64,000 nucleotides of DNA. Origin: Kaistia granuli DSM 23481. Its GTDB lineage: Bacteria > Pseudomonadota > Alphaproteobacteria > Rhizobiales > Kaistiaceae. The notes under the pieces were generated by a model. The model was not told where the DNA came from. It saw nothing but the letters and a program-made list of their open reading frames with translations, and made no database searches. Positions 1 through 64,000 of this stretch are shown one piece after another; the first letter of the stretch is position 1; each line of letters begins with the position of its first letter. Location: positions 62,001 to 126,000 of the forward strand of contig NZ_AQYH01000018.1 in the NCBI RefSeq assembly GCF_000380505.1. The letters are read 5' to 3'. The translations under genes and the position numbers were made by a program.

Positions 1-309
1 GGCGGCGAAATGGTCGAGCGCCGCGATGACGCCATCGAACGGGCGGCTGGTGTCGGCGATGTGGGCTGCATAATAGGCGATGTAGGTGTCGAAGAGGCGC
101 TCGACGGTGGCGGCGTCGCGCGTCACGCCGTTTGCGGCGAGACCGCGTTCGATCAGCGCCCTGGCCCCATGTCCGACCATCGAACGGGCCTCCTCGTAGG
201 CGACCGGGGTCAAACCTTCCTGTTCGAGAACGACATTGAGCGTCGCGACGAGATCGGTCGCTGTGTCGACGAGCGTGCCGTCGAGATCGAAGACGAGAAT
301 GGGGCGCAT
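1..309 (-). CDS. gph: Phosphoglycolate phosphatase, HAD family (partial, C-terminus off window)
   Basis: The first 103 residues of a HAD-superfamily hydrolase are present; the gene leaves the window at its left edge. The N-terminus reads MRPILVFDLDGTLVDT, the classic HAD motif I with the nucleophilic Asp and the acid/base Asp two residues later. It is followed by a helical cap with DLVATLNVVL and MVGHGARALIERGL, which match the Gph cap domain. The expected reaction is dephosphorylation of 2-phosphoglycolate in the cytosol. The gene is divergent from rpiA, with about 155 bp between the starts. HAD cap families diverge in substrate, so Gph is the likely rather than the certain assignment. Confidence 0.85.
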   Translation of the reverse strand, partial: MRPILVFDLDGTLVDTATDLVATLNVVLEQEGLTPVAYEEARSMVGHGARALIERGLAANGVTRDAATVERLFDTYIAYYAAHIADTSRPFDGVIAALDHFAA

Positions 310-465
310 CGGGGAGGGGATTCCGCTACTGAGATTGGCGGAGCCTAGCAACTCATTCCCCCCTTCGAAAGGCTGGACGATGTCGCGGAGACGTTGGCGG
401 CGGCGCTGCCCCATGCTAACAAGCCGCGCCGGTTCGGCGTCAATTCCATCATTTTGAAGTGTCTG

Positions 466-1164
466 ATGATCACCAGCGATGAACTGAAAAAGCAGGCGGC
501 GCTCGCAGCGCTCGAGAAGGTCGAGCCGGGAATGAAGCTCGGTCTCGGATCCGGATCGACCGCCAATCACTTCATTCGCGGTCTCGGCGCGCGCGTGCGC
601 GACGGTCTCCAGGTCGTCGGCGTCCCCTCGTCCGAGCGCACCGCGACGCTCGCCCGCGCGGAGGGCATTGCCCTCACGACACTCGACGAAACGCCCCGCC
701 TCGACCTGACGATCGACGGCGCCGACGAGCTCGACAGCCGACTGCGCCTGATCAAGGGCGGCGGCGGCGCGCTGCTGCGCGAAAAGATCGTCGCGGCGGC
801 CTCCGGTCAGATGATCGTCATCGCCGACGGTTCGAAGCTGGTCGAGACGCTGGGCGCCTTTCCGCTGCCGGTCGAAGTCAATCATTTCGGCATCGGCGCG
901 ACCACGGCGGCCATCGCCGACACGGCCGAACGGCTCGCCATGCCGGTCACGCTGACGCGGCGTCTGGCCGCCGACGGTTCCCCCTTCGTCACCGATGGGG
1001 GACACGCTATCATCGATGCATCTTTTGGCCGTATTCGCGATCCAGAAGCCTTGAGTCTTGCCCTTGCGGCGATTCCGGGGGTCGTGGAGCACGGGCTCTT
1101 CATCGGACTTGCCTCCGCCGCCGTCATCGCTCGTCCGGAAGGCATCAGCTGGTTGGTGGCTTAA
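466..1164 (+). CDS. rpiA: Ribose-5-phosphate isomerase A
   Basis: This 232-residue protein interconverts ribose 5-phosphate and ribulose 5-phosphate in the non-oxidative pentose phosphate pathway. It shows the family signatures: the phosphate-binding loop [12 protein letters not shown] near residue 25, the substrate motif [20 protein letters not shown], and REKIVA directly after. Length is normal for RpiA. The reading frame is open further upstream, but the start [16 protein letters not shown] aligns with the usual RpiA N-terminus, so the extra 24 upstream codons were left out. It is followed after 28 bp by a secreted DUF2059 protein and then gor, an order common in Hyphomicrobiales and probably one transcript. 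Confidence 0.95.
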
Positions 1165-1192
1165 CATCACTTCGCCCATCGGGAGTTTCTCC

Positions 1193-1699
1193 ATGACCTT
1201 CATCCGCAATTCCATCGGCGCCGCCGTGCTGGCCGCCGGCCTTGCCATGGGCTCGGCCGGTTTCGCTCAGGCCCAGGAAGTGACCGATGCGCATGTCGCG
1301 GCCGCTCTGGACGCTGTCCATGCCGCCAAGACGTCGCGCGGCTTCGACAATCTGCTGCCGCTCCTGTCGCAGCAGACCCAGAACAAGCTGATCCGCATGC
1401 GCCCCGACCAGCACCAGGCGATCGCCGAGGTGGTCGACGCGCAGGCGCTTGAGCTCGTCGCCCGCCGCAAGGACCTCGACAACGACGTCGCTCGCATCTG
1501 GGCGAAGCACTTCTCCGAGGACGAGCTGAACGCGATCTCCGCCTTCTACAAGAGCCCGGCCGGTTCCAAGCTGGCCGAGATTGGCCCGAAGGTCGTCGGC
1601 GAGACGCTGCAGTCGGTCAAGGGATGGTCGGACCGCGTCGGCGAGGAGCTGTTCGAGAAGTCCCGCGAGGGCCTGAAGAAGAAGGGCATCGAATTCTAG
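1193..1699 (+). CDS. DUF2059 domain secreted protein
   Basis: This 168-residue protein has a clear Sec signal peptide: MTFIRNSIGAAVLAAGLAMG, ending at the likely cleavage site AQA|QE. The mature part is helical and contains FSEDELNAISAFYKSPAGSK, which matches the DUF2059 signature (a short periplasmic domain of unknown function). The start at 1193 gives a complete signal peptide; the open frame upstream overlaps the end of rpiA and is not needed. It lies between rpiA and gor, only 13 bp before gor. Function is not known, and nothing in the sequence suggests an enzyme active site. Confidence 0.85.
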   Translation: MTFIRNSIGAAVLAAGLAMGSAGFAQAQEVTDAHVAAALDAVHAAKTSRGFDNLLPLLSQQTQNKLIRMRPDQHQAIAEVVDAQALELVARRKDLDNDVARIWAKHFSEDELNAISAFYKSPAGSKLAEIGPKVVGETLQSVKGWSDRVGEELFEKSREGLKKKGIEF

Positions 1700-1712
1700 G
1701 CCGACAGATCTC

Positions 1713-3092
1713 ATGAGCCAGTTCGACGTCGATCTCTTCATCATCGGTGCCGGCTCCGGCGGCGTTCGCGCTGGCCGGATCGCGGCGGGCTACGGCGCCA
1801 GCGTCATGGTCGCGGAGGAATACCGCGTCGGCGGGACTTGCGTGATCCGTGGCTGCGTGCCGAAGAAGCTGTTCGTCTATGCGTCCCGCTTTGCCGAGGA
1901 GTTCGAGGACTCCGTCGGCTTCGGCTGGACGCCCGGGGAGGTGACCTTCGACTGGTCGCGCCTCGTGGCGGCCAAGGACAAAGAGATCGACCGTCTGAAC
2001 GGCATCTATATCCGCAATCTGGAGCGCTCCGGCGCGACCATCGTCCAGAGCCGGGCGGTCATCGTCGATCCGCATACGGTGCGGCTGGTCGCGGAGGAGC
2101 GTCTCGTCACGGCGAAGTACATTCTCGTCGCGACGGGCGGCACGCCCTACGTCATGCCCGACCTGCCGGGCCGTGAGCTGGCGATCTCGTCGAACGAGGC
2201 GTTCCACCTGGCGAGATTGCCCGAGAAGATCGTGGTGGTCGGCGGTGGCTATGTGGCCGTCGAGTTTGCCGGCATCTTCAATGGCCTCGGTGTCGAGACG
2301 ACGCTGATCCATCGCGGCGACGCGCTATTGCGCGGCTTCGACGGCGAAGTGCGGCGTACGCTGCGCGAGGAGATCGAGAAGAAGGGCATCCGCGTCCTAC
2401 TGAACGAGACGCTCGCCGGTATCGAGAAGAGCGGCGACGGGCTGATTGCCCGGACGAGCAGTGGAGAAGCGCTCGACTGCGGCGAGGTCATGATCGCGAC
2501 CGGACGCCGGCCGAATACCAGCGGACTGGGTCTGGAGAGTGCCGGCGTGGCGGTCGACGGCGCCGGAGCGGTGATCGTCGATGCCTATTCGCAATCGAAT
2601 GTGCCGTCGATCTATGCCGTCGGCGACGTTACCAACCGCATCAATCTGACGCCCGTGGCGATCCGCGAGGGCCATGCCTTCGCCGATACCGTGTTCGGTG
2701 GCAAGTCGATCTCGGTCGATCATCTCGGCGTGCCGAAGGCTGTGTTCTCGCAGCCGGAGATCGGCTCCGTCGGCCTGACCGAGGAAGAGGCGCTGGCGGA
2801 ATTCGAGGCTGTCGACGTCTACCAGACGAGCTTCCGGCCGATGAAGCACACGCTGTCCGGTCGCGACGAGCGCACGCTGATGAAGCTGCTCGTGGATGCC
2901 GACAGCGACCGCGTCGTCGGTTGCCACATCCTCGGACCGGATGCGGGCGAGATGATCCAGATCGTCGCCATCACGCTGAAGATGCGGGCGACCAAGGCCG
3001 ATTTCGACGCCACGATGGCGCTGCATCCGACGGCGGCCGAGGAACTCGTCACCATGCGAACCCCGAGCAGCCGGCATCGCCGCAACGGCTGA
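1713..3092 (+). CDS. gor: Glutathione-disulfide reductase
   Basis: This 459-residue flavoprotein reduces glutathione disulfide with NADPH in the cytosol. The FAD-binding dinucleotide motif GAGSGG is at the N-terminus. The redox-active disulfide lies in GGTCVIRGCVPKK (C43 and C48). The second nucleotide-binding fold is VVVGGGYVAVEFAG, followed by IHRG, whose Arg suits NADPH. The FAD motif is SIYAVGDVTNRINLTPVA, and the C-terminal catalytic His sits in LHPTAAEELVTM. The length and the CVIRGC spacing separate it from lipoamide dehydrogenase and mercuric reductase. It sits directly behind the DUF2059 gene and probably belongs to the rpiA transcript. Confidence 0.95.
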   Translation: MSQFDVDLFIIGAGSGGVRAGRIAAGYGASVMVAEEYRVGGTCVIRGCVPKKLFVYASRFAEEFEDSVGFGWTPGEVTFDWSRLVAAKDKEIDRLNGIYIRNLERSGATIVQSRAVIVDPHTVRLVAEERLVTAKYILVATGGTPYVMPDLPGRELAISSNEAFHLARLPEKIVVVGGGYVAVEFAGIFNGLGVETTLIHRGDALLRGFDGEVRRTLREEIEKKGIRVLLNETLAGIEKSGDGLIARTSSGEALDCGEVMIATGRRPNTSGLGLESAGVAVDGAGAVIVDAYSQSNVPSIYAVGDVTNRINLTPVAIREGHAFADTVFGGKSISVDHLGVPKAVFSQPEIGSVGLTEEEALAEFEAVDVYQTSFRPMKHTLSGRDERTLMKLLVDADSDRVVGCHILGPDAGEMIQIVAITLKMRATKADFDATMALHPTAAEELVTMRTPSSRHRRNG

Positions 3093-3240
3093 CAGGATCC
3101 CGCTTGCCGGTCCCGCGTGATGCTCCTCTGCGGACGCGGGGCGGGCCGACACCCTCCGGCGAATTCGAGAGCAAGAATCGGATCGCGCCATGGGCTCGAT
3201 TTGCGTAGCCGACGCTCCGGATGGTTGAGACGAGGTCGGG

Positions 3241-4161
3241 ATGAGCGTTGAAATCGAACCGGCTGCCGGCGGCGTTCTGGCATTGCCGCTGGGCGACAGC
3301 TATCGGCCGGAATATCCGCTCGCCTATCATGGTCGTGATCGGCTGAGCGTCAGCGAGCGCGTCGAAGGACGGACGATCGTCAAGACGATCCTGGTCGATG
3401 GCCGCGCGCATCTGCTGGAGATTGACCTCACCGAGGCCGATGGCGCCCAACCTCCCGTCGCGCGTGTCCGGATCGATCACGACGCCTTGCCGCCAGATCG
3501 GGTCGAGGCGATTGCCGCCCGCATGCTCGGTCTCGCCAGCGATCCTGTTGCCTTCGAGGCGTTGATCGCTCCCCGTGTCGATAGCGACAGGATTCTCGGC
3601 TCGCGGCGCGGGTTGCGTATTCCGCTGACGGCCGACATCTGGGATGCCGTGTGCTGGGCGGTGATCGGCCAGCAGATCAATCTGACCTTCGCCGCGGCGC
3701 TACGTCGGTCGATGATCGAGTTGACCGGTCCGCTGCATGCGGTGAGCGGCCTGCGGGCTCACCCGGATCCTGCCCGCGTCGCCGACCTCGAAATCGAGGA
3801 TCTGACGGCGCTGCGGTTTTCCCGCTCGAAGGCGAGCTATCTGATCGGTGTTGCCAGGCTGGTCGCAGACGGCGCGCTGCCGCTCGACGATCTGGCGAAG
3901 GGAACGCCTGCCGATGCCGAGGCGGCTCTCGTCGCCGTGCGTGGCATAGGCACCTGGACGGCGCGCTACATCATGCTGCGCGGTTTCGGATTTCCGGATA
4001 TGGCACCAATCGGCGATTCCGGTCTCGCCGCCGCCCTGCAGCGGCTGCTGGATCTGCCCGAGCGACCGGATGCCAAAATGCAGGAGGCTTCGATGCAAGC
4101 TTTCGCCCCGCATCGAAGCCTGGCGACCGCCCATCTCTGGGCCGGCCTTTCGGAGCCCTAG
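3241..4161 (+). CDS. alkA: DNA-3-methyladenine glycosylase II (AlkA-like)
   Basis: This 306-residue base-excision repair enzyme removes alkylated purines from DNA. The N-terminal ~100 residues resemble the AlkA N-terminal beta domain. The rest is a HhH-GPD fold: ICAVIGQQI-type segment (WAVIGQQINLTFAAAL), the helix-hairpin-helix LVAVRGIGTWTARYIML, and the catalytic Asp in PIGDSGL. A purine-rich GAGGTCGGG sequence directly precedes ATG. The gene converges on the SnoaL-like gene, the stop codons overlapping by a few bases. It carries none of the Cys ligands of the Fe-S glycosylases of the EndoIII type. The exact alkyl-base specificity cannot be read from sequence. Confidence 0.85.
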   Translation: MSVEIEPAAGGVLALPLGDSYRPEYPLAYHGRDRLSVSERVEGRTIVKTILVDGRAHLLEIDLTEADGAQPPVARVRIDHDALPPDRVEAIAARMLGLASDPVAFEALIAPRVDSDRILGSRRGLRIPLTADIWDAVCWAVIGQQINLTFAAALRRSMIELTGPLHAVSGLRAHPDPARVADLEIEDLTALRFSRSKASYLIGVARLVADGALPLDDLAKGTPADAEAALVAVRGIGTWTARYIMLRGFGFPDMAPIGDSGLAAALQRLLDLPERPDAKMQEASMQAFAPHRSLATAHLWAGLSEP

Positions 4162-4520
4162 GACGCCGGGGCGAAGTCGAGGAAGCCGACAATATCAGCG
4201 AGCCTGCCTGCCTCGATGGTGGCGAAGTCGGTGCCACCGGCGAGGGAGGCCCCGCCGTCCGGACCGAGCTCCCACGAGAAGCGGACCCGGTTGTCATAGC
4301 CGTCGACCTTGCCGACCTGTTTGAAGGTGAGGCCGGCGAAGCGCTCCTGAAAGGCGACGAGCATCTGGTCGATGCCGTCATGGCCGTCGCTCTTCATCAT
4401 CGGATCCACATAGGACGTGTCCGGCGTGAAGGTCGTGGTGATGAGGGCACGCCGCTTGGTGGCGTCCGTCTCGTTCCAGCTTTCGATGTAGCGCGCGATC
4501 AGGGTTGCGGTGTCGGTCAT
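4158..4520 (-). CDS. SnoaL-like / nuclear transport factor 2-fold protein
   Basis: This 120-residue protein has an NTF2-like small alpha+beta barrel pattern: an N-terminal helix (TLIARYIESWNETD), then FTPDTSYVDPMMKSDGHDGI, and the FSWELGPDGGASLAGGTDFA strands near the end. Such proteins are small cyclases, isomerases or orphan binding proteins; the substrate is unknown. The start MTDTATL was preferred to two upstream Met codons because a GGAG box lies about 6 bases before it. It is the second gene of a minus-strand pair with the four-helix membrane protein, divergent from an XRE regulator. Confidence 0.75.
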   Translation of the reverse strand: MTDTATLIARYIESWNETDATKRRALITTTFTPDTSYVDPMMKSDGHDGIDQMLVAFQERFAGLTFKQVGKVDGYDNRVRFSWELGPDGGASLAGGTDFATIEAGRLADIVGFLDFAPAS

Positions 4521-4587
4521 GTCGATCTCCATGGGTTGGGTTCGGGGCGGGCAGGATGGCGAAGGCCTTGCCTTCACCTGGGAAGGT

Positions 4588-4989
4588 TCAGGCGATCACG
4601 TGCGGTGCCTTGCGCAGGCTCATGGCCTCCAGTTCCGCGACGACGGCGACGATGAGCGCCTGCGCGATCACGAGGGCGATGCCGAGGGCCGTCGGCGCTG
4701 CGAAGCCACCGATCAACAAGGCGGCGCTGCCGACGACCCAGGCCGCGTTGCCGCCGATGATCAGCCAGACGGCGGGCCGCGAGAGGATCGGTCGGCTGGC
4801 GACGAACAGGACGAAGGCGGCGAAGGGCAGCAGCACCAGACCGGCTCCGCGCAGCAGGGCCGCCGGCAGTCCGAGCCTGTCGGCGACGAGCCCGGCGCCG
4901 AGCGCCAGAGCAGCGCCTATGGCGAGGCAGCTGGCAGCGTCCGCCAGGAGAAGGTTGCGCAGGAAGTTGGGGTGGCGGGTGATGTTCAT
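4588..4989 (-). CDS. Small four-helix membrane protein
   Basis: This 133-residue hydrophobic protein shows four membrane segments: around residues 10-35 (LLLADAASCLAIGAALALG), 45-65 (GAGLVLLPFAAFVLFVA), 75-97 (VWLIIGGNAAWVVGSAALLI) and 102-120 (GIALVIAQALIVAVVAE). No transporter or enzyme signature is recognised. It lies upstream of the SnoaL-like gene on the same strand (67 bp apart). Its start is about 120 bp from the divergent XRE regulator, so it is the likely regulated target of that protein. Confidence 0.75.
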   Translation of the reverse strand: MNITRHPNFLRNLLLADAASCLAIGAALALGAGLVADRLGLPAALLRGAGLVLLPFAAFVLFVASRPILSRPAVWLIIGGNAAWVVGSAALLIGGFAAPTALGIALVIAQALIVAVVAELEAMSLRKAPHVIA

Positions 4990-5057
4990 GGTCCGGTTCC
5001 TCGGTTCGTCGTGGTGGCTGACAGGCCGGAGATTTGCCGGTGCGGGGCATGAAGTCG

Positions 5058-5074
5058 ATTACGTCCGAGGTAAT
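5058..5074. promoter_or_regulatory. Candidate operator: 17-bp imperfect palindrome
   Basis: ATTACGTCCGAGGTAAT is symmetric about its central C, with one mismatched pair. It lies in the divergent gap between the membrane-protein gene (start 4989) and the XRE regulator (start 5110), 36 bp ahead of the regulator. The position and symmetry suit an autoregulatory site for a dimeric HTH protein. This is inferred from sequence only. Confidence 0.45.
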
Positions 5075-5109
5075 TGGATCGACGCCCGGGCTTGCCGTAT
5101 CATCGTTCC

Positions 5110-5907
5110 ATGGAACCGAATCCGCGCCCGGTCGGCGAACAGATCCGCGACTGGCGCCAGCGCCGCCGCATGAGCCAGATGGACCTTGCCGGCGATGCCG
5201 AGATGTCGACGCGGCATCTGAGCTTCATCGAGACCGGCCGATCGCGGCCGAGCCGCGACATGGTGCTGAAGCTCGCAGCCGAGCTGGAGGTTCCCTTGCG
5301 CGAGCAGAACCTGATGCTGGTCGCAGCCGGCCACGCGCCCGTCTACCGGGAGCGAAAGCTGGACGATGCCGGACTTGCCGTCGTCCGCAGCGCCGTCGAG
5401 CGCATCATCGCCGGACACGAACCCTATCCGGCGCTGGCGATCGACCGGCACTGGAACCTGGTCGCGGCGAACCGGGCCGTCATGCGACTCGTCGCGGGCG
5501 TTTCGCCGGACCTGCTGGAGCCGCCCGTGAACGTGCTGCGCTTGGCGCTGCATCCGAAGGGGCTGGCACCCCGCACCGTCAATCTGGCCGAATGGCGGGG
5601 GCATCTCCTCGGCCGTCTGGCCCATGAGATCGACCTGACAGGCGACGCCGCGCTGGCGGACCTGCTGGACGAGTTGCGCGCCTATCCCTCCGGCAGCACC
5701 GGCCGGCCGGCCGCCACGGACGATCTTGGCGGCATCGCCGTGCCGTATCGGGTCCGGCTCGGCGACGAGACGTTGTCCTTTCTCTCGGCGACGACCCTGT
5801 TCGGCACACCGGTCGACGTCACCTTGTCGGAACTCGCGATCGAATCCTTCTTTCCGGCCGACGAGGCGACGGCGGAAGCCTTGCGCCGGGCCGCCGCTGC
5901 GTCATGA
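5110..5907 (+). CDS. XRE-family HTH regulator with MmyB-like ligand-binding domain
   Basis: This 265-residue DNA-binding protein starts with a Cro/C1-type helix-turn-helix (residues ~8-65: QIRDWRQRRRMSQMDLAGDA, then STRHLSFIETGRSRPSRDMV). It is followed by a C-terminal domain of the MmyB type: ALAIDRHWNLVAANRAV resembles the PAS-like fold that in this family binds a fatty-acid-like ligand. MEPNPRP was chosen as the start because the HTH follows at the usual distance; the upstream codons run through the palindrome. It is divergent from a small membrane protein and a SnoaL-like protein, which it probably controls. The effector is unknown. Confidence 0.85.
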   Translation: MEPNPRPVGEQIRDWRQRRRMSQMDLAGDAEMSTRHLSFIETGRSRPSRDMVLKLAAELEVPLREQNLMLVAAGHAPVYRERKLDDAGLAVVRSAVERIIAGHEPYPALAIDRHWNLVAANRAVMRLVAGVSPDLLEPPVNVLRLALHPKGLAPRTVNLAEWRGHLLGRLAHEIDLTGDAALADLLDELRAYPSGSTGRPAATDDLGGIAVPYRVRLGDETLSFLSATTLFGTPVDVTLSELAIESFFPADEATAEALRRAAAAS

Positions 5908-5935
5908 TGCAGGCTTCTGACTGGGGGAAGGGTCG

Positions 5936-6754
5936 ATGGCGTCGGCGAAGCGAAGTCTTTCCGAACGGCTGAAGGTGCGCAATCTCGTCACGATCCTGGT
6001 CGTGGCGCTCGCGCTCTATGGGCTCGCGGCCTATGTCGTTCTGCCCATGGCCTGGACACATTACGAGCATCAGCCCGGCCTCGCCGATCGGCCGATGGTC
6101 ACCCATACCGGCCAGGGCATTCCCGGCGATCCGCTCAATGTCGGCCTCGTCGGTGTGAAGGAGGACGTGCTCACCTCGATGCATGCCGCCGGCTGGTATC
6201 CCGCCGATCCGGTCACGCTGCGCTCGAGCATCGAGATCATCGGCAGCGTGGTGCTCGATCGGCCCTATCACGACGCGCCGGTGAGCCCGCTTTACTATGA
6301 TGGCCGGCGCGAGGATTTCGCCTTCGAAAAGCCGGTCGGCGAGAGCGCCGACAAGCGCGACCATGTCCGGTTCTGGAAGGTTCTGGACAAGGGAGCCGAG
6401 GGACGCCCCGTCTGGCTCGGCTCGGCCACCTACGATCGCGGCGTCGGCCTGAGCCACGATACCGGCCAGGTGACACATCACATCGGACCCGATATCGACG
6501 CGGTCCGCGATGCGCTGACCGACGATTTGAAGAAGGCCGGCATGGTCGAGGCTACCTATCAAATCACCGGCATCGGTCCGACTGTGAACGGGCACAATGG
6601 CGAGGGCGATCCCTACTATACGGACGGCGAGATCTGGATGTCCCGGCTGGTGCCGGCGGGCGCCAAATCCACGGCGCCGCCGGTCGTCTTGCCGCCGCCG
6701 GCCTTCGTCGGCCTGAAGGATCGCCTGTGGCATTGGGCCGTTTCCTGGCTCTGA
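5936..6754 (+). CDS. LssY C-terminal domain membrane-anchored protein
   Basis: This 272-residue protein has a basic N-terminus, then one membrane helix at about residues 17-40 (LVTILVVALALYGLAAYVVL), then a soluble domain. That domain contains DPLNVGLVGVKEDVLTSMHAAGWYPADP and, later, LGSATYDRGVGLS and HHIGPDIDAVRD, which match the LssY C-terminal family. The function of that domain is not established; some relatives are fused to PAP2 phosphatase membrane domains, but no PAP2 segment is present here. A GGGGGAAGGG ribosome-binding site precedes the ATG. It follows the XRE regulator by 28 bp and could be co-transcribed. Confidence 0.75.
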   Translation: MASAKRSLSERLKVRNLVTILVVALALYGLAAYVVLPMAWTHYEHQPGLADRPMVTHTGQGIPGDPLNVGLVGVKEDVLTSMHAAGWYPADPVTLRSSIEIIGSVVLDRPYHDAPVSPLYYDGRREDFAFEKPVGESADKRDHVRFWKVLDKGAEGRPVWLGSATYDRGVGLSHDTGQVTHHIGPDIDAVRDALTDDLKKAGMVEATYQITGIGPTVNGHNGEGDPYYTDGEIWMSRLVPAGAKSTAPPVVLPPPAFVGLKDRLWHWAVSWL

Positions 6755-6889
6755 GCGATGCCGGCACGCGGCCCATCGCGTGTTTCCTCAGCGGGAGCGA
6801 GCGTGTATAAGGCACCACCTTTCAAGACCCGATGAGGTCCGTCGCGCGCGGTGGAGCGCGAAGGCGGGCAAGGGTGTGGAGTGCTGACG

Positions 6890-8275
6890 ATGAAGACGAG
6901 TTGGAAGCCGGATAGCTGGCGGTCGATGCCGATCCAGCAGGTGCCGGACTATGCCGATGCAGCCGGTCTCGCGGCGGTCGAGGAACGGCTCTCGAGCTAT
7001 CCGCCGCTGGTCTTTGCCGGCGAGGCGCGCAAGCTCAAGAAGAGCCTGGCCGCCGTATCGCGCGGCGAGAGCTTCCTGCTCCAGGGCGGTGATTGCGCCG
7101 AGAGCTTCATGGAGCATCACCCGGACAACATCCGCGACTTCTTCCGCGTCTTCCTGCAGATGGCCGTTGTGCTGACGTTCGCCGGCTCGATGCCGGTGGT
7201 GAAGGTCGGCCGTATCGCCGGCCAGTTCGCCAAGCCCCGTTCCGCGCCGACCGAAACCATTAACGGGATCGAGCTGCCGAGTTACCGGGGTGATAACATC
7301 AACGGCATCGAGTTCACGCCCGAGGCCCGCATCCCCGATCCGCGCCGGATCGAGGATTCCTATCGCCAGTCGGCCGCGACGCTCAACCTGCTGCGCGCCT
7401 TCGCGCAGGGCGGCTATGCCAATCTCGAGCATGTGCATCAGTGGATGCTCGGCTTCGTCAAGGACAGCCCGCAGGGTCACCACTACCAGGAGATCGCCGA
7501 CCGCATCTCCGAGTCGATGGCGTTCATGCGTGCCTGTGGCGTCGATCCGGATTCAACCCCGTCGCTGCGCTCGACCGATTTCTTCACCTCGCACGAGGCG
7601 CTGCTGCTCGGCTACGAGCAGGCGATGACGCGCGTCGATTCGACGACCGGCGACTGGTACGCAACCTCCGGCCACATGCTCTGGATCGGTGATCGCACGC
7701 GCCAGCCGGATCACGCCCATGTCGAGTACATGCGCGGTGTGAAGAACCCGATCGGTCTGAAGTGCGGTCCGTCGTTGACGGCCGATGGCCTGCTGCAGCT
7801 GATGGACCTGCTCAATCCGGATAACGAGCCGGGCCGGTTGACGCTGATCTGCCGCTTCGGCGCCAACAAGGTGTTTGATCACCTGCCGCAGCTGATCCGC
7901 GCCGTCGAGCGGGAAGGGCGCTCCGTCGTCTGGTCCTGCGATCCGATGCACGGCAACACGATCAAGGCATCGAGCGGCTACAAGACCCGTCCGTTCGACC
8001 TGATCCTCAAGGAAGTGAAGAGCTTCTTCGAGGTGCATCAGGGCGAGGGCACGTTGCCAGGCGGCATCCATATCGAGATGACCGGCAAAAACGTCACCGA
8101 ATGCACGGGCGGCGCCCGCGCGATCACCGACGAGGATCTGTCGGATCGCTATCACACCCATTGCGATCCGCGCCTCAACGCGGATCAGGCATTGGAGCTG
8201 GCCTTCCTGGTGGCGGAGCTTCTCAAGGCGAGCCGCCAGGGCGAGACCCGGCAGCGTCTCGTCGCCGGCCTCTGA
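6890..8275 (+). CDS. aroF: 3-deoxy-7-phosphoheptulonate synthase, class II
   Basis: This 461-residue enzyme catalyses the first step of the shikimate pathway: phosphoenolpyruvate plus erythrose 4-phosphate gives DAHP. It is the class II (plant/mycobacterial) type. Signatures are [12 protein letters not shown] near the start, [11 protein letters not shown] with the metal-binding Cys, [14 protein letters not shown], the GLKCGPSL loop, [10 protein letters not shown] and [28 protein letters not shown] is the start used by most family members; the 13 upstream codons in frame were dropped. Gene naming in this class is inconsistent (aroF, aroG and aroA2 are all used), so the symbol is tentative while the function is secure. 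Confidence 0.93.
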
Positions 8276-8280
8276 CATCG

Positions 8281-8703
8281 ATGGCGGCGGGCGAGGAAAT
8301 CCATTCCGGCGCCTGCCTCTGCGGCGCGGTGCGCTATCGCGTCGCCGGCCCGCTCGAGCCGGTCGTCGGCTGCCACTGTACGATGTGCCGCAAGCAGACC
8401 GGGCACTTTCTCGCCTCGACCTCGGTCGCGACCGAGGACCTCACGATCGAGGGCGCGGACAATCTTCGCTGGTACCAGTCATCCCATTTCGCCCGCCGCG
8501 GGTTCTGCGGCGAGTGCGGATCGGTGTTGTTCTGGGAAAGCGACAAGCGGCCCCGGACGGCGATCGCCATGGGTGGCTTCGACGGGCCGACCGGCGTGAC
8601 CTGGGACAAGCATATCTTCGTCGCGGACAAGGGCGACTATTACGAGATCGAAGGCGACGCGCCAGCCTTCGACCGGCGTCTCAAACCTGCATCGGACGTG
8701 TGA
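8281..8703 (+). CDS. GFA family (glutathione-dependent formaldehyde-activating-like) zinc protein
   Basis: This 140-residue protein has the Cys pattern of the GFA/CENP-V fold: SGACLCGAVRY, then GCHCTMCRKQTG, then GFCGECGSVLFW, together binding two zinc ions. Members are carbon-sulfur lyase-like enzymes, and the substrate here is unknown. The ATG lies five bases after the DAHP synthase stop, so it is probably co-transcribed with it. A strong hairpin follows directly. The open frame extends upstream inside the DAHP synthase gene, but that part has no family similarity. Confidence 0.85.
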   Translation: MAAGEEIHSGACLCGAVRYRVAGPLEPVVGCHCTMCRKQTGHFLASTSVATEDLTIEGADNLRWYQSSHFARRGFCGECGSVLFWESDKRPRTAIAMGGFDGPTGVTWDKHIFVADKGDYYEIEGDAPAFDRRLKPASDV

Positions 8704-8706
8704 GTT

Positions 8707-8746
8707 CCGGCTGCGGACGCACGAGGGTCCGCAGCCGGTCCTCTTT
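8707..8746. terminator. Bidirectional intrinsic terminator
   Basis: A perfect 12-bp stem (CCGGCTGCGGAC / GTCCGCAGCCGG) with an 8-base loop is followed on the plus strand by TCCTCTTT. It sits in the 48-bp gap between two convergent genes (GFA and DUF992) and would serve both. Confidence 0.75.
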
Positions 8747-8751
8747 GGCCT

Positions 8752-9231
8752 TTAGCGGCCGCTGCCCGTGCGGGTCAGGTGCAGCGAGCTGACGCCGGCG
8801 GCGAGGTTCAGGCCGGTCTGCGCCGTCACCGACAGCGGCTGCAGCGCGACGCTGTTCTTGCCGCCGCCGACCAGCACGTTGGCGCCGAGGCCGACACCGA
8901 TCGTCGCCTGAGCCGTCGCGCCGGTATAACGGCCGGACAGGTCGCCATGGCGGCGCGTCGGCTCGAACACGTTCCAGACGATCACGCTGTTGCGGGTGAC
9001 GCCGACATCGAGGCCGATGCGGTCGATGCGGCCGCTATAGAACTCGACGCCACGGTTGGAATGGAATTCGCAGGAGACGCTGCGGCGCGAGCCGACGATC
9101 AGGCCGACGCCGGCGGCGACGCGGCAGGTCAGCACGCCGGTCTTGACGGCGGCCTGCGCCGTCGAGGCCAGCGGCAGCGTCGCAGTGATGGCAACGGCAG
9201 CCGCCAGAAGTACCTTGTGCAGCTTCGACAT
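8752..9231 (-). CDS. DUF992 family secreted protein
   Basis: This 159-residue protein has a Sec signal peptide (MSKLHKVLLAAAVAITATLP, cleaved near TAQA|AV). The mature domain contains GVLTCRVAAGVGLIVGSRR and VSCEFHS with the two conserved Cys residues, then GLNLAAGVSSLHL. This is the DUF992 pattern, common and nearly confined to Hyphomicrobiales, with no known function. The second Met was chosen because a GAGG box lies 7 bases before it; the first Met, four codons upstream, has none. Confidence 0.85.
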   Translation of the reverse strand: MSKLHKVLLAAAVAITATLPLASTAQAAVKTGVLTCRVAAGVGLIVGSRRSVSCEFHSNRGVEFYSGRIDRIGLDVGVTRNSVIVWNVFEPTRRHGDLSGRYTGATAQATIGVGLGANVLVGGGKNSVALQPLSVTAQTGLNLAAGVSSLHLTRTGSGR

Positions 9232-9342
9232 GTTCGACCTCATTCGTGGACGGAAAGTGCGGCGCGGGGGTTCGATGTGCGCCGCACTCCTTTTACACGC
9301 GAAACGTGCGCCCGGGCTATGCCGAGAAGCACATATCCGTGT

Positions 9343-10617
9343 TCACGCCAGCGCTGGCTTGAGTTGCGGCTGCCTGCGGCTGATCATCAGCGATAACAGC
9401 GCGGCGAGGATGCCGGTGGCGCCAGCGATCAGGAAGGCGTCGAGATAGTTGCCCTGGGTCGTGCGCATGTACCCGGCGAAATAGGCGGCGGATGCGGCGC
9501 CCAACTGGTGGCCGGCTGCGATCCAGCCGAAGACGATCGGCGCCTTGCTGTCGCCGAACGCTTCGTTCGCGAGGCGCACGGTCGGCGGCACGGTGGCGAT
9601 CCAGTCAAGGCCGTAGAAGACGGCAAAGATCGACAGGCTGTAGATGTTGAAGTCGGTGAAGGGCAGGAACATCAGCGAGATGCCGCGCAACGCGTAGTAG
9701 ACGAACAGCAGCTTGCGCGGGTCGAAGCGGTCGGTCAGCCAGCCGGACGCCGTTGTGCCCACCAGGTCGAACAGTCCCATCACCGCGAGCAGGCTCGCCG
9801 CCTGGATCGCCGGCATGCCCATGTCGCCGCAAAACGCGATCATGTGGGTGCCGACGAGGCCGTTGGTGGTGAAGCCGCAGATGAAGAAGGTGGCGAACAG
9901 ATACCAGAACGTCTTGGTGCGCGCGGCTTCGAACAGGGCCTTGAAGGCGTTGGCCAAGGCGTTGCCCTGTGGGGCGGATTGCGGCAGTTCACCTTCGGCA
10001 GCGCCATAGGGGCGAATGCCGATATCCTGCGGACGCTCGGGCACGAAGAAATAGGCGAGGGGGACCAAGGCCGCCGAGACGATCGCGACGGTGATGACGA
10101 TCGCCTGCCAGCCGCCCCATTCCGCCAGCGCTGCCATGCCGGGCAGGAAGATCAGCGTGCCGGTCGCGGTGCTCGCTGTCAAAAGACCCATCATCAGTCC
10201 GCGATTGGTGACGAACCAGCGGTTGACGATGGTCGCCCCGAGAACCATGGCGACCGAACCGGAGGCGATGCCCGAGAATACTCCCCAGGTGGCGATGTAC
10301 TGCCATGGCTGGGTCATGAAGGCGCTGATGGTGGTCGATGCCGACATCAGCAGCAGGGCGCCGATCAGGACCCGGCGAATGCCGAAACTCTGCATCAGGG
10401 CGGCTGCGAACGGGCCGGTGAGACCGTAGAGAAAGATGCCTATGGCGGCGGCGAGCGAGATGGTGTCGCGGCTCCAGCCGAAGGCGGATTCGATCGGCAG
10501 GATCATTACGCCGGGAGCGGCGCGCAATCCGGCGCCGGCCAGCAGGCAGACGAAAATCACGCCAGCGACGACGAAGGCATAGTTCTGGCCGAAGGGCCGC
10601 CGACGGACTATATTCAT
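9343..10617 (-). CDS. MFS transporter (monocarboxylate/oxalate-formate antiporter-like)
   Basis: This 424-residue inner-membrane protein has twelve predicted hydrophobic segments and the MFS loop between helices 2 and 3 (LMQSFGIRRVLIG). MMGLLTASTATGTLIFLPGM and the mid-protein VPERPQDIGIRPYG resemble the monocarboxylate/OFA branch of MFS; the substrate cannot be named. It is divergent from a TetR regulator, and the 77-bp gap holds a minus-strand promoter and a repeated motif. This is the usual arrangement of a repressor controlling an exporter. No clear ribosome-binding site precedes the ATG. Confidence 0.85.
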   Translation of the reverse strand: MNIVRRRPFGQNYAFVVAGVIFVCLLAGAGLRAAPGVMILPIESAFGWSRDTISLAAAIGIFLYGLTGPFAAALMQSFGIRRVLIGALLLMSASTTISAFMTQPWQYIATWGVFSGIASGSVAMVLGATIVNRWFVTNRGLMMGLLTASTATGTLIFLPGMAALAEWGGWQAIVITVAIVSAALVPLAYFFVPERPQDIGIRPYGAAEGELPQSAPQGNALANAFKALFEAARTKTFWYLFATFFICGFTTNGLVGTHMIAFCGDMGMPAIQAASLLAVMGLFDLVGTTASGWLTDRFDPRKLLFVYYALRGISLMFLPFTDFNIYSLSIFAVFYGLDWIATVPPTVRLANEAFGDSKAPIVFGWIAAGHQLGAASAAYFAGYMRTTQGNYLDAFLIAGATGILAALLSLMISRRQPQLKPALA

Positions 10618-10624
10618 GTTACTG

Positions 10625-10677
10625 ACCGTTCCGTTACAAGGCGTCGGATGATACGTACCGTTCAGTTACATCGTCAA
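10625..10677 (-). promoter_or_regulatory. MFS promoter with repeated operator-like 14-mers
   Basis: Reading the minus strand, TTGACG (10672-10677) and TATCAT (10648-10653) are spaced 18 bases apart, a credible sigma-70 promoter for the MFS gene. Two near-identical plus-strand 14-mers, ACCGTTCCGTTACA (10625-10638) and ACCGTTCAGTTACA (10657-10670), start 32 bp apart and overlap the spacer and the transcript start. They are good candidates for the TetR protein's binding sites. This is inferred, not shown. Confidence 0.5.
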
Positions 10678-10694
10678 GCGGTAGGGAGGAATAT

Positions 10695-11342
10695 GTGACC
10701 GCCAGTGCCGAAAAGCCGGCGAGCCGGGCCCGCGCAGCCGCAGAGGCGCCGCCGCGCGCCGCCGACCGGATTCGCGCGACCGTGCGTGATCTCTTCTACC
10801 GCCAGGGCATCCGCGCCGTCGGCATCGAGGAGATCGTGGAACGGGCCGGCGTCACCAAGCCCAGCCTGTATCGCAATTTCGCCTCCAAGGACGAGCTGGC
10901 GGCTGCCTATCTGCGTGACTACGACGTCGACTTCTGGGGCCGGTTCAACGCGATCGTTGCCCAACATCCCGGCGACCCGCGCGCGCAGGTTCTTGGCTAT
11001 TTCACCGGCCTTGGCGTCCGTTCACAGAGCGCGGAGTATCGCGGCTGCGGCATGACCAATGCCGCGGTCGAGTTTCCCGACAAGGACAATCCGGCGCGTC
11101 TTGTCGCCGTCGAAAACAAGCGCGAGCTGCGCCGTCGGTTCACCGAACTGGCACAGGCCATGGGCGCGGCGGAGCCGGAGATCCTGGGTGACGGCCTCTA
11201 TCTTCTTGCTGAGGGCGCCTATTCCAGCGGTCAGTTGTTTGGGGAAGGCGGTCCGTCGCGCTCGCTCGCTGCCGCGGCCGAGCGCCTGATTGATGCCTGC
11301 CTCAAGCAGACGGGTGCGTCCAGGATTGATCATGCAGGTTGA
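10695..11342 (+). CDS. TetR/AcrR family transcriptional regulator
   Basis: This 215-residue repressor-type protein has the TetR HTH at about residues 25-70: RIRATVRDLFYRQGIRAVGI, then EEIVERAGVTKPSLYRNFAS and KDELAAAYL. The C-terminal ligand domain has the GCGMTNAAVEFPDKDNPA segment common in this subgroup. The start is a GTG four bases after AGGGAGGA; an overlapping ATG at 10693 is followed at once by a stop. It is divergent from the MFS transporter, its probable target, and shares the promoter region with it. The inducing ligand is unknown. Confidence 0.88.
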   Translation: MTASAEKPASRARAAAEAPPRAADRIRATVRDLFYRQGIRAVGIEEIVERAGVTKPSLYRNFASKDELAAAYLRDYDVDFWGRFNAIVAQHPGDPRAQVLGYFTGLGVRSQSAEYRGCGMTNAAVEFPDKDNPARLVAVENKRELRRRFTELAQAMGAAEPEILGDGLYLLAEGAYSSGQLFGEGGPSRSLAAAAERLIDACLKQTGASRIDHAG

Positions 11343-11421
11343 ACACTGCGTGCGTTCTTGTGCACCTTCTGGATGAGGCGCGTCGGGACTACCTTTCGGT
11401 CAACACGCAAAGGATAGTCCG

Positions 11422-12216
11422 ATGTCGCTCCCCACTTTCTTCCTGTCGCATGGCTCACCGATGCTGGCGCTGACCGATACGCCGGCGCATCGCTTCCTGC
11501 GGTCCTTCGCATCAACCGTTGGCCGGCCGCGCGCGGTCGTTGTCGTATCGGCTCATTTCGAGACTGAGACGCCAACCGTGGTGTCGGATGACAAGCCGGA
11601 AATGATCTATGATTTCCGTGGCTTCCCCAAAGCCCTGTATGAAATAGATTATCCCGCCCCGGGTGATGCGGTGCTCGCCCGCGAGGTGGCCGATCGGCTC
11701 GCCGCCGCCGGCTTGCCGGTGGACGTGGCGCCGAAGCGCGGCTTCGATCACGGCACCTGGATCCCGCTGTCGCTGGTCTGGCCCGAGGCCGACGTGCCGT
11801 TGGTGCAGCTGTCGATCCAGCCGCAACGCGATGCGTCCCATCATGTAGCGCTTGGCCGGGCGCTCGCCGCGTTGCGCGGGGACAATGTGCTGGTGATCGG
11901 CACCGGCGCTGCGACGCACAATCTCAGGGTCCTGTTCCGCAACCCCGGCGGCATGCCGGCAGTCGACGCGGCGCCTGTCGACTGGGCGCGGGAGTTCGCC
12001 GATTGGGTCGCCGAGAAGGCCGCGGCGGGCGATATCGCCGGTCTCGTCGACTATCGGGCGCAGGCACCGCATGCGGAGATGGCGCATCCCGAGGACGATC
12101 ACTTCCTGCCGTTCTTCGTCGCGCTCGGCGCGGCCGGCGAGGGGGCCAAGGGCGAGCGCATCCACAATTCGTATGAATATTCCGCGCTTTCCATGGACAT
12201 GTACCGCTTCGATTGA
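11422..12216 (+). CDS. ygiD: DODA-type class III extradiol dioxygenase
   Basis: This 264-residue protein belongs to the LigB-type extradiol ring-cleavage dioxygenases, closest in pattern to E. coli YgiD (4,5-DOPA dioxygenase). Metal ligands are visible: FLSHGSPM (His), VVVSAHFET (His), the catalytic region KRGFDHGTWIPL, and HAEMAHPEDDHFLPFF near the C-terminus. Such enzymes hold zinc or iron(II). The natural substrate in this organism is unknown, so the symbol is tentative. It has an AAAGGA ribosome-binding site and follows the TetR gene by 79 bp. It may be part of the response to an aromatic compound, though no other ring-degradation genes are nearby. Confidence 0.82.
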   Translation: MSLPTFFLSHGSPMLALTDTPAHRFLRSFASTVGRPRAVVVVSAHFETETPTVVSDDKPEMIYDFRGFPKALYEIDYPAPGDAVLAREVADRLAAAGLPVDVAPKRGFDHGTWIPLSLVWPEADVPLVQLSIQPQRDASHHVALGRALAALRGDNVLVIGTGAATHNLRVLFRNPGGMPAVDAAPVDWAREFADWVAEKAAAGDIAGLVDYRAQAPHAEMAHPEDDHFLPFFVALGAAGEGAKGERIHNSYEYSALSMDMYRFD

Positions 12217-12314
12217 GGCGGAGAGCGGGTCGGAAGCGCCGGTGGCCGCGACGTTTTTCGGCGGGCCGAACACTTCCCGTTGCCGCCGGTCCGGCGGCGC
12301 GCTAAAGGCAGAAT

Positions 12315-13982
12315 ATGACCCGCCCCGATACGCTCCGCATCGCCCTTGCCCAGATCAACCCGATTGTCGGCGACATCGCCGGCAATCTCGAGAAAGCGCG
12401 CGTCGCGCGCGCGACCGCCGCGGCGGGACGCGCCGACGTCGTCATGTTCAGCGAGTTGTTCCTGTCGGCCTATCCACCGGAGGATCTGGTGCTGAAGCCG
12501 GCGTTCCAGGACGCCTGCCGCGCCGCCTGCGAGGCGATCGCGGCCGAGACGGCCGATGGCGGCCCCGCCGTGCTGATCGGCCTGCCCTGGCTCGAGGACG
12601 GCAAGCTCTACAATGGCTATGCGCTCTGCGACAACGGCCGCATCGAGAGCGTCCGCTTCAAGGTGGACCTGCCGAATTACGGGGTCTTCGATGAGAAGCG
12701 CGTCTTCACGCCAGGGCCGCACCCGGGTCCCGTCTCGTTGCGGGGGGTGCGCGTCGGGCTGCCGATCTGCGAGGATATCTGGGGCCCGGATCCCGTCGAG
12801 TGCATCGCCGAGACGGGCGGCGAGATCTTGCTAGTGCCGAACGGCTCGCCCTATCGCCGCCGTATCATGGACCAGCGCTTCAACGTTGCCGTCGGCCGTG
12901 TGACGGAAGCGGGCCTGCCGCTCGTCTATCTGAACCAGGTGGGCGGTCAGGATGAACTGGTGTTCGACGGCGCGTCCTTCGTGCTCAACGGAGACGGTTC
13001 GCTCGCTGTCCAGATGCCGGCCTTTCGCGAGGCGATCGAGATCGTCGAATTCGCGCGGGTCGACGGAGCCTGGCGCTGCGCCGACGGTGCGAAGGCTCGG
13101 GTCGAGGAAGGCGAGGAGGCCGACTATCTCGCCTGTGTGCACGGCCTGCGCGACTATGTCGGCAAGAACGGATTCCCGGGCGTCGTGCTTGGCCTGTCCG
13201 GCGGCATCGACTCAGCCCTGGTCGCGGCCATCGCCGTCGACGCGCTCGGAGCGGAGCGCGTTCACTGCGTCATGCTGCCCTATCGCTACACGTCGCAGGA
13301 CAGCCTGGTCGACGCCAAGGCATGTGCCGAGAAGCTCGGGGTACGCTACGACATCGTGCCGATTGCCGAGCCGGTCGAGGGCTTCATGCATGCGCTGGCG
13401 CCGATGTTCGCGGGCCGGTCGGCTGACATCACCGAGGAAAACCTGCAGTCCCGTACGCGGGGCACCATCCTGATGGCGATCTCGAACAAGTTCGGCGACA
13501 TGGTGGTGACGACGGGCAACAAGTCGGAAATGTCGGTCGGCTACGCCACGCTCTATGGCGACATGAATGGCGGCTTCAATCCGATCAAGGACCTCTACAA
13601 GACGCAGGTCTTTGCCATATCGCGTTTCCGCAACGGCCAGGTGCCGGAGGGTTGCCTCGGTCCGTCCGGTGAAGTCGTTCCGGAGCGGATCATCACCAAG
13701 CCGCCCACGGCGGAACTGCGCGAAAACCAGACGGACCAGGACTCGCTGCCGCCGTACGACATTCTCGACGACATTCTCGAAAGCCTTGTCGAAGGCGAGA
13801 TGCGGGTCGGTGACGTTATCGCGCGCGGCCATGAGGCGGCGACGGTGAAGCGGATCGAGCATCTCCTGGCGATCGCCGAATACAAGCGCCGCCAGGCGGC
13901 TCCGGGCGTGAAGCTCAGCCGCCGCAATTTCGGCCGCGACCGCCGCTATCCGATCACCAACAAGTTCCGGGACAAGGCCTGA
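12315..13982 (+). CDS. nadE: Glutamine-dependent NAD(+) synthetase
   Basis: This 555-residue two-domain enzyme makes NAD from nicotinate adenine dinucleotide, ATP and glutamine. The N-terminal nitrilase-type amidohydrolase (about 1-260) carries the Glu-Lys-Cys triad: FSELFLSAYPPEDL, KVDLPNYGVFDE and VGLPICEDIWGPD. The C-terminal synthetase starts with the PP-loop LGLSGGIDSALVAAIAVDAL and includes TTGNKSEMSVGYATLYGDM. The gene ends at a strong intrinsic terminator and appears monocistronic. Confidence 0.95.
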   Translation: MTRPDTLRIALAQINPIVGDIAGNLEKARVARATAAAGRADVVMFSELFLSAYPPEDLVLKPAFQDACRAACEAIAAETADGGPAVLIGLPWLEDGKLYNGYALCDNGRIESVRFKVDLPNYGVFDEKRVFTPGPHPGPVSLRGVRVGLPICEDIWGPDPVECIAETGGEILLVPNGSPYRRRIMDQRFNVAVGRVTEAGLPLVYLNQVGGQDELVFDGASFVLNGDGSLAVQMPAFREAIEIVEFARVDGAWRCADGAKARVEEGEEADYLACVHGLRDYVGKNGFPGVVLGLSGGIDSALVAAIAVDALGAERVHCVMLPYRYTSQDSLVDAKACAEKLGVRYDIVPIAEPVEGFMHALAPMFAGRSADITEENLQSRTRGTILMAISNKFGDMVVTTGNKSEMSVGYATLYGDMNGGFNPIKDLYKTQVFAISRFRNGQVPEGCLGPSGEVVPERIITKPPTAELRENQTDQDSLPPYDILDDILESLVEGEMRVGDVIARGHEAATVKRIEHLLAIAEYKRRQAAPGVKLSRRNFGRDRRYPITNKFRDKA

Positions 13983-14016
13983 TCCGGCCCTTGTCCGGAA
14001 TGTCGTTGCACAAATG

Positions 14017-14046
14017 AAAAGGCCCTCCGGAAGGAGGGCCTTTTTT
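14017..14046 (+). terminator. Intrinsic terminator of nadE
   Basis: GGCCCTCC, a GGAA loop, and GGAGGGCC form an 8-bp GC stem, preceded by GAAAA and followed by TTTTTT. It begins about 35 bases after the nadE stop. The A-run on the other side means it could also act for the minus-strand L,D-transpeptidase. Confidence 0.88.
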
Positions 14047-14128
14047 GTAGGTCGGGGCCGTGGCGATCCATCGTTGATGCCGGCCGGCCGAACCGGGTCG
14101 GACACTGGGCCGTCGTTGCTGGACGGGT

Positions 14129-14890
14129 CTAGCTCGGACGCGTTCCGCCCTTCGGCTGATTGGCCGCGACTGGCTCCGGCGTCGAATTGCCCAGTACCTG
14201 AACCTTGGTGCCGATCGGCGCGCGGTTGTACAGGTCGATGATGTCCTGGTTCATCAGGCGGATGCAGCCCGACGACAGCGACTTGCCGATCGACCAAGGC
14301 TGCGTCGTGCCGTGGATGCGGTACAGCGTGTCGACCTTGCCCTGGTAGAGATAGAGCGCACGGGCGCCGAGCGGATTGCCGGGGCCGCCGGGCATGCCGT
14401 TCGGCCACTTGGCCGCGTTCGGGTCGCGTGCCATCATTTCCTTGGGCGGATGCCACTTCGGCCACTGCTGCTTGGCCTGGATGGTCGCGTCGCCCGACCA
14501 GGCGAAGCCCTCGCGGCCGACGCCGACGCCATAGCGCAGCGCCGTGTTGTTCTCGAAGACGAGATAGAGGAAGTGGTTGTACGGGTCGACGACGATCGTG
14601 CCCGGCGCGGCATTGATGCTCGACGGCAGATCGACAACCTGGCGATAGTAGCGCGGGTTGATCTTCGACAGGTCGATCGCCGCGATCGGGAACGGCTCAT
14701 CCGTGATCGGGCCGTACATGGAGGCAAAGCCCTGATCGATCGGAGGGGCGCTGCCCGGACCGGTGACGATGCTGGACGACGAGCCGGGAGGCTGCGTCGT
14801 CTGGCAGGCTGCGAGCACGACGGGGAGGCCAATCATGAACGTACGGCGGCTGAGCTTGCCTGCCGACTTTAGAGGCTTCGTATCGTTCAA
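14129..14890 (-). CDS. L,D-transpeptidase (YkuD) lipoprotein
   Basis: This 253-residue protein forms 3-3 peptidoglycan cross-links or attaches proteins to the wall. The YkuD signature is complete: IHGTTQPWSIGKSLSSGCIR, with catalytic His and Cys. The N-terminus reads KLSRRTFMIGLPVVLAACQ. It combines a twin-Arg-like SRRTF with a lipobox LAAC (Cys29), so it should be a lipoprotein, perhaps exported folded by Tat. I chose a TTG start (14890) because an AAAAGGA box precedes it; the first in-frame ATG would remove the RR motif. The Asp-Pro and Met-rich insert before the catalytic motif (KWPNGMPGGPGNPLGARALY) is usual for alphaproteobacterial copies. Confidence 0.88.
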   Translation of the reverse strand: MNDTKPLKSAGKLSRRTFMIGLPVVLAACQTTQPPGSSSSIVTGPGSAPPIDQGFASMYGPITDEPFPIAAIDLSKINPRYYRQVVDLPSSINAAPGTIVVDPYNHFLYLVFENNTALRYGVGVGREGFAWSGDATIQAKQQWPKWHPPKEMMARDPNAAKWPNGMPGGPGNPLGARALYLYQGKVDTLYRIHGTTQPWSIGKSLSSGCIRLMNQDIIDLYNRAPIGTKVQVLGNSTPEPVAANQPKGGTRPS

Positions 14891-15298
14891 AGCCTGTTCC
14901 TTTTCATCATCATAATGGGACGAACCCAATGAAAGACCGGAACGCCGGGGGAGCGGATCCGGGACCAATCGTCTCGATTGGCTCGTTTCCGCCGCCGCCC
15001 TGGCGGCGCGATCCAATAAGAATGATTGACAGTCTTACTGGTTGCTTTCGCATTTCACCGCAATGACAATTTCGCCACACCAATGGCCAATCCAATGCCC
15101 ATGAAGCCAAGGATGACGCGGCGTAGGCTCAATTTGTGCGTTCGAGATGAGCCGAAACCAAGGCGCGTTAAGCATGTTGCAGCGGTTGGGCCGCGATGCC
15201 GGCGACTGTTGCCGAAATGACGCGGCGTTTCCCCGAGCTTGTTTCTACATGTCGTGCGTGAATCGGCTATCAGGGGCGGGTCAAAGTTCGGAGCCTTC
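14891..15298. other. Intergenic region without a recognised gene
   Basis: About 400 bp separate the divergent YkuD gene and the RecD-like helicase. It is somewhat less GC-rich than its surroundings and must hold both promoters. A minus-strand frame ending at 15055 encodes a short hydrophobic stretch but has no convincing start. I see no RNA gene. Confidence 0.5.
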
Positions 15299-16393
15299 AT
15301 GCGCTGGTCACCCCAACAGGAAAATGCGCTCTCCGCCGTGTCCGAATGGCTGCGGCGCGGAGACAGTCCCGTCTTCCGTCTGTTCGGCTATGCCGGAACC
15401 GGCAAGACGACGCTTGCCCGCCATATCGCCGAGGACATCGACGGTGACGTCGCCTTCGCGGCCTTCACCGGCAAGGCGGCGCATGTGCTGCGCTCCAAGG
15501 GGTGCGAGGGCGCCGGCACGATTCACAGCCTGATCTACCGGCCGCGCGCCGGCGATGACGAGGAGCAGCCGGTCTTCGCGATCAACCATGAGAGCGCCGC
15601 CTCCAAGGCAGATCTCATCATCATCGACGAATGCTCGATGGTCGACGAGGAGCTCGGCCGCGACCTGCTGTCCTTCGGGACCCCGGTGCTGGTGTTGGGC
15701 GACCCGGCGCAGCTGCCCCCCGTCAAGGGCGGCGGGTTCTTCACCGAGCAGGAACCCGACTCGATGCTGACCGAGGTGCATCGTCAGGCCCAGGACAATC
15801 CGATCATCCGCCTGTCGATGCAGGTGCGGGCCGGCGAGCCGATCGAATATGGCGAGCACGGCGAGAGCCGGGTGATCTCGCGCCGCGAGATCGACGCCGC
15901 CCAAATTCTCGCCGCCGACCAGGTGCTGGTCGGCACCAACAAGACGCGACGCCTGTACAACCAGCGCATCCGCGAGCTGAAGGGCCTGTTGAGCCCGATG
16001 CCGGCGGTCGGCGACAAGCTGGTCTGCCTGCGCAACGACAAGCAGAAGGGCCTGCTCAACGGCGGTACCTGGGTGGTCTCCGAGCTCGGCGCGCCGCGCA
16101 AGAGCCTGCTGCGCCTCAGCCTGAAGCCGGAGGAAGATGCGACCGGTAAGGCGGTGAAGGTCTCCGTGCATCCGAACTTTTTCGAGAATGGCGGCGAAGA
16201 CCTTCCCTATGCGCAACGGCGCAATTCGGACGAATTCGACTATGGCTACGCGCTGACCGTGCACAAGTCGCAGGGCTCGCAGTGGGACGATCTCGTCCTG
16301 TTCGACGAGAGCTACGCCTTCCGCGAGCATCGCGACCGCTGGCTCTATACCGGGCTGACCCGGGCGGCGAACTGCATCACCATCGTGCGCTAA
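15299..16393 (+). CDS. RecD-like / Dda-type ATP-dependent DNA helicase
   Basis: This 364-residue compact superfamily 1 helicase has Walker A GYAGTGKTT at residues 30-38, Walker B ADLIIIDECSMVDEE, motif III VLVLGDPAQLPPV, and the UvrD_C_2 motifs YALTVHKSQGSQWDDLV and LYTGLTRA. It is about the size of phage T4 Dda and lacks the long N-terminal domain of RecD2, so it is a stand-alone SF1B 5'-3' type helicase by family expectation. The upstream 20 codons in frame were omitted because MRWSPQQENAL is the usual N-terminus. It is probably chromosomal housekeeping in this order rather than phage-derived; no phage genes adjoin it. Confidence 0.85.
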   Translation: MRWSPQQENALSAVSEWLRRGDSPVFRLFGYAGTGKTTLARHIAEDIDGDVAFAAFTGKAAHVLRSKGCEGAGTIHSLIYRPRAGDDEEQPVFAINHESAASKADLIIIDECSMVDEELGRDLLSFGTPVLVLGDPAQLPPVKGGGFFTEQEPDSMLTEVHRQAQDNPIIRLSMQVRAGEPIEYGEHGESRVISRREIDAAQILAADQVLVGTNKTRRLYNQRIRELKGLLSPMPAVGDKLVCLRNDKQKGLLNGGTWVVSELGAPRKSLLRLSLKPEEDATGKAVKVSVHPNFFENGGEDLPYAQRRNSDEFDYGYALTVHKSQGSQWDDLVLFDESYAFREHRDRWLYTGLTRAANCITIVR

Positions 16394-16437
16394 CGAACGA
16401 GGCGAGCGCGAAGGCGCCATCGCCTCGATGTCGCTTT

Positions 16438-16917
16438 TCAGGCAGGATAGGTGCGCTCGGCCGGACGGATCCGGCCGGCATTGCCGAGCTCGATGACGTA
16501 GCCGAAGTCCTTCTCGGTATCGAGGTAGTAGTGCTCGTCGTCATCGATCCGGCCGCTCTGGATCACTGGGTAGCCCTTGCGGGCGAAATTCTCGACTGCC
16601 TTTTTGCAGTCGGCATAGAACAGCTTGATGTGATGCAGGCCCTCGCCGTGCTTCTCGAGGTGTTCGTCATAGATGCTGTAGCCGGTCAGCGGCTGCATGA
16701 GTTCGAGCTGGGTGTCGCCGCTCCAGGTGACGGCGATCAGGCAGGTGTGCGTCGCCGGCTTGCCGCGATAGATGTAGTCCTGAACCTTGCCTGCCTCGAA
16801 CTGGTAGATATCCCAGGGGCCGATCCCGAAGGTCTCCCAGTGCCGCTTCATCGCGGCTTCCAGGTCGCGGACGACATAGGCGACCTGCATGGTGCCGCCC
16901 TCGGTGAAAATTCGCAT
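16438..16917 (-). CDS. VOC-family (glyoxalase-fold) protein
   Basis: This 159-residue vicinal-oxygen-chelate protein has paired beta-alpha-beta-beta-beta units. The N-terminal half contains VAYVVRDLEAAMKRHWETFG and the C-terminal half GEGLHHIKLFYADCKKAVE, with metal-ligand candidates in THTCLIA, LELMQPL and LHHIKLF. The layout resembles the methylmalonyl-CoA epimerase/glyoxalase_4 subgroup, but the substrate cannot be told. It converges on the helicase gene (44 bp between the stops). Confidence 0.82.
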   Translation of the reverse strand: MRIFTEGGTMQVAYVVRDLEAAMKRHWETFGIGPWDIYQFEAGKVQDYIYRGKPATHTCLIAVTWSGDTQLELMQPLTGYSIYDEHLEKHGEGLHHIKLFYADCKKAVENFARKGYPVIQSGRIDDDEHYYLDTEKDFGYVIELGNAGRIRPAERTYPA

Positions 16918-17132
16918 CCTCGTTCCCCTCTGACCGCGTCGCCGGTTTCCGGCAGGCGGAGCGCATCCTGACGGCGGGTATCGGAACTATGGCCCGCTGC
17001 TCCCCATGCCGCGTCCTTCCGCGCGAGGCGCAGAACGTCAGCTATGCATGGGGTCCGCAGGCGGTCAAGCCACCGGATTCCCTACGGCAGGTGGCGCGGC
17101 GGTGGAAGCGGGAGGGCTGGCGAAAAGGCCGC

Positions 17133-18170
17133 TCAGTTGTGAGCGGGCAATGCCGGGCGGGCGCGGGGAAGCGGCGCGGCGATACCCCCCGCGGCTGAAG
17201 GTTGCTGGCAGCAGGCCTGGGCATCCGACAGGGACCCCTCATGCGTGGCGGCGAGGCGGACGGCTGTGGGCAGCGGGGAGGTGGCGGTCTGCCGTGGTGC
17301 CGCCCGGGGAAGTGCGATCGCGGCGGAGGTGGCGTTGCTGGCAAAGGTGGAGGCTGTTCCGGCCAGCGCCAGTTCCGGCTGAGCGATGATCTGGTCGGCG
17401 TTGACCGATTGCGCCATCCTCGATGGCGGAACCAGCGCAGTTGCGTAAAGAAGGCCGCGCGGCGGAGCGGGCTTCGGCTCGACGAGAGCCGCGAGCTGGA
17501 CCAGTGCCGCCGGCCGTCGCCGCGGCAGAAGAGGCATGGCGATCTCGGCCTTGGCCACGACGGGCTTCGCCACCTCCGCTGGGGGCGCGTCCAGCTCGAC
17601 GCTGACGGTCGCCGGCTTGGCGATGGCGGGCTTCTCGGCTTCGGGCTTGGCGGCCAGGCTGGCGACGACCAGCTTGCCGCTTTCCGGGGCTGCCGCGGCC
17701 GGCTCGGTGACGGTCCTGCCGGCGACCATCACCGGCGCGGTGCCCATGGGAACGTTGATCAGCTTGGCGAGCAGGCGCTTGCGCTTGGCTTCGTAGTAGT
17801 AGCCGCTCTTGTAGAGGCTGTGTGCGCGCCGGTCGTTGCCGCCGGCGACGATATAGGCGTTGGCGAGATAGGCGCCGCCATAGATGAGATTGGTTTCCGC
17901 GTCGAGGAGGCCGGAGGCCGGACCGCGATAGCCGAGGCCCTTCGCCGTGTCGTGCCGGATCTGCATCAGCCCCCAATAGGGCCCGTTGCGGGCCGCCGGA
18001 TTGAAGGTGCTCTCCGTCTTCACCACCTTGCGCAGCAGCGCGAACGGGATGCCGTAGACCTTGGCGTAATGCGCGATGCGGGCTTCGATTTCGGCTTGCG
18101 TCGGACCATCGTCGGCAAGCACCGCCGCCGGGATCAGGACGCAGAATAGCAGCACCAGAAGGCTGCGCAT
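17133..18170 (-). CDS. Lytic transglycosylase (SLT domain) with Pro/Ala-rich tail
   Basis: This 345-residue exported murein hydrolase cleaves the glycan strand of peptidoglycan. A signal peptide (MRSLLVLLFCVLIPAAVLA) is followed by the SLT domain: IPFALLRKVVKTESTFNP with the catalytic Glu, then GPYWGLMQIRHDTAKGLGYRG and NLIYGGAYLANAY. From about residue 165 the protein is a low-complexity Ala/Pro/Lys/Glu segment, probably a periplasmic linker or wall spacer. The start chosen gives a proper signal peptide; two Met codons upstream would add a basic leader without a ribosome-binding site. Confidence 0.85.
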   Translation of the reverse strand: MRSLLVLLFCVLIPAAVLADDGPTQAEIEARIAHYAKVYGIPFALLRKVVKTESTFNPAARNGPYWGLMQIRHDTAKGLGYRGPASGLLDAETNLIYGGAYLANAYIVAGGNDRRAHSLYKSGYYYEAKRKRLLAKLINVPMGTAPVMVAGRTVTEPAAAAPESGKLVVASLAAKPEAEKPAIAKPATVSVELDAPPAEVAKPVVAKAEIAMPLLPRRRPAALVQLAALVEPKPAPPRGLLYATALVPPSRMAQSVNADQIIAQPELALAGTASTFASNATSAAIALPRAAPRQTATSPLPTAVRLAATHEGSLSDAQACCQQPSAAGGIAAPLPRARPALPAHN

Positions 18171-18536
18171 CCGTCCGGCGAATGCGGATGTGATGCGACC
18201 GGAACCGCGGCGCATCAAGGGCGAGGGGCTGATCAAGGAGGCTCCGAGCCTGGTTAATCGTTCGATAAAACTCTCACGCGCCGGCCGAGGAGGCAAGTCG
18301 TGCGTCCAGCATGCGTGCCATGCAGGGTCGCGAACCGCTCCATCGGGCCACCATTGTCGCCGTCAAAATGGCGTTTCAAGGGCGCCTTGGCGTGTGCGCG
18401 CGGCTGGCGCCAAGGACCTCTGAAAGCGGCACGCTTGTGCCGTCGCCGCTTGCTGCTACATTGGGGGCAACAAGGCACGCGATGAGCTGCGCGCCGGGCC
18501 CTTTTGCCCTGTGTCCGCGCAGCCGAAGGATTTGAT

Positions 18537-19967
18537 GTGACAATTTCGGGCGAGGATCCGCTGATCGCGGAGTCCAGGACGCCCGCCACTGATTCTGCGG
18601 CCGGGCCGCGGGATCATGTCGGGACCGCCGGCGGTTCTGCCCAGGGCCCTCGTGGCGCTGGACAGGCACTGCCCGGCAAGAAGAAGGGCAGGCGGCGCAA
18701 GAAGCGCCGGCCGGTCTATGCCTCGGGCGAAAAACCGGCCGAGGCGAAGGCGACCGAAAAGAGCCGATCCGGCTCCGTCGATCGCGCGCAGAACGGGCGC
18801 GGTATCGCCATGGGCGGCAAGCCGGGCCCCGGACAGGTGCGCCCGGCCAGCGTCCCGTCGCGCAATGGATACATTCCGCAGCCGCAATCCATTGCCCGCG
18901 CCGTGCCGCGCCAGGACGAGCGCCAGCGTGCCGATTTCGCGGCGCCGCAGGAGACGCTCTATGCCGCGCTCGATCTCGGTACCAACAACTGCCGCCTGCT
19001 GATCGCGCAGCCGCGCGAACGGGGCTTTCGCGTCGTCGATGCGTTTTCGCGGATCGTTCGTCTCGGCGAAGGCGTCGGTCGCAGTGGCCGGCTTGGCGAG
19101 GCGGCGATGGACCGCGCCGTCGAGGCGCTTCGCATCTGCCGTTCCAAGCTTTCCGATCGTGGGGTCTTGCGAGCGCGCCTAATTGCGACGGAAGCGTGCC
19201 GCTCGGCTGAGAACGGCGCGATCTTTCTCGAACGGGTGCGTAGCGAAACAGGCCTCGGGCTCGAAATCGTCTCGCGCGAGACCGAGGCCCGGCTCGCCGT
19301 GTCCGGCTGCGCATCGCTGATCGATCCCAATTCCAACGGCGCGCTGCTGTTCGATATCGGCGGCGGATCGTCGGAGCTGGTGTGGATCGACCTGACGCGC
19401 CCCGCCGAGGGGCGTCGCCGTCGCATGTCGGATCGCATTCGCACCTGGGCGTCGCTTCCGGTCGGCGTCGTGACGCTCAGCGAGCGCCATGGCGGGGAGA
19501 CGGTGACGGCTGAAGTGTTCGAGGCGATGGTGTCGGAAGTGGCCGACATGCTCCGCACCTTCCCCGAAGCCGTGGCCCTCGATCAGGCGGTCGCGGCCGG
19601 CAATCTCCATATGCTCGGCACGTCCGGAACCGTGACAACGCTGGCGGGTGTCCATCTCGGCCTCGAGCGTTATGATCGGCGCCGGGTTGACGGCACCTGG
19701 ATGACGGCCGATGAGGTCAATCTGATGATGAACACGCTGACCGGCATGGACTACGCCGCCCGCATCGCCAATCCCTGCATCGGCAAGGAGAGGGCGGATC
19801 TGGTGCTGGCGGGCTGTGCGATTCTCGAAGCCATTCGCCGACGCTGGCCTTGCCAGCGGCTGCGGGTGGCTGATCGCGGTCTGCGTGAGGGAATTTTGGT
19901 AGAAATGATGGCTGAGGACGGCGTCTGGCGACGCGCGCCCCATCGACAGGGGGGACGCACGTCATGA
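18537..19967 (+). CDS. Ppx/GppA phosphatase with long basic N-terminal extension
   Basis: This 476-residue protein hydrolyses polyphosphate or pppGpp. The ASKHA-fold signatures are [17 protein letters not shown] (residues ~142-158) and [16 protein letters not shown]. The catalytic Glu-type segment is in [13 protein letters not shown], and the family's [11 protein letters not shown] motif follows. The first ~138 residues are unusual: low complexity, with a basic cluster [11 protein letters not shown] (48-58), and not part of the fold. A GTG start was chosen because GAAGGA lies six bases before it. The stop overlaps the ATG of rlmE by 4 bp, indicating translational coupling. Which of the two substrates is used cannot be decided. 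Confidence 0.87.
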
Positions 19968-20716
19968 GCGCAACCAAGGGCAAGGGATCGGGTGGACGCG
20001 AGCTGACCGTTCGGGTCAAGACGTCGCGCGGCCGGACGGCGTCGTCGCAGCGTTGGCTCGAGCGCCAGCTGAACGATCCGTATGTCGCGCGCTCTAAGCG
20101 CGAGGGCTATCGCTCGCGCGCTGCTTACAAGCTGATCGAGATCGACGACAAGCATAAGATCCTGCAGCCGGGCATGAGCGTCGTAGACCTTGGCGCGGCG
20201 CCGGGCGGCTGGTCGCAGGTCGCCGTCGACCGCGTTGGCTCCACCGACGAAAAGAAGCTCGTCGTCGCCATCGACTATCTGGAAATGGACGAGCTTCCGG
20301 GCGTCATCCTGTTCCAGAAGGACTTTCTCGACGAGGACGCTCCCGCGATGCTCGAAGAGGCCTTGGGCGGACGCGCCGATGTCGTCATGTCCGACATGGC
20401 GGCTCCGACGACAGGCCACCAGAAGACCGACCATCTCAGGACGATCTTCCTCTGCGAGGTCGCCGTCGACTTCGCCATCAACGTTCTGAAGCCCGGTGGT
20501 CACTTCCTGACCAAGGTGTTCCGCGGCGGAGCCGAGGGGACGGTGCTGACGCAGCTGAAGCAGCATTTCACCAGCGTGCACCATATCAAGCCGCCGGCGA
20601 GCCGGGCAGGCTCAGTCGAGCTCTTCCTGCTCGCCAAGGGCTTCAAGGGCCGCAAGGCGCATGCCGACGGCGGCCCGAGGGAAGACGATGCGGTCGACGA
20701 GGGCTGGCGCCCCTAG
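19964..20716 (+). CDS. rlmE: 23S rRNA (uridine-2'-O)-methyltransferase
   Basis: This 250-residue RlmE/FtsJ methyltransferase modifies U2552 of 23S rRNA on the 50S subunit. The K-D-K-E tetrad is visible: [11 protein letters not shown] (Lys), VVMSDMAAP (Asp), [10 protein letters not shown] (Lys), [11 protein letters not shown] (Glu). The SAM-binding loop is [15 protein letters not shown]. It is longer than E. coli RlmE (about 209) by N-terminal basic residues ([20 protein letters not shown]) and a short C-terminal tail, typical for alphaproteobacteria. It is coupled by a 4-bp overlap to ppx/gppA. Confidence 0.95.
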
Positions 20717-20780
20717 ACGTCTCGCACTCCGGCAAGCACGTCGGGTCGTGTCTCATCGCATGAATGCCGAGCGCGCCTTT

Positions 20781-22229
20781 TCAGGCGCGTTCTCGCATGG
20801 CGGTGACCGGGTCAGGCGCCAACTCCTTGGTAACGAGCTTCCGGCCTGACATTTCCTCGCCCGCGTCGCGCGGCATGCGGAGGAAGAAGATGACCGAGCT
20901 CATGGCGATCAGGCCGACGGCGATGAAGGCCGGATGAAAATCAGCGAGGCCGAGCTCGCCGCCATGCGCCGACATTGTCAGTTGCAGCGAGATCGCGCCG
21001 GTTGAGATACCGAGCGACAGCGACAATTGCTGGAAGACGCTGGTCATGCTGGTGGCCCGGCTCATCTTCGACAGCGGCACGTCGGCGAAGGACAGCGCGT
21101 TGGCGCTGGTGAACTGCAGCGACCGGAAGAAGCCGCCGATAAACAGCAGTCCGGTGATCAGGTGCATCGGCGTGCCGATCGAGAAGGCGGCGGGAATGCC
21201 GACGAAGAACGCCGCGATGAATGAATTGGCGATCAGCACCGGGCGGAAGCCGAACCGGCGCAGCAGCGGTGGCGCGACGAACTTCATCGCGATCGCGCCG
21301 AGTGCCGAAACGAAGGTGATGGTTCCCGACTGGAAGGGCGATAGCCCGTAACCGAGCTGCAGCATGAGCGGCAGCAGGAAGGGCAGGGCGCCGATGCCGA
21401 TCCGGAACAGCATGCCGCCGAAGACGCTGGCGGCAAAGCTCGGAATGGCGAACAGCGACAGGTCGAGGATCGGGTTGGCGACGCGCCGGCTGTAGAGGAA
21501 ATAGGTGATGAGCAGCGCAGCGCCGCCGAACAGGCAGGCGAGCACATAGGGCCAGGGCATCAGGTTGAGACCGAGCGAGGTCGAACCTGTGATGAAGCCG
21601 GCTATGCCGAAGGCGGTCAGCAGGAAACCGATGAAATCGAAGCGAACCCGCTCCTCGCCGCGAATATCGGGAATGAACAGCGTCGCCAGCGTCACGCCGA
21701 GAATGCCGATCGGCACATTGATCCAAAAGATCCAGCGCCAGTCGAAATAGGTGGTTATGAAGCCGCCGACCACGGGGCCGACCACCGGGCCGATCAGCGC
21801 CGGTACCGTCAGCCAGGCGAGGGCGCCGACCAGTTCGCTCTTCGACACGGACTTCAGGATCACCAGTCGCCCGACCGGCACCATCATCGCGCCGCCGATC
21901 CCTTGCAGAACCCGCGAGGCAACGATCTCGGGGATCGAACTGGACAGGCCGCAGCAGATCGAGCCGATCGTGAAGAGCGCAATGGCGAGCCGAAACACCG
22001 ACCGCGCGCCGAACCGGTCCGCGATCCATCCGGAGGCGGGAATGAAGATGGCGATGGTGAGCAGATAGGAGGTCAGCGCCAGCTTGAGATCGATCGGGCT
22101 GACGCCGAAATCCCGTGCGATCGCCGGAAGCGACGTCGAGAGCACCGTCGAATCGAGGTTCTCCATGAACAGCGCGCAGGCGACGATCAGCGGGAGTAGA
22201 ATCCGGGCGGGAGGGCGATGCGGAGCCAT
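20781..22229 (-). CDS. DHA2-family MFS drug exporter
   Basis: This 482-residue inner-membrane protein of the 14-helix DHA2 (EmrB/QacA) branch starts with FMENLDSTVLSTSLPAIARDFG, the motif D1 of these exporters, and has GWIADRFGARSVFR in the first cytoplasmic loop. GPVVGPVVGGFITTYFDWRW carries antiporter motif C followed by the DHA2 W-R-W segment. It should export drugs or other hydrophobic compounds by proton antiport. There is no adjacent membrane-fusion protein gene, so it may work alone. A weak GC hairpin overlaps its stop codon. The regulator is not obvious. Confidence 0.88.
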   Translation of the reverse strand: MAPHRPPARILLPLIVACALFMENLDSTVLSTSLPAIARDFGVSPIDLKLALTSYLLTIAIFIPASGWIADRFGARSVFRLAIALFTIGSICCGLSSSIPEIVASRVLQGIGGAMMVPVGRLVILKSVSKSELVGALAWLTVPALIGPVVGPVVGGFITTYFDWRWIFWINVPIGILGVTLATLFIPDIRGEERVRFDFIGFLLTAFGIAGFITGSTSLGLNLMPWPYVLACLFGGAALLITYFLYSRRVANPILDLSLFAIPSFAASVFGGMLFRIGIGALPFLLPLMLQLGYGLSPFQSGTITFVSALGAIAMKFVAPPLLRRFGFRPVLIANSFIAAFFVGIPAAFSIGTPMHLITGLLFIGGFFRSLQFTSANALSFADVPLSKMSRATSMTSVFQQLSLSLGISTGAISLQLTMSAHGGELGLADFHPAFIAVGLIAMSSVIFFLRMPRDAGEEMSGRKLVTKELAPDPVTAMRERA

Positions 22230-22302
22230 GAGGCCTCTGGGCGGGCAATGCTATGCCTACCTTAGAGCGACCGCGGGGCGATTCCGAGGCGGGATCGCCA
22301 GT

Positions 22303-23286
22303 TCACGCTTCCGTGATGGCCACGCCCATGTCGCGGATCGAGCCGAACAGCGCCGGGTCTTGCCAGAGGCGGCCGAACAGCCTGTCGCAGCCAGGATGGC
22401 TCCACTTTGTCTGCCCTGCGCCGTGATAGGGTGTCAGCTCGCCGATCCGCAGCCCCTGGTCGGTGAGGTAGATATCGACGCGCATATGGCTGAAGCCGGC
22501 GGCGGCCTTTGCCGAGACGGCGGCCAACCGGCGCGCCATCTCAGGCGCCAGGACAAAATCACCGGGGCGGTATTTCAGGGAGTGGAACGGCAGGCGGGCG
22601 CCATGGACGTCGAACCAATTGTCGAGCCGGTCCGGCGAGTGCTTGGCGCCCGTGTAGATCCGGATCGCCACCGTCTGGCCATGGAAGGTCATGACGTTGG
22701 CTTCCGGCACGCCACCGCCATCCGGGCCGATCAGAAGCGGCTCGGCGAGCACCCGGCGCGGGATGCCCCGATAGCCCCACTCTGGCGAGAGGTCGAAGTA
22801 GTCGTGCTGAAGCCACTCCTGCGCTTCTTCGGTGAGGGCTTTGAAATCGCAGCTGGACTTGTCGTGGATAATCGCGAAGGGCCCCGAAGTGTGGCTGGGC
22901 TTGAGGACGAAACGGTCCGGCAGCGCATGCCACGGGATTTCATCTGGACTATCCCAAAACCCGATTATCGGCGTAACATAGTCTTCGCCAAGCCGCTCGC
23001 GGATGACGCCGCGCACCGCGATCTTGTCGCAGATGCGCTTCAACATCGGGTCGCGATCGTAAATCAGGCGATGGACGATCAGTGCATTGAAGCCCGCGGG
23101 CGGATCCATGGCTAACGGCTCGCCCAGGAACGCTTCGCAGCGCTGCACAACCTTGGCTCGGTTGAGCCTGTTGCCGATCAGCGGCGCCCGCGACAGTGCG
23201 CGCTTGAACGCGGCTTTCGAGAGCCTGATACGCCGGCGAGGCCGCGCCTGGCCACGCTTGCCCGTCAAATCAAGTAAGTTAACCAT
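22303..23286 (-). CDS. TupA-like ATP-grasp protein
   Basis: This 327-residue protein matches the TupA-like ATP-grasp family, usually linked to cell-surface polysaccharide or teichuronopeptide synthesis. Visible blocks are DKIAVRGVIRERLGEDYVTP, WHALPDRFVLKPSHTSGP (the ATP-grasp Lys segment), NVMTFHGQTVAIRIYTG and RVDIYLTDQGLRIGELTPYHG (metal-binding acid residues). The start MVNLLDL was chosen because the upstream frame lacks family character. No other polysaccharide genes are near. It is divergent from guaB with about 290 bp between the starts. Confidence 0.78.
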   Translation of the reverse strand: MVNLLDLTGKRGQARPRRRIRLSKAAFKRALSRAPLIGNRLNRAKVVQRCEAFLGEPLAMDPPAGFNALIVHRLIYDRDPMLKRICDKIAVRGVIRERLGEDYVTPIIGFWDSPDEIPWHALPDRFVLKPSHTSGPFAIIHDKSSCDFKALTEEAQEWLQHDYFDLSPEWGYRGIPRRVLAEPLLIGPDGGGVPEANVMTFHGQTVAIRIYTGAKHSPDRLDNWFDVHGARLPFHSLKYRPGDFVLAPEMARRLAAVSAKAAAGFSHMRVDIYLTDQGLRIGELTPYHGAGQTKWSHPGCDRLFGRLWQDPALFGSIRDMGVAITEA

Positions 23287-23510
23287 TCGATGTATCACCG
23301 TGCCAGCCGGCGGCTCGAAACGTCCCCCGTGACATGTGCTTCTCCATGATTCTCCGTCCAATACCAACCTGAAGCTGTAGGGGAGATCGATGTATGCCGG
23401 CGTTGGGGCGCTGGGCGAGCTTTCGCCATGCGGATTCACTTTTGGACGCCGCGAGCCTTTCCTCCGCCGGCTACTCCGTGATAGAGACCACCGCCAACTC
23501 TATTCGCTGA

Positions 23511-25064
<1,554 letters not shown>

Positions 25065-25092
25065 TCGCACCTTGGTGTGCTGACGCAATCGA

Positions 25093-25133
25093 AGAGGGGC
25101 AGGGGTCGGAACCTTCTGCCCCTCTGTCTTGTT
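25093..25133 (+). terminator. Intrinsic terminator of guaB
   Basis: AGAGGGGCAG (25093-25102) and CTGCCCCTCT (25116-25125) form a 10-bp stem with a 13-base loop, followed by GTCTTGTTT. It begins about 28 bases after the guaB stop. Confidence 0.75.
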
Positions 25134-25192
25134 TGCGCCCTGCCGGGTGCGCCCGGATTCTGTCTTGCACCGGAACACATATCGGGGGCTCC

Positions 25193-25600
25193 ATGCTGAA
25201 GACCGTCATTCTGTGGCCGGCGATCGCGCAATTCGTCCTGATTGCCTGCGTCTATCTCTGGCTCAGCGTTACCCGGCAGCGGGCGCTCGGCAGCGGCGCC
25301 GTGCCGAACACCGATTTTCCGCCGGGCGGCGACGAGCCGCGTGCGTCGGCCGACGCTCGTCGCCATCTCGCCAACCAGTTCGAGCTGCCGATACTCTTCC
25401 TTGTCGTGATCGGCTTCCTGTTCGGCATCAACGGCACCTCTGTTCTCGAGGTGGTCGTCGCGTGGCTCTTCGTCGCGTCGCGCCTGCTCCACACCCTGGC
25501 ATCGCTTCGGGGCCTGCTGATGCTGCGTCATGTCAGCTTTCTTGTCGGATTCGTGCTCGTCTTCTTCCTCTGGCTCGACCTCGCCGTTCGTATCCTCTAG
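25193..25600 (+). CDS. MAPEG family membrane protein
   Basis: This 135-residue protein has four hydrophobic segments, starting MLKTVILWPAIAQFVLIACV. Between helices 1 and 2 comes RRHLANQFELPILFLVVIG, which contains the conserved N-Q-x-E-x-P pattern of MAPEG proteins (membrane-associated eicosanoid/glutathione metabolism family). Helix 3/4 includes ASRLLHTLASLRGLLMLRHV, also typical. The biochemical role in bacteria is unclear, possibly glutathione-dependent. It sits between guaB and the rsmB-like gene, whose start is 11 bp downstream, so the two are probably one transcript. Confidence 0.83.
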   Translation: MLKTVILWPAIAQFVLIACVYLWLSVTRQRALGSGAVPNTDFPPGGDEPRASADARRHLANQFELPILFLVVIGFLFGINGTSVLEVVVAWLFVASRLLHTLASLRGLLMLRHVSFLVGFVLVFFLWLDLAVRIL

Positions 25601-25611
25601 AAGCCCGGACC

Positions 25612-26925
25612 ATGATCCCAGCCGCACGCATCTCCGCCGCCATCGAGGTCCTCGATGATATCGCAACCCGCCGCCGCCCGGCGCCCGACGCCCTGAAGGA
25701 TTGGGGTCTCGCGCACCGCTTCGCCGGTTCGAAGGACCGGCGCGCCATCGGCGATCTCGTCTTCGACGCGCTCCGCCACAAGAACTCGTCCGCAGCGGTG
25801 GCCGGCGGCGATGACGGCCGCTCCATCATGCTCGGCTTGTTTCATTTTCACCGTGGCCTCGACATCGCCGCGATCGAGAAGCTGTTTTCGGGCGATCGCT
25901 TCGCGCCGGCTCCGCTGACGGAAGACGAGCGCGCGACGTTGAGCGTCGAGCGCCTCGCCACGGCTCCGGACTATGTGCGCGGCGATTACCCGGAGTGGAT
26001 CGCCCCCAACCTTGCCCGGGTCTTCGGCGACGATGTCGTTGCCGAAATGCAGGCATTGGCGACGCCGGCGCCGCTCGATCTGCGCGTCAACACGCTGAAG
26101 GCCGAGCCGGATCACGCAGCTTCCGAACTGACGGCCGCGATCGGCCGCGCGCCGGAGCGCCCGGCGCTCTCGACGCTCTGCCTGCGCCTGCCGCTCGAGC
26201 CCGAGCGGGGCGAGCCGCACATCGCCTCGACCGAGCCTTTCCTGAAAGGCCAGATCGAGATCCAGGATCTCGGCAGCCAGCTGGCGGCGGAATTCGCCGG
26301 AGCGCGTCCGGGCCAGCAGGTGCTTGATCTCTGCGCCGGCGGTGGCGGCAAGACGCTGGCGTTGGCGGCCGCGATGCAGAATCACGGCCAGATCTTCGCC
26401 CATGATGCGGACCGGCGCCGTCTGGCGCCCATCCACGACCGCCTGACCCGGGCCGGTGTCCGCAACGTCCAGGTCCGCACGCCGCGGCCGAATAGCGATG
26501 TGCTCGACGATCTTGAACACCGGATGGATCTGGTCCTTGTCGATGCGCCCTGCACCGGCACCGGGACCTGGCGCCGCAATCCGGACGCCAAGTGGCGCAT
26601 CCGTCCCGGCAGCCTGGCCGAGCGCAACAAGGACCAGGCGCTGGTTCTCCAGGCGGCGAGCCGCTACGTGAAGCCGGGCGGCCGGTTGGCCTACATCACC
26701 TGCTCGGTGCTGGAGGAAGAGAACTCCGACCAGATCAACGCGTTCCTGGCGGCGCATCCGGGCTTCTCGGTGGTGCCGCCGCAGGCGGTGGTCGAGGCCT
26801 ATGAACAGGAATCAATGAACATCCTCGGTCCCACTGTCAGGTTGCTCGAAAACGGCCTGCTGATGACGCCGCTGACCAGCGGAACGGACGGATTCTTCGT
26901 CTCGGTGCTGATACGAAGCGCCTGA
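25612..26925 (+). CDS. RsmB-like 16S rRNA m5C methyltransferase
   Basis: This 437-residue RsmB/NOL1/NOP2/Sun-family enzyme uses SAM to methylate C5 of a cytidine in RNA. The N-terminal half is the NusB-like/RNA-binding part (RISAAIEVLDDIATRRRPAP). The Rossmann domain has VLDLCAGGGGKTLALAAAM, then DLVLVDAPCTGTGTWRRNPD with the proline-cysteine motif IV, and YITCSVLEEEN with the second Cys. The two catalytic Cys residues required in the family are both present. Target position C967 is the family expectation for RsmB. The frame is open far upstream but that stretch overlaps the MAPEG gene. Confidence 0.88.
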   Translation: MIPAARISAAIEVLDDIATRRRPAPDALKDWGLAHRFAGSKDRRAIGDLVFDALRHKNSSAAVAGGDDGRSIMLGLFHFHRGLDIAAIEKLFSGDRFAPAPLTEDERATLSVERLATAPDYVRGDYPEWIAPNLARVFGDDVVAEMQALATPAPLDLRVNTLKAEPDHAASELTAAIGRAPERPALSTLCLRLPLEPERGEPHIASTEPFLKGQIEIQDLGSQLAAEFAGARPGQQVLDLCAGGGGKTLALAAAMQNHGQIFAHDADRRRLAPIHDRLTRAGVRNVQVRTPRPNSDVLDDLEHRMDLVLVDAPCTGTGTWRRNPDAKWRIRPGSLAERNKDQALVLQAASRYVKPGGRLAYITCSVLEEENSDQINAFLAAHPGFSVVPPQAVVEAYEQESMNILGPTVRLLENGLLMTPLTSGTDGFFVSVLIRSA

Positions 26926-27037
26926 TTGCATTCATCTGTGCGCCTTTGCCTGCTGGCGGGCGGCCTGCCTCGACACGGTGCGGATGCGCCGATAGAAGGG
27001 CCGCCCCGGGGTTCCCCCGACTAGGAGGTCAAATCTT

Positions 27038-27523
27038 ATGCGCAGGTTGCTCAGGCTCATCGCCATTCTGATCGTGGTGTTCGCCGGATACTGGGCCTAC
27101 TACGTGTTCGCCGCCGGCAATCCGAGCGACCCGCTCGGCGTCGAGATCAACAAGTACATGCCGACAGCGGCGCGTGAATTTGCGTGCAAGAAGCTGAAGG
27201 AACGTTTCGCCGACGCCAAGACGGCGCCCGAGGGTTGCGCCGAGTTCGCGTTCTGGGCCCCTGCGCCGGCACCCGTCGTCGAGCCGGCTCCGGCAGCCGT
27301 CGAGCCGCCGGCAGCAGCGCCTGCCGTCGAGGCTCCCGCTCCGGCCGCGGAAACCGCACCGGCAGCGCCTGTCGCTCCGGCGCCTGCGGCCGAGGCTCCC
27401 GCGGCACCGGCTCCCGCCGCCGAGACGCCTGCGGCGCCGGCTCCGGCCGCCGAGGCTCCCGAACCGGCTGCGCCGGCGGCTGAGGCTCCGGCTTCCGACA
27501 CGCCCGAGACGGCAGCGCCCTGA
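27038..27523 (+). CDS. Membrane-anchored Ala/Pro-rich repeat protein
   Basis: This 161-residue protein has one N-terminal membrane helix (LLRLIAILIVVFAGYWAYYV) and then a short globular stretch with two Cys residues (REFACKKLKERFADAK, PEGCAEFAFW). From residue ~75 it is an extended tail of imperfect APAAEAPAAP-type repeats. A very strong AGGAGGT ribosome-binding site precedes the ATG, and an intrinsic terminator follows. The tail would be periplasmic and may span toward the wall. I do not recognise a family. It is a single-gene unit between the rsmB-like gene and guaA. Confidence 0.72.
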   Translation: MRRLLRLIAILIVVFAGYWAYYVFAAGNPSDPLGVEINKYMPTAAREFACKKLKERFADAKTAPEGCAEFAFWAPAPAPVVEPAPAAVEPPAAAPAVEAPAPAAETAPAAPVAPAPAAEAPAAPAPAAETPAAPAPAAEAPEPAAPAAEAPASDTPETAAP

Positions 27524-27533
27524 TCGAAATGGC

Positions 27534-27563
27534 GGCCCGCTCCCACCGGAGCGGGCCGTTTTC
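27534..27563 (+). terminator. Intrinsic terminator
   Basis: GGCCCGCTCC and GGAGCGGGCC pair as a perfect 10-bp stem around a CACC loop, followed by GTTTTC. It ends the Ala/Pro-rich gene upstream of guaA. Confidence 0.82.
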
Positions 27564-27661
27564 TTGACCTATGCATGCGGAGATCGGCAGCTCCGCGATT
27601 GCAGTTTGCGGCGCAATCGCTTAACCGAGGGGCCATTCCCCTCAGACGCCGGGCCGCTTCC

Positions 27662-29224
27662 ATGACCGACAGCATTCTCATTATCGATTTTGGATCGCAG
27701 GTAACGCAGCTGATCGCGCGTCGCCTCCGCGAAGCCGGCGTCTATTGCGAGATCCATCCGTTCCAGAATGCAGCCGCCGCATTCGAGAAGCTGCAGCCGA
27801 AAGGCGTGATCTTCTCCGGTGGTCCGGCCTCGGTCACCGACGCCAACAGCCCGCGCGCGCCGCAGTCCGTCTTTGATTCCGGCGTGCCGATCCTCGCCAT
27901 CTGCTACGGCCAGCAGACGCTGGCGCTGCAGCAGGGCGGCAAGGTCGAGGGCGGCCACGCCGCCGAGTTCGGCCGCGCCGAAGTCGAGATCAAGGATGCG
28001 AGCCCGCTGTTCGAGGGTTTCTGGGAGGTCGGCCAGCGCTATCCGGTCTGGATGAGCCATGGCGACCGCGTCACCGAACTGCCGCCCGGCTTCAAGGTGG
28101 TCGGCACGTCGGAGAACGCGCCCTTCGCCATCGCGGTGAACGAGGATCGTCGCTACTACACGACGATGTTCCATCCCGAGGTCGTCCACACGCCGGACGG
28201 CGCCAAGCTGCTGTCGAACTTCGCCCACAAGATCGTCGGCCTTCAGTCCGACTGGACGATGTCGGCCTATCGCGAGCAGATGATCGACAAGATCCGCAAG
28301 CAGGTCGGCAAGGGCAGGGTGCTGTGCGCTCTTTCCGGTGGCGTCGACTCGGCCGTCGCGGCCGTGCTGATCCATGAGGCGATCGGCGACCAGCTGACCT
28401 GCGTCTTCGTCGATCACGGCCTGATGCGCCAGCATGAAGGCGACCAGGTCGTCTCGCTGTTCCGCGAGCACTTCAACATTCCGCTGATCAGCGTCGACGC
28501 GTCCGATCTCTTCATCGGCAAACTCGAGGGCGTCTCCGACCCCGAGACGAAGCGCAAGATCATCGGTGGCCTGTTCATCGACGTGTTCGACGCCGAGGCG
28601 AAGAAGATCGCGAGCGACGGCAAGGGCGCGCCGGAGTTCCTCGCCCAGGGCACGCTCTATCCGGACGTGATCGAGAGCGTTTCTTTCTCGGGCGGCCCGT
28701 CGGTGACGATCAAGTCGCACCACAACGTCGGCGGTCTGCCGGCCCGCATGAACATGAAGCTGGTCGAGCCGCTGCGTGAACTGTTCAAGGACGAGGTCCG
28801 CGCGCTCGGCCGCGAACTCGGCCTTCCCGATAGCTTCGTTGGCCGCCATCCGTTCCCGGGCCCCGGCCTCGCCATCCGCCTGCCGGGCGGCGTGACGCGC
28901 GAGAAGCTCGATATCCTGCGCAAGGCCGACGCGATCTATCTCGACGAGATCCGCAAAGCAGGCCTCTACGACACGATCTGGCAAGCCTTCGCGGTGCTGC
29001 TGCCGGTGCAGACGGTCGGGGTCATGGGCGATGGCCGCACCTATGACTCGGTGCTGGCGCTGCGCGCCGTCACCTCGGTCGACGGCATGACGGCAGACTT
29101 CTTCCCCTATGACATGAACTTCCTTGGCCGGGCCGCGACCCGGATCATTAACGAGGTCAAGGGCGTCAACCGCGTCGTCTATGACGTAACGAGCAAACCC
29201 CCCGGTACGATCGAGTGGGAGTGA
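27662..29224 (+). CDS. guaA: GMP synthase (glutamine-hydrolysing)
   Basis: This 520-residue enzyme converts XMP to GMP using ATP and glutamine. The class I glutamine amidotransferase domain starts with [20 protein letters not shown]. Its Cys nucleophile is in [12 protein letters not shown] and the partner His-Glu in MFHPEVVHT. The ATP pyrophosphatase domain has [20 protein letters not shown] and [10 protein letters not shown]. The dimerisation domain ends with the family motif [14 protein letters not shown]. Start MTDSILI fits family members. It is the last core gene before the eCIS cluster, separated from it by a small YciI-like gene. Confidence 0.97.
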
Positions 29225-29418
29225 CGACGCGGCGGCGTCGTTAAAGCTGGCGCCGCGGCCAACCACGCGACCCTTGCAGTCTATCGCACCACTGGTTCTG
29301 ACGCGTTCGTCTGCGCTTCGCCCGTCCGGTATAGTTGGGGGGTGATGTCGATTTTCTGGCTCCCCGTTCGTCGCATTCATGCCAGCCTGATGAGGCGGCG
29401 CGAACCAGGAGGCAAATG

Positions 29419-29781
29419 ATGCGCGTGATGGTTTTGGTGAAGGCGACGGACGACAGCGAAAAGGGCATGCTCCCGACGACGGAGCTGCTCGAAGCGATGG
29501 GCAAGTTCAACGACGAACTCGCCGAGGCCGGCATCCTGCGCGCGGCCGACGGGCTCAAGCCTACCTCGCGGGCCAAGCGTGTGGGGTTCGATGGAGCTGG
29601 CCGTACAGTCATCGACGGCCCCTTCGCCGAGACCCGAGAACTCGTCGCTGGCTTCTGGCTTTGGGAAGTCAAGGACATGGACGAAGCGGTCGCGTGGGTG
29701 AAGCGCTGCCCCAATCCCATGCCGGGCCCGAGCGAAATCGAAATCCGGCCGCTCTACGAGATGTCCGATCTGCAGCCGTGA
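29419..29781 (+). CDS. YciI/DGPF-domain protein
   Basis: This 120-residue protein of the YCII-related (DGPF) family starts MRVMVLVKATDDSEKG and contains the signature VIDGPFAETRELVAGFWLW, followed by AVAWVKRCPNP and EIEIRPLYEM. The fold is a dimeric ferredoxin-like barrel. Many relatives are encoded beside ECF sigma factors, but none is visible here. The AGGAGG box suits the second of two adjacent Met codons (six bases away). It faces the end of the eCIS operon. Confidence 0.85.
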   Translation: MRVMVLVKATDDSEKGMLPTTELLEAMGKFNDELAEAGILRAADGLKPTSRAKRVGFDGAGRTVIDGPFAETRELVAGFWLWEVKDMDEAVAWVKRCPNPMPGPSEIEIRPLYEMSDLQP

Positions 29782-29920
29782 TGGGCACCGGACATCCTGG
29801 CCTGCCGTCGCGGCCGGGAACAGTTGTCGGCCGCAAGGGGGAGTTGTCTCTCTTGGGAGAAGTCACTCGGTCGGAGGGAGCATTCGAAGTTCGACGATCG
29901 GCACTCCGTTGCTGCTTCTC

Positions 29921-30286
29921 TCAACCGCTGCCGCCGGCCGGCCTGGTCCTGGCCCTTTGCCGGATTTTGGGTTCGGTCGTGGTCGGCGGGACGTCCGTCG
30001 TCGCGGTGCCGGCGGCAGGCACGGGCCCGCCCTTGTCCCAGTCGATGTCGCGGGCGAGCTGCTCCATTTCGGCGCGCTCGGCCGCTATCGCCGCGTCGTA
30101 GCGCTGGATCATCTCCTGCTTCTGCGCTTCCAGTTGCTTGACGCGCGCGTCGATCTCGCCGACCCGCTCTTTGCGAAAGGCGAGCGGCATGGCGAGGATA
30201 TCTTCTGGCCGATCTGGCTTCGCCAAGCGTCCGGCTGCTTCATTTAGCCATTTGCGCTGCTCGTTCAGGATGTCGTCGATGCTCAT
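29921..30286 (-). CDS. Small coiled-coil protein at the end of the eCIS operon
   Basis: This 121-residue protein is unrecognised. The first half is charged and helical (SIDDILNEQRKWLNEAAGRL), followed by heptad-like ARVKQLEAQKQEMIQRYDAA and AIAAERAEMEQLARD, a likely coiled coil at residues ~45-85. The C-terminus is disordered, rich in Pro, Thr and Arg. The start MSIDD was taken because it follows an AGGTGG-type box; eight extra upstream codons are in frame. It lies 20 bp after the beta-helix gene. It could be a chaperone or a trimerisation partner of the tail spike; this is a guess from context. Confidence 0.6.
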   Translation of the reverse strand: MSIDDILNEQRKWLNEAAGRLAKPDRPEDILAMPLAFRKERVGEIDARVKQLEAQKQEMIQRYDAAIAAERAEMEQLARDIDWDKGGPVPAAGTATTDVPPTTTEPKIRQRARTRPAGGSG

Positions 30287-30306
30287 GATCCACCTGTGCC
30301 TTCCCG

Positions 30307-33300
30307 TCACATGATCTGGTTGAAATCGCCTTCGGGCGTCGGGAAATCGACATGATTGATGCTGCCGCCGGCTGTGACATTGCCGATGAACGGGCCCGGC
30401 ATGCTGTTGAAATTGACCGACGCGATTCGGCCGGGCATCGCCTTGATCTGATTGCCGCTGACGGTCGCGGCATTGCCGACCAGAACGACGGTCGCCTGAC
30501 GTTCATCGAACCTCTCAGCGATCACGTGGCTGCAATAATTGCCGTGGAAGAATACCCGGTCAAAGCGCGACCAGACTCGTTCATCCTGAGTGGGCTCCTG
30601 CGTCAATTCTACCAGGGCGGTGCGGCCGGTGCCGTAGAACTTGTTGGAGAGGATCTGGACCGGAAAGCCCAATCGCGCCCGCCCGTCGACTTCCGGGTCG
30701 GGCCCGTCAAAGGCGCCGCCCAGCAGCAACGCGCGATCTTCCCGCTCGCGGTCGCGCTCGCGTATATCCGTGTGGGTGACGAGATTGCTCTCGATGCGCG
30801 CCTCGAGGACATAGGTGCCGAAGATGCCTATTGCCTGCGGGGCCTGCACCTTGTTGTCAGGTGTCATGCCGGTATTGGTCACCTCGTTGGCCTCGACATG
30901 CAGTTCGCCGGCAACCATTTTGACGCCAATCCCGACCGCGCGCTCGGCCTCATAGGCGCAATGGGTGAAGCGGTTCTGGACGATGTCGGTTCGTCCGATG
31001 AGCGTGGAGCCCTGCATGCCGACGAGCGTCGTGTCGCTGATGCGGTTGCCCGTGATCGAGGCTCCGGTTTCTCCGGCGAGTGCCAGCCCAGCCTTCACGG
31101 AGGAGACGTCATTCTCGCTGAAGCGGCAAGCACGCCCCGACAAGCTGAAGAGCCCGCCGGAGACGCCCGACACGCGATTGCCGCTGACGAGGGTTTCCTG
31201 GCACTTGGTCAGAAAAATGCCGAAGGCGGTGCCCTCGCGCGTCCCGACCAGTGCGTTGTCCCGAATGGTGAGGCCACGCGCGAACGTCGCGATCACACCG
31301 TTCATCGCACCCTCCATGCGGTTGTCGGCGACGATGACCTCGATCGTGGGGACCCCGTTCTTTTCGGCCTCATAGCCGATCTGGATGCCGATCGGCATGC
31401 TGACGGCGACGGAGTCATCCGGCTTCGAGGTTATGACATTGCCGGTGACGACGGATTGAGAGCCGGCGGCGCGGATGCCGACATTGATGGCAGAATGGAG
31501 CCAGATCCGGTTTCCCGTGATCGTGGCTCGTGGTGCCGCGACGTCGATCGCGTACAGGCGGTTCGCGTCCTCTCGCTCGTATTGCGTCATGACGAAAATG
31601 TTGTCGATCACCGCTGATCCCTCGGCGGCCGATGAGGGGGCGTCGGTCGCGTGGGTGTCGTTGATGACGACGCCGAAGGCGCAGAATCCGATGCGGTTGC
31701 CAGAGATGGTGAGCGGGGCGCTCGATCCTTCCGACAAGATGCCGACCGGCCGCACGCGGCGATCCTCGCCGCCGGGCGCGATCAGATTGTCGGCGAAGAT
31801 CGGGCATTCGCAATAGCCTTGCATGCGAATCCCGACCTCGACCATGCGGATGGTCGAGCGCTCCACGCGCAGCCGGTCCGTCCGCAGCACCTCGATGCCG
31901 ACAACACGACGGGAATCGCGGTTCTCCATGCTGCAATCGAGGAAGGCGACATCATCGCAGCCGGCCAGCGAAACCACGCCTTCGCCGGACTCGATACTGG
32001 CGCGAAAGGCGATCGTCTCGACGCGGATCGCAATGCTCCGCTCGATCCGCAGCACCGATTGCCCGTTGGTCAGCGCGACGATGGTGCCGGGGCTCTCGCC
32101 TGTCAGTTTCACATTGGGCCGGCGGATGCGGATCGTATCACGCGGCTTGTGGACGCCGGCCTTTAGGCAGACGCAACCGCCCTCCGGCGGCAGCGCGTCG
32201 ATCGCGTCCTGGATGCTCTCTCCGACGGAAACCGTTATGCTGCAACAACATTCCTCGTCGCCGCCGTCTTCGGCGGGCGGTTGCGGCCGGCAGTCCGATA
32301 CCACCGGCGGCGCGCCGGCCGTGATGGCCGCGAGCTGGACGTAGTGGTGGCGGATATCGCGCGGTGGCGCCTTGACCAGCGTTTCCACCGAGGCATCGGC
32401 GACGCGGGCGGCGAACACCCAATGGTCGAACGTTCGGAAGCCGCCGCCTGCCGGCATCAGATCGAAGCTCACCTCGATGCCGTCCTCCAGCTCGATCGGG
32501 CCGGGGCCCGTCGAGATCAGCCCGTCGGCGTCGACCGTGTTGGTGGCGGCGGTCTGGTCCCAGCGCTGGATACGGGTGTGGCGGGCGACCAGTTCTGTCG
32601 GACTGGCGCCGAAGGCGCGGCCGCCGGGGGATGGCAGGGCGCGGTCGAGCACGATTTCATTGCGGGTCTCGTTGATGTCGATGACCCGCGCCATCTGGCC
32701 GGGCTCCCCCATCAATTCGCGGTGGTCGTCGGTGATGGTGACCCAGTCGTCGATGCGAAAGCGCAGCACGGGATCGCGACCGATGCGGTTGACCGTCAGT
32801 GTCGTCTGACCGCCAGCGACGGCCAGTGCGCGCACCACCGAGACCACCGAACCATTGTCACGCGACCACTTGAACCGCGCGACGCCCAGTCCGCCCGGGT
32901 CGTGGATCTCCACCCGGTACAGCCGGTTCTCCAGCCCGCGATAGCCGGCGATCGGCGGCAGCAGGCAGGGATCGCTTGGCGCGGGCGAAAGGATCGCGGC
33001 GGTTGACAGAAGGCCGGCGGAAGGCGCCTCGCCGACATCCATGCCGCAGGCCGCCGCGTCGCGGGCGTCGACCCGAACCTGCCAGACCGTCTGGGTCCTC
33101 GTCGTGGTATCGGCACCGCCGAGCGCGACGTCCAGCAGCGAGGCATCCTCGACATAGGTGATTTCACGCTCCCAGATATCGAGGAACACGACCGCGTCGC
33201 TTGCCGGCAGCGGCGGCGGGGCGGGATAGAAGGGCTGGGCGAGGTAGCTGGCGGTCTCGGTCTCGAAATGTTCGACGAGATTGCCTTCCACATAGAGCCG

Positions 33301-33546
33301 GCCTGGCTCGATGCTGAGGTTCGGGGTCGGCCCGCCGAGCCAACCGATCAGGAAGGCGTCCGGCGTCGTCTGGTAGGGCACGCCATAGGGGCCGAACGTG
33401 TCGAGCGACTGCAGTCGTTGCCGGCGCTTGGCGATGGCGACGAACTCGTTCCAGTCGGAATCCAGCTGAACGCGGCCCTGCTGCATCAGCACGCCGCTGC
33501 GCCGCTTCAGCGGGTCGTGCGTGAATCGCGTATAGTCTCCGCTCAT
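30307..33546 (-). CDS. eCIS DUF6519 / right-handed beta-helix protein (putative tail spike)
   Basis: The N-terminal ~230 residues match the DUF6519 pattern: SGDYTRFTHDPLKRRSGVLM, then QQGRVQLDSDWNEF. The middle contains VSVGESIQDAIDALPPEGGC, which begins a pectate-lyase-like parallel beta-helix. It is followed by many short coil repeats such as ITGNRIWLHS, VTGNVITSKP, VSGNRVSGVS and ITGNRISDTT, running to about residue 1060. The total is 1079 residues. Such helices form receptor-binding or glycan-binding spikes on phage tails. Placed after the baseplate genes, it is the best candidate for the fibre/spike role, since no Afp13-like fibre gene is seen. Enzyme activity on a polysaccharide is possible but no catalytic residues can be assigned. 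Confidence 0.78.
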   Translation of the reverse strand: MSGDYTRFTHDPLKRRSGVLMQQGRVQLDSDWNEFVAIAKRRQRLQSLDTFGPYGVPYQTTPDAFLIGWLGGPTPNLSIEPGRLYVEGNLVEHFETETASYLAQPFYPAPPPLPASDAVVFLDIWEREITYVEDASLLDVALGGADTTTRTQTVWQVRVDARDAAACGMDVGEAPSAGLLSTAAILSPAPSDPCLLPPIAGYRGLENRLYRVEIHDPGGLGVARFKWSRDNGSVVSVVRALAVAGGQTTLTVNRIGRDPVLRFRIDDWVTITDDHRELMGEPGQMARVIDINETRNEIVLDRALPSPGGRAFGASPTELVARHTRIQRWDQTAATNTVDADGLISTGPGPIELEDGIEVSFDLMPAGGGFRTFDHWVFAARVADASVETLVKAPPRDIRHHYVQLAAITAGAPPVVSDCRPQPPAEDGGDEECCCSITVSVGESIQDAIDALPPEGGCVCLKAGVHKPRDTIRIRRPNVKLTGESPGTIVALTNGQSVLRIERSIAIRVETIAFRASIESGEGVVSLAGCDDVAFLDCSMENRDSRRVVGIEVLRTDRLRVERSTIRMVEVGIRMQGYCECPIFADNLIAPGGEDRRVRPVGILSEGSSAPLTISGNRIGFCAFGVVINDTHATDAPSSAAEGSAVIDNIFVMTQYEREDANRLYAIDVAAPRATITGNRIWLHSAINVGIRAAGSQSVVTGNVITSKPDDSVAVSMPIGIQIGYEAEKNGVPTIEVIVADNRMEGAMNGVIATFARGLTIRDNALVGTREGTAFGIFLTKCQETLVSGNRVSGVSGGLFSLSGRACRFSENDVSSVKAGLALAGETGASITGNRISDTTLVGMQGSTLIGRTDIVQNRFTHCAYEAERAVGIGVKMVAGELHVEANEVTNTGMTPDNKVQAPQAIGIFGTYVLEARIESNLVTHTDIRERDREREDRALLLGGAFDGPDPEVDGRARLGFPVQILSNKFYGTGRTALVELTQEPTQDERVWSRFDRVFFHGNYCSHVIAERFDERQATVVLVGNAATVSGNQIKAMPGRIASVNFNSMPGPFIGNVTAGGSINHVDFPTPEGDFNQIM

Positions 33547-33567
33547 CTAGGTACCCCGTTGTTCGGC

Positions 33568-35826
33568 TTACGTTACGTAGATGAGGCCCGCCTCCAGGCC
33601 GAATGGCATATATTCCTCGAGCCGGATCGTCAGATTGGATTCGCGCTGCGGTTGCTTGAGGTGGCAGTAGACGCCGATCTCGGAGCCGTCTTCGGCGCCG
33701 AGCGCGATTTCCCTCGGACCGGCGAGCGACAATTGCAGATAGGCTGGCAGGCCATATTCCTCGGCCGAATACTCTGGCTTCACCCGTCGCTGTACCCTGG
33801 CTTCAACGGTGGCGCGCTGGACCGTCGTCAGCGGGCCCGACACGGCCTCCTCGGCCTCGATCGCCTTGGCGACTGCCAAAGACGGTTGGCAGCGATACTG
33901 CCGCGGCAGGCGCGAGCCGGCGGGGACGTAGCAGAAGCGGACGCAGCCGCGCTGGAGGCGCTCGGCGCGGGCGATGCCGTCGAAGATGGTCTCGGTGGCG
34001 AACGCCATTTCGCGCACCCGGCACGCCCCGCGCAGGGTCGAGCGCTCGACGTGCAAAGGCGGACCCGCCGCCCCGGCAGCGCCGGGCGCTGTGAGAGCGT
34101 CGCTACCCGCGCCGTCGAGAATGCTGTCCAGCACGAAGACGCCTTCAGCATGCTCCGGAACACGGAGCGGCCCCGTGATGGAGAAGGCGATCTCCAGCCG
34201 GAATTCCGTATTGATCGGCGCGCCGGCGGGGTCGGCTGCCGCGATCTCGACCGAGGCGGGCGGAGGTGCCGGCGCCCCGGCGGGCTCGGTGATGCTGCCG
34301 CCGGGCACCAGCGTCGTGTGCAGCAACCGCAGCCGCTTGAGACTGCCCGTCACCTGGAGAGTGCCTTCGACCAGGAGGCCGCCGAGCGTGAGGCTGGCAT
34401 CGGGATGGTCGCCGGTCACAGTAAGCGGCCCGTTCAGCCGCAGATGGGGGCGGAAGCCGTCGGCGGCCTCAATCGCCAGGAGGCGGCCGGTCTCCGGCTC
34501 GATGGTGATCGCTTCCGCATAGGTACGGTTGTCGCGGATGCGGATGATGGCATTGGGCTTCAGCGCGGCCGTCCACGCTGCGAGTGCGGCGCCGATGGTG
34601 GGAAACACGTTGGGATCGCCGCTGCCGCCGACCAGCAAGATCTGGTCGGCCAATTTGGCGCTGGTGAGCCAGGCGCGGCGTGCATAGGGACCGCCACCGA
34701 GATCGGCCGGGAAGCCGTAGTGATAGGACACCTCGACGCTGGCGGCGGGTGTGAGATTGGGCCCCAGCGTGAGCCGCCCCAGCGCGACGTCGACGGCGAC
34801 GAAATCGGTGGGCGGGGCGGACCAGACGCCGAGATTGCGACAGACTATGCGGTCTGCCGGAATCGGGGCGCCGTCGACGGTTATGCTGAAACTGGGGTGC
34901 GGGGCGGCCGGGACCGGGGGCCGGGCATCGAACAGCCCGTAGCATTCGCTATGCGGGGGATGCGGCAACGGCAGGGCGTGGTGCGCGCGCAGATCCTCGT
35001 AGAAGAGGGCGGGGCGGATCGCCTGCGGCACGTGCCACTCGGTGGCGAGCCCGGTCTCGTCGCCTTCCGGCCGCCGCCGGCTGAACAGCGGGGCGGAACG
35101 GCCAAGCTGCGAGAAGAAATAGCGAAAATCGCCGGAATTGCCGAGCCGCCGCGCCTCCGCCGACTCGATCGGGTAGGCGCCGAGCCGCCACAGGAAAAAG
35201 CCGATGTTGCGGATGTTGTGGCGACCGTCCAGCTGACCGACAGGGCGCACATCGACGGTATGGCAGATGACGTCGAAGGCGGTGCCGAGTCGGTCCATGA
35301 ATTCCGGGGAGCGGATGTCCGGCGTCCGTGGCGCGACGGGGCGCTGGTGATTGCGCAGCCATTGCGTCCATCCGATGCTTTCGAAGAACTCCACCGCATG
35401 TGCTGCCCAGCCGGTGACGTCGCGCGCCAGTTCCTCCAGCATTGGCGCCGTACCCTTGCGGCGCCGGTAATAGATGGTCTTGGCAATATCCGCCCGGTTG
35501 CGCAGCGCAATGGCGGGCTTCAGGTTCGGCCCTTCCAGCTCCGGGAACAGCTCCTGCGCCATGTCGCCGTCGCGCACGCGGCTTTCGTCGAACAGCGGCG
35601 TGGTACCGACGAGATCGCCGATATAGGGGACGACCCAGGGCTCGGCGGTTTCGATGAAGGCGTTGGCGTGCACCTGCGCGATGTTCGCCTCGACCGTGTC
35701 CGCCTGGCGCTCGACGATTTCCAGCAGCGCCCGCAGAGGCTCGCCGCGACCGGCGTCCTGCTCGCGGATATAGGCTGGCAGCAGATGATAGAGCTTGTCG
35801 TCCTTGCGGGTGGAGTAGGCCATCAT
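33568..35826 (-). CDS. eCIS baseplate protein: phage tail protein I-like N-terminus with beta-rich C-terminus
   Basis: This 752-residue protein begins with KLYHLLPAYIREQDAGRGEP and LRALLEIVERQADTVEANI, the pattern of P2 gpI/Afp12-like baseplate wedge proteins, followed by WVVPYIGDLVG and YYRRRKGTAPMLEELARDVT. From about residue 390 it contains a second part with FPTIGAALAAWTAALKPNAI, RNRTYAEAI-like and strand-rich segments (LTVTGDHPDASLTLGGLLVE), resembling a short beta-helix or beta-solenoid. The start overlaps the previous stop (ATGA), with GGAGG just upstream. It should attach the spike or fibre to the baseplate. The N-terminal assignment is firmer than that of the C-terminus. Confidence 0.78.
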   Translation of the reverse strand: MMAYSTRKDDKLYHLLPAYIREQDAGRGEPLRALLEIVERQADTVEANIAQVHANAFIETAEPWVVPYIGDLVGTTPLFDESRVRDGDMAQELFPELEGPNLKPAIALRNRADIAKTIYYRRRKGTAPMLEELARDVTGWAAHAVEFFESIGWTQWLRNHQRPVAPRTPDIRSPEFMDRLGTAFDVICHTVDVRPVGQLDGRHNIRNIGFFLWRLGAYPIESAEARRLGNSGDFRYFFSQLGRSAPLFSRRRPEGDETGLATEWHVPQAIRPALFYEDLRAHHALPLPHPPHSECYGLFDARPPVPAAPHPSFSITVDGAPIPADRIVCRNLGVWSAPPTDFVAVDVALGRLTLGPNLTPAASVEVSYHYGFPADLGGGPYARRAWLTSAKLADQILLVGGSGDPNVFPTIGAALAAWTAALKPNAIIRIRDNRTYAEAITIEPETGRLLAIEAADGFRPHLRLNGPLTVTGDHPDASLTLGGLLVEGTLQVTGSLKRLRLLHTTLVPGGSITEPAGAPAPPPASVEIAAADPAGAPINTEFRLEIAFSITGPLRVPEHAEGVFVLDSILDGAGSDALTAPGAAGAAGPPLHVERSTLRGACRVREMAFATETIFDGIARAERLQRGCVRFCYVPAGSRLPRQYRCQPSLAVAKAIEAEEAVSGPLTTVQRATVEARVQRRVKPEYSAEEYGLPAYLQLSLAGPREIALGAEDGSEIGVYCHLKQPQRESNLTIRLEEYMPFGLEAGLIYVT

Positions 35827-38800
35827 AGCGCCTCCACCACGGTGAGCGAGACATCGGCGGGATCGAGGATCGCGGCCTGTTCGGCCGCCAGCACCGGCGG
35901 TATCGCGCTGCCGTCGAAGCCGGCACGGGCGAATCGATCGATCTGGGCGGGATCGGCGGGGCTCGGGCGGGCCGGATAGATCCGGATATGCGGCTGCACC
36001 GGCGCGATGGTGATCGAGCGCACGCCGCGTTCCGTCGCGCTGAGGTCCAGATAGCCCTTGAGCTGGAACAGATCGACATCCACCGCCCGGACGCCCGTCA
36101 CCTCCTGCAGTCGGGCGAAAATTGAGCTGGCATGCACCGCCGCTCCAACCTCTTGCGCCTCGAACGCGAAGGCCGCCAGCAGATGGGCCCGTGCCCGCGC
36201 GGCGATGTTGTCGGCCTCATAGGCAGGGTCGCGCAGCAGCCTGGCACGGATGACCAGAGGCACACGCACGAGGGCAGAGAGCACCAGCGGACGATTGGTG
36301 TCGCGGATGGTGTTCAGCGAGGCGTGCAGATCGTCGAGCGCTTCGGTCGACAACGTTGTCCCGCCCACCGCCGCGACGGTCAGGTGCACGGTGCGTTGCA
36401 GGTCGAGCCAGACCCATGTGGCGAAGGCCCGGGCGATAAGGCCGGAGGCCATGGCAAGGCCTTCGAAATCCTGCAGCGAGACGGCGCGTCCGAAGGTCTT
36501 CACCGAGGCTGGGGCGGCCCGGCGGGCATCGTCACGGGCTTCCGCATCGGCGCCGCCGTCGCTCGGCAGCGGGTTGTGCACGCCGCGCAGGCCGACGGGT
36601 CGTTCCAGCGGGATCGCCAGTTGTCCCGCGCGAACCCGGCCCTGCAGCCCAAGCCCGGTGCGGTAGCGTGCCGTCACGTTCATCGCCCCGGTCTTCAGCC
36701 GTGCGCCGGTCCGACCGTCACCGAAGCCGACTCGCGTCTGCCCGGCATCGTTCTGGCGCAACGTGTAGACGCGATCGGTGGATCTGGCGCCGTAGAGGCT
36801 TGGCACCTGTTGCCACAGTTCGTCATTGACGCGGATTTCGATCTCCGCCTTGCCGCCGGCGTCCTGGCGCGAGGGCAGGTAGGTCAGTGGCCCGCGGCTG
36901 AGCGGGAAGCTCTGGAACGCCTTGGTCGCGTCGCCATTGCCCAGCGGCTCGAAGCCCGGCGTGCCGTCAGGATTGGCGCTCAACGGCTGACTCTCGCCGT
37001 GGCTGGTCTCGGCGACGTTGCCAAGCATGCGGACCTCGCCGGCAAGGCCGTCTACCGGGGGAACGAAATCGACCAGCAAGTGGTCGGGATCGCCGCCGGG
37101 ACTGGTCGAAAACTCCGTGCTCGCCGTGACCCGAACGCCGAGCTGGCGCGCCCCGTTGTCGAGGATCAGCCGTCGACCCTTGGCGATGCCTTCCAGCCCG
37201 GTGGCGCCGACGAGGGCGATGGCGAGACGGCCTCCGGTGAGCTGCGTCGGATAGCCGTGGGGGCGCAACGCGATGTCGGGGCGCGACAGCCGGTACATCC
37301 GGGTGTGGCGCCGGTCGGGAATCGCGTCGAGGCCGAAGCCGATCGGCGCCCATGCGGACCACTCGCCGCCGGTGAAGGCGCGGAACGACACACCGCCATC
37401 GCCGTCGCGGACGAAGATGCGGAGTACGCCGTTCTGGATCGCGCAGGTCGGAACCGAGGTGACGGGGCCGCGCAGGCTGGACCAGGCTGTCCAGTTGGTG
37501 CCGGTGCGCTGCGTCGTCCAGACGTCGCTGTCGCGTCCGCGCGCGAAGACCATCAGGAGTCCGGCCCCGGTTACAGCCAGCGCGGGCTCGCCCTCGACGT
37601 CGCCGCCGAGGTCGAGCCAGTCGCTCCACGCCGTGCCGTCAAAGTGGCGATGGCGCAGCCTGCCGTCTGGGCCGGTGATGAACAGCTCCGGCCGCCCTGG
37701 CGTCGGGAGCGCCAGGACCGGCGTCGCAGCTGCGACGCCGCCGAGCGACATGAAGCCGGACCAGCCCGCCGGGCCCTTGACGGCATGCCAGATGCCCCGA
37801 TCTGTGCCGCGCGCCACGACGTCGACGCGGCTGCCGTCGAAGGTCGCGATTGTGGGGGCCGAAGTGGCCGCCATCGTGAGAGTCTGGTCCTCGACGATGC
37901 CGCCGGCGCCGATGCGCAGCACGCGCACCTTGCCATTCACGCTGGTGCAGGCGACCACCGCCTGACCGCCCGGGTGCCACACGGCGGCCGGCCGGGCGAG
38001 CGTTGCGCCGCCGAGCACCGACACGCTCCAGCCCGCGCCGGAGCGGAATGCCTGCATCAGCCGGCCTGCGTCGTCGCGGTAGAACAAATCGACGTCGTGC
38101 GGGCCGCCATTGACAGCAGCCGGCTCGTCACAGGCATGCGCTTCCTGGCCCGCAGCCTTGACGACGGTGTCGATCTGCGAACCACCGCCGCGCAGCAGCA
38201 GTTGGAGCACGCCGGCGCCCGAGCGGGTGGCCACGCGCAACGAACCAATTGGCAGACCGGCGGGCGCCGCCACGGGTACCGGCCGGCCGCTTATGGTCTG
38301 TCGCAGCGTGGTGTGGGTGACGCTGTCCGAGAGTGGACCGACCGCGGTGGCGAGGCGGTCCTCCGCGGCGTGCACGACCGCGGTGCGCAGGCGGGGCACG
38401 CCGGCGCCGCAATCGATCAAGAACTGGTCTCCCGGTTTGACGTCGTCATGTCGCGCGTCGAGCGGATATTGGGTCTGGGCAGGACCGAACGAAGCGTCGA
38501 TCGGGGTCGTTTTCCAGCGTTTGTGCGGCGGCGTGGCAGGGTTGGTATCGTAGATGTTGTGACTGGCCGGAGCGTTGTAGCCGAAGAACCGCAGGCGCTT
38601 GTCGGCGCGCGCCAGCCGCGCCACTTCCGGCCGCAGCCCATCGGCCTGGATTGGCGGATCGAATCCCAGCCGTTCGCCGTCGGCGCGCCGGTCGAGCGCA
38701 GTGACGGTCTTCTCCTCGATCGTTCCAAGGCCGAAGGCGACGACACGGTCGCCGATCGACAGCGGGTCGGGTCGTGATAGGGCTATAGCGGAGGCACTGC

Positions 38801-39353
38801 CGCGCGCGAACGGATTGAACGGCAACGGGGGACCGTAGACCGGCAGCGCATTGAGCCCGGCGAAGGCGGTGACGCTCTCGACGGTCTCGTAGGTTTGGGC
38901 ACGCTCGTCCTGGCCGGGCATGCTCATGATGCGCAGGCCGCGGCGGATCCGCGTGGTGGCGTGTTCGTCGAGCGCGAAGGCGACGAGGGCGGTGGCCGCC
39001 AACCCCGGCCGCGGCCGGTAGCCAAGCAGCGCCACCATCCGCAGCACCGAATCCCGCTCGACCGCTGTGCGGATGAAGAATTCGTTGCTGATGCGCTCGT
39101 TGTAGAAGCACAGCACGTCGGCGACCGCGGCGAAAAGTTCGAGCAGCACGATCGCGTAGTCGTCGCTGTCGCGGGTCGAGAGCGCGCTGAGGCGCGGGTC
39201 GCTTGCGATGCCGTCCAGCATGGAGCGGCGGAAGCTGGCGAAGCTGCCGATCCGGTAGGAGAGGGCCGATAATCCCTGCCGGTTCGACACCGTCATCGGA
39301 GCATCGGCCATGCCGCTGGAGCAACAGGAGCAGAAGGCGGGATGGGGCGCCAT
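35823..39353 (-). CDS. eCIS baseplate J-like protein with inserted PLL-type beta-propeller
   Basis: This 1176-residue protein has baseplate-assembly features at both ends. The N-terminal part includes RDSDDYAIVLLELFAAVADV and FYNERISNEFFIRTAVERDS. The C-terminal part includes VGFGDGRTGARLKTGAMNVT, RAVSLQDFEGLAMASGLIAR and IRDTNRPLVLSALVRVPLVI, the gpJ/Afp11-12 pattern. Residues ~410-680 between them are unusual: repeated units such as GWSVSVLGG, GWSGFMSLGG, AWSDWLDLGG and NWTAWSSLRG, each followed by P and a strand ending in F-x-R/G-x-D. This is the blade pattern of PLL-type (fucose-binding) beta-propellers. The start at 39353 has GGAGG nine bases ahead and adds a short Cys-rich leader (FCSCCSSG); an alternative start is 39311. 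Confidence 0.8.
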   Translation of the reverse strand: MAPHPAFCSCCSSGMADAPMTVSNRQGLSALSYRIGSFASFRRSMLDGIASDPRLSALSTRDSDDYAIVLLELFAAVADVLCFYNERISNEFFIRTAVERDSVLRMVALLGYRPRPGLAATALVAFALDEHATTRIRRGLRIMSMPGQDERAQTYETVESVTAFAGLNALPVYGPPLPFNPFARGSASAIALSRPDPLSIGDRVVAFGLGTIEEKTVTALDRRADGERLGFDPPIQADGLRPEVARLARADKRLRFFGYNAPASHNIYDTNPATPPHKRWKTTPIDASFGPAQTQYPLDARHDDVKPGDQFLIDCGAGVPRLRTAVVHAAEDRLATAVGPLSDSVTHTTLRQTISGRPVPVAAPAGLPIGSLRVATRSGAGVLQLLLRGGGSQIDTVVKAAGQEAHACDEPAAVNGGPHDVDLFYRDDAGRLMQAFRSGAGWSVSVLGGATLARPAAVWHPGGQAVVACTSVNGKVRVLRIGAGGIVEDQTLTMAATSAPTIATFDGSRVDVVARGTDRGIWHAVKGPAGWSGFMSLGGVAAATPVLALPTPGRPELFITGPDGRLRHRHFDGTAWSDWLDLGGDVEGEPALAVTGAGLLMVFARGRDSDVWTTQRTGTNWTAWSSLRGPVTSVPTCAIQNGVLRIFVRDGDGGVSFRAFTGGEWSAWAPIGFGLDAIPDRRHTRMYRLSRPDIALRPHGYPTQLTGGRLAIALVGATGLEGIAKGRRLILDNGARQLGVRVTASTEFSTSPGGDPDHLLVDFVPPVDGLAGEVRMLGNVAETSHGESQPLSANPDGTPGFEPLGNGDATKAFQSFPLSRGPLTYLPSRQDAGGKAEIEIRVNDELWQQVPSLYGARSTDRVYTLRQNDAGQTRVGFGDGRTGARLKTGAMNVTARYRTGLGLQGRVRAGQLAIPLERPVGLRGVHNPLPSDGGADAEARDDARRAAPASVKTFGRAVSLQDFEGLAMASGLIARAFATWVWLDLQRTVHLTVAAVGGTTLSTEALDDLHASLNTIRDTNRPLVLSALVRVPLVIRARLLRDPAYEADNIAARARAHLLAAFAFEAQEVGAAVHASSIFARLQEVTGVRAVDVDLFQLKGYLDLSATERGVRSITIAPVQPHIRIYPARPSPADPAQIDRFARAGFDGSAIPPVLAAEQAAILDPADVSLTVVEAL

Positions 39354-39355
39354 CG

Positions 39356-41962
39356 CTACTGGCCTCCGACCGCTTCGACGTGGAGCACGCCGTTTTCGGG
39401 AAAGTTCGGGTCGTTGTCGAGCATCTGGATCTCCATCGGACCCATCGGCAGATAGCCGCGCTCCAGCCCGCTGCCTGGCGGGTCCCAGTAGCGCTTGAAC
39501 ACCACGACGGTGGCCGACTCGACGCCCTCCACCGCCTCTACCGCCTGATAGAGGCGGGACAGATAGGTGGCATCGCCAAAGCCGAAGGCGAGCGGGTGGA
39601 AGAAGCCGCGTGTGCCATCGGCATAGGCGCGGTTGGAAAGTACGCGGCGCACGGCGGCGATGACCTCGCCTCGGAAATGGCCGCGCTGGACGCAAAGCTT
39701 CAATTCGATCTCGAGCGGGACATAGCGCGCGGCATTGACCGTGAGGTCGTAGCCGGCGATGCGGAAGCGACCGAGATGAGCGCACATCGTGCTGGCGAAC
39801 TCCGGCTCCAGCGCAGCGCCGCCCCCCGGAAGCCGAACCAGATTGCCAGCGTCGCGGGGATGAATGGCGACGAATACGGTGTGCCAGCTGCCGGTCCAGC
39901 GGAAACGGGCCTTGGCGGCCGCGACATCGGGATGGCGCCGCGCCGCCTCTTCCCAGTCGGCCTCCGTCACGGCGCGGAACTGCACGGCACGGAACGCCTC
40001 GGGCGCGAGCTGTCGGACTTCCTCGATGGTTTCGGGATCGGTGCCGAGGCGTGCCGGCAAGGGCTGGAACACCTGCTCGATGCCGACGAACGGCAAGGGT
40101 GGGCCAGCCGGGTTGGCCGGATCGGTCATCTCGGCCGCGGTCGGCTGCACGATATGGACCAGCGCGTTGGCGCCGAGATTGCCGACGCGACCGTTGCCGA
40201 TCCGGTAGCGCGCCGAGATGGCGGTGACGTTGCCGGGCGAGCGGCCATAGCGGTCGTCGCCGAAGCGCAGATGGGCGACCTCATCATTGTCGACCTCGAC
40301 GACGAAGTGGCGGTCATAGGCTCCGCTCTCGAACAATTGCGGCACCGGCTCCCACAGCTCAGTGTCGCCCTCCAGCGTCTTCATCAGCACGATCGCCGCC
40401 GGGCCGACGGCGCGCACGTCGGCGCCGAGCTCGTGGCGGCCCTGGATCAGGCGCCCGTCGGCGGCATAGGCGGGAGCCGCCGGCATTGCCTGGTGCGACA
40501 GCGGGCCGTCCGGGAGAGGGACGGTGGCGATCGGCCAGGCGAGCGTGGCGGCGGAAGGAACTTCGAGAGCGCGGGTGACGGTACGCCCGTGATCGGCCGG
40601 GGCGACATTGCCATATGCCAGCGAAACAGGATCGATTGGCCCCGTCTGTGGCGTTTCCGCCGAGAGGCAGAGCGGGAAGGCGAGGGCGTCTTCCCGACGC
40701 CAAACCACGTGCTGCAGCGGCAGCGCGGCCTGTCCGACACTGGTTCGCGGCGTCAGAGCGCCACCGGTCATGGTGCGCCGGAAAACCGGGTCGGTGTCGT
40801 CGGTGACACGCAGAATGCGGACGATCTGCGCATGGGACGGATCGGCGTCGGCCGGTGCGCCGGTCACGGGGCTCACCGCCTCACGCAGCAGCAGATAGTC
40901 TCCCTCGACGAAGGTCGGCCGAAACGCGGCGGGGTTGGCGCCGGACGGCACGCCATAGAGCCAGGCTTCGGTGGCGCCGCGGGCAAGGCAGCATCCGGTA
41001 TCTCCCCAGGAATGGATACGCAGCACATTGTGGGCGGCGTCGACACGGGTCAGCGCCGTAGTCTCGAACACGGCCGCGTCGGCGAGTGCCGGGTCGGTGT
41101 CGAAATCGGCGGCGGCGGAGAGGACGGCGCCGGGCGCGCCGGCCTCGCCCAGCAGCGGGCGACCGACGCGGGTGAGCAGCTTCGCGCCGGCCGGGACGAA
41201 GCCGGGGGCGCCGGCGGTTGCCTCGAAGCGCACATAAGTGAAGGCGTTGCGTCCCTGGTGCATGCGGTAGTCGACGAGGCGGGCATGGCGCGCGGCGCTG
41301 ATGCGATGCAGGCAAGTGTCGAGGAAGGCCTCGGTGCCGGCGGCGTCCTGGAAGTAGCTGAGATAGTCGCCGACATAGGCGAACAGCTCCAGCACGGCGA
41401 TGCCGATATCGGCCGGCGAGTTTTCGAGCCAGTCGGGATGACGCTCGGCGACCAGCTCGACCATCAGCCGCCGGAAGCTCTGGTAGTCCTTCGACAGGTA
41501 GTCGAGTTCCGGCTCGTCGAGCACGGTCGGTGGGCAATCCGGCTCCTGCCGGCAGTCGATGCTGCTGGGGCAGCCCGCCTTGAAGGAGAAGCGCGCCTGG
41601 CTGCGCTCCGGATCTAGCCAGGGTGGGTTGACAGCGAGCACGTAGCTGGAGAAGTCGCCCTCGCGGTCGAGGTAAATGCGGATCACCAGCGCGGCGCCCG
41701 GATCCGGCTCGGTGGCAAGCACGCGGATATCCACGATGCGCACGCCGCCGAGCACGGCGAAGGCATCCGGCGCGGCATCGAGCCCGGCCGGCGGCGTCTT
41801 CAGGAAATGCAGCTCGAGCACATGACGGCGGCCCGCGACGGCGAGCGGGTCACGCCGGTATTCGACATAGTCGATGCCGTTCACCGGGCTGGTGGGCGCG
41901 CGGATGAGGCCGGACCGCCGCTCGTCCTCGCACCAGATCGTCCCTGCGCTGGAGATGACCAT
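39356..41962 (-). CDS. eCIS putative baseplate assembly protein (baseplate J / Afp11-like)
   Basis: This 868-residue protein has the N-terminus VISSAGTIWCEDERRSGLIR and LELHFLKTPPAGLDAAPDAF, then LDYLSKDYQSFRRLMVELVA and ENSPADIGIAVLELFAYVGD, which match the putative baseplate assembly family found in eCIS loci. The C-terminal half contains HLRFGDDRYGRSPGNVTAIS, which is the gpJ-like R-F-G-D/N-G motif, and AVTEADWEEAARRHPDVAAA. In Afp-type particles this protein forms baseplate wedges around the hub. The start lies two bases after the gp25 stop. Confidence 0.87.
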   Translation of the reverse strand: MVISSAGTIWCEDERRSGLIRAPTSPVNGIDYVEYRRDPLAVAGRRHVLELHFLKTPPAGLDAAPDAFAVLGGVRIVDIRVLATEPDPGAALVIRIYLDREGDFSSYVLAVNPPWLDPERSQARFSFKAGCPSSIDCRQEPDCPPTVLDEPELDYLSKDYQSFRRLMVELVAERHPDWLENSPADIGIAVLELFAYVGDYLSYFQDAAGTEAFLDTCLHRISAARHARLVDYRMHQGRNAFTYVRFEATAGAPGFVPAGAKLLTRVGRPLLGEAGAPGAVLSAAADFDTDPALADAAVFETTALTRVDAAHNVLRIHSWGDTGCCLARGATEAWLYGVPSGANPAAFRPTFVEGDYLLLREAVSPVTGAPADADPSHAQIVRILRVTDDTDPVFRRTMTGGALTPRTSVGQAALPLQHVVWRREDALAFPLCLSAETPQTGPIDPVSLAYGNVAPADHGRTVTRALEVPSAATLAWPIATVPLPDGPLSHQAMPAAPAYAADGRLIQGRHELGADVRAVGPAAIVLMKTLEGDTELWEPVPQLFESGAYDRHFVVEVDNDEVAHLRFGDDRYGRSPGNVTAISARYRIGNGRVGNLGANALVHIVQPTAAEMTDPANPAGPPLPFVGIEQVFQPLPARLGTDPETIEEVRQLAPEAFRAVQFRAVTEADWEEAARRHPDVAAAKARFRWTGSWHTVFVAIHPRDAGNLVRLPGGGAALEPEFASTMCAHLGRFRIAGYDLTVNAARYVPLEIELKLCVQRGHFRGEVIAAVRRVLSNRAYADGTRGFFHPLAFGFGDATYLSRLYQAVEAVEGVESATVVVFKRYWDPPGSGLERGYLPMGPMEIQMLDNDPNFPENGVLHVEAVGGQ

Positions 41963-41964
41963 GC

Positions 41965-42342
41965 CTAGACCGCCTCCGACTTGACGAAGGTATCTTCCAT
42001 CCGTTCGCCGGTGGTGCGCCGCCGATAGACCACGCTGACTTCCAGGCGTTCGTCGACGGCGTTGACCGATACGCGTTCCACCAGGATGACGGCGTCGAGC
42101 CACCGCAGCAGCGAGCCATGGATGAGCTGTTCGGTCGCCGCGGCCAGCGCATCGGAGGCCGGGGCGAAGGTGAGCTGCTTCACGCCGCTGCCGAATTCCG
42201 GCCGGTTCACCCGCTCGCCGGGATTGGTGAAGATCACCTGGCGGATCAGGTCGCGCACATGCTCGTCGGCATTGGTCAGCGCCGAGCGGCCGCGCTCGTC
42301 AATGGCGAAGGGAAAGTCCAGAAAGAGAGGTTCCGTCGCCAT
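41965..42342 (-). CDS. eCIS baseplate protein, GPW/gp25 family (Afp9-like)
   Basis: This 125-residue protein has the gp25 signature: FLDFPFAIDERGRSALTNAD, then HVRDLIRQVIFTNPGERVNR and PEFGSGVKQLTF. Gp25 joins the baseplate wedge to the first sheath ring and starts sheath assembly. Its length is normal. GGGAG lies five bases before the ATG. It is followed directly by the baseplate J-like gene. Confidence 0.92.
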   Translation of the reverse strand: MATEPLFLDFPFAIDERGRSALTNADEHVRDLIRQVIFTNPGERVNRPEFGSGVKQLTFAPASDALAAATEQLIHGSLLRWLDAVILVERVSVNAVDERLEVSVVYRRRTTGERMEDTFVKSEAV

Positions 42343-42352
42343 CGCCGCTCCC

Positions 42353-42637
42353 TCACACCTGCAGCACGGGAGTGACGACCGGCGAGCCGGGCAGCGGCAG
42401 GGTGATCCGGAACGCCGTCTCCTGCTCCTTCATGTGGCGCACGACCCCGCGCGCGATCGCCACGAACAGTCTTCGACGCGCCCGCACCTCGCGATCGTTG
42501 TCGTCAACGTTCAGGCCCGGCATGCCGTCGAGCAGCAGCAGCGCATTGAGCTCGGCGTCCATGGCGGCTGCCATCGAGTTCACATAGTCGGTGTAGTCCG
42601 TCTCGTTCGCGCGGAAATTTCCGGCTCTCAGTGGCAT
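42353..42637 (-). CDS. Unrecognised 94-residue eCIS protein
   Basis: This small protein lies between the spike (gpV) and gp25 genes, the place where Afp-type loci carry a PAAR tip (Afp10) or a small baseplate factor. It has no PAAR repeats and no His/Cys tip triad. It is mostly helical (VNSMAAAMDAELNALLLLDG, REVRARRRLFVAIARGVVRH) and ends with AFRITLPLPGSPVVTPVLQV. It is probably a structural or assembly factor. Position and spacing (10 and 16 bp to its neighbours) show that it belongs to the operon. Confidence 0.7.
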   Translation of the reverse strand: MPLRAGNFRANETDYTDYVNSMAAAMDAELNALLLLDGMPGLNVDDNDREVRARRRLFVAIARGVVRHMKEQETAFRITLPLPGSPVVTPVLQV

Positions 42638-42653
42638 GCTTGCGTCTCCTCAT

Positions 42654-43367
42654 TCATTCCAGCAGAACCTTGAGCGACAACAGGCTCGGGCTCGGCGGCG
42701 GCATCGGCGCGACTGGTGGAGCCGGGGTCACTGGCAAAATGCCGAGCGCCATCTCGCCCGGATGCACATGGGTGTTGAACAGCGTCACCAGCTGGGTGAG
42801 ATAGACGAGCAGCTGATCGCCGAGCACGGCGGGGTGGAACGCCGCCTGGCTGCCCTCGTGGATGAGCGGCCCTTCCAGCACGACGCGGGCGAGTCCCTTC
42901 ACCGTGACCGTGCCGGTCGCCACGCTGACGACAATCTGGTTGGTGGTGAGCGCGTCGGAGAGCGTGAGGGTCTGGGTCAGGTCGTCCAGGACGGCCGAGA
43001 GGCCGAGGTCCGAGCGCCAGATCTTGGTTGTCGGCAGTGGCGGGGCAGCCGGCGGCGCCATCGGTGCCTCGCCTACCGCCCAGTAGCCACCCGTCCAGAT
43101 CGGTCGCGACACGTCGCCCGCCTCGAATTCGATCCACACGCCGGACCCGACCATGGGAACCGCGAAGAAGCCTGCATTGATGCCGGCGACAGGGGCGCAG
43201 GGCGTCGCCCAGCTGGTCGGTACTTCGCCGAGCACATCGACGACGGTCGCCTGGATGCGGCCCATGTTGAGCGGGTCGGTATTGTTGAAGACGATGCCGC
43301 GATACTTGCCGTAGACCCGTTCGCGGTCGCCGGTGCGGGCGGAGGCTCGTTCTTCAGCGTATGCCAT
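42654..43367 (-). CDS. eCIS spike, phage baseplate assembly protein V (VgrG/gp5 OB-fold, Afp8 C-terminal-like)
   Basis: This 237-residue protein starts with RVYGKYRGIVFNNTDPLNMG, followed by RIQATVVDVLGEVPTSWATP and GVWIEFEAGDVSRPIWTGGY, the OB-fold pattern of gpV/VgrG spikes. A beta-strand segment follows (LDDLTQTLTLSDALTTNQIV, VSVATGTVTVKGLARVVLEG) that could form the trimeric needle. The C-terminus is Pro-rich. With the gpD-like hub encoded directly upstream it forms a split VgrG. It punctures the target membrane on firing. Confidence 0.87.
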   Translation of the reverse strand: MAYAEERASARTGDRERVYGKYRGIVFNNTDPLNMGRIQATVVDVLGEVPTSWATPCAPVAGINAGFFAVPMVGSGVWIEFEAGDVSRPIWTGGYWAVGEAPMAPPAAPPLPTTKIWRSDLGLSAVLDDLTQTLTLSDALTTNQIVVSVATGTVTVKGLARVVLEGPLIHEGSQAAFHPAVLGDQLLVYLTQLVTLFNTHVHPGEMALGILPVTPAPPVAPMPPPSPSLLSLKVLLE

Positions 43368-43379
43368 CGTCAGTCCCCG

Positions 43380-44513
43380 TCAGGCCACCGCCTCCAGTGG
43401 ATCGATGAATATCTCCGCGCCGGTCAGCCCGACCGCGTTACGCGAGGCGCTGAAGCTCTGGCTCCAGCCGTCGCGCGAGATGCGGTGGGTAACCGACGTC
43501 ACGTAGTACAGCCCGCTGTTCTGCCGTCCGGCGCCCCGCACCAGGACCGGCAGTCCGGCGAGCAGGGGGCGCGAATATTTCAGCCCGTCGACCTCGCCCT
43601 GCGCCCGGATGGCGCGGCTCGAACTCGAGGCGCGTGCCAGTGCCCGTGCCTGCATCTCGATCGGATTGGCGGCGTCCTCGGACAGGGATCGTTCGATCGG
43701 TGGCGGCAGAATTCGGTTCAGTGCCGGCTCCAGCCCCATCGGCGGCTCGATCGACACCGGTGCGATCGCCGGGACCGGCACGCGCGTGCGCGGATCGATC
43801 GAGGCCGAGATCACGCTGCGCGGCTGCAGCATGTCGTTGGAGACGCTGAACGAGCTCAGGTTGGTGTGCAGGCCGAAATCGATCGACAGCACGCCTTGCG
43901 GCGGCGCCATGGTCAGCGCGGGGTGGAAGTGCCCCATCATCAGCCCGCTGAGCGGCTCCGGCTGCAGGTAGATCTCGTAGGAATTGCGGCCGGCCAGCTG
44001 CATCACATATTCGGCGTCGGTGTCGCGCTGCGTGGTGATGGTGTCGACCATGGTGCGGCTCGGCGGCGTCGGCACCACCACGGGGATCAGCGCATATTTG
44101 GCGAAGATGGTCCGCACCACCTCGCTATCCGGCAGGTTCGGCCAGATGAAGGGCTGCTGGATATGCGCCATGATCGTGCCGATGGCGTCCATCCCGACCA
44201 CTTCCAGCGTCGAGCCGCCGGGCGTGTTGCTGGCGCCGAGCCGCGCGCCCTGCACGAAGCCGCTGGCGAGCGTCATCGGCACGCCGAGCCCGAAGGCGAG
44301 CCGGATGGTGATGGGCAGCAGCGGTCGGAAGATGTCGATGGCCAGGGCGTCGAAATCACCGAAGCTGTTGCGGCTCAGGTCGAAATGCAGGCGGAAGATC
44401 GAGGCCTGGCCGACCGACGTCTCGATCTCGATCTCGCTCAGCGCCTCCATGAAGGGCAGGGGAAGTGGCGCGAAGCCGATCTGGACGACGAAATAGGATG
44501 GCAGCAGGCTCAT
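43380..44513 (-). CDS. eCIS hub protein, phage late control gpD-like
   Basis: This 377-residue protein belongs to the gpD/gp27 hub family. The N-terminus MSLLPSYFVVQIGFAPLPLP, EIEIETSVGQASIFRLHFDL and the middle YALIPVVVPTPPSRTMVDTI, QRDTDAEYVMQLAGRNSYEI follow the hub pattern, the latter being the typical D-x-F-V-x-x-L-A equivalent. The C-terminus contains SGLYYVTSVTHRISRDGWSQ. It makes the trimeric hub that adapts the spike to the six-fold tube. A GGAGGG box precedes the start. Confidence 0.87.
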   Translation of the reverse strand: MSLLPSYFVVQIGFAPLPLPFMEALSEIEIETSVGQASIFRLHFDLSRNSFGDFDALAIDIFRPLLPITIRLAFGLGVPMTLASGFVQGARLGASNTPGGSTLEVVGMDAIGTIMAHIQQPFIWPNLPDSEVVRTIFAKYALIPVVVPTPPSRTMVDTITTQRDTDAEYVMQLAGRNSYEIYLQPEPLSGLMMGHFHPALTMAPPQGVLSIDFGLHTNLSSFSVSNDMLQPRSVISASIDPRTRVPVPAIAPVSIEPPMGLEPALNRILPPPIERSLSEDAANPIEMQARALARASSSSRAIRAQGEVDGLKYSRPLLAGLPVLVRGAGRQNSGLYYVTSVTHRISRDGWSQSFSASRNAVGLTGAEIFIDPLEAVA

Positions 44514-44517
44514 CTGC

Positions 44518-44802
44518 TCACCCTCCGCCCGGCGCGGGTACGCGGATGCGACGGCCCGGCGTCGCTGTCAGTTCGATCGGGCGCATCGTCCGGTTGACGT
44601 CGGCCAGCCGCCAGAACTGTTCGGCGTCACCCAGCGCGCGGTAAGCGACGAGGTCCGGGCGCTCTTCCTCGCGGACCTGGTAGCCGAATGCCCCCGGGGT
44701 CGAGGGGATGAAGCGCATGCGCTTGTAACGGACGCAGCGTCCGTTGCGGTCGGTCGTCTCGGCATCGGCGATCGCCTCGTAGCGGCTTCCACGAAAGAAC
44801 AT
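44518..44802 (-). CDS. eCIS LysM-like tail protein (gpX/Afp7 C-terminal-like)
   Basis: This 94-residue protein starts MFFRGSRYEAIADAETTDRN and ends with a LysM-like/gpX pattern: VREEERPDLVAYRALGDAEQ, FWRLADVNRTMRPIELTATP and GRRIRVPAPGG. In contractile tails this module packs between tube and hub. It is encoded directly before the hub gene with GAGGAT as ribosome-binding site, and next to the CIS tube gene with which it is often fused. Confidence 0.87.
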   Translation of the reverse strand: MFFRGSRYEAIADAETTDRNGRCVRYKRMRFIPSTPGAFGYQVREEERPDLVAYRALGDAEQFWRLADVNRTMRPIELTATPGRRIRVPAPGGG

Positions 44803-44811
44803 CGCGCATCC

Positions 44812-45465
44812 TCAGATTGGCAGCAGGGAGCGGATTTCAGTGGCGTCCTCGAACGTGTTGAGTGCGGCCATCACTTCCTTCTGCGTGAAGGAGGCCATGT
44901 AGACCCAGTAGCCCGGATTGGTGATGCTGAGGTCGCGATAGGTCAGGACCTTCAGCGAAATCTCTACCTTGGCGCGGATTGGATTGAGCTTCTGGTCGAA
45001 AGCTTCTTCGCGGATCGAGAGGGACTGCACTTGCACGGGTAGCACCCGGCGCGGCCCCCAGACCAGCAGGGCCAGCGGCGACTGTTCCCCCAGGATGAAG
45101 GCGCTGCCGGCGAAGGCCAGAGCCTGGTTGGCGATGACGAGCGGGTAGGGAGGATAGGTCAATCCTTCCAGCGCCGCGATGATCGGATGCAGGCCGTTCG
45201 CGACTGCGAGCGCATTCTGCGCCGGGTGCTCGAGCTGGTCGGCGGCGTCGATCTCGACCGTAAAGGAAAGCGTTTCCTCCGGCGGGCCATTGACCCGGTT
45301 GGCGTCGCCCCGCCCACCACCGGACGCGCCGCGCATCTGCAGCGAGCGCGTGACCTCGTCGGGGTTGTACTGAAACACGATGATCGTCGGCAGAAGCTCG
45401 GGGAACTGATAAGCGACGATGCCGCCTTTCAGCAAATGCGGGCTTCCTGGAAAACTGGAAGGCAT
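44812..45465 (-). CDS. eCIS contractile injection system tube-adaptor protein (Afp7-like, CIS_tube domain)
   Basis: This 217-residue protein matches the CIS tube N-terminal domain. It contains FPELLPTIIVFQYNPDEVTR, SLQMRGASGG, then LSFTVEIDAADQLEHPAQNA, and the strand PLALLVWGPRRVLPVQVQSL, SIREEAFDQKLNPIRAKVEI, SLKVLTYRDL. It forms the first tube layer above the hub. The 117-bp gap to the upstream DUF4157-OmpA gene is the widest inside the operon. GGAGGTTG lies about eight bases ahead of ATG. Confidence 0.88.
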   Translation of the reverse strand: MPSSFPGSPHLLKGGIVAYQFPELLPTIIVFQYNPDEVTRSLQMRGASGGGRGDANRVNGPPEETLSFTVEIDAADQLEHPAQNALAVANGLHPIIAALEGLTYPPYPLVIANQALAFAGSAFILGEQSPLALLVWGPRRVLPVQVQSLSIREEAFDQKLNPIRAKVEISLKVLTYRDLSITNPGYWVYMASFTQKEVMAALNTFEDATEIRSLLPI

Positions 45466-45582
45466 CGTCCCACAACCTCCGCCGGCATTCGGTGCCCCGA
45501 GGAAGAGAGGAGGCTAGCACAGCCAGCTGGGGCTGTCCCGCGCGATGCTTGCCATAACGGAAGATCGAAGGCGGTTGTGCGG

Positions 45583-48087
45583 TCATGGGCATGGCGGACC
45601 GACGCTGTGTTGGCTGATCAGCATGCCCCAGGCGAGGAAGGCGGCGACCCTGCGTTCCGCATGGTTGCGGAGCAAGGCGATCGAGGCGCCCGGGTTCAAG
45701 AGAAGGAGGGGCGACTCCGACCACTTGCAGTGGCGCCACAATGCCTGGAATTCCATGTCGATGGCCTGGTCCCGCTGGTCTCCCATCAGAAGGCCGTGAT
45801 GATCGAAGATGAAATCCGCGGTGCGGCATCCGATGTTGTTGTCGACGCAGAGCGCTCCGGCGTCCGGCTTGACGCGGCGCGTCGGGCCGGACGGGGCAGG
45901 GCCCATGGAAGGACCCTTGTAGGGCGCCGGGTCGATTTGCGGCGCGGGCGCCGGCGGCGGGATCACCGGGTCGGGATCGGGATCCGGCGTTGGCGGCGGC
46001 GAGCCGGGGATCTTCATGTAGCCGGAGGTTTCCCATTGATGCCAGCCGGCCATTCGCGCCCGACCGAGGCAGCCATCGACCGCGCCACCCTGGAAATAGA
46101 GGTGGAAGCGGTATTCGGAGCCGGGCGGGCGTACGGCCAGCGGGAATCCAGGCGAGTCGCTGCCGGAGTAGCTGCATCCGGTCTCGCTGTCGGGGATGAA
46201 CTCGTCGCCTTCGCGACCGGGGCGCGGCACGGCGCGAAGCGGGTCCCAATAGCGGCGACCATAGGGTCCGCGCTCATGCGTGTCTTCCTGGAACGTCGTG
46301 GAACTGAGCTTCGCGGGATGGACAAGGCTATGCGTGAGCGCTTCCCAGCCTGAGCCCATATTCCGCTCGAAGGTCCCCTTCACCTCCTGACGGAACTCGC
46401 CGCAATTGCAGCTGCATCCGGTCTCCGGGTCTTCGCTGAAGGTGAGGCCCATGTCGAAGGGCGCAGAAAGCGTGGAATTCGCTCCGAGGATTAGGGAACG
46501 GGCCTTGATATGGCCGCTGGGCAGGTTGGAGGAAACCAGGCAGGCGCGCTTGGGTTTGCGCTTCTTCTTCTCCTTTTCCTTTTCTGGGTCCTTGTCGGGA
46601 TCCTCGCCGCCAGGCGGTTCGCCCCCGCCCGGCAAGATCGGCGGCAGGCCCGGGATCGGTACACACGCCAGCGGATTGGCGAGACAAAAGAGTATGCCGA
46701 CGCCAACGCCGACACCTACCCCCACGCCGACCCCGACCCCGCCACAGATGATCGGGTGGCGCTCGCAGAAGCTGTCGTCTGGCGGAGGAGGCGGGGGTGG
46801 AGGCGGGGTCGTCTTCTCCGGCGGCGGACTGGTCTTTTCGGGCGGTGGCTTGGTGTCCTCGGGCGGCACCGGGGTGGTGTCGTCCTTAGGTACAGGCTGC
46901 GGCTCCGGCTCCGGTTCCGGCTCGGGCTTCACCTTGATCGCCGGACCAGGCAGGAGGAATATCTCGACCCGGCGGTTGCGCTTGCGGCCCTCCAGCGTGG
47001 CGTTGGAAGCCGCCGGTTGCGCCTCGCCCAGGCCAAGCGTCTCGATGTTGGTACCCCCCACCCGGCGCAATCGCCGCATCGCCGCCTCCGCGCGCCGGCG
47101 CGACAGGCCGAGATTGTGCGCATCGGCGCCGGTCTCGTCGGCATGGCCGACAATGACAACGCGCAAATTGCCGGCGGGCGCCTTCTTGAGGATGTCGACC
47201 AGTTCATCGACAGCGCCTTCGTGGAGCTTCTTGAGGTCGCTGGAGTCGACGGCAAAATCCTCCAGCGTGATGCGGAAGGGCTGGATCGTGGTGCGCACGC
47301 CACCGGGCGAGGTGCGGGATTCACGAATCTCCGCTTCGCGCAGTTCCTGGGTCGTCGGTTCCTTGATGTCGGCTTCCGTGGCCTCGGGGCTGGGGCCGCC
47401 TTGCTCTTCCTGGCGGCGGATCACCGGCAGGCCGCCGTCCTGCTGCGCCACATGAGCGAGCTCATGCGCAAGGAGGCGTCGACCCTCGATGCTGTCGGGC
47501 GCGTAGGCGCCGGGGCCGAAGGCGATGTCGCGACCGAGCGTATAGGCGCGCGCATGAATGGCGCGCGACGCAGTGGAGGCGGCGGCGTCGGTATGCAGAC
47601 GCACATCGCCGAAGTCGCGGCTGAAGCGTGGCTCGAAATAGCGGCGCAAATCCGCAGGCATCGGCGCGCCGCCGGTCGCGACGGCCTGTGCGGCCTCGCT
47701 GGCACCGTTTTGCAGCATGGCGCCGTCCGCCTTCGGCAGGATACGATCCCCGCCGTCGCAGGCGCGCCGGATGGTTTCACCGGAGCAGTGCTCGCAGGGC
47801 GTCTCCTCGCCACGCTCCTCGGCCTCCTCGCAGGCGGCGCATTTTCGCTGCACCAGTCCCCGCTCCATGCCCGGCCGCGTTCCGGTGATCGGCATGTCGA
47901 GCCGCCCGGCGATGACCGCGTCGGCGGCGCGATCAGCCTCGCGCTCGAGTGGGTCGTCGACTGCGCCGATGACCGGCTTGCGCTGCAATGGCGAGACCAG
48001 CTGCGCCGGCAGCAGTTTGGGCCGCATCGGCGCGCGGGCGGCCGTGGTTCGCGTCGGAGCCATCGTGTGGGCGGCGGTGGTACTCAT
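45583..48087 (-). CDS. eCIS core (DUF4157) protein fused to an OmpA-like domain, Pro-rich stalk and (Gly-Val)n segment
   Basis: This 834-residue mosaic has in order: a Cys-rich patch at ~83-110 (CAAC, CEHC); the DUF4157 eCIS-core domain at ~140-215 with RYFEPRFSRDFGDVRLHTDA and the zinc-protease-like HELAH (208-212); an OmpA-type domain at ~275-378 (VVIVGHADETGADAHNLGLS, RRAEAAMRRL, EGRKRNRRVEIFL); a stalk of PE and PPPEKT repeats (388-437); C-ERHPIIC followed by (GV)n at 449-463; an acidic/basic linker; and an unrecognised C-terminal part from ~514 with CSCNCGEF and several Trp/Tyr-rich blocks. The ATG overlaps the previous TGA. DUF4157 is a hallmark of eCIS-associated effectors; cargo status here is inferred. 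It may instead be an anchoring part. Confidence 0.8.
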   Translation of the reverse strand: MSTTAAHTMAPTRTTAARAPMRPKLLPAQLVSPLQRKPVIGAVDDPLEREADRAADAVIAGRLDMPITGTRPGMERGLVQRKCAACEEAEERGEETPCEHCSGETIRRACDGGDRILPKADGAMLQNGASEAAQAVATGGAPMPADLRRYFEPRFSRDFGDVRLHTDAAASTASRAIHARAYTLGRDIAFGPGAYAPDSIEGRRLLAHELAHVAQQDGGLPVIRRQEEQGGPSPEATEADIKEPTTQELREAEIRESRTSPGGVRTTIQPFRITLEDFAVDSSDLKKLHEGAVDELVDILKKAPAGNLRVVIVGHADETGADAHNLGLSRRRAEAAMRRLRRVGGTNIETLGLGEAQPAASNATLEGRKRNRRVEIFLLPGPAIKVKPEPEPEPEPQPVPKDDTTPVPPEDTKPPPEKTSPPPEKTTPPPPPPPPPDDSFCERHPIICGGVGVGVGVGVGVGVGILFCLANPLACVPIPGLPPILPGGGEPPGGEDPDKDPEKEKEKKKRKPKRACLVSSNLPSGHIKARSLILGANSTLSAPFDMGLTFSEDPETGCSCNCGEFRQEVKGTFERNMGSGWEALTHSLVHPAKLSSTTFQEDTHERGPYGRRYWDPLRAVPRPGREGDEFIPDSETGCSYSGSDSPGFPLAVRPPGSEYRFHLYFQGGAVDGCLGRARMAGWHQWETSGYMKIPGSPPPTPDPDPDPVIPPPAPAPQIDPAPYKGPSMGPAPSGPTRRVKPDAGALCVDNNIGCRTADFIFDHHGLLMGDQRDQAIDMEFQALWRHCKWSESPLLLLNPGASIALLRNHAERRVAAFLAWGMLISQHSVGPPCP

Positions 48088-49667
48088 GGGCCACCCACCG
48101 GCTTGGGCTTCTTCAGCTTCAGCCGCCGGATCAAAGCGGCGACAGTGGCGGCGCGGTTGGCTGGCCAGAAGAGGTCCTTCCAGTAGGTCTCGATGCGGTC
48201 GGCCGTATAGTAGGAGTAGAGCGGCGCGTCTTCCGCCGCATTGTCGCCGGGCAGGTCCCGGTTGGCGGCCGAATAGGCTCTGTAGAAGACGACCTCCAGC
48301 TCGGCCGAGGCGGCTGCGACGAAGCCGGCGTCGCTTGTCGCGACGCTGTAACCCTGCGCATTGATCTCGGTGGCGAGTTCCGCGATCACTCCGGCGCGCA
48401 GGCCGCCGAACACGAATTTTGCGGCGTAGGACTCGCCCTCCGCGCCCTTTCCGGCACGGGTCTCGAATACCCTGAGTGCGAAGTTCCGGCTGGTGTGGCC
48501 GACGGTGGTGTGGCCCCAGACGGAGCCGGCGTCGATCTTCTCGTCGGCTAGCGTGTCGCGCACAAGGGAGGCGAGCGAGCCCTTGCCGCCGCTGCGCATG
48601 GTGCCTTTGACCCAGTCCTCCTCCTCGTCGGTGCCGCGCGCCGAACTGCACGTGTAGAGCACGACCCGCACGGTGGGGGACAGACTGGGGGCGATCTTCT
48701 TGAACACGGCCCCTGCGTTGCCGACCGTAAGGCCGGCGCTGCACCATTGCGGCGTGCCATGCGCGAAAATGGCGATGGCCCTGACCTTGCCCGGCGCCGC
48801 CGCCGTGGCTGGCGGATAGTTCGCCGGCGCCGGCACCCGCGCCAGCGCGTCGTTGACCACCTTGGCGATGGCCGGGACCGTGGCGTCGATCGTCCGGACG
48901 CTGGGGATCGCCTTGCCGAAAACGAGATTGGCGGCGTCGATGCCCGTCCCCTTGAGGCCGATCGCATTCTCGCGCGTGGCGAAATCGGCCGCCCGCCGCT
49001 GCGCCTCCGGCTCGTTCTCGTCATAGAAGGCGAGCGCAAAGCCGTTCGAAAAGCCGGGCCCGCGCAGCGTGTTGCCGAGTTCGAGCTCCGCGTCGGCAGG
49101 CTTGGCGGTCTGTGGCCCGTCACGCTGGATGCGCAGGGCGCCGCTGCGCTGCTGCAACACATGCGCCAGCTCATGGGCGATCAGGCGCCGCCCCGATGCG
49201 GTTCCGGGCGCATAGGCGCCGGGGGCGAAGGCGATATCGTTACCGTAGGTATAAGCGCGCGCGCCGATGGCGTTCGCAGCCGTTGCCGCCGGAGCATCGG
49301 TATGCAGCCGCACGCCGGCGAGATCGGCGCCGAAGCGGGGTTCGAAATAGGAGCGCAGCGGCGAGGGCATGGCTTGACCGCCCGCCGCGACGGCGTCGGC
49401 CGCCCGCTGGCCATTGCCTCCGCCGGCCCGCTCGCTGGCCGAAACGCGCTGCACCTTGACCGGCGCAGGATGGAGGCCGGACGCACGCCCGCCGGCGGAG
49501 ATGGTGTCGGCGGCGCGATCAGCCTGCTGTTCCAGCGTGTCGCCGGCGCTGCCGATCGCGATGGAAGGGCGCAGTCGATCGGCCAAAGCCTCCGTCGGAG
49601 GCTGACGCCGGCCGACGGACGCGCGGATCGTTCGCGCGGAACTCGCGCAGCGCACCGCCTGTCTCAC
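48084..49667 (-). CDS. eCIS core (DUF4157) protein with candidate caspase-like C-terminal domain
   Basis: This 527-residue protein has the DUF4157 domain at residues ~95-175: AMPSPLRSYFEPRFGADLAG, VRLHTDAPAATAANAIGARA and RLIAHELAHVLQQ (H165, E166, H169). After it, residues ~290-400 show two hydrophobic strands, one ending in AIAIFAHGTPQ (H303) and one in VRVVLYTCSSARG (C340), then GGKGSLASLVRDTL and GSVWGHTTVGHTSR. That spacing is like clan CD cysteine peptidases (caspase, CHAT, C80). The remaining ~110 residues are unrecognised. The start is GTG overlapping the previous TGA, with GGGAGGA ahead. It is paralogous to the neighbouring DUF4157 protein in its first half. I take it as a cargo candidate. 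Confidence 0.78.
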   Translation of the reverse strand: MRQAVRCASSARTIRASVGRRQPPTEALADRLRPSIAIGSAGDTLEQQADRAADTISAGGRASGLHPAPVKVQRVSASERAGGGNGQRAADAVAAGGQAMPSPLRSYFEPRFGADLAGVRLHTDAPAATAANAIGARAYTYGNDIAFAPGAYAPGTASGRRLIAHELAHVLQQRSGALRIQRDGPQTAKPADAELELGNTLRGPGFSNGFALAFYDENEPEAQRRAADFATRENAIGLKGTGIDAANLVFGKAIPSVRTIDATVPAIAKVVNDALARVPAPANYPPATAAAPGKVRAIAIFAHGTPQWCSAGLTVGNAGAVFKKIAPSLSPTVRVVLYTCSSARGTDEEEDWVKGTMRSGGKGSLASLVRDTLADEKIDAGSVWGHTTVGHTSRNFALRVFETRAGKGAEGESYAAKFVFGGLRAGVIAELATEINAQGYSVATSDAGFVAAASAELEVVFYRAYSAANRDLPGDNAAEDAPLYSYYTADRIETYWKDLFWPANRAATVAALIRRLKLKKPKPVGGP

Positions 49668-49883
49668 GGCTTCCTCCCGAGTTCCGCCGCGATCGCGCGC
49701 CGCAGCGCTTCGCGCATGGTCCGAGCATCGGCATTGGCGGGGAGACGAACCCGCAGGCGTTCGATGTGACGGTCCACCGCCGGCGGCGCGGCGCCCACCG
49801 CGGCTTCGGTCGCGGCTCGCACATGGTCGGCGAGGCCGGCCCGCATGGTAGCGGTGGCGAAGGGCGAGGAGGAGCGGGCGCCA

Positions 49884-49894
<11 letters not shown>
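49664..49894 (-). CDS. Unrecognised 76-residue eCIS protein
   Basis: This is a short helical, Arg/Ala-rich protein: MRAGLADHVRAATEAAVGAA, PPAVDRHIERLRVRLPANAD, ARTMREALRRAIAAELGRK. The start is a GTG with GGAGG six bases before it, overlapping the end of the AAA+ ATPase gene by 11 bp; its stop overlaps the GTG of the DUF4157 gene by 4 bp. The tight coupling on both sides supports it as a real gene. It could be a small chaperone or loading factor for the following DUF4157 protein; this comes from position only. Confidence 0.68.
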
Positions 49895-51899
<2,005 letters not shown>

Positions 51900-51906
51900 C
51901 GCCTCA

Positions 51907-53229
51907 TCACGGCGTCAGGGTGAAGTCGAACGAGCGGCGGCTGCGGGCGCCGTCGATCTCGACGGCGACCGGGTAGGCGGTTCCGGCGGGCGGCGGGTCT
52001 GGCAGCAGCGCCGCGGCCTCCGAAACCGGAATTTCGATCTGGATGGGCGTCGGCGCCGCCCATGGATCGGCACCGACCGGCGGCCGGATGCGCACCGCCG
52101 CGTCGCCGATCACCGTCCAGGCCTCGCGGGCAGCGGGCCACCAGAGACGCGTGCCATGAATTTGCAGCAAGACGCCGGGGCTGCCGGCGGCCGGGTTGAT
52201 GGCGGTGATCTCGGGCACCAGCTGCATCAGCGCGACGTTGGAGGCGAAGCGGCGCTCCGCGACCAGGCTGGCGCCCCTGTCCAGCGCGCCCGCCACGCCC
52301 TCGACCCCGTTCATGGCGATCAGTTGCACCTCCAGCAGTCCGGGTTGCAGGCGCTGGGCCGGCGGGATCGGGCGCAGAGCCGGTATGTCGAGGTCCGGCG
52401 GGTATTGATCGTCGGGAATGCGGATGCGGTAGCGCCCGTCGGCGCTGGGCGGCAGCCGGATCGGATCGAGCCCGCCCAGGCGCACATAGATGCGCTCGGC
52501 GTTGGCGGCGTCGGCCTCGATGCTGATTTCCTCGCCGACCGAGACGCGCATCTCGCCGATTGGCTCCGATCCGATCGGCGTCACATAGGCGCGGCGCACC
52601 ACTGGGCGGCGGTTCGGGCCGGAGAGGACCTGACGGCTCTGCACCGGCGGCGCGCGACGCGCCGGTTCGGTCGTCTCGATCTGCACCACCTTGACCTCGT
52701 AAACTACTGAGCGGCGGAAGTTCTCCTCCGACAGCGCCGACCAGAGCTTGGTGATGTCGTCGAGGCTGCCGGGATGCAGGCGGAGCTTCACCCGCTCATA
52801 TTCGCCGGCTAGCGCCGGGTCGAGGATCGGATCGCCAATGGTGCCGGCGGTCGCCCGGGTTACATTCAGCGCGTCGATTCGATTGCCGAAGAAATGCAGA
52901 ACGCGCATGGCGTCGCCCAGCAGCGTCTGGGCATTGAGATCGGCATCGGCGGTGGTCTCGATGGCGCTATGGGTTGTCATCAGATAGCGCAGGTCGAGCG
53001 CCAACGGCGGCCGGCCGTAGCCGCCCGAGCCGCTGCCTGGGATTTCCTGGTTGGCGAGGTGCGGGTTTTCCTGCACCTGGTACAAATAGAGATTGATGCG
53101 CGCGCCCTCGATGCCTGCGACCTCGATATCCGGCGGCGCCAGCGTTACCTCGGAGGCAATCGCCATGCGGTCGCGCAGCAGGGTGCGGAGCGAGCGGCTG
53201 ACGGCGGCGATGGCGGAATGATCGGCCAT
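51907..53229 (-). CDS. eCIS tube/sheath cap protein, DUF4255 (Pvc16/Afp16-like)
   Basis: This 440-residue protein has the N-terminal ~190 residues typical of DUF4255/Pvc16_N: SAIAAVSRSLRTLLRDRM, then INLYLYQVQENPHLANQEIP, LALDLRYLMTTHSAIETTAD and MRVLHFFGNRIDALNVTRAT. Afp16 ends tube and sheath polymerisation at the distal end. The C-terminal 230 residues are strand-rich, with an IPT/Ig-like feel (ITAINPAAGSPGVLLQIHGT), and are longer than in Afp16. In membrane-anchored CIS the cap links to the envelope, so the extra Ig-like part deserves attention. Confidence 0.87.
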   Translation of the reverse strand: MADHSAIAAVSRSLRTLLRDRMAIASEVTLAPPDIEVAGIEGARINLYLYQVQENPHLANQEIPGSGSGGYGRPPLALDLRYLMTTHSAIETTADADLNAQTLLGDAMRVLHFFGNRIDALNVTRATAGTIGDPILDPALAGEYERVKLRLHPGSLDDITKLWSALSEENFRRSVVYEVKVVQIETTEPARRAPPVQSRQVLSGPNRRPVVRRAYVTPIGSEPIGEMRVSVGEEISIEADAANAERIYVRLGGLDPIRLPPSADGRYRIRIPDDQYPPDLDIPALRPIPPAQRLQPGLLEVQLIAMNGVEGVAGALDRGASLVAERRFASNVALMQLVPEITAINPAAGSPGVLLQIHGTRLWWPAAREAWTVIGDAAVRIRPPVGADPWAAPTPIQIEIPVSEAAALLPDPPPAGTAYPVAVEIDGARSRRSFDFTLTP

Positions 53230-53232
53230 GCT

Positions 53233-54012
53233 TCACCGCCGACCACGCCGGATATCTTCATAGCCGGCAAATCCCCGGCTGCGCTGGGGTCCGGGTCGCG
53301 CCGCTGCCCGGGCCTGAACCGGGGCGGGCAGGATTTCGACCTCGATGCGGCCGATCGAGACGGAAACCGCAGGCGCCCCCGCCGCGACCGGCATGCGTTC
53401 GGCCATAGCCGGACCTTCCTCGTGGTGGGTCGGTAGCGGCGTGAGCCGTGCTTCCTGGGCAAGGGGCTCGCCGAACGCGCGCAGAGGCGGCGGATCGTAT
53501 GTCTCCGATGGATCCCGCGCTGTGGTCGGATTGGGCGTCGGCCCCTCGAAATGCAGGAACGCCGGTTGGATTTCATCGATCTCCGGCGGCGCCGGCTCGC
53601 GGCGCATGGCGACGGGCGGCTCCTGGGCTCGGCCTGACACCAGCCGGGCCGCGTCCTGCCGTACTGGTACGGCCGGAATCGTGATCGCGACAGCGCTTGG
53701 CGGCGCGGCGGTCGGTTCCCGGGGAGATCGGGGCGCGGTTCGGGGTGGCGGCTCCGCGCGGGTCGCGTCGAGCGCTGGCGTTCCCCGCGCTGGCGTCGGC
53801 GCGGGCTGGGCAGTGGACCGGCCTGGCATGCCCGTGGCGATCTCTTCCAACTGCCCCGTATCGGATCGAGCGTCTGGCTCGGCATCCATCGTCGCCGTCC
53901 AGGCAGCCTGGCCCGGCTCGAAGCGCGTGACCGGGCGCGGGGTCAACATCGGCGTGCCGGCGGGGCTCTGGCCGGTGGCGCGGGCGACGAGGGAAGGGAA
54001 CAGCCCGCTCAC
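53233..54012 (-). CDS. Pro/Ala-rich eCIS-linked protein of unknown function
   Basis: This 259-residue protein is mostly disordered: long stretches of Pro, Ala, Arg and Thr, with few hydrophobic blocks. A short ordered C-terminal block, AVSVSIGRIEVEILPAPVQA, is the only compact strand pair. The start is a GTG with AGGAGG seven bases before it, overlapping the stop of the upstream gene by 4 bp. It sits between the Cys-rich baseplate-type gene and the DUF4255 cap. Similar Pro-rich proteins with a C-terminal strand motif occur in this position in other eCIS loci as far as I recall. A tape-measure role is unlikely given 259 residues and no long helix. Confidence 0.68.
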   Translation of the reverse strand: MSGLFPSLVARATGQSPAGTPMLTPRPVTRFEPGQAAWTATMDAEPDARSDTGQLEEIATGMPGRSTAQPAPTPARGTPALDATRAEPPPRTAPRSPREPTAAPPSAVAITIPAVPVRQDAARLVSGRAQEPPVAMRREPAPPEIDEIQPAFLHFEGPTPNPTTARDPSETYDPPPLRAFGEPLAQEARLTPLPTHHEEGPAMAERMPVAAGAPAVSVSIGRIEVEILPAPVQARAAARPGPQRSRGFAGYEDIRRGRR

Positions 54013-54839
54013 CGGATGGCCTCCTGGCTGGCGGCCAGGTCAAGATAGCGCCGGCGGCGTTGGCGGGGCAGGGCAAGGATCTCCGCCTCGCTCCAGTGAT
54101 AGACGCGGGCGAGGCGGGCCACCTCCGCGTGGATGCCCTCGCCCATGGCGCATCGGGCGCGCAGGATCGCGCCGGCGTCGAGCAGGGCTTGGGTCGCTGT
54201 CCCGCATGTGGGGCATGTGACCGCGATGCGGATATCGGCTTCTGGGTCCCGATGTTCCACCTCCCTGGCGAGCCTATCGAGGAGGGGAGGATCGCACGGT
54301 CCGGACGACTCGCTGGCGGCCACGAGGCAACGCGCAACGAGTGCATCAGCGGCGGCGGCGGGGTTGGTCCGGCCGAGCTCCGCCACGGTCTCCAGGTCGC
54401 CGGCCGTCGGCAAGTGACAGGTCACCTGCGTCTCGCCTTCGGCAATTGTGAAAGTCTGCGCGCCGTCACCTCGTCCCGGCCGCCCGGCGAGGAATGTGGC
54501 AAGGTCGAGCTGCAATTCGATGGTTTCGCCGCAGCCTTCCTTGCCGCAGCTCAGCACCATGTCGGCGGTGCCGGCGAAATTCGCGGCATAGGCGGCGAGC
54601 AGCAGCCGTTCGCGGTCACCGAGGCTTAGCGACCGCACGACGGGAAGACCGACCGGGCTGCCGGATGCCAGATCGAGTGTGCAAGCCGCCAGCAACCGGT
54701 TCGCCCAGGCCGCCGGCGTTAGGCTGGTTTGTTCCTCCAGTTGCATCTCGTCGCCGCCCGTCAACGGGCGCACCACCAATTGCAGCGCGACGGCCCCGTC
54801 GCTTCGCCATCCATTCCTGAGGTCGACGACGAGGCTCAT
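54009..54839 (-). CDS. Cys-rich eCIS protein, possibly gp26-like baseplate/assembly factor
   Basis: This 276-residue protein begins SLVVDLRNGWRSDGAVALQL. It contains SCGKEGCGETIELQLDLATF and AVTCPTCGTATQALLDAGAI, two CxxC-like pairs (C-G-K-E-G-C and C-P-T-C) that together could bind one zinc ion. C-terminal RVYHWSEAEILALPRQRRRR resembles the tail of the T4 gp26-like chaperone/hub family of phage baseplates, which ends with Y-x-W-x-x-x-E-I-x-x-L-P. It follows the tube gene and likely assists hub or tube assembly. I am confident it belongs to the operon and less so about the family. Confidence 0.68.
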   Translation of the reverse strand: MSLVVDLRNGWRSDGAVALQLVVRPLTGGDEMQLEEQTSLTPAAWANRLLAACTLDLASGSPVGLPVVRSLSLGDRERLLLAAYAANFAGTADMVLSCGKEGCGETIELQLDLATFLAGRPGRGDGAQTFTIAEGETQVTCHLPTAGDLETVAELGRTNPAAAADALVARCLVAASESSGPCDPPLLDRLAREVEHRDPEADIRIAVTCPTCGTATQALLDAGAILRARCAMGEGIHAEVARLARVYHWSEAEILALPRQRRRRYLDLAASQEAIR

Positions 54840-54869
54840 GTCGGGTTCGTGTCCGTGTTGATGCGTGGG

Positions 54870-55394
54870 CTATTCCGGGTTGTTGAAGGCCGGCTCGGCC
54901 GGCTCCGCCACCGAGAGGTCGCGCTCCCAGCCTTCGTTTTCGAGCTTGAGAGTCTGGATCGCCACGGCATTGGCGTTGGCGTCGAATTCCGGCAGCGCCT
55001 GGTATTCCGAGACCCAGCAGCGATAGACGAAATAGGACAGCACGGTCTGGCCGGACTCGTTGAAGACGTCGATGATGACGTCCTTGCGGAAGTCGGCCAG
55101 CGAGACTTCGCCGCCATTGGTACCGCCGAAATTCCAGACCTTGTTGGCCCAGCGCTCGAATTCGAGATCGTGCGTCACGCCGCGTTCCAGCGTGATCGCC
55201 TCGTATTTGGAACGGCCCGGCGATTTGCGCGATGTGCTCGGGTCGCCGCCGTCACGGTGCTCGACCACTTCGGTGGTGCGCCGCAGCGCCGAGATCTTGC
55301 TGACCCCGGCGACGTAGCGCCCGTCCCAACGGATGCGGAACTTGAAGTTCTTGTAGGGATCGAAACGTCGCGGATTGACCGTGAACTGAGCCAT
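54870..55394 (-). CDS. eCIS tube protein (T4 gp19-like)
   Basis: This 174-residue inner-tube subunit contains PYKNFKFRIRWDGRYVAGVS and KISALRRTTEVVEHRDGGD, then the polymerisation-strand region KYEAITLERGVTHDLEFERW, and VYRCWVSEYQALPEFDANAN, AVAIQTLKLENEGWERD. This is the conserved gp19 tail-tube pattern (Hcp fold). Only one tube gene is visible, whereas Afp carries two. GAGGAAC precedes the ATG. The gene follows the sheath gene directly. Confidence 0.92.
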   Translation of the reverse strand: MAQFTVNPRRFDPYKNFKFRIRWDGRYVAGVSKISALRRTTEVVEHRDGGDPSTSRKSPGRSKYEAITLERGVTHDLEFERWANKVWNFGGTNGGEVSLADFRKDVIIDVFNESGQTVLSYFVYRCWVSEYQALPEFDANANAVAIQTLKLENEGWERDLSVAEPAEPAFNNPE

Positions 55395-55404
55395 GTCGGG
55401 TTCC

Positions 55405-57453
55405 TCAGACGTCCGCCTGCCGGGCGATTTGCTGGATCTTGAGGATGACGAACTCGGCCGGCTTCAGCGGTGCGAAGCCCACCTCGATGTTGACGATGCC
55501 GTTGTCGATGTCCTGCTGCGTCGTCGTCTCGCCGTCGCATTTGACAAAATAGGCCTCGCGCGGCGACTTGCCCTGGAAGGCGCCCTTACGGAAGAGGTCC
55601 TGCATGAACGCCCCGACATTGAGCCGGATCTGCGCCCAGAGCGGCTCGTCGTTCGGCTCGAACACCACCCATTGAGCGCCGCGGTAGAGGCTTTCCTCAA
55701 GGAAGAGTGTGATGCGCCGCACCGGTATGTACTTGAAGTCCGACGCGATGACGTCGGCGCCTTCCAGCGTGCGCGCCCCCCAGCAGATGCTGGAATAAAC
55801 CGGGAAGGTGCGCAGGCAGTTGACGCCGAGCGGGTTGAGCACGCCATTCTGCTGGTCGGTGAGATTATAGTCCAGCATCACCACGTTGCGCAGCCGGGCG
55901 TCCGTCCCGGCCGGCGCCTTCCAGACGCCGCGCTCGCCGTCGGTGCGCGCCCACAGGCCGGCGATCGTGCCGCTGTTGGAAAGCGAGCGCGGGCGGTTGC
56001 GGTTGAGTGGGTCCGGCACATGGGAGCGGGGGTAGTAGACCGCTGCATTGGAGTGCCGCAGCACCGCATTGTCCGCCAGCCAGGTCTGCATGTCGTCGAG
56101 ATCGCGTATGGCTTCGGGAATGTCGACGATGAGCATGGCACGGCGATCGCGGACATAGTTCTCCGCCTCGGTATAGAGGCTCTGCATGTCGCCGGGCGAC
56201 AGGGTGGTCGCTTCGGGAATGCAGAGGATGTTGAACAGGTCGACATCCTCCAGCGCATACATGCCGGTCTTCGGCACCAGCGAACCGCGGAAGAAGCCAA
56301 CCGGGATTGGTCGATGCGTCGTGCCGACCGCGGGAGGGCGCCCGTCGCGCCCACCGGCAAGCGGTTGCTGCTGCGCATTGACCACGGCGCCGTTGGCGGA
56401 GGCAAGGCGAATGCCGCTGGCGCCGCCGACCGCCGCCGCGCCGCTGAAGTCGACCGTGACGCCAGGGTCAAACGGCCGCGCGCCCCTGCCGAGGGTGACC
56501 AGGAAGCGGAACGGATTGGCCGTCGAATTGTCGCCGAGCAGCCGCACGCTGGCGCCGGCAAGCAGCGGCTTCTGGGCATCGGCGAGCGACGCCGCTGCCC
56601 GGTGGATCGCTTCCTCGACGAAGGGCCGGAGCTGGGCATAGCTGGTTGGCGGCGGCCCGCCATAGGTGATCGTGCCGTTGATGGTTGGCGTGCCGCTGAG
56701 CGTGACATTGAACGCCGCCCCGTCGGCGGGGATCGCGGTCGTCGTCGGCAGAGCCCCCCCGAGGGTACCGCTTGAGGCGGGCCTGACCCAGGGTGTGCCG
56801 GGCGCCGGGGCGGCGAGCGGCGGCAGGCCATCGCGATTGAGCTGTACGAGCTGGGAACCCTGGTTGACGACCTCCAGCGCATTGTTCGGCGTGTCCGGCT
56901 CCAAGGTGAGGTTCCGGAACGTCTCGGTCTGCAGCACGAGGGTGCGGTCGCCGTCGAGGCGCACTTCCTGCACCGAGAGATTGAACAGGTTCGCGGGGTC
57001 GGCGGTGTCGTAGTTCACCTCGATCCGAATGAAGTTGCCCCAGAAGCCGGGATTCTCGGCCGGTTCGCCACGGATGCGACGGCCGGCGATCACGCGGAAC
57101 ACCTGCACGCCCCCCCCCGGCACCGACGCGACCAGCACCGCTGCGGTGTTGGCGTTGGTCGGCGGGGCATCGGCGGCGCCGGTCGCGGTGTCCGCGACCC
57201 GCACGACCCAGGCCTCGGAGCCGCCGTTCAGGAAGAATTGCTGGATGGTGTAGCTGGTCTCGCTGTTGCGATCGATGCCGCCATATTCGCGCTCGAAATC
57301 GCTGATCGAGAAGATCTGTACCGCTTCGTCGAGCAGCCCCTTGCGAAAGCTGCCGACGAACGCCGCGACCGATGTCGCGACGCCGCGAATGGTGCGCACA
57401 CCGCTGGAGATTTCCTCGATATAGACGCCGGGATAGGTCGGATTAACGGGCAT
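55405..57453 (-). CDS. eCIS contractile sheath protein
   Basis: The N-terminus PVNPTYPGVYIEEISSGVRT, IRGVATSVAAFVGSF is the canonical sheath signature. The C-terminal ~250 residues include EAENYVRDRRAMLIVDIPEA, RNVVMLDYNLTDQQNGVLNP, LGVNCLRTFPVYSSICWGAR and TLFLEESLYRGAQWVVFEPN, the conserved sheath core. At 682 residues it is longer than a basic sheath (~480) because of an outer domain at about residues 185-375 (GTLGGALPTTTAIPADGAAF and PTINGTITYGG region). It polymerises around the tube and contracts on firing. The start has GGAGG five bases ahead. It is the first gene of the operon. Confidence 0.94.
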   Translation of the reverse strand: MPVNPTYPGVYIEEISSGVRTIRGVATSVAAFVGSFRKGLLDEAVQIFSISDFEREYGGIDRNSETSYTIQQFFLNGGSEAWVVRVADTATGAADAPPTNANTAAVLVASVPGGGVQVFRVIAGRRIRGEPAENPGFWGNFIRIEVNYDTADPANLFNLSVQEVRLDGDRTLVLQTETFRNLTLEPDTPNNALEVVNQGSQLVQLNRDGLPPLAAPAPGTPWVRPASSGTLGGALPTTTAIPADGAAFNVTLSGTPTINGTITYGGPPPTSYAQLRPFVEEAIHRAAASLADAQKPLLAGASVRLLGDNSTANPFRFLVTLGRGARPFDPGVTVDFSGAAAVGGASGIRLASANGAVVNAQQQPLAGGRDGRPPAVGTTHRPIPVGFFRGSLVPKTGMYALEDVDLFNILCIPEATTLSPGDMQSLYTEAENYVRDRRAMLIVDIPEAIRDLDDMQTWLADNAVLRHSNAAVYYPRSHVPDPLNRNRPRSLSNSGTIAGLWARTDGERGVWKAPAGTDARLRNVVMLDYNLTDQQNGVLNPLGVNCLRTFPVYSSICWGARTLEGADVIASDFKYIPVRRITLFLEESLYRGAQWVVFEPNDEPLWAQIRLNVGAFMQDLFRKGAFQGKSPREAYFVKCDGETTTQQDIDNGIVNIEVGFAPLKPAEFVILKIQQIARQADV

Positions 57454-57941
57454 GCCGTCCTCCGTGATGCCGCGACCGCCTGGTACTGAGCGCCGATCCG
57501 GCACACCCATGGTGCCAATGCCGTTTCGGGCACGGAGGCCGCAACGCCACGCTGGCCACCCTGCAGGAAAGGTAATCGCTTTTGTCCGTTGGAGCAATTG
57601 TCTCTGCAAGTAATGATCTATGTCAGTATTATCGTTCTTGTATATCAGGGGGATTTGACTGCTGTTGGTGAATTATTTCACGTCATAAACAGACGATAAT
57701 CCATGGAAATGTCTTATTTTTAATAAGTATTGGCGATAATTTGTTTTGCATGAGAATTGTTAAGCTGGGCTGAGCGAAGCGGCTGTAGCTTGCAGGGGGA
57801 TGCGGAGGAGGCGCTGGTTCGTCTGATGAAGCGGGTGATCCGGAGCCCGACGAGGCCAGGTGGCAGACCCACGGCACTCGCTGTCCTCTGTGCAGCAGCC
57901 AGCTTGGCGAGGCCGCTCCAACAAGCGGGATGGTCTCACCC
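57454..57941. promoter_or_regulatory. AT-rich leader upstream of the eCIS operon
   Basis: The 488-bp gap has no convincing gene. Bases ~57600-57770 are strongly AT-rich in a GC-rich window. They contain three copies of CGATAAT or its complement (57628-57634, 57694-57700, 57734-57740) and a small dyad CTTATT-TTT-AATAAG (57713-57727). It must hold the minus-strand promoter of the sheath gene; I cannot fix -35/-10 boxes. The two like-oriented heptamers start 40 bp apart. Confidence 0.55.
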
Positions 57942-58757
57942 TCAGGTCTCGGGGATCAGTCCGGGCCAATAATGCGCATCGCTGCCCGGGCGCGCGCCGA
58001 AGATCGCCTGTCCCACCCGTACGACGGTGGCGCCTTCCTCGATCGCGATCTCGAAATCTCCCGACATCCCCATCGACAGTTCCCGCAGGGCCGGATTGAG
58101 CTCGAGGGCCTCGTCCCGCAAGGCGCGCAAGCGCTGGAAACAGACGCGGACGCGCGCGCTGTCCGGGCTGAAGATCGCCAGGGTCATCAACCCGCGGGGC
58201 TTTAGCCGCGGAAACTCGTCGAGGCGCTGCACGAAAGGCAGCAGGTCGTCCGGGGCGAGGCCGAACTTGGTCTGTTCGCCCGAGGTGTTGACCTGCACGA
58301 AGACGTCGAGATCGCGCCCCTCGGCATCGAGGCGCCGATTGAGCGCGTCGGCGAGCTTGAGGCTGTCGAGCGCCTGAAATTCCGAGGCGAACCGGACCAG
58401 GTATTTGATCTTGTTGCTCTGGAGATGCCCGACGATGCTCCACCGTATCGGCAGGTCGATGAGGGCCGCATTCTTCCCCTGCGCTTCCTGCAGCTTGTTC
58501 TCGCCGAAGTCACGGATGCCGGCGGCCCAGGCCGATCGCAGGACAGCAGCCGGGACGGTCTTGGTGATCGGGAGCAGTCGCACGGAGGCGACATCGCGTC
58601 GGCTGCGCTCGCAGGCCGCCTGGATGCGCGCGCGAACGGTGACGAGGTTCGACGCGAACGTCTCTGCCGGACGGGCCCCGAACCGCTCGATCTCGTCCTC
58701 GCAAAGGGGGAGGCCGCCGGCGGGGTTGTGGTCGAGTGGTGCGGCGGGCGGCGGCAT
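57942..58757 (-). CDS. YggS/PROSC-family pyridoxal-phosphate-binding protein
   Basis: This 271-residue protein keeps cellular PLP in balance and influences amino- and keto-acid pools. It is a single-domain TIM barrel: VRLLPITKTVPAAVLRSAWA holds the PLP Lys (usually V-x-K-T), then GIRDFGENKLQEAQGKN, WSIVGHLQSNKIKYLV and LSMGMSGDFEIAIEEGATVV, RVGQAIFG. The N-terminal ~45 residues are an extension (PPPAAPLDHNPAGG) compared with the ~230-residue norm. Start chosen by AAGGAGC eight bases upstream. It sits right behind the eCIS operon leader, on the same strand. Confidence 0.9.
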   Translation of the reverse strand: MPPPAAPLDHNPAGGLPLCEDEIERFGARPAETFASNLVTVRARIQAACERSRRDVASVRLLPITKTVPAAVLRSAWAAGIRDFGENKLQEAQGKNAALIDLPIRWSIVGHLQSNKIKYLVRFASEFQALDSLKLADALNRRLDAEGRDLDVFVQVNTSGEQTKFGLAPDDLLPFVQRLDEFPRLKPRGLMTLAIFSPDSARVRVCFQRLRALRDEALELNPALRELSMGMSGDFEIAIEEGATVVRVGQAIFGARPGSDAHYWPGLIPET

Positions 58758-58917
58758 TCGGGGGGCTCCTTCAAGGCGCGCGAGTGCCCGATCGCGGATG
58801 CCTTGCTGCATGCCGGCGGGCGAGGGCGTTTCGCCGTCCCTGCCTTAGCACGCGAGTGGTATGGCAGATCCCGCCACTTTCAGTCGACGGACCCAGCCAA
58901 TCGGCGTCGCCCTTCGA

Positions 58918-60414
58918 TCAGGCGGGGCGAACGGCCTTCAGCGCCTCTGCTAGCCTTCGAGCGGCGATGTCGATTTCCTCTGGCGTGTAGGCGGCGAAGC
59001 CCATCAGCCAACCTGGCTGGCCGCCGGGGGCGGCATAGAGCCCGGACAGGCTTGTCAGTTCGATGCCGATCCGACGGGCAGCGCCGATCGCCACGCTTTC
59101 GGAAATGGCCCCGGTGAGGATGCAGGGCATTTGCAAGCCGCCCAGCGGCGGAAGAGGCTCGGCGATGCCGCCCAGATGTTGCCGAACGGCATTTTCTAGC
59201 GTTTGCAAGCGCTTGGCGTAAATACCTCGCATTGCCCGGATGTGTGCGCCGAAATGGCCGCCCTCGATGAAGCGGGCCAAGGTGAGCTGCGCGATCGACG
59301 CCGTATGGCCGTCGAGCAGCGTGCGCGCCACGGTCATCGGCTGCACCAACTGCGGCGGCAGCACGACATAGGCCAGCCGCAGGCCGGGAAACAGCGATTT
59401 GGTGAAGGTGCCGATGTAGATCGTTCGGTCATGCGGATCGAGCCCCTGCACGCAGGCGGTCGGCTTGCCGGAATAGTGGAACTCGCTGTCGTAGTCGTCC
59501 TCGATGATCCAGGCTTGATTGCGGGCAGCCCATTCGATCAGGGCGAGGCGGCGGTCGAGGGAGAGCGTCGCGCCGGTGGGAAACTGGTGCGAGGGTGTCA
59601 GGAACACTGCCCTGGCGTTCGGGGCGTCGCGCAATTGTCCGACCTGCAGGCCCTGGGCATCGACGCCGATCGGCACGCAGGTCAGTCCGGCCGCGTCGAA
59701 TGCCTTGCGGGCTCCGTAGTAGGCGGGGTCCTCGATCAGGATCGGGTCGCCGGGGTCGAGCAGGACCGTTGCGCAGAGGCTCAGCGCCTGTTGCGAACTC
59801 GTCAGCACGACAATGCGATCCGCCGTGGCATGGCCGCCGCGCTCCAGATTGACGTAGTCGGCGATTACCCGTCGCAAGTGCTCCATTCCCTGCGGATCAC
59901 CGTGATGGAGGGCGCGGGCTCCAAGCTCCCGAAGAACTTGCCGCTGCAGCCGCTCCCATAACGAAATCGGAAAGGATCGCGTTTCGGGCACGCCCGGCGC
60001 GAAGGGTCTTGGCTCGAGATGTTCGCGCACGCCGCCACCCTGGAAGATCGCCATGCCGCGCCGGCTGAGGCCGGGCGTCGGGCCGCCGGCTACCGGATCC
60101 AGGCGGAGGGCGCGTGAAATGGGGCGTTTGCCGGCGAAGCGGGTCATCTTGGAGACGAAGCTGCCGCTGCCGACGCGTCGGGTGATGAAGCCCTCGGCAT
60201 GAAGCTGGGCATAGGCGGCCTCGACGGTGTCGCGCGACACGTCGAGCGATCGCGCTAGCGTCCGGGAGGCCGGCAGCGGCTTGCCGGCGCCGAGTGCTCC
60301 GTCGAGGATCAGCTGCCGGATGGCACGCTGGATGCGGGCGTGGAGCGGCAGCCCTGCATGGGCCGGGTGGGCAACGAATGCCTGCACCGATTCAAATTGC
60401 GCGTGCTTGAACAC
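58918..60414 (-). CDS. MocR/PdxR-type regulator (GntR HTH fused to aminotransferase fold)
   Basis: This 498-residue protein has a GntR winged helix at residues ~22-95: LPLHARIQRAIRQLILDGAL, PASRTLARSLDVSRDTVEAA and QLHAEGFITRRVGSGSF. A class I aminotransferase-like domain follows, with VLTSSQQALSLCATVLLDPG, WIIEDDYDSEFHYSG and the PLP-lysine segment YIGTFTKSLFPGLRLAYVVL. Relatives activate PLP biosynthesis or sense amino compounds. The neighbouring YggS-family gene on the same strand, also PLP-linked, makes a vitamin B6 role plausible. It lacks a nearby pdxST or pdxK gene. Confidence 0.88.
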   Translation of the reverse strand: MFKHAQFESVQAFVAHPAHAGLPLHARIQRAIRQLILDGALGAGKPLPASRTLARSLDVSRDTVEAAYAQLHAEGFITRRVGSGSFVSKMTRFAGKRPISRALRLDPVAGGPTPGLSRRGMAIFQGGGVREHLEPRPFAPGVPETRSFPISLWERLQRQVLRELGARALHHGDPQGMEHLRRVIADYVNLERGGHATADRIVVLTSSQQALSLCATVLLDPGDPILIEDPAYYGARKAFDAAGLTCVPIGVDAQGLQVGQLRDAPNARAVFLTPSHQFPTGATLSLDRRLALIEWAARNQAWIIEDDYDSEFHYSGKPTACVQGLDPHDRTIYIGTFTKSLFPGLRLAYVVLPPQLVQPMTVARTLLDGHTASIAQLTLARFIEGGHFGAHIRAMRGIYAKRLQTLENAVRQHLGGIAEPLPPLGGLQMPCILTGAISESVAIGAARRIGIELTSLSGLYAAPGGQPGWLMGFAAYTPEEIDIAARRLAEALKAVRPA

Positions 60415-60495
60415 GTGGTCTGGCCTTGGCTATCAGAATGTCAGGTCACGGCAGACCATTTTCGGTCGCGATGTCAACCGCGCGCGCGGCTGGTT

Positions 60496-61398
60496 CTAAG
60501 TGGCTCGCTCTCCGTCTTTGGCGGCTTCATGCTCTAGCCACTCCATGAACCGGGCAAGCGGCTGGCGCTCGATCGCCTCCGGCAGCGTCACGACATAGTA
60601 GGCGAACTCTGTCGGCCAGGGCTGGTTCAGGGCCAGCGCCAGCCGGCCCCTGGCGATTTCCTCTCTCGCATAGATATCGCGGACCAGCGCCAGCCCCTGG
60701 CCAGCCTCGGCGGCGCGAATGAGAAGGATGTCGTCGTCGAAGGAGGGGCCGCGATCCGAACGGGGATCTTCCGGCACGTCCAGCGCCTTCAGCCAGAGTG
60801 GCCAGTCGGCCCGGTCGGAATCCTGCAGCAGCGGATAGGCGAGGCAGTCGGCGGGTTCGTGGATCGGCGGCCCCGCCGCCAGTAGGGCCGGGCTCGCGAC
60901 GGGCAGGAAGACCGGCGCCATCAGATGTTTCGAGACGAGACCGGGATAGTGGCCGAGCCCGTGGCGGATCGCGACGTCGACCCGATCGCGCCGGAGATCG
61001 ACGAGACCGGTTGTCGCCTCGACCCGAAGCTCGACGTCCGGATTCTGGCTGGTGAAGCCGCCGAGACGCGGCACCAGCCAGGAGGCCGCGAAGGAAGGAA
61101 CCGTGCTGATCGTGATCGTCTGGCGCGCCTGGATCGCCTCCAGGGCTTCCAAGCTGTTGCCAATCTGATCGAAGGCTCGGAGCAGGGCCGGATGAACCTT
61201 GGCTCCGGCCTCGGTCAGTTCGACGCCATAGCGGGTGCGCCTGAAGAGAGGCACGCCAACCCGTTCCTCCAATTGCCGGATCTGCTGGCTGACGGCCCCG
61301 GACGTGACGCCCATGGTTTCGGCGGCGCGCTTGATGCTGCCATGGCGCCCGATCTCGGCGAAGGCCCGCAGGGCGAGAAGCGGAAGGACGGTATTCAT
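60496..61398 (-). CDS. LysR-family transcriptional regulator (GcvA-like)
   Basis: This 300-residue regulator has the winged HTH at its N-terminus: ALRAFAEIGRHGSIKRAAET, MGVTSGAVSQQIRQLEERVG, VPLFRRTRYGVELTEAG. The effector domain includes ISTVPSFAASWLVPRLGGFT and VDVAIRHGLGHYPGLVSKHL, typical of GcvA-like LTTRs. It is divergent from a GST and an LLM oxidoreductase gene, with an LTTR-like dyad between them, so those genes are the likely targets. Confidence 0.9.
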   Translation of the reverse strand: MNTVLPLLALRAFAEIGRHGSIKRAAETMGVTSGAVSQQIRQLEERVGVPLFRRTRYGVELTEAGAKVHPALLRAFDQIGNSLEALEAIQARQTITISTVPSFAASWLVPRLGGFTSQNPDVELRVEATTGLVDLRRDRVDVAIRHGLGHYPGLVSKHLMAPVFLPVASPALLAAGPPIHEPADCLAYPLLQDSDRADWPLWLKALDVPEDPRSDRGPSFDDDILLIRAAEAGQGLALVRDIYAREEIARGRLALALNQPWPTEFAYYVVTLPEAIERQPLARFMEWLEHEAAKDGERAT

Positions 61399-61413
61399 AA
61401 TTCAGTTTTTCTA

Positions 61414-61431
61414 AATTCTATCGGCAGAATT
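61414..61431. promoter_or_regulatory. LysR-type binding site candidate
   Basis: AATTCT-ATCGGC-AGAATT is a perfect 6-bp inverted repeat around six bases, containing TTCTATCGGCAGAA (T-N12-A layout, LTTR-like). It lies 16 bp upstream of the lysR start in the divergent gap with the GST gene. A separate hairpin (CTCGCTT-CTGA-AAGCGAG, 61501-61518) lies farther toward the GST gene without a T-run. Confidence 0.5.
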
Positions 61432-61671
61432 AATTGTTTCAGTGAATTGGATTCGTGACCTATCTCTGCTTACGAGGCGCGCCGGAACAATTTAGCGCAC
61501 CTCGCTTCTGAAAGCGAGATCCATGACAATTCAATCGATGGTTCGACCCTGTGAACCGGATCGCATAACCGGTCTTCGGCGCAGGCGAGGTCCTGCGGCA
61601 ACCGGGCCAGCCGGCGCCATGCCGGTCACAGCGGGGCAGGCGCCACGCGATCCGAATGCGAGATCGGGGCG

Positions 61672-62295
61672 GTGATCGAGCTCTATACCGATTCCTCGCC
61701 GAACGGCTTCAAGGCGACGATCGCGCTGGAAGAGCTGGCTCTGCCCTACCGTCTGCATCATGTGAAAATCGACGAGGGCGCGCATCGCCGTCCCGAATTT
61801 CTGGCGCTCAATCCGCATGGGCGCATACCGGTCATCACTGATGATGAAACCGGCATAGCCCTGTTCGAATCCGCGGCGATCCTGCTCTATCTCGCCGACA
61901 AGACGGGCCGGTTTCTGCCGAGCGCGACGAAGGCGCGCTGGCAGGCCATCCAGTGGCTGCAATTCCATGCGTCGAGCATGGGGCCGATCCTTGGCCAGCG
62001 TGTCCATTTCGAGATGTTCGCCGAGACCCGGATCCCGGCTGCTATCGCCCGCTACCGGCGTTTGACGGAGGAGGCCTTCGCAACGCTGAATCAGCGGCTT
62101 TCCGAAAGCCCCTGGCTCGCCGGCGAGGACTATTCGATCGCCGATATCGCCACCTTCGGCTGGACCCATATTGCCGAGATCTGCGGCTTCGACTTCAGCC
62201 AATACCACCATCTTGCCCGATGGCAGGGGCGCGTCGCCGCGCGCCCGGCCGTCCAGCGCGGCATCGCGCTTCCTGCGCCGGCAACAGGACCGTGA
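61672..62295 (+). CDS. Glutathione S-transferase (Ure2p/YfcG-like)
   Basis: This 207-residue GST begins IELYTDSSPNGFKATIALEE. Its thioredoxin-like part has FLALNPHGRIPVITDDETGI, with cis-Pro, and ALFESAAILLYLADKTG, with the Glu-Ser glutathione contact. The helical C-terminal domain includes PWLAGEDYSIADIATFGWTH. The S-P-N-G-F-K segment matches the Nu/YfcG class, which acts in disulfide-bond reduction. The GTG at 61672 is the only start that keeps the N-terminal strand complete. It is followed 29 bp later by the LLM oxidoreductase gene and is divergent from LysR. Confidence 0.88.
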   Translation: MIELYTDSSPNGFKATIALEELALPYRLHHVKIDEGAHRRPEFLALNPHGRIPVITDDETGIALFESAAILLYLADKTGRFLPSATKARWQAIQWLQFHASSMGPILGQRVHFEMFAETRIPAAIARYRRLTEEAFATLNQRLSESPWLAGEDYSIADIATFGWTHIAEICGFDFSQYHHLARWQGRVAARPAVQRGIALPAPATGP

Positions 62296-62324
62296 GCGGA
62301 AATCATTCGAGGAGACCCCAATCC

Positions 62325-63374
62325 ATGAATATCGCCACCCGATCCGCTCCGGCAGGGGAAGTGCCCGTCGGGGCGTCGGCGGACGCCTTCGCGTCGCATC
62401 CTGGCTATCGCCGGATGTTTGCGCCCGACCAGCTCACGCTTGGCATCTTCCTGCCGCTGCGCTTCTTCCAGGGGGATATGTGCGTGCTGGCTGGCCAGGC
62501 CGACCTCGTCGCCGACATCGACCGGCGCGGCTTCGCCGCCGTCTGGGTGCGGGACGTGCCGCTATTCGATCCCAACTTCGGCGACGCCGGGCAGGTGTTC
62601 GATCCGTTTACCTATCTCTCCTATCTGGCCGCGCAGACCGAGCAGGTGGCTCTTGTCACCGGCAGCGCGATCTTCTCGCTGCGCCATCCGATCGATCTCG
62701 CCAAGATGGCGACGACGATCGATCATCTGTCGGGTGGTCGCCTCGTCCTCGGCATCGCATCAGGCGACCGGGCGGTGGAGTTTCCGGCCTATGGCATCGA
62801 CATGGAAACACGAGGCGAGCGGTTTGCCGAGGCGGTTCGCTATTTCCGGCAACTGGTCGGCGTGGGCCGTCCCTCTGTAGTCTCACCGCTTGGAGTGATG
62901 GAGGGTGTCGATTTCCTGCCCAAGGCGGCGACGGGGCGTGTTCCGTTGATCGTCACGGGATCCAGCCGGCAGAGCCTCGACTGGGTGGCCGAGCATGCGG
63001 ATGGCTGGCTGACCTATCCGCAGGCGACCCACATATCGGAAGGGCCGCGTCAGCTGGCACAGAAGATACGGGCCTGGCGCGAGCTGATCCCCGGCGGAGG
63101 CTTCCGGCCACACATGACCAATGAATGGCTTGATCTCGTCGATGATCCGGATTTCCCGCGCACGCCGCTTCGCGGCGGCTACACTTTGAGGACAGGTCGC
63201 AAGGGCCTGATCGATCTCCTCGGCTAATGGCGGCAGGCCGGCGTCAATCACGCGGCGCTGGGCATCCAGTTCGCCGAGCGCCCGGCTGCGGAGATCGTGC
63301 AGGAACTGGCCGAGGAGGTGCTGCCCTTATTCCCGTCACTGGCGGGGCCGGCGCCGCTCGGCGTCAAATGGTGA
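62325..63374 (+). pseudogene. LLM-class (luciferase-like) flavin oxidoreductase interrupted by in-frame TAA
   Basis: The first 300 residues match a luciferase-like monooxygenase fold: LTLGIFLPLRFFQGDM, VWVRDVPLFDPNFGDAGQVF, IDHLSGGRLVLGIASGDRAV and PLIVTGSSRQSLDWVAEHAD. A TAA at 63225-63227 ends it after LIDLLG. The same frame then continues with WRQAGVNHAALGIQFAERPA and AEIVQELAEEVLPLFPSLAG and stops at 63372-63374. That is the C-terminal helix and strand expected for this family (W-R-x-A-G-V-N-H). So a single base change has probably made the stop. The truncated 300-residue product may or may not fold. A GAGGAG box precedes the ATG. Confidence 0.8.
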
Positions 63375-63412
63375 GTCTTGCAGCGGCGAGGCCGCCGCTT
63401 CATGTGTCGTGG

Positions 63413-64000
63413 CTAGGTCGTGGGCGCCGCGGCATCCGCTTGCGTGATGCGGTAGGCGCATCGCCTGGCGCCCGAAAGGATGTGCTCGACCCGTTCGACC
63501 TGCACGCCGGTGCCCAGGACGCTCCGGAAGATGTCCAGTTCCGACCGGCAGAAGCCCTGGCACGCCGTGGCGGCGGCGCAGATAGGGCAATGGTTTTCGA
63601 CCAGAAGCAGGGAGCCGTCGGGCGCTTCCTGCCAGTCGGCCATGTACCCCTCCGCCGCCCGGATCCTGGCGAGGCAGTCGACGCGTTCCCGCCAATCGGG
63701 CAGGGGCTCCAACTGCGCCTTGTAGTGGCTTCGGATCTCCTGCTCGCGGGCCGCGATGATGGTGTCGAGCGCCGGCTCGCCCAATGTGGCACGGATGGTG
63801 CGCAGCAGCTGCACCGTCAGTTCGGCATGCGTGTCGGGGAACTGGTCGTTTCCTGCCGGGGTCAGTTCCCAGACCTGCGACGGCCGACCGACGCCCCTGG
63901 CCTCGGATCGGGCGTCGACGAGCCCTTCGTCGGAAAGGCGCACGAGTTGCTGGCGCACGGCTTCTCCGGTGATCGAGAGCCGCTCGCCGAGGGCGGGCGC
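63413..64000 (-). CDS. SufR-like HTH regulator with Fe-S-type cysteines (partial, N-terminus off window)
   Basis: The visible 195 residues begin in the winged HTH (LGERLSITGEAVRQQLVRLS, DEGLVDARSEARGVGRPSQV) and continue with WELTPAGNDQFPDTHAELTV. The C-terminal domain has NHCPICAAATACQGFCRSEL, with four Cys residues, and ILSGARRCAYRI, a fifth. This resembles SufR and related DeoR/MarR-like repressors that carry an Fe-S cluster and control cluster biogenesis. The start codon lies beyond the right edge. It converges on the LLM gene. Confidence 0.78.
   Translation of the reverse strand, partial: APALGERLSITGEAVRQQLVRLSDEGLVDARSEARGVGRPSQVWELTPAGNDQFPDTHAELTVQLLRTIRATLGEPALDTIIAAREQEIRSHYKAQLEPLPDWRERVDCLARIRAAEGYMADWQEAPDGSLLLVENHCPICAAATACQGFCRSELDIFRSVLGTGVQVERVEHILSGARRCAYRITQADAAAPTT

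What the first reader, a model, noticed from the sequence alone, without database searches (positions are those of the whole stretch)
29921..57453. Complete-looking extracellular contractile injection system in a Hyphomicrobiales-like genome
Twenty genes in one direction over 27.5 kb encode sheath, tube, DUF4255 cap, AAA+ ATPase, CIS tube adaptor, LysM, gpD hub, gpV spike, gp25 and baseplate J proteins. Two DUF4157 proteins and two large beta-rich proteins are embedded. Many junctions overlap by 4 bp. There is no capsid, terminase, portal, lysis or integrase gene, and no T6SS membrane complex, so this is neither a prophage nor a T6SS.
Basis: partly seen in the sequence, partly recalled or inferred. 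Interest (0 to 1): 0.92.

Follow-up and report, generated by a model that had tools for sequence, protein, structure and literature searches.

The report
Contractile injector with built-in lectin propeller
This bacterium carries the genes for a known kind of phage-tail-like protein syringe, and one of its baseplate proteins has a propeller of a sugar-binding type spliced into it that may act as a built-in surface sensor.

Summary
In detail: 20 same-strand genes at 29921-57453 encode a contractile injection system, with no head, terminase, lysis or T6SS membrane gene among them. As a kind it is known: an eCIS with a DUF6519 ("eBAP5") fibre, with syntenic relatives from Alphaproteobacteria to Streptomyces and Nostoc. 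"Complete" needs qualifying: no tape measure, plug, PAAR or crown was recognised. The new part lies inside one gene. The second Cis11-like baseplate protein (c17, 35823-39353) carries a whole PLL/PHL-type seven-bladed lectin propeller (320 aa), spliced cleanly at a site holding 46 or fewer residues in 64 of 72 relatives. Six relatives within one clade carry the same propeller type (two members of that clade lack it); a Solibacteraceae relative, far away in the tree, carries a PLL-type propeller at the same site, so the slot was probably filled more than once. AlgoCIS work proposes that firing needs a second, perhaps carbohydrate-sensing, contact made by Cis11; a lectin fold there fits and makes this testable. 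Sugar binding, assembly and release are not shown. The DUF4157 proteins c08 and c09 are probable cargo; c08's C-terminal domain is rare and unidentified. Verdict: known kind, new variant.

The parts
55405..57453 (-). c01 contractile sheath (Cis2)
   Evidence: PF17482 1.3e-10; best PDB chains 9ezm 7.9e-73 and 8bky 1.6e-71, the latter the sequence also found in S. coelicolor CIS entry 9gtp; T4-type phage sheaths only about 1e-7
54870..55394 (-). c02 inner tube (Cis1)
   Evidence: PF06841 4e-44; AlgoCIS and tCIS tubes 1.9e-14, 8.1e-14; 69-89% identical in seven syntenic relatives
54009..54839 (-). c03 T4_baseplate-like protein with Cys pairs
   Evidence: PF12322 3.9e-5, just below cut-off; phrog_150 9.2e-5
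53233..54012 (-). c04 proline-rich protein
   Evidence: no family; 32-residue match in G336; no phmmer match in the 80 loci, most of which stop short of this gene
51907..53229 (-). c05 cap/terminator, Pvc16_N (DUF4255), Cis16
   Evidence: PF14065 5.4e-36
49884..51899 (-). c06 AAA+ ATPase with winged helix (Cis15)
   Evidence: PF00004 2e-27, PF22977 1.6e-16
49664..49894 (-). c07 small protein, 76 aa, start uncertain
   Evidence: frame open; weak kin in 3 of 80 loci; no family
48084..49667 (-). c08 eCIS_core (DUF4157) with unidentified C-terminal domain; probable cargo
   Evidence: PF13699 1.3e-30; C-terminal domain in 1 of 80 eCIS loci, 56 of which show a DUF4157 relative, and in 1 of 398 phylum genomes, its own
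45583..48087 (-). c09 eCIS_core + OmpA-like + hydrophobic Gly/Val stretch + C-terminal part without family; probable cargo or tip protein
   Evidence: PF13699 3.7e-31, PF00691 3.7e-14; hydropathy maximum 2.32 at residue 451
44812..45465 (-). c10 CIS tube adaptor
   Evidence: PF19266 2.2e-5, below cut-off
44518..44802 (-). c11 small baseplate-wedge/Cis7-like protein
   Evidence: phrog_7145 1.3e-6
43380..44513 (-). c12 gpD/VgrG-like hub
   Evidence: NF033848 4e-7, below cut-off; phrog_52 3e-7
42654..43367 (-). c13 gpV-type spike (OB domain)
   Evidence: PF04717 2.8e-20
42353..42637 (-). c14 94-aa conserved protein
   Evidence: kin in 11 of 80 loci, the same 11 that share the window's clade in the J1 tree
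41965..42342 (-). c15 gp25 sheath initiator (Cis9)
   Evidence: PF04965 2.1e-14
39356..41962 (-). c16 first Cis11-like baseplate J protein (J1)
   Evidence: TIGR02243 1.8e-65
35823..39353 (-). c17 second Cis11-like baseplate J protein (J2), 1176 aa, host of the propeller
   Evidence: TIGR02243 6.7e-59; model pLDDT 84
37341..38300 (-). PLL/PHL-type seven-bladed lectin propeller inserted in c17 (residues 338-657 of the 1162-aa reading, 352-671 of the 1176-aa one)
33568..35826 (-). c18 wedge partner in the position of Tail_P2_I/Cis12
   Evidence: no Tail_P2_I Pfam hit, only a weak Phage_Mu_Gp48 match 0.039; kin in 70 of 80 loci; lies between J2 and DUF6519 in annotated Streptomyces plasmids
30307..33546 (-). 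c19 DUF6519 (eBAP5) fibre with right-handed beta helix
   Evidence: PF20129 1.7e-45, PF13229 1.5e-15
29921..30310 (-). c20 small protein at the end of the operon (start 30310 GTG or 30286 ATG)
   Evidence: kin in 10 of 80 loci

Best explanation
The locus encodes a contractile injection system that assembles a capped sheath and tube on a baseplate whose wedge is two different Cis11-like proteins (c16, c17) plus a Cis12-position protein (c18). The DUF6519 beta-helix protein c19 acts as the fibre that makes first contact. The PLL-type propeller built into c17 sits on the baseplate and binds a surface glycan, perhaps fucosylated or O-methylated; this second contact moves Cis11 and opens the baseplate, the sheath contracts, and the tube carries the DUF4157 proteins c08 and c09 into the target. 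Shown here: gene content, synteny, the propeller's sequence family and predicted fold, and its clean insertion. Inferred from other systems: assembly, Cis11's exposed place, fibre role, cargo role. Inferred only: sugar binding by this propeller, and its use as a firing trigger.
Against: No sugar-binding residue was compared, and by eye the first three blades of the window's propeller look degenerate. Kaistia soli and Pseudomonas syringae GR12-2 have near cassettes without the propeller, so it is dispensable for the machine. That the insertion point corresponds to Alg11 domain IV was not established. No membrane anchor or release gene was identified either way, so the extracellular mode is not proven.
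Confidence: 0.6

Rival explanations
1. An ordinary eCIS in which the propeller only decorates or stabilises the baseplate, for instance by contacting neighbouring wedge proteins, with no glycan role. Targeting is by the DUF6519 fibre alone.
For: The DUF6519 fibre is present; Kaistia soli without a propeller keeps the neighbouring baseplate and fibre genes; extra Cis11 domains in tCIS were given structural roles (PMC8894136, passages).
Against: The propeller's nearest solved relatives are lectins; a second, distant lineage has a PLL-type propeller in the same slot; the insert varies faster than the rest.
Confidence: 0.22
2. A cell-retained CIS that works from inside: free in the cytoplasm as in Streptomyces or membrane-held as in haloarchaea. 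The propeller would tether the baseplate to the producer's own envelope glycans, or see them after lysis.
For: Tape measure missing as in both of those systems, plug and crown as in the haloarchaeal one (PMC12237407, PMC11566945, passages); two Cis11; c09 has an OmpA-like domain and one hydrophobic stretch.
Against: A DUF6519 fibre gene is present, whereas the S. coelicolor cluster lacks conventional fibre genes. By hydropathy maxima only c09 exceeds 2.0 among the 20 proteins and c17 reaches 2.0; no homologue of CisA or of the haloarchaeal anchor was recognised, but neither was searched for.
Confidence: 0.13
3. A decaying prophage tail or tailocin.
For: Shared phage-tail ancestry of the structural parts.
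Against: All 20 frames open; DUF4157, Pvc16_N and AAA parts are eCIS marks; of 50,697 phage records 752 match the sheath and none covers 80% of it; the capsid and integrase matches lie on other contigs.
Confidence: 0.02

Closest known systems
eCIS with DUF6519 (eBAP5) fibre (Nat Commun 2026, PMC12923769; passages seen)
   Same: Baseplate J genes, a protein in the Tail_P2_I position and a DUF6519 beta-helix fibre; that paper pictures a 'mega pectin lyase' eBAP5 fibre from Rhizobium grahamii.
   Different: The catalogue treats fibre proteins; its three mentions of propellers concern eBAP3 fibres, not Cis11. c18 gave no Tail_P2_I Pfam hit.
Streptomyces coelicolor CIS (PDB 9GTP, PMC12237407; passages seen)
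   Same: Best non-lectin match to J2; two Cis11 per wedge; no tape measure gene.
   Different: No conventional fibre gene there, and its Cis11 chain (652 aa) has no lectin; here two distinct Cis11 genes and a DUF6519 fibre.
AlgoCIS Alg11 spike cage (PMC8894135, PMC13314943; passages seen)
   Same: Cis11 enlarged by an added domain with a proposed carbohydrate role and a proposed second contact before firing.
   Different: Alg11 domain IV is two CBM-like modules forming a cage; here it is a seven-bladed PLL-type propeller. Homology of the insertion site was not shown.
PLL/PHL lectins of Photorhabdus
   Different: Those are free-standing lectins; here the propeller is an internal domain of a baseplate protein.
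Hansschlegelia zhihuaiae S113 cassette (L045/G336)
   Same: Same gene order and the propeller in J2; 19 of 20 genes found by tblastn, c07 weakly by phmmer.
   Different: Other family of the order; 54% identity in the propeller, 67% in the rest of J2.

Membership tests
extracellular contractile injection system (eCIS) | At least ten core genes (sheath, tube, spike, gp25, baseplate J, cap, ATPase, DUF4157) in one cluster | tested here: met
   with Pfam and NCBIfam models standing in for the authors' own profiles; definition from passages of PMC8213781
extracellular contractile injection system (eCIS) | An eCIS-specific core gene (Afp12, 13, 14 or 16) | tested here: met
   Pvc16_N (Afp16) 5.4e-36 in c05
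extracellular contractile injection system (eCIS) | Not a phage: no head or packaging genes in the locus | tested here: met
   none among the 20 genes; Phage_capsid PF05065 only on C10. Terminase was not searched genome-wide, and the flanking genes were not searched by family
extracellular contractile injection system (eCIS) | Particles released by lysis and acting from outside | not testable with these tools
   needs microscopy
extracellular contractile injection system (eCIS) | Tape measure protein (Afp14) | tested here: inconclusive
   none recognised among the 20 by family search; also reported absent from CIS-Sc and haloarchaeal CIS, so not strictly defining
eBAP5 eCIS subtype | DUF6519 fibre downstream of baseplate J and a Tail_P2_I gene | tested here: inconclusive
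   DUF6519 met in the right place; c18 has the position but no Tail_P2_I Pfam hit
type VI secretion system | TssM membrane protein | tested here: not met
   PF06761 0 matches in the whole genome; control rings in E. coli
PLL/PHL seven-bladed lectin family | Sequence and fold of the seven-bladed propeller | tested here: met
   (fold from a predicted model)
PLL/PHL seven-bladed lectin family | Sugar binding | not tested
   no binding-site comparison or assay
clan CD cysteine peptidase (for c08 C-terminal domain) | Homology or fold to a known member | tested here: inconclusive
   HG and YTC motifs conserved in two sequences (pattern recalled), no Pfam or PDB match, model pLDDT 40

The most novel reading that the evidence does not exclude
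The second Cis11 protein of two-Cis11 eCIS has a fixed slot into which lectin propellers have been inserted more than once, making the baseplate itself a glycan sensor that checks the target surface before firing, independent of the fibres.
Probability: 0.4. Interest if true: 0.75.

Novelty: new variant of a known kind. Interest (0 to 1): 0.55.

Why it matters
How target contact is turned into firing is an open question for these syringes. A 2026 AlgoCIS study proposes that Cis11 makes a second, perhaps carbohydrate, contact with an unknown receptor. Here a propeller of a well-studied lectin family sits in Cis11 itself, and close cassettes lack it. That gives a testable ligand class and a natural with/without comparison. 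It also suggests that receptor-binding parts can be missed if only fibre genes are catalogued.

Full report
What is there. Twenty open minus-strand genes occupy 29921-57453, read from the sheath (c01, right) to c20 (left). Family searches identify sheath, T4-type tube, Pvc16-type cap, AAA+ ATPase, two eCIS_core (DUF4157) proteins, spike, gp25, two TIGR02243 baseplate J proteins and a DUF6519 beta-helix protein. Tube adaptor, hub, c03 and c11 are supported only by weak or below-cut-off matches. No tape measure, PAAR, plug or crown was recognised among the 20; c04, c07 and c14 have no family, so a diverged one could hide there. The cluster sits between a gene recognised by eye as guaA with a YCII-like gene on the left and YggS-like and MocR-like genes on the right (these names are by eye, since the family search of the flanks failed and was not repeated).

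What it is. Sheath and tube match solved CIS proteins first, T4-type phage sheaths only at about 1e-7; of 752 phage records with a sheath match none covers 80% of it. The genome's one HK97-type capsid match is on C10, none of its eight integrase matches is on C18, and TssM is absent. The locus is therefore an eCIS-family system. The gene order is shared by plasmid-borne loci of Rhizobium, Novosphingobium and Ensifer, and the spike-to-DUF6519 half by annotated Streptomyces plasmids (the part from the J genes on). In these relatives the stretch between the ATPase and c10, which holds the DUF4157 genes, is the variable one.

Distribution. In the genus, 4 of 14 genomes examined (the window's, G001, G004, G007) have the cassette-type ATPase at E below 1e-100; the other ten have only matches of 4e-18 or weaker, read here as general AAA proteins. 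The nearest congeners by GuaA (G012 97%, G008 93%) are among the ten. In a tree of J1 from 80 loci plus the window, the window's J1 is sister to that of Hansschlegelia zhihuaiae (another family), Kaistia soli's to that of Pseudomonas syringae GR12-2, and that of Mesorhizobium sp. BR1-1-16 (a GTDB congener) to a Rhizobiaceae MAG (SH-aLRT 100 in each case, quick tree, no bootstrap). Three congeners with three non-sister versions point to horizontal transfer. The names of G001, G007 and G336 rest on equal contig lengths.

The lectin propeller. A sequence search of c17 against the PDB gave eight Photorhabdus lectin sequences, PHL first (6.5e-52), PLL types down to 4.5e-35, and no baseplate protein. 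Aligned with Kaistia soli J2, about 320 residues are extra, with flanks 44-48% identical. Over 12 other J2s the site holds 14-30 residues (two of these 12 recur in the next set). Among 80 loci (the best 80 of 250 found, hence biased to near relatives), 72 had a J2 that both half-profiles matched well and 8 were dropped; 64 of 72 hold 46 residues or fewer at the site and 8 hold 252-351. Six of the eight match the window's propeller: Hansschlegelia, a Chromatiales MAG, an alphaproteobacterial MAG, Alloyangia pacifica, Sphingomonas quercus and a Rhodobacteraceae genome. The seventh, a Solibacteraceae MAG, was missed by that search but matches PHL at 1.3e-32. The eighth, a Brocadiaceae bacterium, holds a domain without PDB match. 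L101 has a different large insert further upstream in J2 and is counted among the 64. A profile of the inserts finds no propeller outside these seven J2s in the 80 loci.

On the J1 tree the seven PLL rows (window included) need two changes: one gain and one loss, or two gains, because Kaistia soli and Pseudomonas syringae, which lack it, lie inside the same nine-row clade. The Solibacteraceae row lies far away next to Chloroflexota loci without the insert. A second filling of the same slot, or transfer of the domain, is the simplest reading. In all 21 pairs among the seven, identity in the insert is lower than in the rest of J2.

How it probably works. In CIS-Sc the wedge is two Cis11 plus one Cis12 and Cis11 is peripheral (PMC12237407, passages). 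In AlgoCIS the Cis11 homologue carries a cage domain with two putative carbohydrate modules, fibre binding to beads did not cause firing, and a second contact by the cage is proposed (PMC13314943 and PMC8894135, passages). PLL lectins prefer fucosylated and O-methylated sugars (PMC12203525, abstract). Putting these together: c19 would make first contact, the c17 propeller would read a glycan close to the surface, and Cis11 movement would release the sheath. The propeller's family, predicted fold and place in the protein are shown here; its binding and signalling are inference. That its site is homologous to that of Alg11 domain IV is not shown.

Cargo. c08 and c09 carry the DUF4157 mark of many eCIS toxins (PMC8213781, passages). 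c08's C-terminal 332 residues occur in 1 of 80 loci (Hansschlegelia, 74% identical; 56 of the 80 loci show some DUF4157 relative) and in no other of 398 phylum genomes. Their HG and YTC motifs recall clan CD cysteine peptidases, but every test was empty. c09 adds an OmpA-like domain and a hydrophobic stretch; its C-terminal part recurs in 2 of 80 loci.

Verdict. A sound first-stage call of a known kind of machine, with a variant worth testing: a lectin-type propeller built into the baseplate.

Noticed in passing
window 48087-49082: C-terminal domain of c08: a rare 332-aa domain with conserved FAHG, LYTCSSARG and GSVWGHTTVGHTSRN motifs, no family or structure match.
   Followed up: partly
window 45583-48087: c09 joins DUF4157, an OmpA-like domain and a Gly/Val-rich hydrophobic stretch; no paper in the library held DUF4157 and OmpA together.
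   Followed up: partly
L054:13672-14643: Brocadiaceae J2 has a different insert (252 aa) at the same site, with no PDB match.
   Followed up: partly
L101 J2, residues about 296-720: Ardenticatenaceae J2 carries another large insert further upstream, by eye with a hydrophobic glycine-rich end.
   Followed up: no
L050 and G001:C7: In Kaistia soli the cassette is split into two divergent blocks: sheath to DUF4157 on one strand, c10 onwards on the other.
   Followed up: no
L048: Pseudomonas syringae GR12-2 carries the sister of the Kaistia soli J1 in the tree, a likely transfer across classes.
   Followed up: no
window 57454-57941: A gap of nearly 490 bp upstream of the sheath gene with AT-rich stretches, the likely promoter region of the operon.
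   Followed up: no
G000:C8:564566-564994: A separate PF04865 baseplate J gene elsewhere in the genome, perhaps phage-related.
   Followed up: no
L044 (G344) and L033 (Streptomyces plasmid): PLL-like repeats in large proteins outside any recognised eCIS cassette.
   Followed up: no
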